Assembly (NCBI GenBank): GCA_963921795.1
Contig: OY997661.1
Span: forward strand, 37,502,820-37,566,819
Direction: 5' to 3'
Length of the DNA stretch: 64,000 nt
From: Nannobrachium achirus
Lineage: Eukaryota; Chordata; Actinopteri; Myctophiformes; Myctophidae
The notes under the pieces are model-generated. The model searched no databases. It had not been told where the DNA came from and saw only the letters and a list, made by a program, of their open reading frames with translations. A program made the position numbers and the translations under genes. Below are positions 1-64,000 of this stretch, in pieces. Numbering within the stretch: position 1 is the stretch's first letter; every line of letters starts with the position of its first letter.

Positions 1-148
1 TAATGAGGTGACAGGCAGAAAACACCCTGAGGTAGTGAAGATAGAACAGAGAGAGATGAGTCACCTGGGCCGTGTTTCTCAACCCCTGGTCCATGTCTCA
101 GTATAGGGTCAACTCATGTTCTAACAGGGTCATAGAATACTTTCTTAT

Positions 149-413
149 TTAAACCTTTTTCACCCCCAAAATGACTTTTTCCCCCCTATTGATTACTCAC
201 CCCATGGAGATTTTTCTTTCGTTTTTGTCGCATTCCTAAACCAATAATTTGATTATCCCCACACTTTTGAGACACAAAGAGTCTCCTTTATTATTATCAT
301 CAAATTATTTGCTTAGGAGTGCGAGAAAAAAAACATCCATGAATCCAAGTCTCCGTGGGGTGAGTAATCAATAGAATACGATACAAAGTCATTTTGCAGA
401 ACTACTCTCTTAA
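149..413. mobile_element. TTAA-bounded foldback MITE, copy 1
   Basis: A left segment reading cacccccaaaatgac, then ctattgattactcacccca, returns in inverse order near 355-410. TTAA stands at both ends. The same family occurs at 1128-1428. It resembles the fish Angel-like/TTAA-target MITEs from memory of the family. It is non-coding, with arms more diverged than in copy 2. Confidence 0.6.
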
Positions 414-1127
414 ATCTATGTTCTGTTTGTTATGATAGTTTTTTGGTTGTCATAACAACTTGATGTTTGCAACTGTTGTAGTGACGTATGATTGGCTGGA
501 AATTCTACTACTACCGAGATGTGTGAAACAAGCAGTCAACCATAGACGTAAAAAATATGGATGGTGGGAACCATCACGTGACCCATTGGTTTCTATCAAA
601 GCCAAAATGAAGCTTTTTTTTGTTCTGTATGGGTGCCCATACTACAAAGGCTGTTGGCTGCCAACGGTCACGTGCAACCGCAGGGATACTTGGGAGAATG
701 TGTTAAGCGTGCCTAAAATAAAGCAGACGAAGAAGAAAGGGGGGCGGGACCTATTTTCTACAGTCTATCCTAGAGGTCTTCGGGCAGGTCCGAGATCCGA
801 AATTACCCGGGATCCGGTCCGAGCCGGGTAACAGGGCCATTTATGCGCAGTGAGACCGGGGCCGGGTCGGAGCCGCCGCCGTATGTCCCGGGTCCTGGGT
901 ATCTGATAGTGAAATCGTCGGTTCCTGATACCCAAGGGGAACCAAGTCAGCCGAGATTGAAAAAAAATGGTGCACTACAACGATTTCGCCACAAGATGGC
1001 CCTAAATGATACAGCATGTAATCTTAAGCCTAGATAGTGAAGTGAAATAAAGTCGTTTAGAACTCAGGAAGAGGAGACTGTCTGCCGTGTCTGGGGCAGT
1101 TATATTATTATTATCAAAGATTTGATA
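414..1127. other. No gene seen; CpG-bearing anonymous sequence
   Basis: The frame of 123 codons at 460-831 has no recognisable domain, and codon use gives no reason to believe it. A GC-rich patch at 770-900 (ccgggatccggtccgagccg) faces a weakly related patch near 1860-1960 and may be the ends of an old insertion holding the 1128-1428 MITE. I could not define its edges. Confidence 0.4.
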
Positions 1128-1428
1128 TTAAAGGAGTAGTTCACCCCCAAAATTACTTTTTTTCCCTATTGATTAGTCACGCCATGGAGAGTAGAGTTCA
1201 ATAATATTTTTAGTTTTTTGTCGCAAAGATGTGATAACAATAAATGTACTCCCATTCGTTCCGGATGGGGACACGTTTCGAAACGAGTCCCCATCCGGAA
1301 TCAATGGGGGTACATTTACTCGTCTTAGGAATGTGACAAAAAACAAAACATATTATTGAACTCTACTCTCCATGGCATGAGTAATCAATAGAAAAAAAAG
1401 TCATTTTGGGGGTGAACTACTCCTTTAA
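1128..1428. mobile_element. TTAA-bounded foldback MITE, copy 2
   Basis: The element opens with TTAAAGGAGTAGTTCACCC and closes with its reverse complement, ending in TTAA at 1425-1428. The arms pair almost through the whole 301 bp, including a central stem around 1255-1315 built on ttccggatgggg and its inverse. TTAA at both ends fits a TTAA target. It is non-autonomous and non-coding. Confidence 0.85.
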
Positions 1429-2059
1429 CGTATCGTGTTGGTTAGTGGTTCACAATGGAGTTGTCATCGCGTTTTGTCATGCTCTGCAAAGCATAATTGA
1501 AACTTCAAAGCAGACTATAATCAACAACACATGCGACAGAACATGATAGCATTAGCATTGGCTAGCCAAAGAAGAAGGAATAAAGAAAACATGGATTTAT
1601 TTGTATTTACAAACTGTCCGCATTGACTTACTGGAAAACATGATGTTGTGAGGAGAGGCTCAGCGCCGCTGACATTTAGGTAAGAAAGAAGTCTCATACA
1701 ACTCTTAATATAATAACGTTGGCATTCCGTCATTTCGGAGCCACAGGTTCGGGTCTCGGATCTCTTGTTCTGCGCGGTTATCGGATCTAATTTGCCTAAT
1801 AACAGTACGATCCATCACGTTTCGGGGCAGCTTGGGTAACGTTTCTCAGATTCCAAATAATAGACGGGCCATTTGGGTCCGGCTCCATTTTCCCTGGATC
1901 CATTTGGGTTCGGGTAGTTAAAATTGGAACCGAGTCCTATTCACCTTATTCCTGGCCCTCTCTAGGGAGGCTGCCATTGCCTTTTACAGAGGGCGCTAGA
2001 GAGTTTTTCTCTGTGTACTGCTTCAAAAACATCTTGAAGTCAAGGTATTTTATAATAAA
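1429..2059. other. No gene seen between two foldback elements
   Basis: Anonymous sequence. The short open frame at 1521-1733 (-) has no recognisable domain. The stretch 1740-1960 carries tttgggtccggctcc-like phrases weakly mirroring 780-880. Confidence 0.35.
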
Positions 2060-2693
2060 CTAGGATTAAAAGGAAGGATATAATACAGGGGCGTGTCCCA
2101 GCGTGGTACCGGGGTATTGCACATGCGCAGTGTAACTGAGCTGCCATGGTGGAGTGTTCCAGCAGAGGCACTTTATAAAAAAGATCATGATCCGTTCTCA
2201 GTAGAGCGAGGTGTGTGCTTGTTTGTTTGGTTCTCTCCTGGTTCTCTCTCCACTCACCTAAACAGCTGCAGGTTTGTAATTCTCATCCACAACACAGACT
2301 AATTGACATAGTAAATAAGGAACAGTGAAAGTCACACAAACACCCACAAGTTATTAGGCCTAGTATCTTTTTTTTTTTAACCATCACACTGCATATAATA
2401 AGCTATAACGTTGGGCTAATTCAGGAATATGCAACACATAGTTGTGCCTATTAGAGCACCAAATATGCCTACTTGTTTTGTGGCATAAGAACATAATTAT
2501 GAGCAAATGAAAACCAAGTCCCCAGCTGAGCTGGCAATTAAAGTGATACAAAACAAACGCTACCATTTAATGTTTACACGCCGCTGTCTACTGATCCAAA
2601 GTGTAGGTGCAGGCCAGATTGTACTGGCATGTGCAATACCCCTGTACCACGCTGGGACACGCCCCCGTATTATATCCTTCCTTTTAATCCTAG
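2060..2693. mobile_element. Foldback DNA element with terminal inverted repeats of about 70 bp
   Basis: Left arm 2060-2127 (ctaggattaaaaggaaggat, then taatacaggggcgtgtccca) is matched in reverse complement by 2620-2693. There are only a few mismatches. The roughly 490 bp between the arms has no convincing coding frame. I see no clear target duplication, so superfamily is unassigned. Confidence 0.8.
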
Positions 2694-4939
2694 ATAATAA
2701 GAAGGTAGTGACGATAAACTGGCCGGGCATGCGCTCATGGGAGCCAAAACTGGGACCGGAAGTTGTGTGAAATGCATTGGGGTCTATGGCAGCCTGATGG
2801 CAGCCAGCTGGACTATGCTTGTAAATAAATTATTTCTGAACGATTGTGTCCTTTTTCAGTTAATCAGTCCAGGAATATATAAAAATGCATATCACAGGTT
2901 GTTTTCCAATCAATAGTTGTTTGTATGTGCACAATTTTATTGAGGCATCTAAACAGCGCCATGTGGTTCGTTATTGTGCACCTAACCCACTTCTGTAGAG
3001 TGTGTGTGTGTGTGTATAAAGTGTGAAGTGTGTTTGCAGTGTAATGGTTTGAACCTTCACCCTACTATTTCTCCTCCCCCTACAGTCGATTGTAGTTTTG
3101 CATCTAATATATGCCTGTCACCTTTTTCATTTTTAATTAATTTAATATTCACTTATAAACTGCTGAATTAAACTGAAACCTTCTATTGGAAACGTGATAT
3201 TTTATAGTGTGATTTAAAAATAAATGTACTTCATTATTCTTGAGAAGCACGTCTCTGCTCCCCTTATTTTACAAACAAACCTGTGTTGCTATTCATGTGG
3301 TTATTTTAGCACTTTACTCCTTGGGCGAAACGTGGCGTTGTCGATGTTGTTACTATGTTATAAATCTGCCATGGTTACACATGTATTGAAAATAACCATC
3401 AACAAGCTCGCATCGCAATGTTATTTTCAAAAGATTTGTATATATTTGATTACTTGTCAAATGCCACACTCTGCATAATGAGCACTTTCTACTTTTGGTA
3501 CAGTACTTTATTTGAAAACAATACTTTAATTTTTAATTCCTGAGTTTAACTTGTGAGATTATTTCTAAATTGCAGTAGTGATTGATTGGTTTGCAGAGAC
3601 AAAGGTACCTAGCAGTAGGCTACAGGGGGAGAGCCTGCACGATTGTAATGTTTTTCACATTTCAATATTTTACTCAGATTCTTTTACCTACAGGCAAAGG
3701 ACCTACACATGTCTGCTATCATAAGCCACTTCAAGTTTTTCATTTTATAAAACAGATCATTATTAAACCGAAAGTGGATGCTATTCCGATGTTACATTTG
3801 AAGCCCACATGGGATTAATTGTAACGGCATGATTTACAAATGTAACCGAGCTAAAGAACCGCATTGAACAAATAGTTTTTAGTTTAAATCAATTATATTT
3901 CATTCAAGCAACTATTTTACATTGTTTTCATACCAAGGATGTGATAAGATACTATATCATATGCCAGGAACATATTAAATATTAAATATTATATTATGAT
4001 TAATGCAACACGTTATACATCCCTAATCTGACTTAACATACCCTGTAATTGAATGTCAGCTGACTGTCAGCTGACTGAACGTTTTGAACGAAACACCTGG
4101 TTGTTAAGTTCTGAAAGGAAGCACTTGCACTGTACAAGCTCTTGTAGTATCTTGTAGTGAGCTTGTAGATCTGCTACTTTTGGTGAATATCCCGATAGAA
4201 TAGGGATGCTGGGGTTTAGTGATTGATAATGTATAAACATTTATTTATTTTAAATCTGTCCTAATGACAAATTTAAAGGAGCCTCTACGCACACTCAAAA
4301 GTGTGCAAAATCATGTTCTTTATTTTCAGTTAAATTTCGGTTGAAAGCTTTTGGTCATAGAACTTCTTCAGGCATGCAGCACCTCACAAATCTATTGGCA
4401 GATGAGTGGTGGTCCTTTCACTATTATCCGTCCTCAGATATTTTCTCAAGTTGTTATATATTTGTTAGGCCTATGGACAGTATTTGTCATTATTCCAATA
4501 ATAATAAACATGCTGCATCTGCATAAAGCAAGTATTTTCTACTCCCATGTTGTTGAGTATTAATAAAATATCTGTTTACGGTAGATTTAGAGAAGATAAA
4601 AAATATGCGATTAAATATTTGAATCGATCCCCAGCCTTACTAACTAAACAATACCTACTTGACGAGATTCACACGGAAGTAGTTCTGGTCCAAAACGTAA
4701 ACAGTAGTGGAAGATGGATGCCTTTATGCTTGTGCTATTTTAGCGAGAATCCAATGCCATCCTTGGCATCAAAAGTGTTTTTTGGAGAAAATGGACTGTA
4801 AAGATGAGAAAGACTGTTGGTTTCAATGGGATGGGATCACTATTGTGTGCACATGGATGCGCGATGATGATGAATCGGCGACTCCACCAGTGCCAGGTCT
4901 TTCACCGGACTGCGAAAAGCCTCATGTAAAAGTATCTCA
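2694..4939. other. AT-rich stretch without a supported gene
   Basis: Many short frames, none with a recognisable domain. It holds a short GT run at 3000-3015, a half copy of the window-wide palindromic motif at 4159-4176 (gagcttgtagatctgcta), and phrases at 4205 and 4620-4640 (gctggggatcgattcaaa on the minus strand) that resemble fish hAT ends. The last is inference only. Confidence 0.4.
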
Positions 4940-5093
4940 TGTTATATACTTAAATGGTTTCCTGTGGAAATAAGCTTAGTCTTTTCTAGGATCTCCTTTT
5001 AGTAGACCTTGTACCAGTGAACTGTACCGTCATGAAACTGCACTTTTCCTATGCAAACTTCTAATAAAGTCTTCAATCAATCAATCAAAGGTA
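4940..5093 (+). mobile_element. LINE 3' untranslated tail, 5'-truncated
   Basis: This segment ends in aataaagtcttcaatcaatc, a simple TCAA-repeat tail of the kind many non-LTR retrotransposons carry. It matches, in inverse orientation, the 3' end of the LINE remnant at 50095-50838, including gtagaccttgtaccagtgaa and ttcctatgcaaacttctaat. Only the untranslated tail is present here. Confidence 0.7.
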
Positions 5094-5126
5094 GGTAGCC
5101 AGTGCCAGCTTTACTGTATATACAGT

Positions 5127-5201
5127 ATATTTCGCGAGTATTCACGGGATCGGCACGCAGGATACCTTTTAATATTTCACGAGTATTCGCGGGATCGGCA
5201 C
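5127..5201. repeat. Two-copy 45-bp local duplication
   Basis: A 30-bp core (atatttcgcgagtattcacg, then ggatcggcac) at 5127-5156 recurs at 5172-5201 with two substitutions. Confidence 0.75.
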
Positions 5202-6043
5202 TTAATAAGTTAAAACGATATAAACTAATGAAGAATGGAGACAACCATCTAGATTTTATCTCAGCAACATTAAAGAAAAGATTTGCAGACCAAAGATACT
5301 CAAGGTGATTTTTGAGCGGTGGTCACACCGTCTCCATAGCTTGGCCGTGTGTGTATCCGTGTGTGTCTGTGTGTCTGTCTGTATGTAGCCTCTGGTGTAT
5401 GTAGCCTGAGTACCCTGTGTGACCAGAGAGGTGCTGTTGAGTCTAGTCTGCCCTGAGCATCAACTGCAATAGCAGTGGCGGCCTGAGTGACATCATGCAT
5501 GCATGCACGCAAGCAAGCACCCCCCCCCCCCCCCCCCCATTTTTTTTCTTTTTTTACACATATTTTTTAATTTTTATTATTATTATTATTACCCCCCATA
5601 TATTTGTTTTGCTGTTGCGCAGCCTCCACGACCACCGCTCAGTTCACACGGGTGTGATTTTTTTATGCATTTTGCGAAATAACAGTTTTTCTGCATAACT
5701 CGGTCTAGGTTGGATAAAAATAATTTGTACTTCCTGGACACGTTCATTACGGCCCTGGTCACATACTGATGCGATGACGTCATGATGGCATTGACCAATC
5801 AAGAGATAATGTGCTTGTTACAATTATGAAGCGTTACAAATGAGGCGGCTCTCCCCCTATAAATAAGCAACTTCTTCACTTAAGAACAGGGGTCTTCAAT
5901 GTGTTCAGGCCAGGGACCTATTAATAATATGTCAATTGCACAGCACAGTAATCATACAAGCTATTCAAAATGGACAGAACCATGTTTTATTTTTAACATA
6001 AATGTGGAAAATGTTTTAAAAATATTTGAAGACAAATGTACTT
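5202..6043. other. No gene; homopolymer tracts and a possible hAT end
   Basis: Contains a C tract at 5520-5538 followed by T-rich DNA. A perfect CRE-type octamer TGACGTCA lies at 5775-5782; I have no evidence that it is used. From 5887, caggggtcttcaatgtg and the later gtggatccccc phrase resemble the end of a fish hAT-type MITE, perhaps continuing to 7000-7095. Confidence 0.4.
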
Positions 6044-6063
6044 GGGGGGGGGGGGGGGGGGGG
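6044..6063. repeat. G homopolymer, 20 nt
   Basis: Uninterrupted G run; length is likely polymorphic and prone to sequencing error. Confidence 0.9.
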
Positions 6064-6167
6064 ACAAAAATAAATGGATTTATTTATTCATTTCCATTAA
6101 TCAAGCAATAATTTTGAGGGCCCCCTGCAGTACCTCCGCGGACCCCCTGGGGGTCGTGGATCCCCCC

Positions 6168-7527
<1,360 letters not shown>

Positions 7528-7682
7528 TGTAACGTTTAGCAGACTGAGTGAGGCAGCTCGCTCCAACCGGTACGCGAACCCCAGCCCCCCACTCAGCAGA
7601 CGAGGAAGCAACCCGCTGCCCCAAGAAGGCTAGCCCACTTGGCGGAGTGAGTTACGGCCTGATCTCTTGCTGGGTCGTTACA
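7528..7682 (-). repeat. TRIM 3' LTR (minus-strand sense)
   Basis: Second member of the LTR pair, next to the purine tract at 7683-7700. Confidence 0.75.
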
Positions 7683-7700
7683 CTACCCCCTCCTCACAGA
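7683..7700 (-). promoter_or_regulatory. Putative polypurine tract of the TRIM
   Basis: Minus-strand tctgtgaggagggggtag, directly upstream of the 3' LTR, fits a plus-strand primer. Confidence 0.6.
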
Positions 7701-7780
7701 AGCGTGCCCTCGCGCTTCACGCTTCACTGCACACGGCCGGTCCCTCACGTCCCTCACGCGAGGGCACACTCCACGGGTTT

Positions 7781-7796
7781 GCCCGTCTGACACCAA
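7781..7796 (-). promoter_or_regulatory. Putative tRNA primer-binding site of the TRIM
   Basis: Minus-strand TTGGTGTCAGACGGGC directly abuts the 5' LTR. TGGTGTCAG is the 3' end complement used by many vertebrate retroelements primed by a leucine tRNA; the assignment is from memory. Confidence 0.6.
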
Positions 7797-7951
7797 TGTA
7801 ACGTTTAGCAGACTGAGTGAGGCAGCTCGCTCCAACCGGGACGCAAACCCCAGCCCCCCACTCAGCAGACGAGGAAGCAACCCGCTGCCCCAAGAAGGCT
7901 AGCCCACTTGGCGGAGCGAGTTACGGCCTGATCTCTTGCTGGGTCGTTACA
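7797..7951 (-). repeat. TRIM 5' LTR (minus-strand sense)
   Basis: TG...CA ends with a 7-bp terminal inverted repeat TGTAACG/CGTTACA. It differs from the other LTR at a few bases (for example gggacgcaaac against ggtacgcgaac), so the pair is not brand new. Confidence 0.75.
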
Positions 7952-8994
7952 CTATGAACAGGAAGCCGTGGGCGGGGCCAGGAATAAGGTGAATAGCATA
8001 GTAATATATAAGAAGGCTAGATAGCTCACGAACGCTGTTGGCCAATGGGGACTGACGTCGCCCCAGGTCGGCCATCTTGGGACAGGACCGATCGCCCAGT
8101 ATAACATTAATGTCTATAGTGCATGTACTAGATGGGGGCTTCAAGATGGGGCTTCAATGTTATTTTATTAAGGACATAACAAAACCAAATAGACCTATTT
8201 CTTAACTAAAAGAATACATTTTATTTCAGCACTGCAACTGCAAGTAATTTCTCAATCAGTAACATGACCAATCCTCCCCTCCCTCTGAGATCAGACCACC
8301 AACAGCTAGACGAGTAGTACATACATAATATATTTTTAAACCCCATGCTACACAGGTAGCTTTTGATGGCCCTTGATATTGAAGTAGGTTACATGCAGTA
8401 CACCTGTTTGAAGGTTCAATGGACCAATATTATATTGAACAGCTCAACAATGATCAATGAGGTTGGGGGTTAGACTGGAACTTTGGGGGGCTGTTGAGAG
8501 GGCGGTGGCGTGGCAGTGTAGAGAGATAAACAGGATACCATCAAGTATACCTGTAGTATTAGAACTGAATAGCAAAATCACAGTGGGTTCCTTTTCTCAG
8601 ATGGCATTCAGTGCACTACTCATGGGCTCATACTTTCTTGCTTGGAGTAAACTTTAAATGTAAAGCCTGAAAGGAGGTAAACCAGACTCAAATACATCCA
8701 TTGGGGAAAAATGTACCCATTATTTAACATCTGCATTACTTATTTTACAAGAAGACTACACAATTATAGAATGTAGAAGAATGTTTTATTTGATCCTTGT
8801 TTGCCTGTTATCTCTCCTATGGTACCAGATCAATACAGCATGGAATTGTGGATAAAATGTTTCCAAATGACCACTGAGGAACATTGGCTCGAAGCCAAAA
8901 TTAGGCTTCTGTATGTGCACACAGAGTTTGAGCGAATGGCCTTTAAAAAGGACCGTTTTGGGTCGCTTCTGTCTCACGTTGTCTTTCTGTAAGC

Positions 8995-9683
8995 TAAGCT
9001 TTAAAACGGCCATTTTAGCAATATGGTGCAGCCTCAGCTTAAAAAATAGGGACACAAATAACTTCAACAGTGTATGGTGGTGACTGTCAATGCCCGAGCA
9101 AAAACACATCCTCTGAACCTATCCTCCTATCCTATGGGCTGTTTTCATCTGGAATCTGCAGATGCCTGGCGAACGACCCACTCTGCTGCCTTCACCATGC
9201 CTTCAGAACAGATGGTATCACCAGACCTCCATTGCTTTTCAGGGTCAGCAGGTGGTAGCTCTTGTCCTTACAGGCAGATTCAGCATCGGTCACAAGGCTG
9301 GCCCGGCAGACATCACAGGACAGCTTCTTCAAAGTGCGTCGCACAACAAATCATGAAATTAGCAGTAGACAGATTATTATAATACTTAATAAGCATGGAG
9401 ACTTACTTTTTTTTTACTATCATGTATCATGTAACATGCGTCAATCTAATACACCTTGAATTGTTGTTGGCCAATGATGCATAGGCCTACCCTGTGAAGA
9501 TGAGCAGGGAAGTTGAAGATGGTGGGCACAACACCAGCTTTAGGCCGGACAGTCTGCCCAGTCCTGTCAAAGTCTTCACTTCTGAAGTGCTCTCTGCAGA
9601 GCAGTGTCCTGTCATTTGCAACAAAACCATCCCTTCTTAGGGCAAGTTCCCACTGTATCCTGCTCTCTAGGCTTTTGGGAAAC
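8995..9683 (-). pseudogene. Broken THAP-domain / P-element-like transposase, copy 1
   Basis: A putative exon at 9491-9683 encodes the second half of a THAP zinc finger: FPKSLESRIQW, then LCREHF (the C-x2-H ligands) and VVPTIFNFPAHL at its end, matching the family's AVPTIF box. It has an acceptor ttctttttttaaag and a donor GTAGGC. A second block at 9145-9340 reads LKKLSCDVC, then LLTLKSNGGLVIPS and, after a frameshift, VKAAEWVVRQAS, as in THAP9/P-element transposases. A third piece near 9000-9100 reads FKLRLHHIAKM. The first CCCH half is absent and a hairpin MITE lies where it should be. Stops and frameshifts make it non-functional. The THAP call is firm; the P-element link is an inference from the second block. 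Confidence 0.7.
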
Positions 9684-9893
9684 CTTTAAAAAAAGAAATG
9701 GGATTTACTTATTTGCTCAATGTAAATGCCTAAGGTACATTGTAATGTATGTAAATGAATAACTATGTGAGAAATGTGTGGAATAAAATGTATATATTAA
9801 AAAATATATATATTAAAAAGAAATGGGAGAAAAGGTACCCAGATATACCCAGATAACATTTCCACCCTTCTTTCCTTTAACATTAAGGGTAAA

Positions 9894-10230
9894 GGCTCTT
9901 TTCCACCGGCAGCGATAACGATGACGATAACGATTTAAAAAAGTGGGTTTTCAATTGAAGTGGATCGGCAGCATCCACCCAACACCGATAAAGACAACGA
10001 TAGCCGACAACTACATCGTTAGGATCAACAACGATGTGGTTAAGATCACAGTGATATGGAACTGGGTCTCTGACAAACAGCTCGAGGTGCGCTCTGAGCG
10101 AGCGGCTGTTAATTGGCGCCTCTTCACATTGATGTCCGATAACTTTATCGGACATCAATGTGAAGGCATAATTATCGCTGTGATATTTTATGGCTATCGT
10201 CATCGTTATCGCTGCCGGTGGAAAAGGGCC
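9894..10230. mobile_element. Hairpin MITE, copy 1
   Basis: Ends ggctcttttccaccggcagc and its inverse form arms of about 38 bp, continuing as gataacgatgacgata. A second perfect palindrome is nested inside at 10123-10164. No coding. It sits next to the THAP exon and may have removed the upstream exon. Confidence 0.85.
10123..10164. repeat. Perfect 19-bp stem with 4-nt loop, copy 1
   Basis: ttcacattgatgtccgata, loop actt, then the exact reverse complement. It is the internal cruciform-prone core of the MITE. Confidence 0.95.
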
Positions 10231-10241
10231 ATAATGATGTA

Positions 10242-10407
10242 CACACTAAAAACTGCTGGGTAGATTCATCTACCCAAAATCTGAGTAAAAGATGGTTTAC
10301 CCATTAGCATTATGGGTTATTATAATGGTGATTGTATGTATAATGGGTTGTTTTATACAGCTCATACATAACCCAGCTGCTGAGTAAAATTGTTTTACTC
10401 AGTATTG
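10242..10407. mobile_element. Truncated TA-target MITE
   Basis: Left end CACACTAAAAACTGCTGGGT of the element that is complete at 12921-13721. Cut at the duplication breakpoint. Confidence 0.8.
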
Positions 10408-10460
10408 AGAAAATAGATTTGTTCTCCATCCAACACAGAAGACTCTCCTCTTCAGACGGT
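10408..10460. repeat. 53-bp junction filler between the duplicated units
   Basis: Not present at either outer edge. Bases 10413-10452 are the reverse complement of 15106-15145 with one mismatch, which suggests copied (templated) filler made during repair. Confidence 0.8.
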
Positions 10461-11674
10461 GCCCGTCTGACACCAATGTAACGTTTAGCAGACTGAGTGA
10501 GGCAGCTCGCTCCAACCGGGACGCAAACCCCAGCCCCCCACTCAGCAGACGAGGAAGCAACCCGCTGCCCCAAGAAGGCTAGCCCACTTGGCGGAGCGAG
10601 TTACGGCCTGATCTCTTGCTGGGTCGTTACACTATGAACAGGAAGCCGTGGGCGGGGCCAGGAATAAGGTGAATAGCATAGTAACATATAAGAAGGCTAG
10701 ATAGCTCACGCACGCTGTTGGCCAATGGGGACTGACGTCGCCCCAGGTCGGCCATCTTGGGACAGGACCGATCGCCCAGTATAACATTAATGTCTATAGT
10801 GCATGTACTAGATGGGGGCTTCAAGATGGGGCTTCAATGTTATTTTATTAAGGACATAACAAAACCAAATAGACCTATTTCTTAACTAAAAGAATACATT
10901 TTATTTCAGCACTGCAACTGCAAGTAATTTCTCAATCAGTAACATGACCAATCCTCCCCTCCCTCTGAGATCAGACCACCAACAGCTAGACGAGTAGTAC
11001 ATACATAATATATTTTTAAACCCCATGCTACACAGGTAGCTTTTGATGGCCCTTGATATTGAAGTAGGTTACATGCAGTACACCTGTTTGAAGGTTCAAT
11101 GGACCAATATTATATTGAACAGCTCAACAATGATCAATGAGGTTGGGGGTTAGACTGGAACTTTGGGGGGCTGTTGAGAGGGCGGTGGCGTGGCAGTGTA
11201 GAGAGATAAACAGGATACCATCAAGTATACCTGTAGTATTAGAACTGAATAGCAAAATCACAGTGGGTTCCTTTTCTCAGATGGCATTCAGTGCACTACT
11301 CATGGGCTCATACTTTCTTGCTTGGAGTAAACTTTAAATGTAAAGCCTGAAAGGAGGTAAACCAGACTCAAATACATCCATTGGGGAAAAATGTACCCAT
11401 TATTTAACATCTGCATTACTTATTTTACAAGAAGACTACACAATTATAGAATGTAGAAGAATGTTTTATTTGATTCTTGTTTGCCTGTTATCTCTCCTAT
11501 GGTACCAGATCAATACAGCATGGAATTGTGGATAAAATGTTTCCAAATAACCACTGAGGAACATTGGCTCGAAGCCAAAATTAGGCTTCTGTATGTGCAC
11601 ACAGAGTTTGAGCGAATGGCCTTTAAAAAGGACCGTTTTGGGTCGCTTCTGTCTCACGTTGTCTTTCTCTAAGC

Positions 11675-12362
11675 TAAGCTTTAAAACAGCCATTTTAGCA
11701 ATATGGTGCAGCCTCAGCTTAAAAAATAGGGACACAAATAACTTCAACAGTGTATGGTGGTGACTGTCAATGCCCGAGCAAAAACACATCCTCTGAACCT
11801 ATCCTCCTATCCTATGGGCTGTTTTCATCTGGAATCTGCAGATGCCTGGCGAACGACCCACTCTGCTGCCTTCACCATGCCTTCAGAACAGATGGTATCA
11901 CCAGACCTCCATTGCTTTTCAGGGTCAGCAGGTGGTAGCTCTTGTCCTTACAGGCAGATTCAGCATCGGTCACAAGGCTGGCCCGGCAGACATCACAGGA
12001 CAGCTTCTTCAAAGTGCGTCGCACAACAAATCATGAAATTAGCAGTAGACAGATTATTATAATACTTAATAAGCATGGAGACTTACTTTTTTTTACTATC
12101 ATGTATCATGTAACATGCGTCAATCTAATACACCTTGAATTGTTGTTGGCCAATGATGCATAGGCCTACCCTGTGAAGATGAGCAGGGAAGTTGAAGATG
12201 GTGGGCACAACACCAGCTTTAGGCCGGACAGTCTGCCCAGTCCTGTCAAAGTCTTCACTTCTGAAGTGCTCTCTGCAGAGCAGTGTCCTGTCATTTGCAA
12301 CAAAACCATCCCTTCTTAGGGCAAGTTCCCACTGTATCCTGCTCTCTAGGCTTTTGGGAAAC
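11675..12362 (-). pseudogene. Broken THAP-domain / P-element-like transposase, copy 2
   Basis: Duplicate of 8995-9683 created by the segmental duplication, with the THAP exon at 12170-12362. It shares the same disruptions, so the gene was dead before it was duplicated. Confidence 0.7.
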
Positions 12363-12572
12363 CTTTAAAAAAAGAAATGGGATTTACTTATTTGCTCAAT
12401 GTAAATGCCTAAGGTACAATGTAATGTATGTAAATGAATAACTATGTGAGAAATGTGTGGAATAAAATGTATATATTAAAAAATATATATAATAAAAAGA
12501 AATGGGAGAAAAGGTACCCAGATATACCCAGATAACATTTCCACCCTTCTTTCCTTTAACATTAAGGGTAAA

Positions 12573-12909
12573 GGCTCTTTTCCACCGGCAGCGATAACGA
12601 TGACGATAACGATTTAAAAAAGTGGGTTTTCAATTGAAGTGGATCGGCAGCATCCACCCAACACCGATAAAGACAACGATAGCCGACAACTACATCGTTA
12701 GGATCAACAACGATGTGGTTAAGATCACAGTGATATGGAACTGGGTCTCTGACAAACAGCTCGAGGTGCGCTCTGAGCGAGCGGCTGTTAATTGGCGCCT
12801 CTTCACATTGATGTCCGATAACTTTATCGGACATCAATGTGAAGGCATAATTATCGCTGTGATATTTTATGGCTATCGTCATCGTTATCGCTGCCGGTGG
12901 AAAAGGGCC
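12573..12909. mobile_element. Hairpin MITE, copy 2
   Basis: Duplicate of 9894-10230. Confidence 0.85.
12802..12843. repeat. Perfect 19-bp stem with 4-nt loop, copy 2
   Basis: Identical to 10123-10164 by duplication. Confidence 0.95.
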
Positions 12910-12920
12910 ATAATGATGTA

Positions 12921-13721
12921 CACACTAAAAACTGCTGGGTAGATTCATCTACCCAAAATCTGAGTAAAAGATGGTTTACCCATTAGCATTATGGGTTATT
13001 ATAATGGTGATTGTATGTATAATGGGTTGTTTTGTACAGCTCATACATAACCCAGCTGCTGAGTAAAATTGTTTTACTCAGTATTGGGTAGTTTTAAACT
13101 TAAGTTGGTCACCTGGAAGCATGCTGGGAAAAGCATTTCTCTAGGTTTTCAGGGATTAATCTAAGCTTTTGGTAGCTAAAAATGCTAAATGTATCATATC
13201 CATGTGTCTGCCTTGGCAAGCTGACTGTCATATGTCAGAATTTCATTTGTCAGTATTTGAGCCAAAACCAGTGAAGAACTCATGATACATTTGGGATTAT
13301 CATGTTGAGCTACTCTAATCTACTCTGATTATAGCTTTTCAACATTGTTGTATATATTTACAATTATGTACCTTTATGTTGATATTGCTATACTTGGAAC
13401 AAATTATCTGAGAAAAAAATCCTGAAACAAATCTTATCTTATATTAATGTCAAATAATATTAGCATGGTCATTTACGATGAGTAAAATATTCTACCCACA
13501 TGTGGGTAAAATATATACTAAATAATAGTGGTTGACCCAGAGCTGAGTAAAAAATTCTACCCAGGATGTGGTAGAATATCTTACTACGGTGCTGGGTAGA
13601 AAGGACCTACCCATTTTTCTGTGTAAGATTTACTACTGTTGGGTAGGTCCAATAGTTACCCAGGGGTGGGTTATAATACAACCCAGATCGGGTTATTTTC
13701 AACCCATCCGTTTTTAGTGTG
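12921..13721. mobile_element. TA-flanked MITE, mariner-like
   Basis: Ends CACACTAAAAAC and GTTTTTAGTGTG are inverted repeats, and a TA dinucleotide lies immediately outside each end, the target duplication of Tc1/mariner elements. The interior (801 bp overall) is a patchwork of gggtaga/ctaccca and gagtaaaa motifs in both orientations. No transposase frame. Confidence 0.8.
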
Positions 13722-13722
13722 T

Positions 13723-13959
13723 ATGTATGTATACAGTATGTATGTATGCATGTATGCATTAGCCCATGCAAACTTTGAGAATAAGACAACTACACTAAAA
13801 TAGTTAAAAAGTGTCCAAAAGAAAGATTCAAGGATTGTGTAAACAGGTGGTAGAAATATTTCTAAAAGCCAGGGTCAACAACACTCTTGCAATGTTATTA
13901 TCTCACAGTCCTGTTGTTCCTGTGCAGCAGAACTTGTATTGTACATAATGATTATCCTA
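13723..13959. other. No gene; anonymous AT-rich DNA
   Basis: Short gtat repeats at 13723-13760, nothing else seen. Confidence 0.4.
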
Positions 13960-14165
13960 ATTATACTGCTCCTACAGATTTTGCCCTAAAATCACGCAAA
14001 TCGCTTCACAGCATGTCTACACTCATGTCATCAAAATGGATCTGTCCCATATAGCGCCACCATCAGGCAGATTTTTACAAACACATATTTGGACACTTCT
14101 CCTACACATTGTTGCCTAAAATCACGCTGCGACCTGACCGTCGCTCATCTCCCGATTAGGGAGTC
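13960..14165 (-). repeat. Hairpin-ended dispersed repeat, fragment
   Basis: Shares attttgccctaaaatcacgc, tagcgccacca and the terminal hairpin pair gcgacc...ggtcgc plus ctcccgattagggag with copies at 30428-31602 and 51231-52026, here in inverse orientation. Confidence 0.7.
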
Positions 14166-15401
14166 TTACTGGTATAATATTGTCTTATTTGTGGCAGGTG
14201 ATCCCACAGGTTCCATTTGGATACTCCTTTCATTGGAGCAGCCAGCAGCAAAAAAATCAGGCATCTTCTCAACAGACTTCACAGACAGTAGGCCTATTTC
14301 CGTATCTAAATGTAAGATATTTTTAACAAACCAAACCGCTTGGAAATCATGTAATTCTGCCTCTCCCACCATTGTAACATTGCTGTCAACTTTGTAATAA
14401 TATATAGGTCTAGACTAGCTCACACTCATAGCCTCTTTCTTGTCTCTTAGCCTGCAGCTAAAAAAAATACAACAATATCCACACAAAGAAATGTCATTTA
14501 GACAAAAGATTAGTTGTCATGAAATCGTTATTGGTCTCAAGAAAACCTGATAATATTTGAAAATCTCAATTGTTGTCTTGATAAACGTGTGCAGGTAGCC
14601 ATGCACTTAACTATGCTGCATGCTCTTTTTTCAAAATGAAAAGCTTCAATTTCAACATGTCAACCAGTCTGAATCATAGCCACGTTAATAATGTTTGTAA
14701 TAAACCAAACCGTTAGTAAATCCGTCAAGATTTCAGAGAGTAACGAGTATTTAAGTGTGCAGATCACTCACCTTACATGCACTCCATTAACAAACACCAG
14801 GTGTTACTATACATTATCTGTGGTTTCTATGAAGCAAATAAACAGAAAAACAAAGATGTGAGTGACCAACAAAGATGAAATGTTGTTGCTCAAATTGGCC
14901 TCAAGGTGCCTCTCTAACACCACGATGGGTTCAGCATCATTATACAGTTGCCAGAACTGATTCAAAACAGGAATATTTGTCACAACACAACCAGACAAAC
15001 TAATTGCAATGGATGTCAACAACACAGAAATATCGACCTAAACCATGGATTACTGGATGTAGTGGAGTCTATTATTAAGTCTATTAACATATTAAAATGA
15101 GCACAAAGAGGAGAGTCTTCTGTGTTGGATGGAGAACAGATCTATATGAGGCGTCTGGCGTTCCGCACTGATCTACAAGCACAACGTGTGGCCATGCAAC
15201 ACATTGTTGTCTTGCAGTTAGAGCTCCACTGTGCAGAGAGGCTCAAAGCCAGCAGCTGTGCCCGGCAGGAGAACTCAGTCATGGAGGAGAAGTACATCAC
15301 ACACTCCATGCTCATCTCTGGCAGCTTGTTTTGTAAATGATCTGTTTTTAACTGCTAGTTTAAAACTTTGTGGAAATACTCACATAAAATAATAATTCTG
15401 A
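14166..15401. other. No supported gene
   Basis: Anonymous sequence. Bases 15106-15145 are the apparent template for the filler at 10413-10452. A variant of the palindromic motif (gatctacaagcacaac) lies at about 15171. Confidence 0.4.
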
Positions 15402-15915
15402 TCTCTCTCTCTCTCTCTCTCTCTATTAGAGCCCGACCGATACATCGGTCAAATCGATACATCGGTCGTTTTGGAGGCATCGGAGGGGCATCGGACATCG
15501 TTGAATTATTCCACCGATGTCAGTTGTTATTTGTTTGTAAGATGTCTGCTGATAAATGAGACAAAACATAGCAGAACCTCCAAATTACAAGAGTCTTATT
15601 ATTGAGCAAGTGATAGAAATTGATAACCTTGATCAAACTCAAAGTTTGACATGAAAAAACAGCAGGAATCTGAGCTCATTTCCCCGAGTGGGGGAATATC
15701 TTCGCCAGGTCAGGTTGGCCTGTAAAATTCATAATAACCAATTGGAATGAAATCTGCTCAAACTGTCAGATATACGGATACAGAACCATATAGGCTATAT
15801 AATGTCTGGTGGAAACCTTGTATGTCTATAAAAGAAAAAAACTTTTGAAACATCAGCATCCGTGAAACATCGGCATCGGTGGACTAGCACTCTCCAAAAT
15901 CGGGCATCGGCCGAA

Positions 15916-15948
<33 letters not shown>
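15402..15948. mobile_element. MITE sitting inside a (TC)n microsatellite
   Basis: TC runs at 15402-15424 and 15919-15948 bracket a 490-bp element whose ends carry inverted agcccgaccgat-like and atcggcc/gggcatcgg phrases. The simplest reading is insertion into a pre-existing TC microsatellite, which then served as the target duplication. Confidence 0.6.
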
Positions 15949-15950
<2 letters not shown>

Positions 15951-17166
15951 GTTTTCATGCACATAAAACAAACCAACCCAGTCCACCCACCTGTACATGA
16001 AAATTAAAGAAATCAAACACAGTCAATTTCCAAAGGCTCTTGTCACATTCTGCAAACTTGTTAAAATACGACGGTGCTTTTAATATTCCAGAAGTCCTCT
16101 TACATGCATTTTGTAAGGAAATGTCACCTAAATGACACGTGAAAACAGCATAGCATCGTTTTCTGTTTAGAACTCAATTGATTCAACATTTCCAGCTTAA
16201 CAAAACAAAGCTTTAGACTGTTCAACTAACTCACAAGAGCAGCTTATTCATCATAGAACAGCGACCTGAAGAGAGTAAACTAAAGATGAAATCAAATCAA
16301 AATCAATCTAAGCGTTCTCCTTTGTGTTCATGTGACCATGGTTGTGACGTAGAACGTATATGTAGGATTAAGGACATTATAGGCTATATTTGCTGCATGA
16401 GGTTCCACTAGACTAAAGTCAGGTAAATGTTGTCAGCAGCTCCAGTCCAGCAAACATCTGCATGTCTCTCACATGTTTGACCTCAATGTGCATCTGCTGG
16501 AACAGAAACATGGACACTGTTTTAGCAGAGCTGAGAGGAAATCCATCGACAGATAATGTTTCCAGGGATCCTGGCACAAATAGCGGCTCATGCAATGCTC
16601 TGGATGCCTAATACACCACCTAGCAGACCCCCGTCAAGGAGAAATCACCCATGGTAGGCTACACTACAGTCTGCTCTAGCTCCTTTCGGAACCACTCGTT
16701 CTGCGGCTATACCGCTCAGAGATGTGGTTCCTGCTCATAGCATGCCCAAATGAGGTTTCTCCAGGGTAGTTTGCCAGGTTATCAACTGCTCTTACCGTCA
16801 CTAAGTGTTGTATCCAAAAAACAATGGTCCTATACCCGTCTCTTGCATCTCTACTTTTTTAGCAGAGAGGGTAATCCAAGCAATTTGTTGAAACAATACT
16901 TTAAACACGCTCGTTTTGTCAGCCAGTTCTGTGTTTTTTTGTCAGTCTGTTGCCATTTCTCGAGTCAAGTGACTGCTTCCGTAACATTTCACTGGGAAAA
17001 CATGGATGGATTCGGGTCATGTAACCTTATGCACGGTGGTGATCGGTTAGACGCTTTCCTATACGTTATGAGATTTCATGACTGATGTCATTAAGTCCCA
17101 TACAGTAAGAGAGCGTGAGGTGTCAGCGTTTCTGTATGCTGTCTGTTTTAGTGTGAACCCCAACTG
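15949..17166. other. No supported gene
   Basis: The frame at 16750-17085 (111 codons) has no domain I recognise. ctcctttcggaacc near 16680 also occurs inverted near 44700. Confidence 0.35.
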
Positions 17167-18509
17167 GGTAGCACTTTACAATAATGACCTGTTATAAATC
17201 ATTTATGAACATTTATAAGCAGTTAATAGATGAGTAATAAACATGAACAAACTGTTTATTGACATTTGTAAATGTTTAACTAAACATTTATAACTGTTTT
17301 AAACATCATTTACACGTTATTAGTAAGGTATTAGTAAGTAGTAAACTAATCATGAATAAACCATTTATATACATTTGTAAATGCTTACTAAATCATTTAT
17401 AACCAATGCTAAAATTCACATAATGTGTAGGTAGGAATGCATTTACAAATGTCTGTTAATGTGTTGTTCATGTTTAATATACGCTTTGTAGATGTTATCA
17501 AGAGCCCTAATGTAAAGTGAAGGCTATTCATTGCGACCGTGAGGTCGCAAGTTACTATACAAACCTCCCCCGGCTGTCTGTCAGTCCCTCCGTCAGTCTG
17601 TCCGTCACGTCACATCACGTCACGTCACGTCACACTTTTGGCCCTACTCTTATCTCCGGCACCGTTTCCCCTATCCATGCCAAACTTGCCAAACTGCTAA
17701 ACATGAACAAACATGGAGGCCACATTAACAGACAGTTGTAAATAATGAATAGTCTTCACTTTACATTAGGGCTCTTGATAACATCTACTAATGATTTATA
17801 GATATTTAAGGAATGTTTTACAAAGCATAACCATGAACAAACAAGGAGGCCACATTAACAGACAGATATAAATAACCAGTAAGGAGATAAGCAACCTCAT
17901 GGTGGCGCTAGAAGAGGGGCATGTGAGAAATCAGGGGTGGAGGTTGTGGTTTGGCAGCCAAGGAGTGTGTGCAAAGTTTGGCATGGATAGGGGCAACGGT
18001 TCCAGAGATAAGAGTAGGGCCAAAAGTGTGGCGTGGCGTGACGTGACGTGACGTGACGTGACGTGACGTGACGTGACGTGACGGACATCCGGTGGAGGTT
18101 TGTATAGTAACTTGCGACCTCACGGTCGCAATGAATAGCCTTCACTTTACATTAGGGCTCTTGATAACATCTACAAAGCGTATATTAAACATGAACAACA
18201 CATGGAGGTCACCTTTACAGACATTTTTAAATGCATTCCTACCGACACATTATGTGAATTTTAGCATTGGTTATAAATGATTTAGTAAGCATTTACAAAT
18301 GTATATAAATGGTGTATTCATGATTAGTTTACTACTTACTAATAATACCTTACTAATTACATGTTAATGATGTTTAAAACAGTTGTAAATGTTTAGTTAA
18401 ACATTTACAAATGTCAATAAACAGTTTGTTCATGTTTATTACTCATCTATAAACTGCTTATAAATGTTTATAAATGATTTATAACAGGTCATTATTGTAA
18501 AGTGCTACC
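17167..18509. mobile_element. 1.34-kb foldback element with long inverted arms
   Basis: Opens GGTAGCACTTTACAATAATG and closes with its inverse. The arms of about 400 bp (17167-17570 and 18093-18509) run in step through ataaatcatttat-type AT-rich sequence to ttgcgaccgtgaggtcgcaa, itself a hairpin. The loop contains more inverted and direct copies of the same material and a piece of the hairpin-ended dispersed repeat (17895-18130, with tggtggcgctagaagagg). The CGTGA runs at 17600-17630 and 18030-18080 are simple repeats. No coding frame is believable. Confidence 0.85.
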
Positions 18510-19059
18510 AATAACTGTTATCTGCATAATAAGTCCAGAGTCACACGTTTTTTCCTGCATGCCATATAGTCTCAGTGTCTTGGTTATTATATTCGCTCGG
18601 TATCACCCTCGTTCATATGTATCCAATCCTTTGTTATGCTGTGATCTGGGAGATCACAGTAGCCTATATAGTGTTAGATTAAACTACTTTCTTTTGCGTG
18701 AATCAAAACAGCATCCCGGTTTCGACAATGGAACAAGGGGGTAGCGCTTGTTTTCGGTGGAGATGACGGAGGCACGCCGGCTTTATATTATAAACACAAT
18801 CTGATCTAGCAATCATGACAAAGACTATTTATTATAATCACTAATTCACTATGAAGTGTCTTTAATTATAATTAAAGTAAAAATTGTCAAACAACAAACA
18901 AGGACAAATTGTTCTGCCCACAACCTTATCAAACCAAAATGCCTAAACTACTGTAAATGTAGGCCTATTATAACTACTAGAAGCTGGGCCGCCCGAAGGG
19001 CAACCTGAAGGGCAACCTGGCCAACTCGGGAACGATGTAAATAGGGAATGAATGCCCCG
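18510..19059. other. No gene seen
   Basis: Anonymous sequence. A short duplicated phrase, gaagggcaacct, lies at 18990-19020. Confidence 0.35.
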
Positions 19060-19250
19060 CCCTTTAATGCAAACCCCATTATACTGTTGTCATAGGACCC
19101 GTTTTGACCATATGGAGATATCTGTATCTGTCTGTCTGTCGGCGTCCATTTTATGTCCATATATGGAGATCACTGCAGATATAGTTCTGGGTCCATTTTA
19201 TGCCCATATATGCCCATATATGGAGATATCTGTTTATGTGCGTCCATTTT
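19060..19250. repeat. CCATATATGG-bearing dispersed repeat, left of the Ngaro insertion
   Basis: Includes ccctttaatgcaaacccc, tcataggacccgttttgacc and two CCATATATGG palindromes. The same unit resumes after the Ngaro element at 24814 and recurs in tandem to 25520. Confidence 0.8.
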
Positions 19251-19409
19251 ATGTAAGTTGCATGCAACGTAAGTTCGGTAGTGGAGACCACCCTTCGCTC
19301 ATCCTAGCCACTCACGTTCCTTACCTAATCATACACACCTGATGGCTCTCAGCCAATCCACACGTAATCACCACAGTATAAATACGCCCCCATTTCGATC
19401 CTCTCACCT
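19251..19409 (+). repeat. Ngaro A1 repeat
   Basis: 159 bp apparently identical to A2 at 24318-24476 (offset 5,067). It contains TATAAATA at 19377-19384 and a CCAAT box (agccaatcc) upstream, so it probably holds the promoter. Confidence 0.85.
19377..19384 (+). promoter_or_regulatory. TATA box of the Ngaro element
   Basis: TATAAATA about 30 bp before the end of A1 and downstream of a CCAAT motif. Promoter use is inferred. Confidence 0.5.
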
Positions 19410-19597
19410 TGTTCTGCTTGGTCGTGAGTACTGCGTTTGTAGATCGGCTATTCCTGCTATTCATTGCTTTCAAGTTCATTCGTCCGGCTGGTTCCGCAGC
19501 CTAATCCAACAGACTGGCTACACTCCTTCCAGGTGCAATGGCAGCCTTCGTTTCCAACCTGCTTTCAACCGTTTGTTCTTAGAGGGTTGTTTAGCCA

Positions 19598-19624
19598 CAC
19601 ACACGCACGCACGTACGCACGCAC

Positions 19625-19696
<72 letters not shown>

Positions 19697-19697
19697 C
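19598..19697. repeat. (CA)n microsatellite inside the Ngaro element
   Basis: Compound CACG/CA run of about 100 bp that accounts for the Thr/His-rich frames here. Confidence 0.95.
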
Positions 19698-19734
19698 TGC
19701 TCTTATCACAAATATTTTGTGATTCTGCTATAGA

Positions 19735-20298
19735 TGCTGACCGCTCTTGCTACTGCTACTACAGCTACATGTAATGCTACTACAGCTAATGCTAACTATC
19801 GACTGCTATATTTAGCTCATGTTACTTATTCTCAAACTGCTACTAACATAACTGCTAATCATTAGGCCTACGGCTAATACTATTTCGATTTAAGCTACTA
19901 CTAAACATGACAATTATACAATGTCAACCTGCTACAGTGGTTAGCAGTTAAGATTGGCAGTGTCACCAGTTGGCTGCCTCAGTGGCACCACTGTAGTGCC
20001 ACTGAGTAAATGTGGTACCACCTTTTGAGGTTAGCCATGAGTCAGCAAAGGTTGCTAAACTGCATTGCTACTACAGCCTCAGCTAATGCAACTTTTACTC
20101 AGTCTGCACATATTATGACTGATTGTAAACATTACAACTACACTACTTAATTTAACTGCTGCTACAAACTTATGCAACAGCTGCTATACATGACTGCCGA
20201 TAATTACAGCTACCGCTATTAAAACGGCTGCTAATTATTAAACATGACAACTAGTGCTACCATGAGCTAATGCAACTTTTACCCAGGCTGCTGCTATC
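19735..20298. repeat. Degenerate GCTANT-rich low-complexity tract
   Basis: Recurrent gctactac, agctaatgc and aactgct words over 560 bp between A1 and the first open frame. Confidence 0.6.
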
Positions 20299-22390
20299 AT
20301 GTCTGCTGCTACCACAAGTCCAGCCACTCACCGGGGGCCAGGCAGACCAGACCCGCATGCCGACAGCGCACTCCATCCCGTCCCGTCATCCCAGACCTGC
20401 CCACCCGGGCCCCACGCTCTGACTCCGCCTCTCGTCCATCCATTTCCGGCTTGCAGTCTTCCACGGCAGGTGCACGTTCGACGGACACAGCGTGTCCTCC
20501 GCCAGACTCCAGACTTCGGATCAGCACAGCGTGCACTCCTCCAATCAGCACAGTGCTCCACCTCCTCCCACCGACAGACACAGCAAGTCCTCCGCCAGTT
20601 GGCGTGCATCTCCATCAAGTACCACACCCGACATGCACAACGTGCACTCCTCCGATCGGCGCCGTGCGCCACCTTCTCCCACCGACGGACACAGCAAGTT
20701 CTCCGCTAGACGCCGTGCGTCTCCATCACCTTCACCCGACTGCTACAGCGTGCCCTCCTCCAGTCACCGCCGTGTGCCAACTCCTCACACGGACAGACAC
20801 ATGCGTCCTCTACCAAATGCCGTCTCCCTCCCCGAAGATTTGGCGCTGTGCGCCTTCCTCTACTCCCAAAGTCAGGCACAGTGTGCCTCCTGCTTCAGAC
20901 GGGTGCAACGCACCCTCACAATGCCACGCCTCTCCTTCCCCTCTTTCTGAGGACCAGCACAGTTCACCGCATCCCATTGATCAGCACCAAGCGCCTTACT
21001 CCCCTCCACCGATTCAGCGCAACAATCTTCCACCCCACATTCCTTCCTCGAGTTGTCCATCTTCTCAGGTTCAGCGCTATCCACCACCACAGGATCATTG
21101 CCATCTACCTTCTAAGGATCAGCGCTATCCACCGCAGGATCAGCGCCATCCACCTTCTCAGGACCAGTACCAACCAGCCAACCTCTCTCATCTTCCAGAT
21201 CGACACTGTTGACCTCCTCCACCTTCATGTCATTTGCCCCTCTACTGGACCGGCGCCGTCCTGCAGCCGATCCTCCCAAGTCTCCTCCCCCTGCCCGACG
21301 CACAAGGCCAGGGAGCAGTTTGGTATGTGCCACCCAACTCCCCATCCTCTCCTCCACCCCAACAATGTCCTACACTTCGTCGCTCCAAGCCAGTTCCCCC
21401 AACTCCTCCTGCACCCCCCCCCCCCCCCCCCCAACAAGCTTTTCACTCAGGTCGTGGCCTAGCCTGTGGAGGCAACCCAGGCCCCTCGTCGCAGTCCGCT
21501 ACAGCAATCTGACCTCTCAATTTGTACTCACAGACAACGCAGGCTCTACCTAACCCTGCAGTCCTCTCTCGGACCGGCACAGGATGCCTCCCCCTCCCTT
21601 CAGGCTCATCATGCCTCCCTCCCTCGACTCGGTGACGGGCGCCTTGGTCCCAGGATCACATGGACCCGTTACCTCCCGGCTTCCACCAAGCAGCCCTCGC
21701 CGCACGCCCATCCATCACCTCCAGGTTATCCCTCAACCAGTTTTCACTCCACGATCGCCTCGTCCCATCACTATCGGGCGACCTCGGTTCAACAACATGT
21801 TTTCCCCTCCCTCCCAGCCTTCCTCGGATCAGCGCCGAGCGCCCTCCTCCTGTCATTGAGTTTCCCTCCCCTCCTCCCTACGACTGGCAAACATGCCTCC
21901 TCCTCCCTACGACTGGCAAAACGTGCCTCCTCCTCCCTACGACTGGCAAACGTGCCTCCTCCTCCCTACGACTGGCAAAACGTGCCTCCTCCTCCCTACG
22001 ACTGGCACGACGTGCCTCCTCCTCCCTCAGAACGATGCAGAGCCTTCAGACCTCCTCCGAGCAGCACTGCGTGCCCCCGATTTCCCCTTCATTCCCTCCC
22101 CCTCAACACTCCCTCCCCCTCAACACTCCCTCCTCTTCCCAGAAAAAGAGCAAAAAAAGAAGAAAGGATGGAGTGTGTCACCCCCCTCCTCTCCTACCTC
22201 CGCCCTAGGCAGCACACCTCCTCCCACTTCATCGGACCGGCACGGTGTGCTCTCATCCGACTGGCCTCCTCTCACAACGGACACAGCATTGTCCTCCTCC
22301 TGAAGCTGTGCGTCTCTCTCCAATCTTCCTCTCAAGAACGGACACAGCGTGTCCTCATGATGCCGTGCGCCTCTCTCCCCTCTTCCTGAG
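20299..22390 (+). pseudogene. Proline-rich first ORF of the Ngaro element (gag position), decayed
   Basis: Open frames overlap in all three phases (20299-20709, 20451-21212, 21466-22389), rich in Pro, Ser, His and Gln. Repeated words such as DQRYPPQDQ and VPPPPYDWQN reflect DNA-level tandem repeats with 29/30-bp periods that shift the frame. Its place upstream of RNase H and recombinase matches the gag-like ORF1 of Ngaro elements. I see no zinc knuckle or esterase motif, so the call rests on position. C homopolymers at 21414-21431, 22477-22497 and 22575-22595 further break it. Confidence 0.45.
21870..22030 (+). repeat. Five-copy 29/30-bp minisatellite
   Basis: Unit ctacgactggcaaaacgtgc plus cctcctcct. 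Alternating 29- and 30-bp spacings mean each unit changes reading frame. Confidence 0.85.
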
Positions 22391-22819
22391 GATCGGCGCC
22401 ATGCGATTCCTCCATCGGATCAGCGCGTCCAGCGCCTCATTCCCCCCAGTCTCCTCCCCCCCACGAATGCACCCATCCAGCCCCCCCCCCCCCCCCCAGC
22501 CTCCATCCACGCCCTCCACTTGAGCTGCAACCGCCCCCCCTCAAGCATTCCACCCAGGTTGTGCCCTCGCCCAACCCCCCCCCCCCCCCCCCCCCGTGCA
22601 GTTCGCACCAGCATCTAAACCGATCCAGTACAGCTCTTCTCTCTGCATTCTGCCTTTTCCAAGTCATCATTGAGCAGTTAACATCCCACGGCCACCCGGG
22701 TCCGTCACTCCCAGTTCATGCTGCAAGTAGCACACACTCCCTCACAAGCTCGCCGGTAGGTGCCCACCGCACCTTGCCCACTTCCACCGTCCCTCTCGAT
22801 AATGCCAAAATAGATCACT

Positions 22820-23310
22820 CCTGCCACACTGACCTCTGCCTCTGGTTACACCTCTCAAATTGGAACGGCATCGCTCTGTTCTACGTCACACTCATCCCCA
22901 AGCCAGAAGGTTATTCACAGACGCAGCCCCTCCATCGGGTTTGGCAGTTACTGCCAGCGTTTCGCTTCAGCTTGGTCACCTGAATTCCCTGCTTTTCACC
23001 CCCCCTTCCGCACACCCATCATCATCATTTTTCCCATAGTCATCGGCATGCTTCTTTGGGGTCACGAGTGGTCCCAGAAAATCAAGCCACAGTAGACATA
23101 ATAAATAAAGGCTGTTCAAACTCGCCTAACATCATGCCCGTCTTCCGCCGTCTCTTTGGACCTCTGTTACTCATTTCATCATCCGTGCAGCACACATACC
23201 CAGTCACAAAAATCTCATTCTCCCTCCCGTCCATCCTTTCAGAGGTTTCGATTGCTCGCTCCAGAACCTCCACCCAACACCAATCCCTCCGTTTTCCAGG
23301 AACCATATTC
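22820..23310 (+). pseudogene. Ngaro pol remnant: RT C-terminus and RNase H
   Basis: DLCLWLHLSNWNG at 22830-22868 matches the end of DIRS/Ngaro reverse transcriptase. The RNase H follows: LFTDAAP (first catalytic Asp) at 22911, then after a frameshift GFGSYCQRFASAWSPEFPAF, and MLLWGHEWS near 23050. In yet another frame NQATVDIINKG and SPNIMPVFRRL appear. In this family the NQATVD box follows a catalytic Asp; here the residue is Glu (PENQATVD). At least three frameshifts are needed to read it through. The RT fingers and palm, including the YxDD box, are not visible, so an internal deletion is likely. Confidence 0.75.
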
Positions 23311-24100
23311 ATCTGAACCCCCAGCTCTATAACCTCCTCATCCAATCTCACCACCACATCCTCCACCTCCGCTCCTCTACGCTGCACACCTACTGCATCA
23401 ACTTTTCTCAGACTAATCGATGGATCTTCAATCCCAGTCACCTCTCACCCCCACGTCTCCATGCTACTTCGAGGTATACAGCGTGGCGAGGTCCAGGTTC
23501 CTCCCAGATGTCACCCACTCACTTCCGACCTACTACTGCTCTAGCTTCAAACACTCCGAGCCAGCTACGTCACTCCACTGATCGCCTCCACCCTGGAGAG
23601 CATGTTCCTGCTGCCTTTTTCGGATTCCTACGATGCTCAGAATTCACATCTTCCTACCCCCAATACGACCCGTCCGTTCACCCACGCCTGACTTCATATT
23701 CCACTCCTCCGAATCACTCACCTCCACTCTAAAACGCAGTAAAGCAGACCAGCTGGGCCGTTCATCCAGCGTCCACCCCTTCAAGATCGACTCACCTCTC
23801 AGTCCATACGACCCATTCTCCGCTACATTACTACGAGGCGCTCTCTCAATGCCACTCCTCAATTGCCACGAGCTCCTGGTTCCACTGACACCTACGTCAG
23901 GTCCTTTCCCTCTCCGGCCTTCCACCTCAGCTATATTCCGGCCACTCCTTCCGTATTGGTGCCGCCATGCCTCACGACTAGGTCTCTCGGACCACCTCAT
24001 ACGTATCCTCGGCCGGTGGTCCTCTCAGGCATACCACAACTACATAAGAACGAACATCCGTGACGTGCACAACACCCACCTTCAACTAGGCCGTCCGTAG
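23310..24100 (+). pseudogene. Ngaro tyrosine recombinase, frameshifted
   Basis: The N-terminal core-binding part is suggested by LHTYCINFSQ and, in another frame, LLRGIQRGEVQ near 23465. The catalytic part shows FFGFLRCSEF (first Arg, near 23620), YSGHSFRIGAA (His-x-x-Arg, 23934-23966) and then, in another frame, GLSDHLIRILGRW and AYHNYIRT with the nucleophile Tyr near 24035. So the R...HxxR...W...Y signature is complete but spread over frames. These enzymes integrate the circular cDNA of DIRS-order elements, replacing a DDE integrase. Confidence 0.8.
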
Positions 24101-24131
24101 CTGCTGCTTCTCTTCAAGCTCCAGGATTTTG

Positions 24132-24320
24132 GGGGCAGCGTTTGGAGCCGAAGCGACCTGCCGCTCCCGAGCTGAGCAACCGTGGTCGTCAGCTCCTAAG
24201 ACTGCTTCCCCACCCTGAGTCTCGCCCTGCCTCGGGCTCCTCATCAACGCACACACATACATCTCACTTTATAAGTCTGTTTAACTCGAGCAGAAGGTGT
24301 GGTTTCTTTCTAGTGAAATG
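24132..24320 (+). repeat. Ngaro B1 repeat
   Basis: Matches B2 (24617-24813) except for a short deletion that removes the AATAAA present in B2 (tttataagtctg against tttatataataaagtctg). Confidence 0.85.
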
Positions 24321-24476
24321 TAAGTTGCATGCAACGTAAGTTCGGTAGTGGAGACCACCCTTCGCTCATCCTAGCCACTCACGTTCCTTACCTAATCATA
24401 CACACCTGATGGCTCTCAGCCAATCCACACGTAATCACCACAGTATAAATACGCCCCCATTTCGATCCTCTCACCT
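24318..24476 (+). repeat. Ngaro A2 repeat
   Basis: Direct copy of A1, joined to B1 through a shared ATG. Confidence 0.85.
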
Positions 24477-24616
24477 GTTTGCTTCCTCTACATGGAAGCC
24501 AAAATCCCTCCCCCCTCCCCAATCACCTCATACCTCAATACTAATAATAACTTTTCATTTTCCATTCCGTGTTCTCTACTAACGTTTATTTCTCTCCATC
24601 CTCCAGGAGTCCCGAG

Positions 24617-24813
24617 GTGGGGCAGCGTTTGGAGCCGAAGCGACCTGCCGCTCCCGAGCTGAGCAACCGTGGTCGTCAGCTCCTAAGACTGCTTCCCCAC
24701 CCTGAGTCTCGCCCTGCCTCGGGCTCCTCATCAACGCACACACATACATCTCACTTTATATAATAAAGTCTGTTTAACTCGAGCAGAAGGTGTGGTTTCT
24801 TTCTAGTGAAATG
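24617..24813 (+). repeat. Ngaro B2 repeat
   Basis: Terminal direct repeat of the element, ending ttctttctagtgaaatg. Confidence 0.85.
24762..24767 (+). terminator. Polyadenylation signal of the Ngaro element
   Basis: AATAAA inside B2. Its absence from B1 would favour read-through to the true 3' end. Use is inferred. Confidence 0.5.
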
Positions 24814-25525
24814 CCCATATATGAGATCTCGTCGCTTTTTGTTTGTTTCCTCTTTAAGCAGAATATGCAGCCTGCTTAAATCTGCATCATTCCTTGTTCT
24901 CTAAGTAATTTAAATCTGCATCATCGAGAGACAGCCGCTGATCTTACTGGCATCGATGTCCTCCCAGTCACACTCTTTGTTGCTTGTCTTATGTTTGTCT
25001 CCTCCTCCATCTGTTTGTCTGTGTCCCTTTATGCCCATTATGGAGATCTCTGTATCTGTCTGTGCCTCCGACTGTGTTGCAGACACAGTGCTGGTTCCCC
25101 CTTTAATGCAAACCCCATTATACCTGTTGTCATAGGACCCGTTTTGACCATCTGTTTGCCTGTGTCCATTTATGCCCATATACTGTATGGAGTATGTGTC
25201 TGTGCCTCTGTCTGTGCCTCCGATTGTGTTGCAGACACAATGCCGGTTCCCCCTTTAATGCAAACCCCATTATACCTGTTGTCATAGGACCCGTTTTGAC
25301 CATCTGTTTGCCTGTGTCCATTTATGTCCATATATGGAGATATCTGTATCTGTCTGTCTGCATCCATTTTATGCCCATATATGGAGATCTATGCAGACAC
25401 AGTGCCAGTTCCGGAAAATCCTGATGTCAGACATCAGAATCCGAACCTTTCGTGCTGTCATAAGAGCCGTTTTGACCATTGCCTGTGTCCTTTTGTGCCC
25501 ATATAGGAACATCAGAATACGTAAC
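24814..25525. repeat. CCATATATGG-bearing repeat, about 152-bp tandem units
   Basis: ctttaatgcaaaccccatta recurs at 25101 and 25253, followed each time by tcataggacccgttttgacc and a clamped palindrome (exact CCATATATGG at about 25328 and 25376). It resumes the repeat interrupted by the Ngaro element at 19251. Confidence 0.8.
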
Positions 25526-27455
25526 CATGGCATTTTTTGTTGACTCATGTGACGTATGTGATCTCAGAGCCTTTTATGAAGTGATGTCACAATGAGTCAG
25601 CGCTTGCGCCGATTTCCTCCGGAACAGCCTGATGTCAACAATCAGCTCCGCATGAGGAGATTCCGAACGTTTTGCGCCGGTTTCGGAAAACCGCGAGTCC
25701 CAATTATTAAGTATAATACTTGACCTTATAAATATAGAATGTTTATGATTATATACATTATGAAACATCGCATAGTCGAGCGTTGCGACGGTCGCATGAG
25801 CCGACTTAAGTGCCGTTATGGACAGAATAGTAAACCTTCAGCCCCCCGAATTTCGTGACCTCCGCGTGGTCCAGGTGAACACAACGGAGCGCTCCCTACC
25901 TCCGGTTCAGCCAATCACAAGCTTCCACTGACGATACCGGGATGCTGTTTTGACACGCCTTTCTTTTTTTATTCTCGAGACCTGTTTCGGTTTGTTAGCC
26001 TAGCAGCTAACTGCTTTTTTCAGATTAAACACGCTGATATTTTTGTAACGGGGCTGTGTCATTCTAATTTGAAGACGCGGTCGCAAACGTTTGGTTTTGG
26101 ACGCCTGTAGCCTGCTGGAGTTTTGCGTTTTCCTTGCTTATATATTATCCGCAGCGTGCATATGTAAACCTTTTGGGTTAGCAGTTATTTCTGCCTGGTA
26201 TAGTGCTAACGTTCACGTCATCACCTGGTGACGTTGGTGCGTGCTTACCGGTACGTGCCTTTACGCGCCTACGCTGTGTCCCTGAATAGCCGTCATTTTG
26301 CGCGTCCGTGCTAAACGTCTGATTTCAACAGGGGGGGAGGAAACTATTTTCTCCTCTTTTTCTTTCTTTTCTTATTATTTTTGCATTGCGGTGAGCTTGA
26401 GTTTCCCTTAAAACAACCCATTTAAAGACCATTTTGGCTCAGTCAGCTGTCTACTGTTTTGGCAAAATACCATAACCACGGTTACTCTAGTGTTGTGATT
26501 GAGTATTTTACTCGATTACATTTGGCTTTTCATACTTATATACATACTGTATGCTTTTCGCTCTCATACATTTTTGTGTGCGTGAAGCATCCTCACTGAC
26601 AAACCATTGTGGGTAATCAAACATTAATCATATACTTCAGTATACGGCTTCTCTTGGATTAAGTTTTACTCAGTCATATCTGTCTCTTTTTCACTATAGA
26701 AGTTACAGACTTTTCACTCACGGGAGATCTACATTTCCATTTCCACAATCCTACACACTGTGTGAAGTCACTCACAGCCCAGTAAAACAAGTGAAACCGT
26801 GAACCGTTTACTTCACTGTCAAATCTTGGTTGTCGGGTGGGCGTGTGGACTCACAGTGTGCCAGTTTACTTTGCGCTGTGGGCTCACACATCAACTTTCG
26901 GGGAAAGTAAACGGTTTGAGAGTTAATGATCAAAAGTCATTTGTAGAACTGTGTGGGTGGTTCGCTCTCCTCTGGGGAGTTTCTGTGGGGATATTGTGGG
27001 TGGTGTTAGCATAGTGACAGTGATTCTCTTAACTGACTTAGGCCACATTCTCATAATATAATTTGTTTTAATCGTGCGAATGGGAGGGGTGAAGTTGCCA
27101 CATTCTTGCATATTTAATTGATACGTTTGCCCTCACACTGCACATTGTCATCCGAAACAAGGAATCACTGAGTCCACGTCTGTCCACGGGACATGTATGT
27201 ATCCAAGCTGCATAATAATGCCTCCTCCTGTGTTTATTAATTCTTCAAGTTCAACTCACAATGTAACCACATGACCCCTGCAAAATTGCGGCGCAGGCGT
27301 TAGCCTATTTATCTGCGGTCGACGGTCGTAAACGGGCGATCAAAAAATAAAACCAGCGGCGGTCGGAGGGACTCGCAAAATCTACCAGCAATAAACCAGA
27401 CAGCAAATACTTTTAATAGCAAGATATGAATATCTACGAAGAAGAGGACGTCAAC

Positions 27456-27518
<63 letters not shown>

Positions 27519-28320
27519 CCTCGTCTTGCCCTCTGCAGCTCCGCTGCGCACCGCGCGTAACAAGCGTCTCCATTTGGACATTATTTGGCACAGAGAGCGA
27601 CAGAGAGAGCGCGCGCGCGAGCAAGGGCGAGAGACCCACACATCGGCCTATATTATATTAGGCCTATAGCCTATATATGATATACAAGTGACCCCAGTGG
27701 CACTTTCCTTTTAGCAACTCCTCACACATAATACACTATGTGCGATCGAGGGAGCGGTGATCAGAAATTAAATCAATGAGAGGAGGGGGCGGCCAGAATG
27801 ATCAGACATCTAATGAGAGCGGACGGTCTGGGGGGGATTTAACCTTTTATAAATAACTATGGATTTAACCCGCACATGGCTCTATATAGCCTACCACAAT
27901 GTTTCATTGCCTGTATTTAAAGACGGATGGATTCACACCAACAGTGAAGCGTTTGCTGTAGCGAATCGAAACCACCGTTTTTTTGTGGATTTGCATTTGT
28001 TTCTTTGATTCGAAAAAGAATACGGATGCATCTTCACACATGCCCAAACGTTGTGTATTTTCCGACAATACGTTAGAGGATTCGTTTTAATCGCAATAAA
28101 ACGTGCCTGTGTGAATGCCGCCTTAAAACACACTGTGGAATGGAATTGGATCCCCAACGGGTCCAAGTCGGGTCCTATCTGTGGGCAAGACCAGTCAGTT
28201 CTAGAAATCACTGTGGTTGTACTGTTTTAAAATTCTGGAAAACTGGCAAACCTGGTAGAACTGGGCTCCCGTGAAGTAGGTATTGAAGTAGGTCCAGACA
28301 ACGTAGTCTGGCCCAGCACT
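25526..28320. other. CpG-rich intergenic region without a supported gene
   Basis: From 25780 to 26360 CpG is plainly more frequent than in the surrounding DNA (tcgagcgttgcgacggtcgc, gtgcgtgcttaccggtacgt), which could be a promoter or first exon, but I find no matching coding sequence. A second CpG-rich patch flanks the TC microsatellite at 27300-27640. Short frames at 26799-27014 and 27933-28211 show no domain. Confidence 0.4.
27457..27515. repeat. (TC)n microsatellite
   Basis: 59 bp perfect TC run. Confidence 0.97.
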
Positions 28321-28557
28321 GAGTGGTACCATCAACCACTTTGGCACAGGGACGACAGTCATACATTAGTAGAGCGATTAGTCAGTCAAGAGATATTCTT
28401 CATGTTGTCCCGGCACCAAGGGGTGTAGATTTATCAGGACACATCAATGTCCGATCCATAAGACTAATATTAGATGCCCTAGTAGAGACAGACTTGGGGC
28501 CCCTATCATCTAATAATCATCGTGAGCCTGAAGTCACAGTTTGGAGGGACGTGGGTG

Positions 28558-28771
28558 CTCTCCAAAGCCACCACATTAGCTATGAATCAAGGAATACTGG
28601 GGCCTGCCTACCAATACCCAGGTTGATCAGACCATGCATATTATTTAGTAGGGTTCCAATAATATTAGGTAGATTGAGACACTTGAATTCACTTCGATTC
28701 CTCTCCAAAGTCACCACATTAGCTATGAACCAAGGAATACTGGGGCCTGCCTACCAATACCCAGGTTGATC
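28558..28771. repeat. 71-bp direct repeat
   Basis: 28558-28628 and 28701-28771 share ctctccaaag, ccacattagctatgaa and ggcctgcctaccaatacc with three or fewer differences. Confidence 0.85.
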
Positions 28772-29695
28772 CGGAGCCGGTTCCATCATATTTTTATGAC
28801 CGGTTCCTATATCGGTTCCTGGAATTTCTCATAAGCGTTCATTTGGGCCAGTGACTGTGGTGACGTCTCAATTCATGTGTGAGTGAGGTGGATACGCCCA
28901 CTCAGAGCAGCTCTGCGCCCGCTGATTTAGAATCAGAATGCCAGCGTCCTTCGATCAAGACAGGCTGAGTCATGGAGCTAACGTTAACGCAGCAGCAAAT
29001 ATCGAACAGACAAAACTCCTCACGAGTGTGATGGTTGCACTTTACAAGAGAGGGAAAGGGAAATGATCATGCAAAGTGCACAAAATGCAGTGCAATCCTT
29101 TCGTGCAAATGTGCAGTCTCCTAAAATCTGTACCAGTGACTGCAGCTGCCGCCTGCCGCTTCACTTTCTTCTCGTTGCTAACCACGACGCGCAAAGTCCA
29201 TTTCAATCGGCTTGTACTGCAGTTCATTCATGGTGTTACATTATGACGGACGCAACGTTTGTCTGACGTTTTATTCCTTTCAGCTTTCATGCTGATAGCA
29301 GCTGGGAGGATGACGACGAAGGACTAGCCGATCTACAAGCTCACAGCGCGTCGCATGCAACGCGTTGTGAGCTTGTAGATCGGCTATTCATCGTGCCGTT
29401 AAATAACTGTATTCTCCACTGTTTGAACGTCCACCCTTACCCATGCATTCATTATATACGTTGTTGTGGTTAAGTTGAAATAGTAGTTATACAAGTTGTA
29501 TAATTATTTTGCTGTAGTAATCAGGGAATCACTTTATTATAATAATAATTCAAGAAAATATATATCTATAGGCCTATATATATTTTATATATAAATAAAT
29601 ACACTTCCGGAACGTTATAGGAACCGGTTCTACCCGGAATCGATAAGGGGGAACCGAAAAAGATTCGGAATCGGTTCAATCCAAACGGATCCCAA
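28772..29695. repeat. GGTTCC-rich MITE-like repeat enclosing a palindrome
   Basis: ccggttcc phrases at the left (28777-28820) face aaccggttctacccgg and gaatcggttcaatcc at the right. This resembles a fish hAT-type MITE; edges are approximate. The 62-bp palindrome at 29325-29386 lies inside. Confidence 0.45.
29325..29386. repeat. 62-bp near-perfect palindrome, type member of a window-wide family
   Basis: tagccgatctacaagctcac, a CG-rich centre with gcatgc, then the inverse arm. Only two base pairs mismatch and there is no loop. Half and full copies recur throughout the window. Confidence 0.95.
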
Positions 29696-30427
29696 CTTTA
29701 GGTGTACCTGAATGTACTGTAGTGTGCTGGAGGCCTTCAGTCAGCTAGGCATGCAGGAATTTTCTGTACACATGTATATACTGTATGTGTGTGTTGGTTT
29801 GTGCAAAATGTATGAATATATATTTGGTAATACACTACAGTCATTACTTATTTCATGTATGTTGAAGACATGTACACTGTTGTGTGCTGGAACGTATTGG
29901 AATGTACTGTAGTGCACTAGAGCTAGGATATGTGTACGTGTGGAAACAGGGGTGTGTGGGTGTGTGGGTGTGTGCAAGATGTGTACAGTAATACACTACA
30001 ATCTCAAACCAGAAACACAGAGGGAGTTGTTGCTCTCGGCTCCGTGTAGCCTACATATAGAAGCAAAGGTCACATCAGGACATGATACTGTACTGTATGT
30101 AATCTCATGTGATGTAATATTAGAGAGTTTGAGAAACACTGATAGCCTCCACACTGGATTGTGTGTTTTCACCAGGGTTCCAGTTGTCCGGATTTAAAAT
30201 GAAGCAAACACAGAACTAAAGGTTCCTATGATTGGCCGCTAGTTGCGCTGTTCTGGTATCAAAAGCAACATGTTCTCCATAGGATTCCATTCATTTCCCA
30301 CAAACATTTGATTTTCTTACAGTACAGTTTACAGTTTACAGTTTAGGCATTTAGCAGACACTTTTAATCCAACTTACAATAAGCAGATAATACATTACTA
30401 TAATAACAAGATAACATGTCAGAACAC
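29696..30427. other. No gene seen
   Basis: Imperfect tgtactgtagtg and gtgtgtgggtgtg repeats at 29710-29980; otherwise anonymous. Confidence 0.4.
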
Positions 30428-31602
30428 CAGTAAGACTCCCTAATCGGGAGATAAGCGACCGTTGGTCGCTTATCTCCAAAAATATGCCAAAAGTTTGTTT
30501 TACCAATTATCAAGACATACGGGCAGTTGACAGTTTGCCATGGTTACTCATTGAAGTTGAATCTCCATATATGGAGATAACCTACGCATCACACTAAGTC
30601 TGACCTCACCAGCCCATATTTGGGCATGAGCAACTTATGTCTCCATATATGGAGATATGATGACATCACACAGTCCTCAGCCGATGATGTGGCGTGATGT
30701 CATACAATACACAAACGAGCCCTACAGTATAAAGGGGCAATTCTTGCCAGGAAAGAAGCATTTCTTCGACTCAGACCTTATCGCCAGGGTTGGTTTAGAA
30801 CAGCTGTCGGTAGGACCATATATGGATTCTGTTAGTGTGGATCTCCTAACAGGGCATCATCTGGGATACAATCCCTTTTATGCCCATATATGGAGATCCC
30901 TAACATAATCCCTTTCATGCCAATATATGGAGATCCCTAACAGAATCCCTTTTATGCCCATATATGGAGATCCCTAACAGCATCCCTTTTATGCCCATAT
31001 ATGGAGATCACTAACAGTTAACAGAATCCCTTTTATGCCCATATATGGAGATCCCTAACAGAATCCCTTTTATGCCCATATATGGAGATCCCTAACAGAA
31101 TCCCTTTTATGCCCATATATGGAGATCCCTAACAGAATCCCTTTTATGCCCATATATGGAGATCCCTAACAGAATCCCTTTTATGCCCATATATTATGGA
31201 GAAATCCCTGCTCTGAGTATCTGACATCAGTGTGATGTCACCTGTTTATGCCCATATATGGAGATCCCTGCTCTGCGTATCTGGTTGCTATGGTAAACAG
31301 TTGGTTGCTAGGGTAAAAAAACATGGTTGCTATGGTAAACAGTTGGTTGCTAGGGTAAACAGTTGGTTGCTAGGGTAAAACCATGGTTGCTAAGGTGGTT
31401 GCTAACGTACACTAACAGACCAGCAACAACAGACTGTTGCCACAGCAACGTACACAAAGGTTTGTGTACACATGTGGTGTGATGTCATACTGATGCGGAG
31501 ATATGAGCAGGGCAAAGGTGTGACGTGTGACGTGTGACCGACGGACGGACGGACGGCCGGTGGAGGTTTTCATAGTAAACTGCTCCCTGACGGTCGCAAT
31601 CA
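30428..31602 (+). repeat. Hairpin-ended dispersed repeat with a satellite inside
   Basis: Begins with ctccctaatcgggag and the stem gagataagcgacc/ggtcgcttatctc, and ends with a gcgacc-type hairpin remnant (ctgacggtcgcaatc), as the copy at 51231-52026 does. The interior holds the 37-bp satellite and a ggttgctatggtaaacagtt minisatellite (about 31282-31400). Confidence 0.7.
30871..31200. repeat. 37-bp satellite, about nine units, each with CCATATATGG
   Basis: Unit ccctaacagaatccctttta plus tgcccatatatggagat. Most units keep the exact palindrome CCATATATGG; units near 30921 and 31187 carry variants. Confidence 0.95.
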
Positions 31603-31722
31603 ACAACAATATAGCAAATGCATATGAATTTCAATCTAAGACAATAAAATCAGTAAAGAGAAAAAGAAAAAAAGAAAAATGTTGACTAGCTTCATGTATG
31701 GGCATTGAGTGTTTCAGTAGTG

Positions 31723-32708
31723 CTATGGGTCAAGGTGGAGTCTGAAAAGGTGAGTCTTCAGTCCACGGCGAAAGCTAGCGAGTGAGTCCATTGTTCTAGC
31801 GCGACAGGAAGTTTATTCCACAGCTTGGGGCCCAGGAGGGCAAACTGTCTCGGATGAGTGGATTTCTGTCCTGGGGCCTTCAGTGAGGGTTCTGTCAGCA
31901 TCCCTGTGTTTGCTGATCTAAGTGAACGGGAGGGGGTGTAGGGGTTGATCAGGTTTTGGAGGTATGGAGGCGCCATACCTTTGGCTGCTTTGAAGGTCAG
32001 CATCAGTGTTTTGTATTCAGTGCGGGCCGCAACCGGGAGCCAGTGGAGGCTGCGGAGAAGGGGAGAGACATATGAGAACTTAGGCTGGTTGCAGTCGTGC
32101 CGCGGCATTTTGGATCAGTTGGAGAGGTTTAAGTGCACATGCCGGGAGAACAGTGAGGAGAGAGTTACAATAGTCAAGTTTTGATATGACAGATGTCTGG
32201 ATGAGGAGCTGGGCTGCCTCCTGGGTAAGGAAAGGTCTGATGTTATAGAGTGTGAACCTACAGGACCGGGTGACTGATGCAATGTGTGCCTTGAATGATA
32301 GCTGGCTGTCCAGGACCACACCAAGGTTTCTAGCAGTTGGAACTGAAGTCACCAATGCATTATCTATGGAAATAGTGAGATCTTGCCTGGGGCAAGACTT
32401 AAGGACGTTCCATACTTTGACCGAAACCGCCGTTTTCGGTCAAAAGGTCCTTTTCTACCATAAAATGAAAAGCATTGGACCGAACGCGAGTTCGTAAATT
32501 TGCACATCGGAAAACACAACTCACCGAACATTTCGGTCGAAGTATGGAGAGGCCATTAGCTGGGAAGAAGAGAAGCTCCGTCTTGTCAGGGTTCAGCTTG
32601 AGGTGGTGGGCTGACATCCACTGTGAGATGTCGGCCAGACATGCAGCGATGCGTTCTTCCACCTGGGTGGCAGAAGGGGGGAAGGACAAAAACAGTTGAG
32701 TGTCAGTA
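31723..32708 (-). pseudogene. L2-like LINE, C-terminal part of the reverse transcriptase ORF
   Basis: Reading the minus strand from 32708: QLFLSFPPSATQ, IAACLADISQWM, LKLNPDKTELLFFPANG, then a 138-bp MITE. After it come ARNLGVVLDSQLSFKAHI, LTQEAAQLLIQTSVISKLDY, NAAARL, LHWLPVAARTEYKTLMLTFK, PPYLQNLINPYTPSRSLRSA, LWNKLP and GLKTHLF with a stop at 31723. This is the thumb and C-terminal tail typical of L2-clade LINEs. The catalytic RT core and endonuclease are missing (5' truncation). Frameshifts occur near 32090 and 31790. Confidence 0.88.
32410..32547. mobile_element. 138-bp MITE inserted in the L2-like LINE
   Basis: Ends ccatactttgaccgaaa and its inverse with one mismatch. It splits the LINE frame between FFPANG and the following QDLTISIDN block. 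No clear target duplication. Confidence 0.85.
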
Positions 32709-32811
32709 CGTTAATAAACATTGTCATAGATACTTTATGGTTCCTGTCGCTAGTTTAAAGCCTCGTTTCAATCACCATGATATTCATTTTGTTTTATAAT
32801 TGATGTTAAAG

Positions 32812-32912
32812 ATATTTTTAGTGGGGCTTTTTCTGCCGTTATTGATAGGTGTACAGTAGGCTGACAGGAAACAGGGAGAGAGATAGGGGGGTGACACGAA
32901 GCAAACATTGAT
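32812..32912. repeat. Fish SINE-like repeat (ttattgatagg type), copy 1
   Basis: ttattgatagg, acagtaggctgacagg and gagagagat in that order. Related copies start the segmental duplicates at 35771 and 40477, where a reversed tRNA B-box-like gaatccaaacctgc follows. Confidence 0.45.
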
Positions 32913-32934
32913 TCAAGGGTTTTAGGGGCTGAAT

Positions 32935-33107
32935 ATATGGTCACCGTATCGTAATGGCCCTTTGACCACCAGCTGTGTTGTTTGAGTATAGATGAGTTAG
33001 ATGACAATGATGATTTATGAGCAGTATGTGTTCAATGTGGCATGTTGGCTACATTTACGGCTGTAGTGACTGCAAGCTATACTGCAAGGAGAGAGATGCA
33101 GAGAGAT

Positions 33108-33199
<92 letters not shown>

Positions 33200-33335
33200 T
33201 CTTGTTTCCTGTTCTCTCTTGTATCTCTCATATCACTCTGCTCCCTTCTTACAGCTGCACTGAGTGATTCATTGAAGTGAACAGGAGGCATACGTAATTT
33301 TAGATGTTTTAGAAAACTGAACCAAAACAAACTAT
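32935..33335. repeat. Repeat shared with 44008-44430, with a GT core
   Basis: Both copies run from accgtat.gtaa.ggccctttga through ggctgtagt, a (GT)n core, gtttcctgttctctcttgta and gaggcatacgtaatttt. The microsatellite travels with the repeat. Confidence 0.85.
33109..33196. repeat. (GT)n microsatellite
   Basis: About 88 bp uninterrupted. Confidence 0.97.
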
Positions 33336-34096
33336 ATCCTATTTCACCCAAAAGGATTATAACAATATTATGACTATTGATTCACACCGTTTCACAAATC
33401 GCAGATTAGGACTTTTTGTTAGTAGCCTAGTAGTAGTAGTTGCAAGTTTCACTTGTTACATACATGTGTTGTTTTGTGTGTTCCTGCCTGTGTAGAGTGT
33501 GCAGGGCAGTTATGAATCAGTGACAGAATGCCTGAGATCATATTATATCCACTGAAAGCTAAACACTGAGGGAGAACTTGCAGTTCAGTTGCAATTGCAA
33601 CATTCTGCTTGGTGGAAGACAGTTTCCTGTTCATTGGGCTGAACTGCATGAGGAAATAAGCAGCATGTGTTCCCCGCACGCGGGAGGCGTGCATCTATTG
33701 TGCATCTAGCTTAAGGCAAGACCAACATTTAGAGTAACAATCTTTGCTTCTGGGGTAAATATTTGAGTCTTGCCTTAAGCTAGGTGCAGAATAGATACAT
33801 GCACGCGGGAGACATCACCCTTTAAGGCAGTTTGCCAGACATACAGAGCCTGCTGGGCTCATATAGTATGTGAGGTTTGGGGCACCGCTTCCGTCGAAGT
33901 ACAGATGTAGAGAGAGTATCCGTGGTCCTCGGAAAGTGAGACCCAGGAATGTGACTATGAGTTTGTATTGAATTATAATTCCATATAATAAATAACACAA
34001 TTCAATTTCTCAACACCAAACCAGTCCCTCCAGAAAATGGGAACTACAATATATGTAAATTTGTCTCTGGCACTTGATAAAGCATTGATGCAGAAA
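33336..34096. other. No gene seen
   Basis: Anonymous. A small inverted pair, agcttaaggcaagac and gtcttgccttaagct, lies at 33708-33722 and 33768-33782. Confidence 0.5.
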
Positions 34097-34225
<129 letters not shown>

Positions 34226-34246
34226 GGGGTGGGCTCAGTGATGTCA

Positions 34247-34380
34247 CACAAACACATCACAGCCCTGAGTTAAGATGACAAAACAAGAAAGGGTTAGGGG
34301 AGATGGTTCTGCACAATTGGATGAATGAAAGTTTCTTTAATAAAAGCCAAACTTTCTGCCACATGACCTTCATCAGGCCC
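34247..34380 (-). repeat. Dispersed repeat with hammerhead-like words, copy 1
   Basis: Shares ggatgaatgaaagtttcttt and cacatgaccttcatcagg with 39695-39892. On the minus strand it reads CTGATGA...GAAAGTTTGGC, recalling the CUGAUGA...GAAA core of hammerhead ribozymes in Penelope-like elements, but stem II pairs poorly. Confidence 0.55.
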
Positions 34381-34431
34381 AATCACTCTTCACAATGAAA
34401 GTCCATAATATCTAACGTTTAGCAGACTGAG

Positions 34432-34670
34432 GGCGTCTTGCACCAACACGGATTAAGCCTTAACCTGGTTTAAATCAAGGTTTGTCTTTTAATCCAGTTG
34501 CACCAAACTTTAAACCTAGTTTTCATTAATCAGGTTTAGTTTTAAAACATCCTTTTATTCTTGGTTTTAATTGCCACTGTAAACCTGGATTAATCTTAAT
34601 CCTGTTGCACCACTACTTTAACCTTTGATTTAAACATCAGCAAGGGATTCATTTTAAACCTGCAGGAGAG
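34432..34670. repeat. Repeat built on ttgcacca and ggtttaa words
   Basis: Words such as ttgcacca, aacctggtttaa and taatcctggtttaa recur in both orientations; probably one part of a MITE. A TRIM-like word, aacgtttagcagactgag, abuts its left edge at 34413. Confidence 0.45.
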
Positions 34671-34700
34671 GTGTTTTTTTTTTTTTTTTTTTTTTAATCG

Positions 34701-35385
34701 CTGTTTTGGCTTCTATAGGGACCAAACTATCAGAAAATGTTGGGGTTAAAATTTTCAGACCCCTACCTCATTTCCTTGGGGCGGGTTACTTCAGTTTTGG
34801 CCCTATTTGGCTATGTATTCCCAATTTCCCCCATAGGATCTTTTTGCTAAAATTGATTTGTTTGCTGTTTTGGCTTCTATAGGGACCAAACTATCAGAAA
34901 ATAATGGGGTTCAAATTTTCAGACCCCTCCCTCATTTCCTGGGGGCGGGTCATTTCAGTTTTGGCCCTATTTGGCTATGTATTCCAATAGCATCGTTTTG
35001 CTAAAATAGATATTTTTTGGCTGTTTTGGCCTCTATGGGGACCAAATTATCAGAAAATAATGGGGTTCAAATGTTCAGACCCCTCTCTCATTTCCTGGGG
35101 GTGGGTCACTTCAGTTTTGGCCCTATTCGGCTATGTATTCCATTAGGATCTTTTTGCTAAAATAGATATTTTTTGGCTGTTTTGGCTTCTACAGGGACCA
35201 AACTATTTGAACCCCATTATTTCATGATAGTTTGGTTCCTAAAGAAGCCAAAACAGCAAACAAATCAATACTAGCAAAAAGAACTATAGAAAATTGGAGA
35301 TACATAGGCGAATAGGGCCAAAACTGAAGTGACCCGCCCCCAGGAAATGAGGGAGGGGTCTGAAAATTTTAACCCCAACATTCAA
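34701..35385. repeat. Tandem 156-164-bp repeat ending in an inverted copy
   Basis: Direct units start with ctgttttggc at 34701, 34865, 35021 and 35177; the fourth is cut after 40 bp. From about 35205 the sequence turns back and runs in reverse complement to 35385, so the array folds on itself. A T homopolymer (34674-34695) precedes it. Confidence 0.9.
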
Positions 35386-35770
35386 TTTTAGCACAACAAT
35401 CCTACTTTTGGACATAGTATACCGCACTATGTAAACATGCCATTGTGAATGGGGGGTCTCCCTCCTGTGAGAAGTCGTGTCGCAAATTCAACGGTCGTGA
35501 GCTTGTAGATCACTCTCGACTGCGACGCCGGAAACTGCCGCACACCTTCTGCGCAATGCATGAAGGGACTTTGGAAACTTGTGGATTGAAGAGCAGGGAG
35601 GCAAAACCACCCCAGTTGTATTAATAATTAATATAATCTACAATTAAATTGGACAAAATCACATTTTAGTATAAAAACAAAAGTTACATATTGCCCATTA
35701 ACCAATTTATCCTATTATTTGGTCGGAAATCATTTGAGCAAGTAACTTTTTTAGTTTTGAGTTTTTTTTT
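35386..35770. other. No gene seen
   Basis: Anonymous; one half copy of the palindromic motif (gagcttgtagatc, 35499-35511) beside a CpG-bearing patch. Confidence 0.45.
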
Positions 35771-36489
35771 TATGCCTTTATTGATAGGACAGTAGACTGA
35801 CTTGAAATGGGTAGTGACATGCAGCAAAGGTCATCGTCATCGGAATCCAAACCTGCAACACACTGTCAGGCATCAGAGGTAATGGTTGACCCAAATGTAT
35901 GGCTATGTTTAATATATTGTTTAATATATTTTTATTTCAATGTTATTAGTTACTATACACACAAAAGTGCTTAAAATCTTAACAGTATAAATTCACAGGA
36001 TTCATTTTCATTTACATGTAGGTTTATAGTGGGCAGATAGGGTTCGGTAGCTTCCTAAAAGACTCTTTTGTCTGAACCTTTGATGGAACTGACATGTGGA
36101 TGATAAGAAAAAAAAAAATAAGATAAGAAAAGTATCCTGGAAGGTCTGGAGTCAGGACTGTTAACATTCTATAAAGGGATGGCATAAAAGGGATATTTAA
36201 CTTAATAGGAAAAAAATCTTACTCATGAGCTTATGTAGATCTGCTATTTTCTCAATATTTCTCTGTGGAACTGAGTCAAACTAAATGTAATGCCTAAGTT
36301 CAAATGTGATTATTTGGGGGGGGGTGTCGCGACCTGAAAAAGTTGAGAAGCACTGATGTACAGTAAGCGATTATTCCTACCGTAGGAGACAGTGTCACAT
36401 AAATTAGAAGGCGTGGCTTGTGATTGGCTGGAGCGGAGGTCTGGAGCGCTCGGCTGTGGTCACTTGGATCGCACGGATGTGAATGTTAA

Positions 36490-36610
36490 CCTCTATGCCT
36501 AAACCTAACCCAAACCCTAACCTCAGTAAAGCTATGCCTAACTCTAACCCTAACCCTAACCTTAACCTCAGTAAAACTATACCTAAACCTAACCCTAACC
36601 TCAGTAACCC
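36490..36610. repeat. Interstitial telomere-like repeat
   Basis: Clusters of CCCTAA (ctaaccctaaccctaacc) interspersed with cctcagtaaaactat, giving a minisatellite of about 55 bp, in the unit-A-only segment. Confidence 0.8.
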
Positions 36611-37862
36611 TGACGCTGGCTGAATGGAAAAGAAGTCCTCCTTCCTCCACCGTCTCCAACGTTTGGAATAATAGCGTACAGTAACCTGCAGGCATATCAT
36701 CACTAACAGCTGGATTTGCTAACACAACTGTAGATCTACAAGCTCGCAAAATGGTGATTTTCACTATACTGTTGTACAAATTGGCCTATATAGAACAAGG
36801 CCAGGGGTCAGCAACCTTTTTGACATGAAGTGTCATGTTTTTATTTTCTTGATGGTCAGTGTGCTGTGCAATGTTAAGTGCAACGTTAAGTTTACTTATG
36901 AGTTATGACATGACACCACATCAAAATTAAATATGATATAACTGATATAGTTCTTCAATCAGGACATTTTAATGAACATTAGAGCAATAACCCACTTATC
37001 TCCCAGACTCCCTCCCACCCAGTCAGAGTGCATCAGAGTTGGATGAATGTAGAATTATGTGCAGTAATTTGCATACGGATGTGAGGGGACTTAATTTAAT
37101 TGACTACATTTTTTACATTTTATTTTAAAAGAAAATTCCGCCAGTGTGCCAGTGATCACCCTCCCCTGTGCCAATGTTTGCACCCTATGGTGCCTATAAG
37201 GTTGCCTACCCATGCAGTAGGCAGGGCTTCAGCATTTCCTGTTGTGGCAGTTTACTTACTTGGTATGTTTCTGAGCTCTTGCGATCAAAACAACACCTTG
37301 TCACCTCCCACTGAAATGAGCCTAGCTGTCTCTTTCCTGTTGTGCAACTGCCACATTTTAACCCTTTTAGAATTGGAAAGCATCTGTGCCACTTTAGATT
37401 TTAACCACTTTAACTATCATGTTATACTTTAGCTATTCAGAAATATCAGATATACAAGCTTGAAAATTGTTGTGAAAATTTGCTTTTTAATTTAAAGGGA
37501 ACACTATTTTTGAGATGGGGGTCGGCGGCCAAATTCATAATTTTCGGGGGCCTTGACATGAAAGGATTTGAGCATCACTGATATACTGTAGCAAAACATA
37601 TGTTTTTCAGAGAACTGTTAGGATTTAGAAGACATTTAGAATCGACCTCAGTCTAAATGGGTCAATCCATTTAAACCTGTTACACCATTTTATGTTGTTG
37701 TGACACGCTTCTGTGTCATTTTAATTGTTGCCACATTGTATCGCTGTTGTTGTTGTCGGGCAGAAAGCTCTTTATCTCCATATTCTAACTCTCTCCCCCT
37801 ATACATCACCTGTACACACCAAAATCGATCATATGACAGCATCACACAAAAGTATAAAAAAA

Positions 37863-37925
37863 TAGCAGATCTACAAGCTCAAAACGCAGTGCGAAGTAAC
37901 GCGTTTTGAGCTTCTAGATCTGCTA
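37863..37925. repeat. 63-bp palindrome, family member
   Basis: tagcagatctacaagctcaa, aacgc, 13-nt loop and inverse arm, one mismatch. Followed by gctatttttgtctc, as after the copies at 41777 and 46868. Confidence 0.93.
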
Positions 37926-37959
37926 CTATTGCTATTTTTGTCTCCACCAGCCGGAAGGC

Positions 37960-38900
37960 ATGGGGAGAAACTATGTTATCGTCTCGTCTGTCCGTGTGTC
38001 CGTCCGTGTGTCCGTGTGTCCGTGTGTCCGTCCATCCATTTTGTTACCAGCTAATCTCCGGCACCATTGGCCCGGTCGCTGCCAAACTGTGCACACAAAC
38101 TCCCTGGATGCCAATTCAGAACCTCTGTCCCACATTTTTCACATGGGCCTGTTCTAGCGCCACCAGGAGGCCGATTACGCAAAACTAACTTTTGGCCAGT
38201 AAAATATTGTTTTTGTCCAAAAATCACGCAAATCGGTAGACAGTATATCTACAGTCATGTGATTGACATGGACCTGTCTGATTTTCCATATTTCATCCTG
38301 ATTGGCTAAAACTGGCTTCCAAATTTTGCAGGATTGGTCTGTTTTGAATAAAATGCCTGAAATCATGAACACAGTGTGTGATTATTTTGAAATTGTGCAT
38401 GCACATTCCCAATAGGCCGAGGAATAAATGCCACTTACACATTTCAAATCAGCCTCATGGTGGCGCTATAACAGGCCGATTCGTGTTTTTACCTATAATT
38501 CCACTGATCTGTGTACAACTTTGTATGTGCACACCCAAGAGGCGAAGGAAAAACCTTTGCTCTGCATTTTTCATATCTGCCTTTTATAGCGCCACTTTGG
38601 ACAGAATTACTTAAATCATGAACGCAGCTTGTGATTACAGAGACATTCTGCATGCACATTCCCACTAGGTCAAGGAACAAATGCCACTCTTTTCACATTG
38701 GCCTGTTATAGTGCCACCAGCAGGTCGACTTTTGCTAAACGATTTTTTGGAACAAAATGCCTCAAATCATGCATGCGTCACATGTTGGTCACATTGCCGT
38801 TAAAGACCAAAGAAGACATGGCACCCTTTTCACATTTAGCGCCACCAGGACCTACCTGGCCTGGTGGAGACCTGTGCTCGGAAGAGCACTGCTTCTAGTT
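37960..38900 (+). repeat. Dispersed repeat with gcgccaccagg and atcacgcaaatcgg words
   Basis: Contains a gtccgtcc microsatellite, then several cycles of a roughly 250-bp theme: gcgccaccagg, aaatcacgcaaatcgg, a direction to acagtatatctacagtc and cacattccca. Related words in the hairpin-ended repeat suggest a common family. Non-coding. Confidence 0.6.
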
Positions 38901-39092
38901 TAATCTGAATTCTGAAAAGTAACTTGACAGATTATAGGCTATACCAACATAATTTATTTTTTCTTCTTTTTATATATATATTTATATATTATTTTTTTCT
39001 AGAAAACTTAAGGTAGGATTTTGAAGGCGTTTTTTTTTATCGTCCTCAGGTCTAAATCCAAGCATATGGGCCCAACATTCAGAAAAAAGATT

Positions 39093-39318
39093 GCAGATCT
39101 ACAAGCTCACAATGTGTTGCAACACAACATGTAGGCAGTGATGGATATCTTCATAATAATTCCATCTACAGTATATTGTTCTGTCTGTCTGTCACTGTCT
39201 ACCAAGAGAGGTTGATACAAAGGAAGCATTTGCTCTTACAGTACATATTAGCACATTCTGTCCCTTTCTACATTCTACTTTCTGCATTGCATTTCAAGCT
39301 TGTGGATCTCCTACTTTT
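39093..39318. repeat. Palindromic motif arms spread around a 180-bp insert, unit A
   Basis: gcagatctacaagctcacaa at 39093 and aagcttgtggatctcctac at 39297 face each other across about 180 bp. The family may therefore be termini as well as a compact hairpin. Confidence 0.6.
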
Positions 39319-39593
39319 TATGCTCGTGTGACGCTGTTGTGTGATCAAGTAGGGCAGGGCCGTTAATTCACGAAAAAACACAAAAAGTTAAAACAGAGAT
39401 AAGAGGCCTCTGCCCCACAGCAACAATATTCTACATTGAAACACAAAATGAACACAAAGTCTATTCTGACTTAAGTAGCTTCTTAACATTGCTGGCCATT
39501 TTGGAGGAATAATGTAGTACGTAAACTTTGTCAGTTAAAGTCAGAGCTGGATCCCTGAATTGGCCTGGAAAACCCCCTTTGCTCATTTTAGTT

Positions 39594-40476
39594 CCCTGCC
39601 GGCTAAAAAATATATATATATAAAAAAAAAAAAAACATACTCCTGTACCTCTGCAGTGAATGGGTACCCCCTTTTGAGAAACACAGACCTAGCTCACACA
39701 AATGCATCACAGCCCTGAGTTAAGATTACAGAACAAGAAAGGCCTGATCATTACCGGTATATTCACATCTTTATTTCTTTACCTGGGGTTCTAGTATCTG
39801 AGGGGAGATGGTTCTATATAATTGGATGAATGAAAGTTTCTTTAATAAAAGCCAAACTTTCAGCCACATGACCTTCATCAGGCAAGTCAAAACAAGAAAG
39901 AAAGGATGAAGCTCAAATAATGTAAGCCCCATAACCTATGAAAGGACCCTCGTATACGGCAGGAGTGTCCAAAGTGCGGCCCGGGTTAGGGTTAGGCCCG
40001 CCAGCACCGTCAAACAAGAACATTTTCCCAGAGTATAATTTGCCAGGATTCCTTGTTCTCTGTTGTCTCATTCTGAAGGGGTCAAAGAAAGATTTTTTTC
40101 CCTGAATGCCTGGTTCCAGGCTGAGTTATTTGTGTTTTGTCCAGAGCACCCATCTGACAAAAAGACTGTTGATATTAAATATTGAGGATGATAGTTAAAT
40201 AGAATTGCAATGCAGTGCATGTACAGTATGTGACTTATTATGGTCTGACCAAAAGTACATTATGTCATGAGATAGAGTCAGCCCTTGGGTGTCTTAATAT
40301 GTTTTAATGTGGCCCCCTTTCAAAAACGTTTGGGCACCCCTGCGCTACGGATTGGTACGTTTTCAAGCTGTGTGTCCCAACAAATATCTCTAAAACAATA
40401 ATATGTCCCAGTATTCAACATTACCACTTTACCAGTATTCAACATTCACTTCAAAATATATATATTTTTTAAATTC
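39594..40476. other. Spacer between segmental duplicates; no gene
   Basis: Holds the second hammerhead-like repeat and a short telomeric run gggttagggttagg at 39986-39999, and otherwise anonymous sequence. Confidence 0.45.
39695..39892 (-). repeat. Dispersed repeat with hammerhead-like words, copy 2
   Basis: Copy of 34247-34380 with about 60 bp inserted (cctgatcattaccggtatat onward). Confidence 0.55.
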
Positions 40477-41776
40477 TATGCCTTTATTGATAGGACAGTA
40501 GACCGACTTGAAATGGGGAGTGACACGCAGTAAAGGTCATCGTGATTGGAAACCAAACCTGCAACACGCTGTCAGGCAGTTAGTGGAGTTAATGGTTGAC
40601 CCAAATGTATGGCTATGTTTAATTATATTGTTTAATATATTTTTATTTCAATGTTATTAGTTACTATACACACAAAAGTGCTTAAAATATTAACAGTGTA
40701 ATTTCACAGGATTCATTTTCATTTCCATGTAGGCTTATAGTGGGCAGATAGGGTTCGGTAGCTTCCTAAAAGACTCTTTTGTCTGAACTGACATGTGGAT
40801 GATAAGAAGAAAAACAAATAAGAAAAGAAAAGTATCCTGGAAGGTCTGGAGTCACGACTGTTAACATTCTATAAAGGGATAAAGGGATATGGCATGAAAG
40901 GGATATTTAACTTAATAGGAAACAATTCTTACGAGGTGTTGTGAGCTTGTAGATCTGCTATTTTTCAGCAACCTTTTTGACATGAAGTGTCATGTTTTTA
41001 TTTTCTTGATGGCCAGTGTGCTGTGCAATGTTAAGTGCAACGTTAAGTTTACTTATGAGTTGACATGACACCACATCAAAATAAATATATAAATATATAA
41101 ATAAATAAAAATTCTATAACTGAAATAGTTCTTCAATCAGGATATTTTAATGAAGAGCATTTTAATGAAGAGCAATAACCCACTTATCTCCCAGACTCCC
41201 TCCCACCCAGTCAGAGTGCATCAGAGTTGGATGAATGTAGAATTATGTGCAGTAATTTGCATATGGATGTGAGGGGACTTCATGTAATTGACTACATTTT
41301 TTAAAAGAAAAATCCTCCAGTGTGCCATGTGATCACCCTCCCCTGTGTCAATGTTTGTACCCTACGGTGCCTATAAAAGGTTGCCTACCCATGCAGTAGG
41401 CAGGGCTTCAGCATTTCCTGTTGTGGCGGTTTACTTATTTGGTATGTTTCTTTAGCTCTTGCGATCAAAACACCACCTTTTCGCCTCCCGCTGAAATGAG
41501 ACTAGCTGTCTCTTTCCTGTTGTGCAACTGCCACATTTTAACCCTTTTAGAATTGGAAAGCATCTGTGCCACTTTAGATTTTAACCACTTTAACTATCAT
41601 GTTATACTTTAGCTATTCAGAAATATCAGATATACAAGCTTGTAAACTGTTGGGAAAATTTGCAATTTAATTTAAAGGGAACATTATTTTTGAGATGGGG
41701 GTCGGTGGCCAAATTCATATAATTTTCCTTGACATGAAATCGATCATATGACAGCGTCACACAAAAGTATAAAAAA

Positions 41777-41839
41777 TAGCAGATCCACAAGCTCAAAACG
41801 CAGTGCGAAGTAACACGTTTTGAGCTTCTAGATCTGCTA
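41777..41839. repeat. 63-bp palindrome, duplicate of 37863-37925
   Basis: Same element in unit B with a few substitutions. Confidence 0.93.
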
Positions 41840-43044
41840 CTATTGCTATTTTTGTCTCCACCAGCCGGAAGGCATGGGGAGAAACTATGTTTTCGTCTCC
41901 GTCTGTCCGTCTGTCTGTCCGTCCGTCCGTGTGTCCGTGTGTCCATCCATCCAGTTTGTTACCAGCTAATCTCCGGCACCATTGGCCCGGTCACTACCAA
42001 ACTGTGCACACACACTCCCTGGATGCCAATTCAGAACCTCTGTCCCACATTTTTCACATGGGCGCCACCAGGAGGCCGATTACGCAAAACAAGCTTTTGG
42101 CCAGTAATAATATTGTTTTTGTCCAAAAATCACGCAAATCGGTAGACAGTATCTCTACAGTCATGTGATTGACATGGATTGATTGACATTGATTGACATT
42201 TCATCCTGATTGGCTAAAACTGGCTTCCAAATTTTGCAGGATTGGTCCGTTTTGAATAAAATGCCCGAAATCATGAACACAGTGTGTGATTATTTTGAAA
42301 TTGTTCATGCACATTCCCAATAGGCCGAGGAATAAATGCCACTTTATTTCAAATCAGCCTCATGGTGGCGCTATAACAGGCCGATTTGTGTTTTTACCTA
42401 TAATTCCACTGATAGTGTACAACTTTGTATCTGCACTCCCTAGAGGCGAAGGAAAAACCTTTGCCCTGCATTTTTCATATCTGCCCTTTTTAGCAGAGGC
42501 TATATAAAAAGAAAATCCTATAATTCCTTGAGATTTTACCCAAAAATCATGCAAATCAGTACACAGTATCTCTATAGGCATGTGATCAAGACGGCTCTGT
42601 CCAATATTTCATAATCCATCTTAATTGGCTAACATTGGCTTCCAAAGTTTGCCGAATTGTCCCACTTTGGACAAACTTACTTAAATCATGAACGCAGCTT
42701 GTGATTACAGAGACATTCTGCAGGCACATTCCCACTAGGTCAAGGAACAAATGCCACTCTTTTCACATTGGCCTGTTATAGTGCCACCAGCAGGTCGACT
42801 TTTGCTAAACAAATTTTTGGAACAAAATGCCTCAAATCATGCATGCGTCACATTGCCGTTAAAGACCAAAGAAGACATGGCACCCTTTTCACATTTAGAG
42901 GTAGCAGGACCTACTGTACCTGGCCTTTTTTTATTATTATTATTTTTTTCTAGAAAACTTAAGGCAGGATTTTGAAAGCTTTTTTTTTATCGTACTCAGT
43001 TCTAAATCCAAGCATAAGGGCCCAACATAAAAAAAAAAAAGATT

Positions 43045-43266
43045 GCAGATCTACAAGCTCACAATGTGGTGCAACACAACATGTAGACAGTGATGGACAT
43101 CTTCATAATAATTCCATCTACAGTATATTGGTCTGTCTGTCTGTCTACCAAGAGAGGTTGACAAAAAGGAAGCATTTGCTCTTACAGTACATATTAGCAC
43201 ACTCTGTCCCTATCTACAAGCCCAAAGCGTCCCTTTGCATTGCATTTCAAGCTTGTGGATCTCCTA
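43045..43266. repeat. Palindromic motif arms around a spacer, unit B
   Basis: Duplicate of 39093-39318. Confidence 0.6.
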
Positions 43267-43656
43267 CTTTTTATGCTCGTGTGATGCTGTTGTGTGATCA
43301 AGTAGGGCAGGGCCGTTAATTCACGAAAAAACTCAAAAGGTTAAAACAGAGATAAGAGGCCTCTGCCCGACAGCAACAATATTCTACATTGAAACATATA
43401 ATGCACACAAAGTCTATTCTGACTTCATAAGTAGCTTCGTAACATTGCTGGCCATTTTGGAGGAATAATGTAGTACGTAAACTTTGTCAGTTAAAGTCAG
43501 AGCTGGATCCCTGAATTGGCCTGGAAAAACCCCTTTGCTCATTTTAGTTTTACCAGTCGCACCAATGAACTGCATCGGCGGAGGAGGTCTAGTGTGTGCA
43601 ACACCGCGTGCATGGACATGTATGAATGGCCGCGCGCGTGCACGACGGATGTGCAC

Positions 43657-43855
43657 AGTGGTGCAAAGTAACTAAGTACATTTACTTAAGTACTGTACGA
43701 TTTTGAGATATTTGTAGGCTACTTTACTTGAGTATTTCCTATTTCCAATATTTTTACTTATACTACCAACCTTCTTGGATCCAAATATTGTATACTTTTA
43801 CACCACCACATTTATTTGAAAACTTTAGTTACTAGTTACTTTGTAGATTGATTAT
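43657..43855 (+). repeat. Common fish repeat (gtggtgcaaagtaactaagt)
   Basis: gtggtgcaaagtaactaagt, acatttacttaagtac, ctttacttgagtatttcc and tacttttacaccaccaca in the order I know from abundant teleost MITEs. An inverted fragment lies at 54640-54722. Confidence 0.7.
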
Positions 43856-43912
43856 TATTACAAAATGTATAATAACCACTTCATCCCTATATACATTTCG
43901 GCCTTTTGAAAA

Positions 43913-43970
43913 TAGCCGATCTACAAGCATGCAACACATTCTGAGCTTGTAGATCTGCTATTTTCTAATG
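43913..43970. repeat. 58-bp imperfect palindrome, family member
   Basis: tagccgatctacaagcatgc ... gagcttgtagatctgcta, flanked by aaaa/tttt as at 46868. Confidence 0.9.
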
Positions 43971-44007
43971 TTTTTATACTTTCTAATATTGTTATACATA
44001 TGAATAA

Positions 44008-44430
<423 letters not shown>

Positions 44431-44764
44431 GTTTTATAATAATATATGACTATTGATTGAATTACTTCCAGAAAACCCTGGACTAGTAGTAGTAATTGCC
44501 GTAAACAACAAAGGTAATCGTAGCTCTCCAGGGAGGAGATGGCGGGTCGCTTTGTCTCATATTCTTACTTCCAAGTCACTCTGTGGACTCTAAAGTCATG
44601 GATGGTGATTTATCTCTACATGCTATGGCTCAACTGTTACAGCGCTTCTGTCACAGGTTGGTAAAGTAACCGTTAATTGAATTAGCTCCTTTTGGAACCT
44701 CTCCCTACACTATGCGGAGGGACTAGGAGAGGTTCCGAAAGGAGCACATCTGTCACAGGCATAC

Positions 44765-45778
44765 CTTTGGTTCAACTGTATTGATATATTCAATGACGTA
44801 TAAATGTCTGGGCCTAACCTTAGATGAGCATTTTAACTTAAAGGAAGGTATTCAATTCTTATTCTACGGGTTCAGCTGATAGAGCTTTGGGGTCAATTCT
44901 GAATAAGGTGAAAGCCTGTAAAGATTTAGGATATCATACATACAGTACACACAATTATATCAGTCTTGTGTGTGTCCTCTCTCAGATTATGCTCATGTAT
45001 GGGGCTTCCATGAAAATGAAAATTCAAACAAAATTCAAAATAGAGCCATGCGATCATTTCTTGGAATCCATAAGCTTACGCCAGTTTTGGCCATTAGTGG
45101 AGATATGGGATAGATGACTGTAAATATAAGACATAAAGGTGAGATGATGAGACTGTGGAATAGACTTGTTAAAATGCCTGACGACAGATTAACGAAAAAT
45201 ACTTTAACTGGGTGGCTATCCCTGGTCCAACGAAGTGAAATCTTTTTTTTATGAATAATTCTTCATTCATTTATTTAAATAGATTATGTTGTAATATTCA
45301 TGAATTGCAGAATTATATGTTCCATATTATAAAGAGAGTTGGTCTGTTGACTTATGGAGTAACCCAAAACTTATAACATATCGTCTTATTACGAAGGTTT
45401 ATGGTCCTGAACCATATGTCACGCAGAATGTATCTAAGAGTCAAAGGTCGTTTTGTGCCGAATTACATTCGGGGACCTTAACATTGGCTTTGGAGACAGG
45501 TAGATTCAATGGGACTCCTGAGGAGGACAGAGTTTGTTTGTTGTGATTTGGAGGAAATTGAAAATGAGGTTAATTTCTTGTTTTATTGTCCATTATATGA
45601 TGAATTAAGACATCAATTATTTGGTAAAATGACATCTATTTGTGTTAACTTTTTTTGGTTGGACGATTATGAAAGACTTGAATTAGGTTTTAGTAAAGGA
45701 ATTTTCTTTTTGGCAGATTATGTGTGTAAGGCTTGGAAAAAAGACCAAGTGTTGTGTTTGTTTGTTTGTTTTTGTTAA
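44765..45778 (+). pseudogene. LINE reverse-transcriptase ORF, C-terminal remnant
   Basis: In shifting frames: YKCLGLTLDEHF, ADRALGSILNKVKACKDLGY, then RAMRSFLGIHKL, LAISGDMGW, MMRLWNRLVKMPDDRLTKN and finally the intact frame at 45509-45778 with FVCCDLEEIENEVNFLFYCP and LYDELRHQLF, plus FSKGIFFLADYVCKAWKK. The order matches the post-RT tail of a fish non-LTR retrotransposon whose C-terminus bears a Cys-rich knuckle. The clade is uncertain. It is 5'-truncated and frameshifted several times. Confidence 0.78.
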
Positions 45779-46041
45779 TTTGTTTTTATTTTTAAATGTA
45801 TACCTGTATGGTACCAATAACATGATTTCTATGTATGTGGGTCAGTGACGTGACGCCCCCAAAAATGTTTTTTAAAAAAACTTTAAATAGCAGGCATAAA
45901 AATTATTTACTTTTGTTCTACTCACTCTCAACTTTATGGAAACACATTTTGTTTTTAGATATTTTATTGGAATCAGACTTTATTCAGCAGTTTGTTGTAC
46001 GTGCCTAAAATCGTCATATGGTGTGACATGACAATAATTGT

Positions 46042-46401
46042 TCATAAAATGAAAATGGAGTACACCTTTCTTAAGTTACTCACTTTATCAAAGTCCTTTA
46101 TCATAACTAACCTGTGATCCACTATAGTTTTGTGAAAATTAATTAAATCTGTATTTATTTTCATAATCAACACTCTGTGTGAGGCCCATGTTGTCGATCT
46201 TTCAACATATTTTAAATTTATTCTGACAAAACTTTCTCTAAAATTACACAAATATTTGTGACTCTTCCTGATACTATTTTCTATGTAATCCATAAAATCT
46301 TTTTTGGTTTCATCATTAATAAAGGTATGATTTTTCACTATTTGGAATGTCACACCAAATGATTTAGTGTCACACTGTATGATTATATCTTCATGTGTCA
46401 A
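46042..46401 (-). other. AT-rich 119-codon open frame inside the putative transposon
   Basis: Open frame with no recognisable domain. It overlaps two copies of the repeated motif, which argues against coding. Listed because it is the longest frame in the element. Confidence 0.2.
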
Positions 46402-46867
46402 AGCAAATTGTGTTTTAACCTACCTATTAGTGAGTACTGAACTTTACTGATTGATTAAACAATTACCCAGGAAAAACAGCAACAGTAAAATTGCTTTAAC
46501 ATTAAATAACATGGCCTTAATATTTCGGAACAGGATATTATTGTAGGGCTTTAACATGGGATAACAAAGAATTGTAGTAGAGGGATGATGAGGATGTGCA
46601 CAGGAATGCTACGCACACCTAAGTCTTCTGCTGGCCCACGGCAGAAGGATCTTAAAGAGACAATAAGGTACATAGCCACAATGGGAGCCAAGGCAACATT
46701 TTATTAACACCAATTAGTGGAAACAGAACTTAGCATTCAGGTGAATTGTTTTTTTCCGAAGTCTCCTGAACTTGAACACAGCATTTTGTATTGAAAAAAT
46801 GTATTTAGGAATCATGACATTACACCACATCTCCACTAGCTAAAGAGTGCTGGGTTGCGCAACTCCG

Positions 46868-46930
46868 AAAATAGCTGATCTACAAGCTCTCGCAGCACGA
46901 CACGTTGAGAGCTTGTAGATCAGCTATTTT
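46868..46930. repeat. Palindrome with perfect 24-bp arms, family member
   Basis: aaaatagctgatctacaagc, tctc, short loop and exact inverse. Confidence 0.95.
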
Positions 46931-47008
46931 CGCTATTTTTGTCTCGGGTCCTACCTTAACACTGTCCAGTCCAGTGAGTGAAAGTACAAAAGCATTAGAT
47001 TAGATTAG

Positions 47009-47045
47009 ACAAGACAAGACAAGACAAGACAAGACAAGACAAGAC
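47009..47045. repeat. (ACAAG)n microsatellite
   Basis: Seven or more pentanucleotides; it ends the coding-like part of the adjacent exon. Confidence 0.95.
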
Positions 47046-47394
47046 ATTTAGAGTAGACTGTATATTGTACATCAGCCAGTCATATTTGGTGAGGGTAGCA
47101 AACCGGCTGCCTTGTTGCGGTTCTGCTATGCCACAGACAACTTCCTGCTCTTCGTAGAAAATGCAGTCTCGCCCCTTTGGCCCGACAAAACCATTTTTTA
47201 CTTTTCCAATTTGATTCATGCAGTTTATCTCTAGCCCCTCCTTATTAATGGTAACAATCTACCTCACACATGGCTTTCCCTCATATTTGATTATGACCAA
47301 CTGTCCTTGTGTGTATTCATCTGAAGAGGTGTCTGAATCCTCAGCTTGGGCCTCTCCAATAGATGCACTTGTGTCCAGCACCTGAGTAGAAGAC
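47046..47394 (-). pseudogene. Decayed exon with a Tudor-like or similar small domain
   Basis: From an acceptor ctcctcctgaag the frame reads an acidic linker (EAQAEDSDTSSDEYTQG), then QLVIIKYEGKPC, a stop, IVTINKEGLEINCM, GPKGRDCIFYEEQEVVCGI and ATLTKYDW. The pattern of a small beta domain (V..KYEGK..G.V....E..EI.CM....D.I.Y....V...I) recalls domains in repetitive fish ORFs of unknown function. One stop interrupts it. Upstream putative exons at 47492-47560 and 48160-48249 carry canonical donors. Function unknown. Confidence 0.5.
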
Positions 47395-47491
47395 CTTCAG
47401 GAGGAGACATTTAAATGTCATTTATTTGTCAGGTAGATTGTTCTTAGTAGTAAAATGTAATTACTAGCAAGTTTGCCAAGCATATACTCAC

Positions 47492-47560
47492 TGAGCTCCG
47501 GAAGCTGTTTTGGGCCTGCAGCTGAGCTGGGAAGGAGGCAGTTCTGCAGATGGGCCACCA
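47492..47560 (-). pseudogene. Putative 69-bp exon of the same decayed gene
   Basis: Acceptor ttcttccttaactaag and donor GTGAGT frame a short Pro/Ser-rich peptide (GGPSAELPPSQLS). Supported by splice signals only. Confidence 0.4.
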
Positions 47561-48159
47561 CTTAGTTAAGGAAGAAAAGGAATGAATCGATGACAATGGA
47601 ATGAAAAGGAATGAATCGATGACAATGGAATGTATAGTTTAAGACGAAGAGAAAATAATGTTTAGATTGAAACAATATGTTAAGGTTTCTGTGAAGGGGT
47701 TTCTGCTCTGTCTGATGAATTTGAAGTATCACTGAATGAATCTAAATTACATTTTATGTAAAAATGTTTAAAACAAATGTTTAAATGGACAAAAGAAACA
47801 TGGGACTTTGTTATTTATTGTTATATCTGTAGGAAAATACAGTATATATCATATGGTGTGACAATCAAGTCATATGGCGTGACAAGCAGACACGTCACAC
47901 CATTATGATGAAGTGTCACACCATATTACGTTTTCTGCATTTAGGTTTACCTTGAGGCTACTATGTACACATTAGCATGCTAACAACATGCTAGCTATAT
48001 CAAAGCAACCTAGATTTACATGGAATTATGACCAAAACTTCAAATAACTTAAGCTTTTTGTAATGAAAAGGTGTCACACCAACAGACATCCAAAAGTGCC
48101 ACACTTGTCAAAGTTTCAACAAGATGGCATTTCATGAAAATGTTAAAATCATAACTCAC

Positions 48160-48249
48160 CTCAGACACCTGTCTTGCAGTTGTGCTGGGAGTGCTGAATA
48201 GCCTTACAGAAGAAGGACCTCTCTAGCCAATAGGTGTCCAAATAATTGC
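48160..48249 (-). pseudogene. Putative upstream exon of the same decayed gene
   Basis: Acceptor ttaaacag and donor CTGAG|GTGAGT. No frame is clearly right. Confidence 0.3.
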
Positions 48250-48667
48250 CTGTTTAATTTTTCCAAACTAGTGTCACACCAAATGATTTTGGTTTGGGGG
48301 ACAAAATCTTTTTGATCAGAAATGACTGAAAACATTATGCTTTGACTTTGAAAAGATATAGGCTCACAAATAGACATTTTTTTTAGCCTAAATTCATTTT
48401 TAAATTAATTTTAGCTATTCTTTTTCTTAGTTTTATTCAAGTTCCCACTTTGAGAAACAAGGTCGGGACAGTCACACCATATGAGTTTTGCCATGTTTGG
48501 TTGAAAATTCTGAAGAAATGAGGAATGAAATGTTTTAATCTTGAGTAAGTTCACATAAAGCTTAATGTCCTGCACAATATTCAGAAGGTTTTTGACAAAT
48601 ATATTTTTTATTTATACATGTTTGACACCGAGGACAGCGAAAACGCTACGTCACGTCACCCACCCAC

Positions 48668-48999
48668 GTGTCCTGTAAAGTCCATGTGGGCTGGGCACCT
48701 TTTTGGTGCACAACACGAAAATAAATCTCTCTCTCTCTCTCATACCTCCCAACCCTCCTGTTTTTGGAAGACGTCTCCTGTTTTTTTGACCATGTCTCCT
48801 GTTCCGGAATGTCCCCCAAAACAGGAGATTTTTTTCCTTCTGTTCTGGATTTTCACCCTTTTTCATACCTGCCAACCATTTTTTTTTTCTTTTTTTACAC
48901 TAAGTTCAAACGTAGCCTAGTTGTAATGTAATTGGCTTCTAAGTCAAGACTTACACATTACTAAAATTTCAGCTGTTGCACCACTCTAACGTATCTCTA
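48668..48999. other. Repeat fragment, no gene
   Basis: At 48740-48880 catacctcccaaccctcctg, with ctcctgtttttt words, matches a phrase frequent in vertebrate repeats; the remainder is anonymous. Confidence 0.45.
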
Positions 49000-49160
49000 A
49001 GGGTCGTTTCACACTCTAATAATGAGCCTAACTCATTTCGGTTCGGGAGGGCTCCCAGACCCGGAATTATTTAGGTTCGGGGGGAGTTCATCCATACTTT
49101 CTTAACGGCTAGTGCCGAAGTTGCATGTAAATATTGGAGGTCCGTGGCATGAAAACGTTT

Positions 49161-49644
49161 GTGGCCGAGAAATGAGCGGTGCAGGGCGGATACATGTCTG
49201 ACTGGCCCTCACGGCTGCACGCTGGAGGTCCAGTGACTGGCAGTGAGCAGCAGCGCAGCGTAGGGGTCTCTGTCTCTCTCCTCTCACACACGCGCAAGCT
49301 CCGTCGAAAACATTCAATCTACAAGCTCACATTAGACGTGCCGCCTCTCTTTCTGCATGCATCACAGTCACAATTTGTCACAGAGCTTGCAGATCGTCTA
49401 TAAACCATAGGGCTGTTAAGTCTGACATCATTTTGTAGGCAGAGGAGAACTTGTGACTGTGATGCATGCAGAAAGAGAGGCGGCACGTCTTTAATGTGAG
49501 CCTCTAGATTGAATGTTTTCGAGGGAGCTCGCGCGTGTGTGAGAGGAGAGAGACAGAGAGACCCTGACGCTGCGCTGCTGCTCACTGGACCTCCAGTGTG
49601 AAGCGGCAAGGGCCAGTCAGATGCAACGCTCATTTCTCGGCCAC
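49161..49644. repeat. 480-bp palindrome with arms near 200 bp
   Basis: Left arm 49161-49373 pairs with 49451-49644 through gtggccgagaaatgagc, ctggaggtccagtg, gagcagcagcgcagcg, atctacaagctcacatt and gtgactgtgatgcatgc. A 77-bp loop remains. The palindromic motif forms part of the arms. Confidence 0.88.
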
Positions 49645-50094
49645 ACAAGCTTTTGGAAGTTTGCGTGTCTCCCTCTCAAATTACTGCTGTTTCCTTGGCT
49701 TCATAGCCGAGAAAATGAACTTGAAGCCGGGCTGAATGAATGAGAAGACACCCCTGCCCTGAGGGGGACGGTTCTCCATTCCGAAACCCCCCGTTTCCGA
49801 AACCCCCCGTTTTCAAAACCCCCCCTTTTCGAATTTAAATTTTCGGAAAGGTGGGGTTCCGGAATTGCGGTCGGGACCTCACCATTCCGAAATTCTGAAC
49901 TTGAGCAGATTATTCCACCAGCAGGGCTTAAAGTGAGCCGGAACGGCCAGAACCCCCGTCAACACTAGGTCTTTGCACATAAAGAGTGCTGCTGCATTAT
50001 ATCCTATATTAATTATATGGACTTATAATAAAGTGAATAGGCCTAATATGAATGCCATATAGGCCTATTAATTATATGGACGTATAATATTGAT

Positions 50095-50838
50095 TGATTG
50101 ATTGATTGATTGATTGAAGACTTTATTAGAAGTTTGCATAGGAAAAGGTACAGTTTCATGACGGTACAGTTCACTGGTACAAGGTCTACTAAAAGGAGAT
50201 CCATGAAAAGACTAAGCTTATTTCCACAGGAAACCATTAAAGTATCTCATATAACATTGAATGACAGACAAATAGAACACAGTACTATGCAGTAGATATG
50301 TAAAGAAAAGAAAATGAGAGGACAAAAAAAGAAAACAGTAACAACAGTAAGTCTAAACAAACAGAAAGTACAAAGAAGGGGCAGGGGAGGGTAGGAATGG
50401 GCTAGGTTCGTTTTTTTACCAGTTGCGAACGGCTGCTGCCTCTAAGTGGTTTTTCAGGGCAATTTTAAAGGATGCTAATGATCCACACTCCTTTATGGCC
50501 TTCGGTAAGGCATTCCACATTTTGGTGGTATAGCAGAAAAACGAGTTTGACCCTTTGTTGGTTTTGACTCTGGGTTGAAAGTGATCTGTGGCGCTGCCTC
50601 TGGTGTTGTATGTACATCCTTAATGTTTATAAAGTATTTTGACAGGTACTTGGGTATCAAAGTGATGTATCTTGTACACCAGGCCCATTGCAAGTTGCTG
50701 TACTCTGTCATCTACTCTGAGCCACCCCACTCTTAACTGGTGAGTAGCGGTATGCATGACGCACTGTGTGTCTGGGAACACATTGCCAAAGGTCAAAAAA
50801 AAAAAAGAAGAAAAAAAAGCCAAGCCGATCATCATCAT
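50095..50838 (-). pseudogene. LINE reverse-transcriptase tail and 3' end
   Basis: Minus strand reads LRVGWLRVDDRVQQLAMGLV and YKIHHFDTQVPV, a frameshift, then NTRGSATDHFQPRVKTNKGS, FFCYTTKMWNALPKAIKECG, LASFKIALKNHL and RNW. This is the standard C-terminal tail of many vertebrate LINEs (…WN.LP..I…FK..LK..L). A 3' UTR and a TCAA simple tail (50095-50118) follow. Same family as 4940-5093. The clade is not assigned. It is 5'-truncated, with a frameshift near 50620. Confidence 0.82.
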
Positions 50839-51230
50839 AGATTCAGAGCCTAATAACTAATATGTAGGCCTACCGGTATTTTCTCCGCCTAAAAATAAAC
50901 ACGGAATGCATGCCAAACTATTGCGTGATGCCTGATCAATGGTTGTGAATGTGATAATCGATCTCGGTGGTCGCCCGCAGTGAGTGCACCTGCAGGCTGG
51001 CTGTGCTGCTCCTCTCCAGCATTCATTATCATTATTCATTACTGTCTGAAAAGTCATCCAATAAACTGTATAAAGACTACTATGTGAATTGTGAATAACC
51101 CTTTACCTACTGTTGCTGCCGGCCTGCCGCTGTGATGTGATACATTTTGAAGGTCCATGAAGAAGTAATCCGTTTATATTTGGGGTGACGACAACCAGAA
51201 TGCAGAAAAGACTATCACCAGTAACACTCC
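50839..51230. other. No gene seen
   Basis: Anonymous intergenic DNA. Confidence 0.4.
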
Positions 51231-52026
51231 CTAATCGGGAGATAAGCGACCGTAGGTCACTTATCTCCACAAATAGGGCAAAAATGTGTTTTGCCAAAAT
51301 CTTCCTGATCCATGTTGATGACATGAGTGTAGACATACTGTGTGTAGTGATTTTCGTGATTTTAGGGCAAAATCTGTAGGAGCAGTGTCCAAAAATGTGT
51401 TTTTAAAAATCGGCCTGGAGGTGGCGCTATATGGGAGAGATTCATGTTGATGGGATGAGTGTAGACATAGTGTGTACCGATTTGCGTGATTTTAGGGCAA
51501 AAATTGTAGGAGCAGTGTCCAAAAATGTGTTTTGCAAGAATCGGCCTCATGGTGGCGCTAGAAGAGGGCCATGTGAGAAATGAGGGGTGGGGTCTCCGCG
51601 CCGGCAAGGCGGACGAATAGGTACCGGCCCCGGCTGTCCCGGTCGCTCCTAGCCGGAGTTACGGCATTTTATGTGAGCTGCAGTGTAGGGGGTCCTCCAC
51701 TGGGGGTGCCACCACTTTTGCATCCGTTCTGGAGCACCAGGAGTGGGTGGTCCCCGGGAATTCCCCGTGAGCAGCCCCGTGGGGGTGGTCATTTGGTCAG
51801 TTTAGCACATTTGGTCATTTTTTACATATGGGGGTCCCCCAGGGACCTCCGGGGGAGGTTGTAGTTTGGCAGGTAAGGAAGGTGTGTGCAAAATTTGGCA
51901 TGGATCGGGGCAACGGTTGCAGAGATATGAGCAGGGCAAGAGTGTGACGTGTGAGGTGTGACAGACAGACTGACGGACTTACACTTTGTGCAGGGTTTGA
52001 TAGTAAATGCGACCTACGGTCGCAAT
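51231..52026 (+). repeat. Hairpin-ended dispersed repeat, fullest copy
   Basis: Starts ccctaatcgggag plus the gataagcgacc stem and ends tgcgacctacggtcgca. Two tandem cycles of gattttagggcaaaa, gtaggagcagtgtcc and caaaaatgtgtttt lie inside, then tggtggcgctagaag and tggcatggatcggggcaacg. A GC-rich block of about 260 bp (51590-51850) is absent from the other copies. Confidence 0.7.
51590..51850. repeat. GC-rich block inserted in the hairpin-ended repeat
   Basis: Comparison with 17925-17960, where gaggggtgg-like sequence runs straight into gaggttgt, shows that this block interrupts the repeat. No inverted ends or coding domain recognised. Confidence 0.6.
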
Positions 52027-52228
52027 TAATTGGCTGAGAATTATCTAATGTAACTTTGAGAAGCGCAGAGCTGGTCAGAGTCCAATCAGACCAGCTGCGG
52101 GACTGCTGCGCTAATTGGGTTGACTCGTTGACTCTAGGCCTACTTGCGCTATTCGGTTTATAAGTGAAAAATGGAAATGCAATGACAGCAGTAGGCCTAT
52201 TAAAGGACAACTTTGTTTTTTTACAACA

Positions 52229-52645
52229 AGGGTTCATATTTTAGATTGTAATTAGAGAAAAGAAAAAGTGAGTGTTAAAATGAGTGTTAAAATGTTTTCA
52301 TTTGCTTCGTTCTATTTTTTTATCGCGTTTACTGTGCTAAAATGTGGGGCATGCGTACGCATGGGGGCATGCGTACAAGTGGCTAAATATGTATTTTTAG
52401 ACACAATAAGCCAGCAGTTTCTTTGTTGCTATTTACGGTAACACTTCTAAGTCACATCCAACCATGAAAGGTTGCGTTGTATCTTGGGGATGGGCTTATT
52501 CTGTGTAAAATGACATATTTAGCCACTTGTATGCATGCCCCCAACCACTGAAATAAGAATCTCTAAAACAATAGAAAGAAGTAAATGAAATAATTTTAAC
52601 ACTCATCTTTTATATTCTTTAATTACAATCTAAAATATGAACCCT
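52229..52645. mobile_element. Foldback MITE with arms near 150 bp
   Basis: agggttcatattttagattg at the left returns in inverse at 52626-52645; pairing continues through gagtgttaaaat, catttgcttcgttctat and acaagtggctaaatatg. No coding. Confidence 0.85.
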
Positions 52646-52723
52646 GGTTTTAATTCATTTATCAAAATATCAAAATTAATTCCATTTGTCCAAATGTCCA
52701 CACATCCAGTGTGGAAGGAAGGA

Positions 52724-52799
<76 letters not shown>

Positions 52800-53362
52800 T
52801 GGTTGATTTCATTTTCCCATTGCACACGCAGAGAACGTCAAGTCAGTCAGTCAGCACCGAAGGCAGCCCCAAGTGGTTGCACTTTTATGAGACAGAAATG
52901 GGCCTCTAATATTTGACAATTTGGCCAATGTTTAATTTGTCACGTTAGAAATGTGCAGATACTGCATACGTAGACGTTGGTTTGTTTACTGTTGAGTGAG
53001 AAAATGGTGCATATTAAGTTAATCGTCTGGGGACAAAATAATTTGGGTCGCAACCCACAGGTTGAGAACCACTGGTATAGCTCCCATGGTTACCAATGAA
53101 TCAATTAGCGCGGTCATTTGCTTTCAAGGAAAAACAAACAATAGATGTGTGAATTGCGCTGGTCATTAGCTCCTGCTGTGACATCAAACGCACTTGATCA
53201 TCACCAATTAAGGATCAAAGCAAAGGCAATTCATGGTGGTAATCGAGGGTTGTGAGTCTCACAGCTGAAACAGGGAACTGCGCTGAACTTCATGACATAA
53301 CGAGTGCGAGAGAATTAGAAGGTTGCATATAGGAAAAAGTAGGCTATAGTTTCATGACAGAC

Positions 53363-53405
<43 letters not shown>

Positions 53406-53587
53406 CGCGCGTCGGTGCAGTCAGACAGACAGACAGACAGACAGACAGACACACAGACAGACCCATTTAAAACTGATGTCATCATTGCAATAAATATGCC
53501 ATCTCAGCTGTTACAGAACACTGAACGCCTGGGCTTTGTTTAATTTATCGCAAGAAAGTTATAATTTGGTTTGAAAAGTAGACTATG
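52646..53587. other. Microsatellite-rich stretch, no gene
   Basis: Holds (CAGA)n at 52726-52799, (GA)n at 53369-53399 and (CAGA)n at 53425-53460. The phrase gggtcgcaacccacaggttg at 53046 and the following gagaaccactgg are typical of a hAT-type MITE end. Confidence 0.6.
52726..52799. repeat. (CAGA)n microsatellite
   Basis: About 18 perfect tetranucleotides. Confidence 0.97.
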
Positions 53588-53890
53588 AATGAATGAATGA
53601 GCTTTATTACCGGTAGTCATTCTTGCATAAAACAAGTTCAAGAACAACGAAATTGGATCAAACCTTTATTGTTAAGACAAAACAATAAGTTACATTTATA
53701 AAAAAGTATAGATAGCCTACGAAGTAAAAAAAAAGTAAAATCCCGTCTCACAGCTAATAGTGCATGATGAGCGCAGCTAAAAAGCTGTTTTTTAAGCCTG
53801 TTGGGTCTTTTAAAACGCCTGTCAGAAGGCAGCAGTTCCAACAGTGGGATAGGTCTTTGAGGATGCTGCGGGTCTTCCTGAGAAGTAGCC
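53588..53890 (-). pseudogene. LINE 3' end with C-terminal peptide remnant
   Basis: Minus strand gives LELLPSDRRFKRPNRLKKQL, matching a conserved fish LINE tail (F.LLPSGRRY..P..RTNR.K.SF.P.A), then an AT-rich 3' region with aataaaggtttg and a TTCA simple tail (gaatgaatgaatgagcttta on the plus strand). The clade is uncertain; different from the LINE at 50095. Confidence 0.6.
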
Positions 53891-54130
53891 TACATAACCG
53901 GAGAAATATAGGTTATGTCTGTGCTTTTCATCACTTGAAAGCAATAGTAGCGCAAACGCACATTGGCATCAGGCCGCAAAAAGTAGCTGCATTGTGAGCT
54001 TGTAAAACGGCTATTTTCTAATGGCCATGTATGGTTGAAGTGGTTAGACTACTGTAAGTTTTGTAATAATAAATGCAAGCACAAACGCAAACATTCGTTT
54101 AGAATTAGGCTAAAGGGAGGGGGGGGGGGG

Positions 54131-54168
<38 letters not shown>

Positions 54169-54639
54169 GAGAGAGAGAGGCGGCGCGTAATGAAGGCTAG
54201 GGGAGGCTGTGCGCCTTCCCAAATGCTGCTGCTGGGTATTTCCAAATGATATAACCTAATATAAAGTAGGCTATGGACGCTGGCTGCACACAGCATTAGG
54301 CCTATATAGACGGTGGCGGCCGCGGCGCTGAGAACAGCTGGCTGTACAAGCTTCAGTCGTACAGTATCCTACACACTCACATCGCGTTGCGGATGTGCCC
54401 GGTGTGACTCTGAGCATGGAGGTCTGCTATTCTCTGCACGCAACATCATCGTCCGGAATTCAAAATGCACTTGGGTAAAAGTAGGCTACGAAAGTGATGG
54501 CATCAAAATAGGCTCACGACGTGTCACAGCGCAGCGCGACGCGTTGTGAGCTTGTAGATTGGCTTTTTTCAAATAGTCTATAAAACGGGGCTAAAGGCAC
54601 TATGTTTTATAATAGGCCTATAATAATTGACATCAGCAA
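53891..54639. other. No gene; half palindromes and a GA run
   Basis: Contains G and GA tracts (54117-54178), and two palindromic-motif halves: gtgagcttgtaaaacggcta near 53995 and gtgagcttgtagattggc at 54549, the latter preceded by a CG-rich acgcgtt loop remnant. Confidence 0.5.
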
Positions 54640-54722
54640 AGTAACTAGTAGCTATGTTTTCATATAATTGTAGTGGAGTAAAAATACAATATTTGGATCC
54701 GAGATGTTGTGGAGTAGCCTAG
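54640..54722 (-). repeat. Inverted fragment of the common fish repeat at 43657
   Basis: Minus strand has ggatccaaatattgtattt and actccactaca, as in the copy at 43780-43810. Confidence 0.6.
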
Positions 54723-55193
54723 TATAAAAAAAAAAAAAAAGAAAATAGCCTCCCCAAACGTTTGGCTCACCCGCCGCCTTGAGAGAGAGAGATGTTCTCT
54801 CATGCGAGAGAGAGAGAGAGCGCTACAGTCAGATATAGAGATAGTCTTATATAGGCTATATTCGGAATAGAGGGGTGCTATAGAAGAAGAGCAAACACCC
54901 CCATTTCGAATAATGGAAGTACATTTTCGGAAAGCGGGTGTGTTTTCATTTCGGAAAAGTGGGGCTTATGTAACATTTGGAGACACCGCTATTTCGAAGA
55001 ATGGAAGTCAATGCTGAGTAGCCTACCGAAAATACGTCGGGAGGTCACAACATTTCGGCAGCACCGTGGAGCAGAGTTTAGTCGGTTGACGCCCCCCCGA
55101 ACCGGGGACGTTGACCCATATTTGGGTTTGGACAGTGCCGAACCAAAATTAGTTAAGCTCCTATTACAGTGTGAATCGACCCTTAGTAACTAC

Positions 55194-56235
55194 TAAATAT
55201 TTACACCAGCCTTTGGGCAGCACTAAGTAACCCATCTCTATGGGAGTAGAGCAACTACACCTATACTAACGTGGCAGACAGCATTATATTGGCTATTTAA
55301 TTGAATTCGACAATGAAACGACCCATCCGTTTATATAAAACATACTTTAAGCTCTATATACATTTCAGCCATTTGAAAATAGCCGATCTACAAGCTCACA
55401 ATGTGTCTGCTATTAACAGAGTAATTATATATTGCAGGATTGATACTTTTATTCGAGTAATTCATTAGAGTTGCTACTTTTTCAACCACTATTGTTAGCC
55501 GCGGCAGCACAACAGCGAGGGGGGGGGGGGGGGGGGGGGGCGTGAAAAATAAATAAATAAAAGATCCGGAGAAAACTGCATGTTTGTGCAGCAGCTTTAC
55601 AGGGCAGTGAACGAGGCAGACAGCACTTCCTGGTCACATGATTTTGCGCTGCATTTTGGGAAATGGAGTTTGTTTCATCACCGCGGTAGCCAAATACAGT
55701 AGCTACATTACAGTATAGTTTACTGTACAACGTGTCAAACGCGTCGATGGGCACACGTAGACATCAAAGAGATTGACGTGTGGACACCACGTGGGCATCA
55801 AATTAGTTAATAAACCCTTCTCCCTCTCACAACACTGTAACCTGTGTGGTGTCGTCAGGACCCAAACATTGGTAACTTCCTACCAGCCTGTTAATAAAGC
55901 CCTTAAATACCCGTACCCAGTGGTGCTTTGGGATTTTCTTTTCAGGGCAGACGGTCATTTATTGACGTCACATGCACGCGCGTGCACGCGCCTCTTTAGT
56001 CAATTTAGAAAGAAAGGATGTTAGCAGATCTAATGCCATGGTGGGAAAACAATAGTTTGCTAGTCTTAATTACATTTGCATTGTTACTTAAGATTTTATT
56101 TTCTACTTGCTTTTAATTCATTTAGAAAATACAGCGCAGCTAGTAGAGAAACAAAGTTTGCCTTGAACGAATCTCAAACACTAAATACCACAGTAATGGA
56201 GCAATAATGAGGACACACACACACATCGACACATG
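55194..56235. other. No supported gene
   Basis: A palindromic-motif half at 55380-55399 (tagccgatctacaagctcac), a 22-nt G homopolymer at 55519-55540, and otherwise anonymous DNA. Confidence 0.45.
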
Positions 56236-56243
56236 CACATGCA

Positions 56244-57199
56244 CAGGGTTTGAATTATACCCAGAGAGCTATGGGGGCCCTCATATTCGGGTGATATCTC
56301 GCTGGCGCACAGCGCCGGCCAAAAATGAGGGTATTTTCGGGTATAAAGTCGTCTAAAATGGATATTTTCAGAGTATAAAGTCGTCTAAAACGGGTTTCCT
56401 TTATTAAATCATATTTTTCCTTTCACAATATTATTTTGGGTGTCTTTGGGACTATAATGAAAGGCTAAATGAATTAATTCATAGTTGAACAATGTTAGGG
56501 AACTCAATGCTTTACAAGCATTGTGATACAGAGAATAAAATCTAATATAAGAGGTAGCAAAAGTGAATTGCAAACAAGCTGTTTTCCCCCCTTTCTATTT
56601 GCAAATAGGCCTATATTTATGGACTGACCATTTAGTGGAGCCTACAATGATTATAATTTTAATAATGATTACATAGCCTACTTTTATTCTCATAATTATT
56701 AATGAGGGTGTGCAAGCGTGGTTTGGGTAACAGCATGTGTACAGTATGTGTGTCCACTAAACACAAACAGTGCTGTGTTGCTCAAATTAACTTCACCTTG
56801 TAAAATGAAGACAAAATTCTCCTCCACTCCTCTCCCCTCTCTGATGGGCAGAGAGAACAGCATAACTTTCTTCTCTCTTCCTCACTGTGCAAATCTCACT
56901 AGCGCCCCCGCTACAAACAGTGCAGGCGGCTGGCGGTATTACACCTATGTTAACTGTACTCTTATTTTAACAGGGAAAATCCCTGGTGTTATGAAAAATC
57001 GATATTTGCCGGCAATGTATGGTGGGAATACATTTATCTATTTTTAGGTATGATATGTGGGACTGTCAGTCAAAAAATAATAATAATAAAAAAACACTTG
57101 TGAAAAAAAGAGACCACGATAGGGGTTTTTGACTATGGGGTCCCAGCCTTTATCTATGGGGGCTAAACCCCCATTGACCCCCACATAATTCGAACCCTG
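56244..57199. mobile_element. Non-autonomous hAT element with perfect target duplication
   Basis: Ends CAGGGTTTGAATTAT and ATAATTCGAACCCTG are inverted repeats with one mismatch. An 8-bp duplication, CACATGCA, lies at 56236-56243 and 57200-57207. CAGGG...CCCTG ends and 8-bp duplications are diagnostic of hAT. The 956-bp interior has no transposase; the frame at 56718-57047 shows no domain. Confidence 0.93.
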
Positions 57200-57207
57200 C
57201 ACATGCA

Positions 57208-57659
57208 GTCACCGCTGGAAACCTACCGGTAGGTGTAGTGTAGGCATAGCCTATCCATATGAATGGGGGGACTTGGGCTTGTGAATCTAGGGGGGATGCG
57301 CTGCTCACCACTCAGGGCTGTGTCCTGCTTTATACAGTGGATTAGGACGCTCAAACATTCACCACTAGAAACCTGTTATGCAAAGTAGTAGCCACTGATT
57401 AAAGTAAGTTTACTCGCTCGTGCACCGTTCGGTGCCGTCCGTGCGTCCGTTCATGTGGGAATATATTGACCACATGGCGTCCGGTCGCGTCCACCCTCGA
57501 AAGCAATACTGCCTGTATCACTCTATAGCATCTTATATATACATTCCTTTAAGAGCCGCGTCCACATAGCCGCCCACATAGGCATAGGCACAGTGCAGTA
57601 ACGACATGTCCACCTCAGACCCCTCTGTGCATGTCCACCTCGACCCCTCTGCACGCGTG

Positions 57660-57717
<58 letters not shown>

Positions 57718-57967
57718 ACAGACGGAACGGTACAGGGATCCGACCTCCTAGCACATCTCACAGCACAGTAATGAAAAGTACCTTGGCCAGAAATGGATGA
57801 AAATCAATCAAACTGCTATCACACCCCCCTAAATTGGAAAAAATCAGAAAATGGACAAGACTATAATAAATGCACAAAAGGTCATGTCAGGTATAAAATA
57901 TGTATTTAAGTACCACAGAGTGTCCCAACATCTGTGATTTGTAGGCTACATCAAGACACCCCCCAAC
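57208..57967. other. No gene; GA microsatellite
   Basis: (GA)n at 57661-57715 and anonymous flanks. Confidence 0.5.
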
Positions 57968-58398
57968 TAGTCTCGCGAGGCCAGACTGTTGCCTCCGCGA
58001 TTTGGGCAAATGCTCCCGGCATACAGTCTGGCAAACTGAAATAGATACGATGAGTGCGAGATAAAGCGGATGTGACGCAACCGCTCCCTTGGTGCAGTAG
58101 CAATAACATGTCCTACTGGAAGCGTTATGTCTCCTTTCAATATTTCTGGGGGCATTATATTTGTCTTTCTCTGGTGTTGTTGGTGTTGCCTCCATGATGT
58201 TTTCAAACGTTTTCTTAAACTATATACCCATAACAAGAATAGGCCGCTCAAATGACTTTGTCTGAGTTATTGTGTTTCTGTTATGTTTCCAATGGGACTA
58301 CCAGGGGACTACAGTTCAGTGCAGCATTGGCTACTTCCGATACTCACTCCATATAGCATTTGGAGATTGTGGAATAGTTGTCTGGCTACGCGAGACTA
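57968..58398. mobile_element. 431-bp foldback-ended MITE
   Basis: Ends tagtctcgcgaggccagac and its inverse (gtctggctacgcgagacta), two mismatches. Flanked by C runs that hide any target duplication. Confidence 0.75.
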
Positions 58399-59099
58399 CC
58401 CCCCCCAACCAAAACAAAAACGCATACAAATGTTGGCAGCATAAGTTAACCTAAGGCTGTGCTGTGACAAAATACAGCAAATGTTAAGCTTTTTCCTCCC
58501 ACATGTATGTATTGCATAAGCAAATCTTGAAATAAAACAAGTATTTAGCTAATTTTACATGCTGACATGGTGCGTATATTACTCATCCCTATCATATTCA
58601 TCCAGTTGTCATCAATATGTCTGTACTACGGACAAAATGTGTCAGTGGCTGATTTTATATCTTATAATGTTCTTGTTTTTGATCATTTGATCCAATTACT
58701 GAATTCAAAGTCGACAGGTTTTCTTCAGAATATCTATGACATTGTGACATTTTGGCATAGTAGGAGTCCAACCAGTACTAGTACGCCCTTAACTCTGAGA
58801 TTGTACAAATGGAACCAAATGGTTCTCAGAGTTACACACATGTTATGGTAATTCAGGGCTTGCTCTTCTATGTGTTTCTGGTATATATTATTGTCCACTC
58901 ATTTGTCCGTGGAAAAGATATATTTCAACATAAATCTCCACCAAAAGCCAGCATGGTGATGAATGACCCTTGCTTAATCAGAGTCATCATCCCATAAAGC
59001 TTGTTTCTTTTGAAACATTCTCACAGTTCTGGCACTCCGTTTCTGACCTGTTCTGGCACTGAAATAAATCAGTACAAGACAGACATACTGTACATGCAG
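58399..59099. other. No clear gene; may be a diverged part of the minus-strand ORF
   Basis: The frame at 58567-58851 (+) contains hydrophobic runs but no domain I know. It could be spacer or the far end of the decayed gene at 59100-60060. Confidence 0.35.
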
Positions 59100-60069
59100 G
59101 TTTGCTTGTCTTCAACTATAGTGAACAACATGCAAAACACTTGACTGTGGAATACGCACACTGTCCTGTAGATATGTTGAGCAAGGATGATGTGGTCACT
59201 GTAGATGGGTTAGTGTCTACTGCTGACATGGTGTGGGTTGGAGGGATGGAGGTGGAGCATAGTCTTGAGCTCTGCAGAGACAGGGCTGAGTGTAATGCCA
59301 TCCAGACTGCTTGCATCCTTGGCATCAGTATTATATGTCTGTTCCAGTAGCATGTCAAAAGAAACACTACTGTTGTGGCTGCCATCTGCTCGTCAGCCAA
59401 CAAATACACTTGCCATCAGTGCTTCATGTACCTCTGAAGCTGTTTCCGGTCATTTCTTCATCTAAGGCAAATACAAAGGTTAAGATTGCTGCCCGTACTT
59501 GTAGTGGCCTACTAAAGTGAGGTAGGGTAGCATTCTTGCTGATTCACAGAGATGTCCTGTCCAGTCACCTTCCCGCTCTTAGTAGATAAACCTTTGGAGA
59601 ATATCTGACATCTCCAGTAAGTTTGCCCAGAGGACTGCAGTTGGTTGCCCATTGAATGAGCAGCTGATCTCCTAGGACTGCCATCTCTGGATGCCTCGTC
59701 ATTTCTAACTTCTGCCAATTATCTCTTTTTCAAACAGGACTTTGAGGGCATGTAAAGTTTGGTAGTATTATGTCTTTTCAACAAACATCTTCTTGACTGT
59801 TCCTTCTCGACAAAGACTTGCTGCAACAAGCAGATCATCTGCCCCTAGATCCCTGATAATCTTGCAAATAGCCTTCATGTTCAGTAGTTGTGAGCTTGGT
59901 GGAAGCCTCCCAGCAACAGGACTACATTGCCAAACTCATCTTGGTGCTGTCTGATCTCCAGTGATAATGTAGTGAAGAGTTGTTTCATCTCTTTTCTGAG
60001 GACAGAAGGATCAGTTGGCGATGCTGGGATGAGTGGAAGGTAGCCAATAATGCTAGCCTGTGGGTGAAA
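59100..60069 (-). pseudogene. Decayed repetitive ORF of unknown function, 3' part
   Basis: Reading the minus strand from 60060 in one frame: ASIIGYLPLIPASPTDPSVL, RKEMKQLFTTLSLEIRQHQD, then VVLLLGGFHQAHNY, and after small shifts KAICKIIRDLGADDLLVAAS, LCREGTVKKMFVEKTYYYQT and LHALKVLFEKEI. Further on (59440-59250) come SFDMLLEQTYNTDAK and LKTMLHLHPSNPHHVSSRH. The succession LGGFH, an alpha-helical block and EQTYN.DAK resembles a large ORF found many times in fish genomes whose role I do not know, probably transposon-borne. A hAT-like element divides it from 61253-61490. Confidence 0.5.
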
Positions 60070-60077
60070 GTTTACAC

Positions 60078-61244
60078 TAGGGCTGACCTTTGAATACTTT
60101 TATCATAATCGAAGCTCCTTCGAAGCTTTCTTTCGAACTTCGAAGCTTCGATGACGGCGACGGGGGGGGGGGGGGGGGGGGGGAGAAGCAAAAGTTTATC
60201 GGTTACATAAGTGATAACCGTTAAGGAAATGTGTCTAAAAATGCGCGATTTACACAATTTTAAAAGGGAAAACACACCAGTTTTTTCCTTGTAATAAAGC
60301 TCCTTATTTTCATTAAATAGTACGACAATACAATGAGGAAGAAGAAGATACGAATGTTTTCTATATTAAAGAAAAGTGTTTTTGCAGTACAGTAGGATTG
60401 ACATAATCACATCACGTCTGTAATGTAACACACCGTGGCTGCAACAGCAAACAGCAGCAGCGCGACTCAAGAGCCCCATATAACAAACAGATTAACTCCC
60501 AAGTCCCAAGGTGTACTGTACACGCAAATGTAATAGTATATTTTATAGTAAATAATTGCACTGCAGTGTGTCTGATGTAACGTTCCACTCATCAGCCGAA
60601 AGCTGACGGTCAGACTCAGACAACGTAGTTCTCTATGCGGGCGCAACTAGTGAGCTTGCAGATCCGACATAAACTTGTAATTATCAACACCACGACAATG
60701 TAACCCTAGCAAGTTGTTTTTAAGCTCATTTGTCCTCTTTAAAACGGGATCGACGCTGACGGGGTCCGATTTGTAAAATCCAATTGTCGCTGTTTGTTTC
60801 CTTGCGTTGAGTTGTGTGTCTGTCAGCGTGTGGAAGTGTGCATGGATGTTACACCGACAATGGGTGGCAAACGAAATGTGTGACTGCATCGCATAGTTGC
60901 ATTGGGTGATGATGTTACTCAGACATTGGTGTTACACATTTCGGTACCAAACGGATGTCGGTGTATATGTGACAGCGCGCTGTCTTTTCTTTTTTTTCTT
61001 CAGCGTCGACCATTTGGATGGCTTCATGCATGCTTTTGTTGTTGTTGGCTTGTTATTGTTAACACGTGTGTGAGAAGGGGGTGACGCTATCATGCTAGAG
61101 TGGAGCGAGGCGCATGCAAGCTAAGGCACGCGGCCCCCCCAAAGGACAAACGGCCGCGGCCGATTATTCGAATTTATTTTTCAAATTCGAATACCGTGCC
61201 TTCGAACGAAGCTTCGAATATTCGATTTTTTTGGGTCAGCCCTA
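60078..61244. mobile_element. Non-autonomous hAT-like element with perfect target duplication
   Basis: Ends TAGGGCTGACC and GGTCAGCCCTA (one base differs further in), with the 8-bp duplication GTTTACAC at 60070-60077 and 61245-61252. The ends continue as ttcgaag-rich inverted sequence. The 1,167-bp interior has a G homopolymer (60162-60183), one half palindromic motif (gtgagcttgcagatccgac, about 60651) and no transposase. Removing it with one duplication rejoins the flanking decayed ORF. Confidence 0.93.
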
Positions 61245-61252
61245 GTTTACAC

Positions 61253-61490
61253 AGAATGCTGAAAAGCCAGGTAAACCAGCTTCTGCATCTGGAGGAGCAT
61301 TCAGCAACTGTGATGTTGGAAGCTATTCTACCTACAGTAGGTGCCACACAAGTAAAAGGTCTTCAGCCAAGCCATCTGATGAAGTCTCTAGAATCTCCAA
61401 CTTCCCAGTGCTCAGGAGACCTTGACTTCTGTCTGTCTTTGCTTGCTGACAAGAAACACTTGGGAGTAGGTGGTTCAGCAATGTGATGAA
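61253..61490 (-). pseudogene. Decayed repetitive ORF, part beyond the hAT-like insertion
   Basis: Minus-strand frame includes EHWEVGDSRDFIRWL and IASNITVAECSSRC. It has the base composition of the 59100-60069 part and lies directly across the hAT-like insertion. No function recognised. Confidence 0.4.
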
Positions 61491-62928
61491 TTAAAAATGT
61501 CATCTTTAAGATACATTTAGCTGTATGTACGTTTTCTCAGACTTTTATCCGCAATCATCCCCACAACTCTTGATAGAGGTAAAACTGTCCAAATGTGTTC
61601 ATATTGCTTTTGTCATAACAGCCAGCTGCCTGTCACTGTAAACGTCATAGTAAAGCTCTAGGGTGGTGGGTGGCGTCCATCTTGGAAATATGTAAATTAA
61701 GATCCAGACACACCCAATCATGAAGATAAGTATTCCATTGAGTTTCTCTTGCTGTGAAATCCAAATAGACACCATTATAACTTGTCATTATAACAAAATT
61801 ACAGTCACTGACAATCACTTACATTGAAGCGTTTCCTTCAACAAATTTGCTACATTACATGTATACTAAGGCACCAATACTTGTTTCAGATGTTAGGTGG
61901 ATGTATTTATGACATTTGAGAAAGATTTTGTGTTGCCAAAATCAATATATCAAATTTTACAAGCAAAAACAGAAGCACAAGATTTTTGTTTTTTTGTTAT
62001 TCCCATTAAATACATTTCTGGCTGGTGACAAAGATTGTGCAAGTGACACGCGGAGAACTTTTTGTTTCTTACTTACTATCAATAGATCTTTCTAATAAAG
62101 TAAAGTTTATATAGTGCCCATGGGGCGGGAACGAAACCAAACGATACCAGACACGCAATACAGCCTATCCTTGCGCCCCTTCATGACAAGACAAAACAAA
62201 CAGTCCCTCAGAATTGTAGGTTTGCATATTAAGGTTTAATGAGATGTAGGCTAAAGCTCAAATCATATTAGTTTGGGCAACTACATCGCACTAGGCAAGC
62301 AGTTCACTCGCTTGCGTTGCGTGTGTGTGTGTGTGTGAGTGAGTGAGTGAGTGAGTGAGTGAGTGAGTGAGTGAGTGAGTGAGTGTGCGTTAATGCCTCG
62401 GAGATAGAGAGCGACAGATACAAACAGCGTCTATAAAAACTGTGTGTGTATGATGTTTTAAGCATTGTTTCCCAAGCACTGGGTCTCGACCCACGGGTGG
62501 CGGTGGGTCGCGGAATGGGACTGTGTGTGTGTGGTAATGTTGTGTATTGTAACTGCGTCTTCTATAGCAAACAGTGCTAAACTCTTCAATCAATCAATCA
62601 GTCTATACAACAACGTGAGGTCGAGAATTGAGCGGCCGCAAATTTCTAGTCACTTTATATTCCTCTATGCAGGGCCGCCCCAAGGCCTTTTGGTGCAATT
62701 GTGCCTAACTCGCAACTGGCTGTTGGGCTCAGAACCAATTTCATTGGAAAGGATAGGGATACTATGGTTGGTTCAAGTGGTTATTTAAAAAAAAAAGAAA
62801 ATCCTTTGCTCACCAGGTCCAAGTGTTTTTCTTTTTCATAACAGGCAATCCTGTCCATAGAGAAAGGAGCTGTTGGTTACAGAGATAATCTGCTTATTTC
62901 TATTGCTCAAAAAGAAAACAAACTAGAA
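61491..62928. other. No supported gene
   Basis: Anonymous DNA. A GT/GTGA microsatellite lies at 62317-62384. The phrase ccaagcactgggtctcgacc at 62472 and gtgggtcgcgg mark a hAT-type MITE end. A TCAA simple run at 62587-62600 could be a LINE tail. Confidence 0.45.
62317..62384. repeat. Compound (GT)n(GAGT)n microsatellite
   Basis: GT run passing into about 14 GAGT units. Confidence 0.95.
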
Positions 62929-64000
62929 AAGAAAATTGCTACGAAATTTTAAGTGTGCCTGCAGCTCGCTAAATGTTAGCATTTGTAGCATTAGCATTTT
63001 AGAATTAGCATTAAATAATTTTAACATTAGCATTTTAGCGTTAGCGTTAGCATTAGCATTAACGGAAGTAGCGGTTAGCATTAGCGGTTAGCCGTTAGGT
63101 CTGTGGGACCACCCACCGAGTTTGAGACCAGTAACATGTTGGGAACTGGAGTTATGGATGTTTAAAGCCCAGCCAATAGGAAGACAGAGGGGGCGGGGCT
63201 TAAGCAATTACAGATCATTCCTATTGGCCGTGTAAATACACCCACCAAATTCCGAGACAGTACAATGCTGCAAACTGGAGTTATGGATGTTTAAAGCTCA
63301 GCCAATAGGAAGAGAGAAGGCGGGGCTTCAGCAATTACAGTTCATTCCTATTGGCTGTCTAAGTCCAGACAGCAAGTTTCAAGATGGTACCATGCTGTGA
63401 ACTGGAGTTATGGCCGTTTAAAGCCCAGCCAATAGGAATACAGAGGGGGCGGGACTTAATCAATTACAGCTCATCCCTATTGGCCGGAAAAAGTCCAAAG
63501 TCGTGTGAGTGTTTTAAAGTTTAAATCACGTTGCTAGGCAAAAGTATGGCAGAGTAATGTGGCGCCAAAGTTTCTGTTTTTTTTTTTTCGGAGTCCCCCA
63601 TTCAAAGTCAATGGGGTTTTTGGGTGTCGTTTTTTGCGAATTACGTCGCCATGGTAACGCGGATTGGAAAGAAAAGTAATAGCACCTCATTCCCGTCCGA
63701 GCCGCACGTTTTGATGTATATATTGCTGGGGTGGCGTAAATTGTGCGGCAGTTATTACGTGCCGAAATTTGCGGGAAGATGATAAGTATATAAGTATGGC
63801 GGATTACAACTAGAAAAGAAAATTTCTAAGAAATTTTAAGTGTGCCTGCAGCTCGCTAAGTGTGTGCAACCTTGTATAGCAGTTGGTGTTAGCATTAGCA
63901 TTTTTCATTAACATTAACATCATTATTAGAATTTTTTACATCAGCATTTTTATCATTAGCTTTAACATTCAACATCTTTATTAGCATTTGTTAGCATTAG
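62929..64000. repeat. Higher-order tandem repeat with CCAAT and GC boxes
   Basis: A 58-bp lead (aagtgtgcctgcagctcgct) at 62929 recurs at 63812, each followed by a ttagcatt hexamer array (62980-63095, 63880-64000), giving a unit of about 883 bp that runs off the window. Inside lie roughly 3.5 copies of a 126-130-bp unit starting actggagttatgg (63144, 63274, 63400). Each pairs agccaatagga with an inverted cctattggc around a gggcggg box. Confidence 0.85.

Follow-up and report, generated by a model that had tools for sequence, protein, structure and literature searches.

The question raised by this locus is what multiplies one short palindrome in differing sequence surroundings, and how its two arms come to match each other. 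An earlier note on the DNA analyzed here, a 64,000-nt stretch from Nannobrachium achirus that we call the window, had described palindromes, spaced arms and halves sharing a 20-nt arm. Our search of the window with this arm (≤3 mismatches) gave 21 matches where 0.01 were expected, the expectation being the mean of 100 dinucleotide shuffles, none of which reached 21. In the 1.66-Gb genome the 15-nt core of the arm occurred 291,794 and 291,030 times (≤1 mismatch) and the reversed core, used as a control, 16 and 13 times; the core count gives a genome total of about 0.58 million recognizable arms. The repeat unit is a near-perfect, hairpin-forming palindrome of about 62 nt, present in hundreds of thousands of copies genome-wide and usually set between GAAAA and TTTTC shoulders. 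In most families the self-complementary stretch, shoulders and matched flanks included, is about 80 to 84 nt long. Among viral contigs the 20-mer of the arm had no match; a 16-mer of it was present in 18.

The copies in the window are collected in Table 1. All five palindromes that had been claimed as full (29325, 37863, 41777, 43913 and 46868) were present, although the last starts at 46872, its claimed start taking in four flank bases. The arms with spacers claimed at 39093, 43045 and 49319 were also recovered (39091, 43043 and 49317-49400). The claimed halves exist, but those at 60650 and 19431 are weak, with 3 mismatches in the arm search and the former absent from the profile-search matches in the window, and at least three (53994, 54546 and 55380) are, judged by eye, internally deleted palindromes. 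The pairs 36226/40941, 37863/41777 and 39091/43043 are not independent, because a segmental repeat of about 4 kb (35.9-39.5 kb versus 40.6-43.4 kb) has doubled them.

Table 1. Palindrome copies in the window, with one host element; positions are those of the window.
Position	Strand	Feature	Found by
4157..4176	-	Right arm; left side rearranged	Arm + profile search
6865..6927	.	Complete, diverged palindrome; overlooked in the earlier note	Arm + profile search
15168..15218	+	Diverged palindrome	Profile search
29325..29386	.	Complete 62-nt palindrome, best window copy; host repeat is family J	Arm search
35477..35511	-	Eroded arm	Profile search
36226..36246	-	Right half with 2-nt insertion; duplicate partner of 40941	Profile search
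36725..36754	+	Eroded arm	Profile search
37863..37925	.	Complete palindrome variant, TCAAAACGC..GCGTTTTGA	Arm + profile search
39091..39131	+	Left arm and loop; eroded right arm at 39297-39317	Arm + profile search
40938..40960	-	Right half of palindrome	Arm search
41777..41839	.	Same copy as 37863, second half of ~4-kb segmental duplication	Arm search
43043..43082	+	Duplicate of 39091 copy; its right arm, near 43250-43270, is eroded	Arm + profile search
43656..44004	+	Part of hAT-like MITE, family W, 5' end CAGTGGTG at 43656; hosts 43913 palindrome	
43913..43960	.	Palindrome with 14-nt gap in left arm relative to consensus; within hAT-like MITE	
46872..46926	.	Palindrome, 7 nt below consensus length near centre; ends TAGCTG/CAGCTA	
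49317..49400	.	Two arms with ~50-nt spacer between	Profile search
53989..54013	-	Right half; left arm shortened by deletion	By eye + profile search
54512..54577	.	Palindrome, left arm partly deleted	By eye + profile search
55370..55408	.	Left arm, deletion, then last 6 nt (CTGCTA) of right arm	By eye + profile search

The palindrome sits within nine dissimilar repeat families (A, B, D, E, F, G, H, J and W), and these, together with the genome count, bear out the proposal of one palindrome family in differing flanks. It is indeed an internal part of transposons, but of many dissimilar hAT-like families and not of a single known element. Ends of the hAT type were seen in eight of the nine families, with one end seen each for D, E, F and W and no end fixed for J; their terminal inverted repeats begin with CAGNGG.. 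or TAGGG.. (for example CAGGGGCGTCA, TAGGGCTGTCA and CAGTGTTGTTT), which are starts typical of hAT elements. In our 285-kb sample the flanks of 132 of the 153 palindrome loci recur, a figure slightly inflated by the overlap of loci L024 and L025, and the genome contains 1,357 (A), 6,631 (B) and 2,159 (F) copies with exact flanks. Family B carries two palindromes, in inverted arms. Of 114 loci, 10, representing 7 elements, have 8-bp target duplications around the palindrome, versus 2.2 per 114 random anchors; duplications of 4 to 6 bp stay at the control level. The 8-bp duplications were found for families A, B, G and H (TCCTCATG, CTAGCAGT and TTTGGAGA in B; CATGCACA in H; CCAGGCAT in G; GTCTATAC in the A-type locus L030), and none was found for D, E, F, J or W among the 114 loci.

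A first look for hAT dimerization domains in the genome gave 1,653 candidates, and all 150 that were scored were matches. A palindrome match was present in 4 of 13 loci with such domains (L056, L061, L062 and L068). In L056, the sole locus traced, neither of the two palindrome matches falls in the part that this locus has in common with L057; one sits in a stretch of family F, the other in family-G-like flanks. None of the palindrome matches in the four loci was placed inside a coding element, which we count against the reading preferred below, and no coding element whose ends match was tied to a host family. For the loci examined we rejected the palindrome as a part of autonomous hAT elements.

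The earlier note had also claimed that pairing is kept in every full copy. This does not hold for 43913, where TAGCCG stands against CTGCTA, unpaired, nor within families A and B, where paired sites have lost their match through changes in one arm, with no compensatory double change (75 and 88 copies, respectively). Between families, in contrast, independent decay was not what we found: among 15 representatives, 12 of 30 paired sites had changed on both sides, above every one of 500 shuffles, which confirms that the stem has been re-matched between versions.

Pairs that are mismatched in a family are preferentially restored. In the 88 copies of family B, pair 9-55 was restored in 23, exchanged in 1 and otherwise changed in none, and pair 19-45 was restored in 12 and otherwise changed in none; all 37 base changes at the four mismatched sites (352 cells) went to the complement of the consensus partner, and paired sites had 58 changes in 4,752 cells. 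Pair 5-59 of family A was restored in 16 copies, exchanged in 4, otherwise changed in 5 and unchanged in 50 of 75; family B likewise keeps its mismatch in most copies (64 of 88). The independent events may be fewer than the restored copies: because copies within a family share ancestry, a handful of events could account for the 16 G>T copies; C45>T falls within a CpG, so that it could reflect normal decay or else the older state; and the 7 copies with C9.G55, the pair commonly seen in the other families, may be older ones. The loop occurs in both orientations in three families: GAT in 48, ATC in 13 and other sequences in 14 of the 75 family A copies; 15 one way, 4 the other way and 2 unclear among 21 family F sequences judged by eye; and inverted in 3 of 88 family B copies, all three with pair 19-45 restored. 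The restored pairs and the two loop orientations speak for the fold-back copying that had been suggested for this palindrome.

We consider it probable that hAT MITEs spread the palindrome and that fold-back template switching homogenizes its arms and inverts its loops, a reading that leaves its entry into the families aside. The palindrome would be a module carried in many unrelated, short, non-autonomous hAT-like families, and the hAT transposase moving these MITEs would set its copy number, the palindrome itself being presumably immobile, because its position within each family is constant. In the course of replication, one arm may at times template the other, either by template switching at the inverted repeats or by conversion between inverted copies, and mismatched pairs would thereby be restored and the loop inverted; conversion from the second, inverted palindrome of family B predicts the same bases, since B carries that copy. 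Should this happen in the founder of a later family, matched changes would become fixed in both arms, and the palindrome could be carried about 10 nt into the flanks. In 47 copies (several per family) copy-specific flank complementarity reaches position 10-11 and is nil beyond, as it is at position 9; families B and D have little of it past the shoulders, which, like the small share of loci with 8-bp duplications and the mismatches kept in most A and B copies, speaks against the preferred reading. Between templating events the arms would decay independently, and the centre would be lost by deletion, often at a GATC common to both arms; the short palindrome sites that we found are mostly central deletions. 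A small RNA is unnecessary here, because the proposed cause is DNA replication.

It is possible, though we think it rather unlikely, that the palindrome moves by itself, as a very small mobile element of the MADE1 type (a MITE with a TA duplication) or of the Angel type (a single-strand hairpin), and that separate insertions placed it at AT-rich palindromic sites (..GAAAA-TA-TTTTC..) in many hAT MITEs, which then amplified it. MADE1 is a human 80-bp palindrome, a free mariner MITE derived from Hsmar1, and our palindrome is likewise very short, nearly perfect and high in copy number, with TAGC..GCTA ends that could include a TA duplication; unlike for MADE1, no transposase-bearing element with the ends of the palindrome was met in the sequence examined. 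Most families share the AAAA/TTTT shoulders, and in several the outer flanks are self-complementary up to about 10 nt, like a palindromic target. Exact TA sites, GAAAATATTTTC (2 of 50 short family A sites) and AAAAATATTTTT (1 of 100 family B sites), occur among the matches listed, but they are few, and a deletion between the two TA would explain them equally well; one near-exact B site (L052) retains the second palindrome of that family. Our 285-kb sample gave no clear case of a palindrome-free host copy or precursor site, and by eye we found no target duplication consistent across families. The candidate for free insertion, the 29325 copy (the single copy examined), does not lie in unique DNA but in a multi-copy repeat that continues well past both palindrome ends. 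Its joined flanks match 40 sites in the genome: at 30, counting its own, the two flanks lie 54 to 75 nt apart, 5 have one flank only and 5 are contiguous; the contiguous matches at C6:56111964 (the only one below the length of the query part) and C15:40437024 could be empty sites.

As to entry, we tentatively offer a further account, itself unlikely, in which the palindrome parasitizes transposons: by fold-back copying of a single strand, and with no transposase of its own, it would have entered AT-rich palindromes of hAT MITEs at their centres, time and again. The hosts would then multiply it, and template switching would rewrite the arms and the first 10 nt or so of flank into a self-matched version private to each family.

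A cis-acting role seems improbable. In that reading the palindrome would be a putative binding site, or a structure that helps the MITE to transpose or to evade silencing; selection on founders would have preserved its pairing, and amplification would have been limited to MITEs that had captured it. The palindrome lies ≤650 bp inward of the termini in 8 of 9 (B), 6 of 8 (D), 7 of 8 (F), 5 of 6 (H) and 3 of 3 (A) cases, counts that may include palindromes of neighbouring elements, and the stems are re-matched between families; yet family B spread despite its two mismatched pairs, and the palindrome was often undetected at the termini of E (2/4) and W (1/6), one W terminus scored without it having a palindrome split by a SINE-like insert. 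That all host families come from one hAT MITE with the palindrome as an old conserved core is hardly credible, since, for all their hAT-like ends and some resemblance, by eye, between the outer flanks in A, B, F and H (CTAGTG, CTATTG, ATTGTG, ATAGTGG), among the matches listed those between families end about 5 to 10 nt from the palindrome, those within families run over roughly 340 to 460 bp, and family B has its two inverted palindromes.

The preferred reading, spread by hAT MITEs with template switching between the arms, has partial parallels in the literature. The Atlantic cod element gadMor-hAT-1784 (PMC12368964) resembles our host repeats in being non-coding and hAT-like, with internal inverted repeats and tandem arrays, in a fish genome. 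It measures about 1.3-1.4 kb, with ~600-bp terminal inverted repeats of 167-169-bp tandem units (PMC12368964); in contrast, a 62-nt palindrome is here common to many dissimilar MITE families. Angel of zebrafish is, by its description in PMC12628747, a hairpin-forming teleost repeat like ours, for which single-strand fold-back has been proposed as the means of spread; unlike our palindrome, which lies inside other MITEs, it is described as a MITE of its own. The same source (PMC12628747) presents miDNA4 of Xenopus, with a captured satellite altered through microhomologies, as a MITE bearing a foreign internal module; unlike our host repeats it is a Tc1/mariner MITE, and its module is a tandem unit and not a palindrome. 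Arm homogenization and spacer inversion, as seen in our families A, B and F, are the signature given for template switching at short inverted repeats in PMC8604942 (see also PMC8794818). It is described there in yeast coding genes and in RNA genes (PMC8604942, PMC8794818), whereas here a single palindrome would let it be read from thousands of copies. The 15-mer occurred on neither strand in the literature text searched, and a literature search, mostly of titles and listings, found no description of one palindrome common to unrelated hAT MITEs.

The palindrome offers a natural experiment, in which the copies of the host MITE families differ in divergence and the starting sequence is known. Thousands of copies, 6,631 with intact flanks in family B alone, could show how often template switching at inverted repeats, inversion of the loop and deletion at microhomologies occur in an animal germ line. 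A further question posed by the locus is by what route a single internal module gets into many DNA transposon families that are unrelated to each other, nine or more here. A functional RNA was considered and rejected, as the window had no Rfam match at the gathering score and families A and B lack compensatory change; covariation in the stem of a repeat, taken alone, does not prove a functional RNA. Eight open reading frames of the window were compared with Pfam, without a match at E 0.01; one of the window's frames, also without a Pfam match, is LINE-like, and we further recognized what we take to be a tRNA-SINE.

The palindrome, a near-perfect self-complementary module of about 62 nt, is common in the window, where its arm TAGCNGATCTACAAGCTCAC has 21 matches at three or fewer mismatches against 0.01 expected. 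The arm family described in the earlier note is thus real and its complete palindromes could be read from their flanks, but at least three of what it called halves are, by eye, palindromes with a missing piece. The consensus that we typed from the window copies has 62 nt, equals its own reverse complement and differs from the copy at 29325 by 2 positions on alignment. A genome-wide arm search, which the same note had proposed, was made across the 1.66 Gb (564 contigs) with the 15-mer GATCTACAAGCTCAC at one or fewer mismatches and returned 291,794 and 291,030 occurrences on the two strands, against 16 and 13 for the reversed pattern used as a control. With a profile made from selected copies (37 had been found), 153 merged loci were detected at E < 0.1 in a 285-kb genome sample, a count that includes some double counting because loci of the sampled pieces L024 and L025 overlap. 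In 170 kb taken from 17 arbitrary round coordinates there were 78 profile loci (2.9% of bases), so that the genome total, extrapolated from 0.01% of the genome, would be of the order of 0.7 million copies. Palindrome arms also occur in arrays in L024, L027 and L028, i.e. small satellites grown from the palindrome.

Flanks recur elsewhere in the sample for 132 of the 153 loci. Copies of families A, D, E, H and W match over roughly 340-460 bp, and B, F, G and J were also recognised as repeat families, B carrying the palindrome twice, in inverted arms; among the matches listed, similarity between different families ends no more than about 5-10 nt from the palindrome. The family ends look hAT-like (Table), and for family J no end could be fixed. 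Comparing flanks for target duplications, as the first reading had advised, showed enrichment at 8 bp: direct duplications of this length with inverted ends were found at 10 of 114 loci (7 elements) versus 2.2 per 114 anchors placed at random; among the ten, L042:3367 has ends that differ from those of its family and may be due to chance. Counts at 4, 5 and 6 bp stayed near background (14, 2 and 5 versus 15.0, 1.4 and 4.2 over 114 loci). The palindrome lies within 650 bp inward of the termini in B (8/9), D (6/8), F (7/8), H (5/6) and A (3/3), and less often in E (2/4 termini) and W (1/6). Host copies in the genome sample included no site that clearly lacks the palindrome. We conclude that the palindrome is a real, extremely abundant module inside hAT-like MITEs. 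Domains for hAT dimerisation are very numerous in the same genome (1,653 first-look candidates, 150 scored), and since some sit in open frames of more than 600 codons, some hAT transposase genes may still be intact.

Repeat features and family ends (plain numbers are window coordinates; L numbers are pieces sampled from the same genome)
Feature	Position	Description
Complete palindromes	6865, 29325, 37863, 41777, 43913, 46872	found from flanks
Segmental duplication, ~4 kb	35900-39500 and 40600-43430	doubles three listed palindrome copies (36226/40941, 37863/41777, 39091/43043)
Direct duplication	7780-12924	period about 2,679 bp; 99-100% identity in compared stretches; ORFs repeated
Large inverted repeat	17167-18509	arms 125-177 nt, 94-98% complementary; CGTCA and GTGAC arrays (17603, 18028) near centre
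GC-rich (57%) tract	20000-24000	strong C skew (GC skew -0.42); 111-bp, 30-bp and other tandem repeats; no Pfam match for two ORFs (20271-21212, 23130-23732)
CCATATATGGAGAT repeat	19150, 25311-25444, 30870-31194	scattered and as 37-bp tandem array
Interstitial CCCTAA-like (telomere-like) repeats	36498-36600	within 45-bp unit
Short tandem array of arms	L027:4102-4627	45-bp units, about 12 arms
Array of arms	L024:2155-2730	31-53-bp spacing
Palindromes joined to one another	L028:4826-5001	
Family-W hAT-like MITE copy	L033:821-1700	palindrome interrupted by tRNA-derived SINE-like insertion (by eye)
Family B end		CAGGGGCGTCACACC; looks hAT-like
Family D end		CAGGGACGTGCAG; looks hAT-like
Family E end		CAGGGGTCTTCAAC; looks hAT-like
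Family F end		CAGTGGTTCTCAACC; looks hAT-like
Family G end		CAGTGTTGTTT; looks hAT-like
Family H end		TAGGGCTGTCAC; looks hAT-like
Family W end		CAGTGGTGCAAAGTAAC; looks hAT-like
A-type ends		CAGGGGTTCCCAAAC or CAGGGGTCAGC; look hAT-like

There is good evidence for inverted-repeat homogenisation of the arms. The family B consensus has two mismatched stem pairs, and at these four sites in 88 copies (352 cells) all 37 base changes (17 G>T, 9 C>T, 8 A>C, 3 A>G) produced the base that pairs with the partner as it stands in the consensus; in one copy both partners of pair 9-55 had changed, hence the mismatch persists. At 54 paired sites (4,752 cells) there were 58 changes, of which 16 are transversions. 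Of 75 copies of family A, 50 leave the mismatched pair 5-59 as it is, 16 have it restored, 4 have it exchanged and 5 show some other change there. These tallies count copies, and common ancestry can turn one event into many; the restored bases occur on several backgrounds. The loop reads GAT in 48 copies of A, ATC in 13 and otherwise in 14; it is inverted in three copies of B, all with pair 19-45 restored (G.C twice, A.T once), and among 21 sequences of F listed it lies, by eye, 15 one way, 4 the opposite way and 2 unclear. For template switching at inverted repeats, PMC8604942 describes two outcomes, namely that the arms become homogenised and that the spacer is inverted. Here mismatches are restored in A and B and loops lie both ways in A, B and F, in line with the foldback copying suggested in the earlier note. 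Exchange with the sister palindrome of family B gives the same bases as restoration, C45>T in B falls at a CpG as well, and C9.G55 may represent the earlier state.

Between families the stem is re-matched: 92.8% of cells are paired across 15 representatives, and both sides changed in 12 of 30 pairs, a value reached in 0 of 500 shuffles. In family A (75 cores, each 63 nt long, with 2.68 differences per copy; pairs 5 and 29-31 set aside) there was one double change, unpaired, versus 2.1 expected, and in 88 cores of B no double change at paired sites, with 0.56 expected. Given this lack of compensating double changes, individual copies do not keep pairing through selection; the evidence against stem maintenance at the level of single copies is good, and the claim that each copy upholds its pairing has to be dropped. 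In 47 copies, several of which share a family, the left flank of a copy is complementary to its own right flank as far as position 10-11, but no further. Positions 1-4 are mostly AAAA/TTTT; at positions 5-8 and 10 complementarity is 0.55-0.77 versus 0.27-0.41 with the flanks re-paired, and position 9 shows no excess (0.38 versus 0.43). The outer positions are family-specific (ACTAGTG in A, ATTGTG in F, ATAGTGG in H, GTGCTG in G), and B and D have little complementarity past the GAAAA/TTTTC shoulders.

The copy at 29325 looked like a free insertion, but a search with its two flanks joined found 70 matches, spread over 40 sites, with the flanks 54-75 nt apart at 30 of the 40 (its own included), one flank only at 5 and contiguous flanks at 5. 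Three of these five contiguous matches are, on inspection, central deletions, two of them ending at GATC; those at C15:40437024 and C6:56111964 could be empty sites. Short sites were also found in families A and B. Genome-wide, each strand has 170 such sites of A, with 20 nt or fewer separating the exact flanks; these sites are self-complementary and therefore appear in both counts. By eye, 20 of 50 distinct short A sites listed have a 14-nt interior, the length that should remain after a deletion from the GATC of one arm to that of the other; another 2 of the 50 read exactly GAAAATATTTTC. Family B has 93 + 79 sites with 24 nt or fewer between flanks versus 3,308 + 3,323 full sites, and 1 of 100 short ones listed is exactly AAAAATATTTTT. 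Five short sites were compared with the sample: L049 corresponds to A there and L050-L052 to B, L052 still holding the second palindrome of B, and L048 resembles A in its nearest flanks only.
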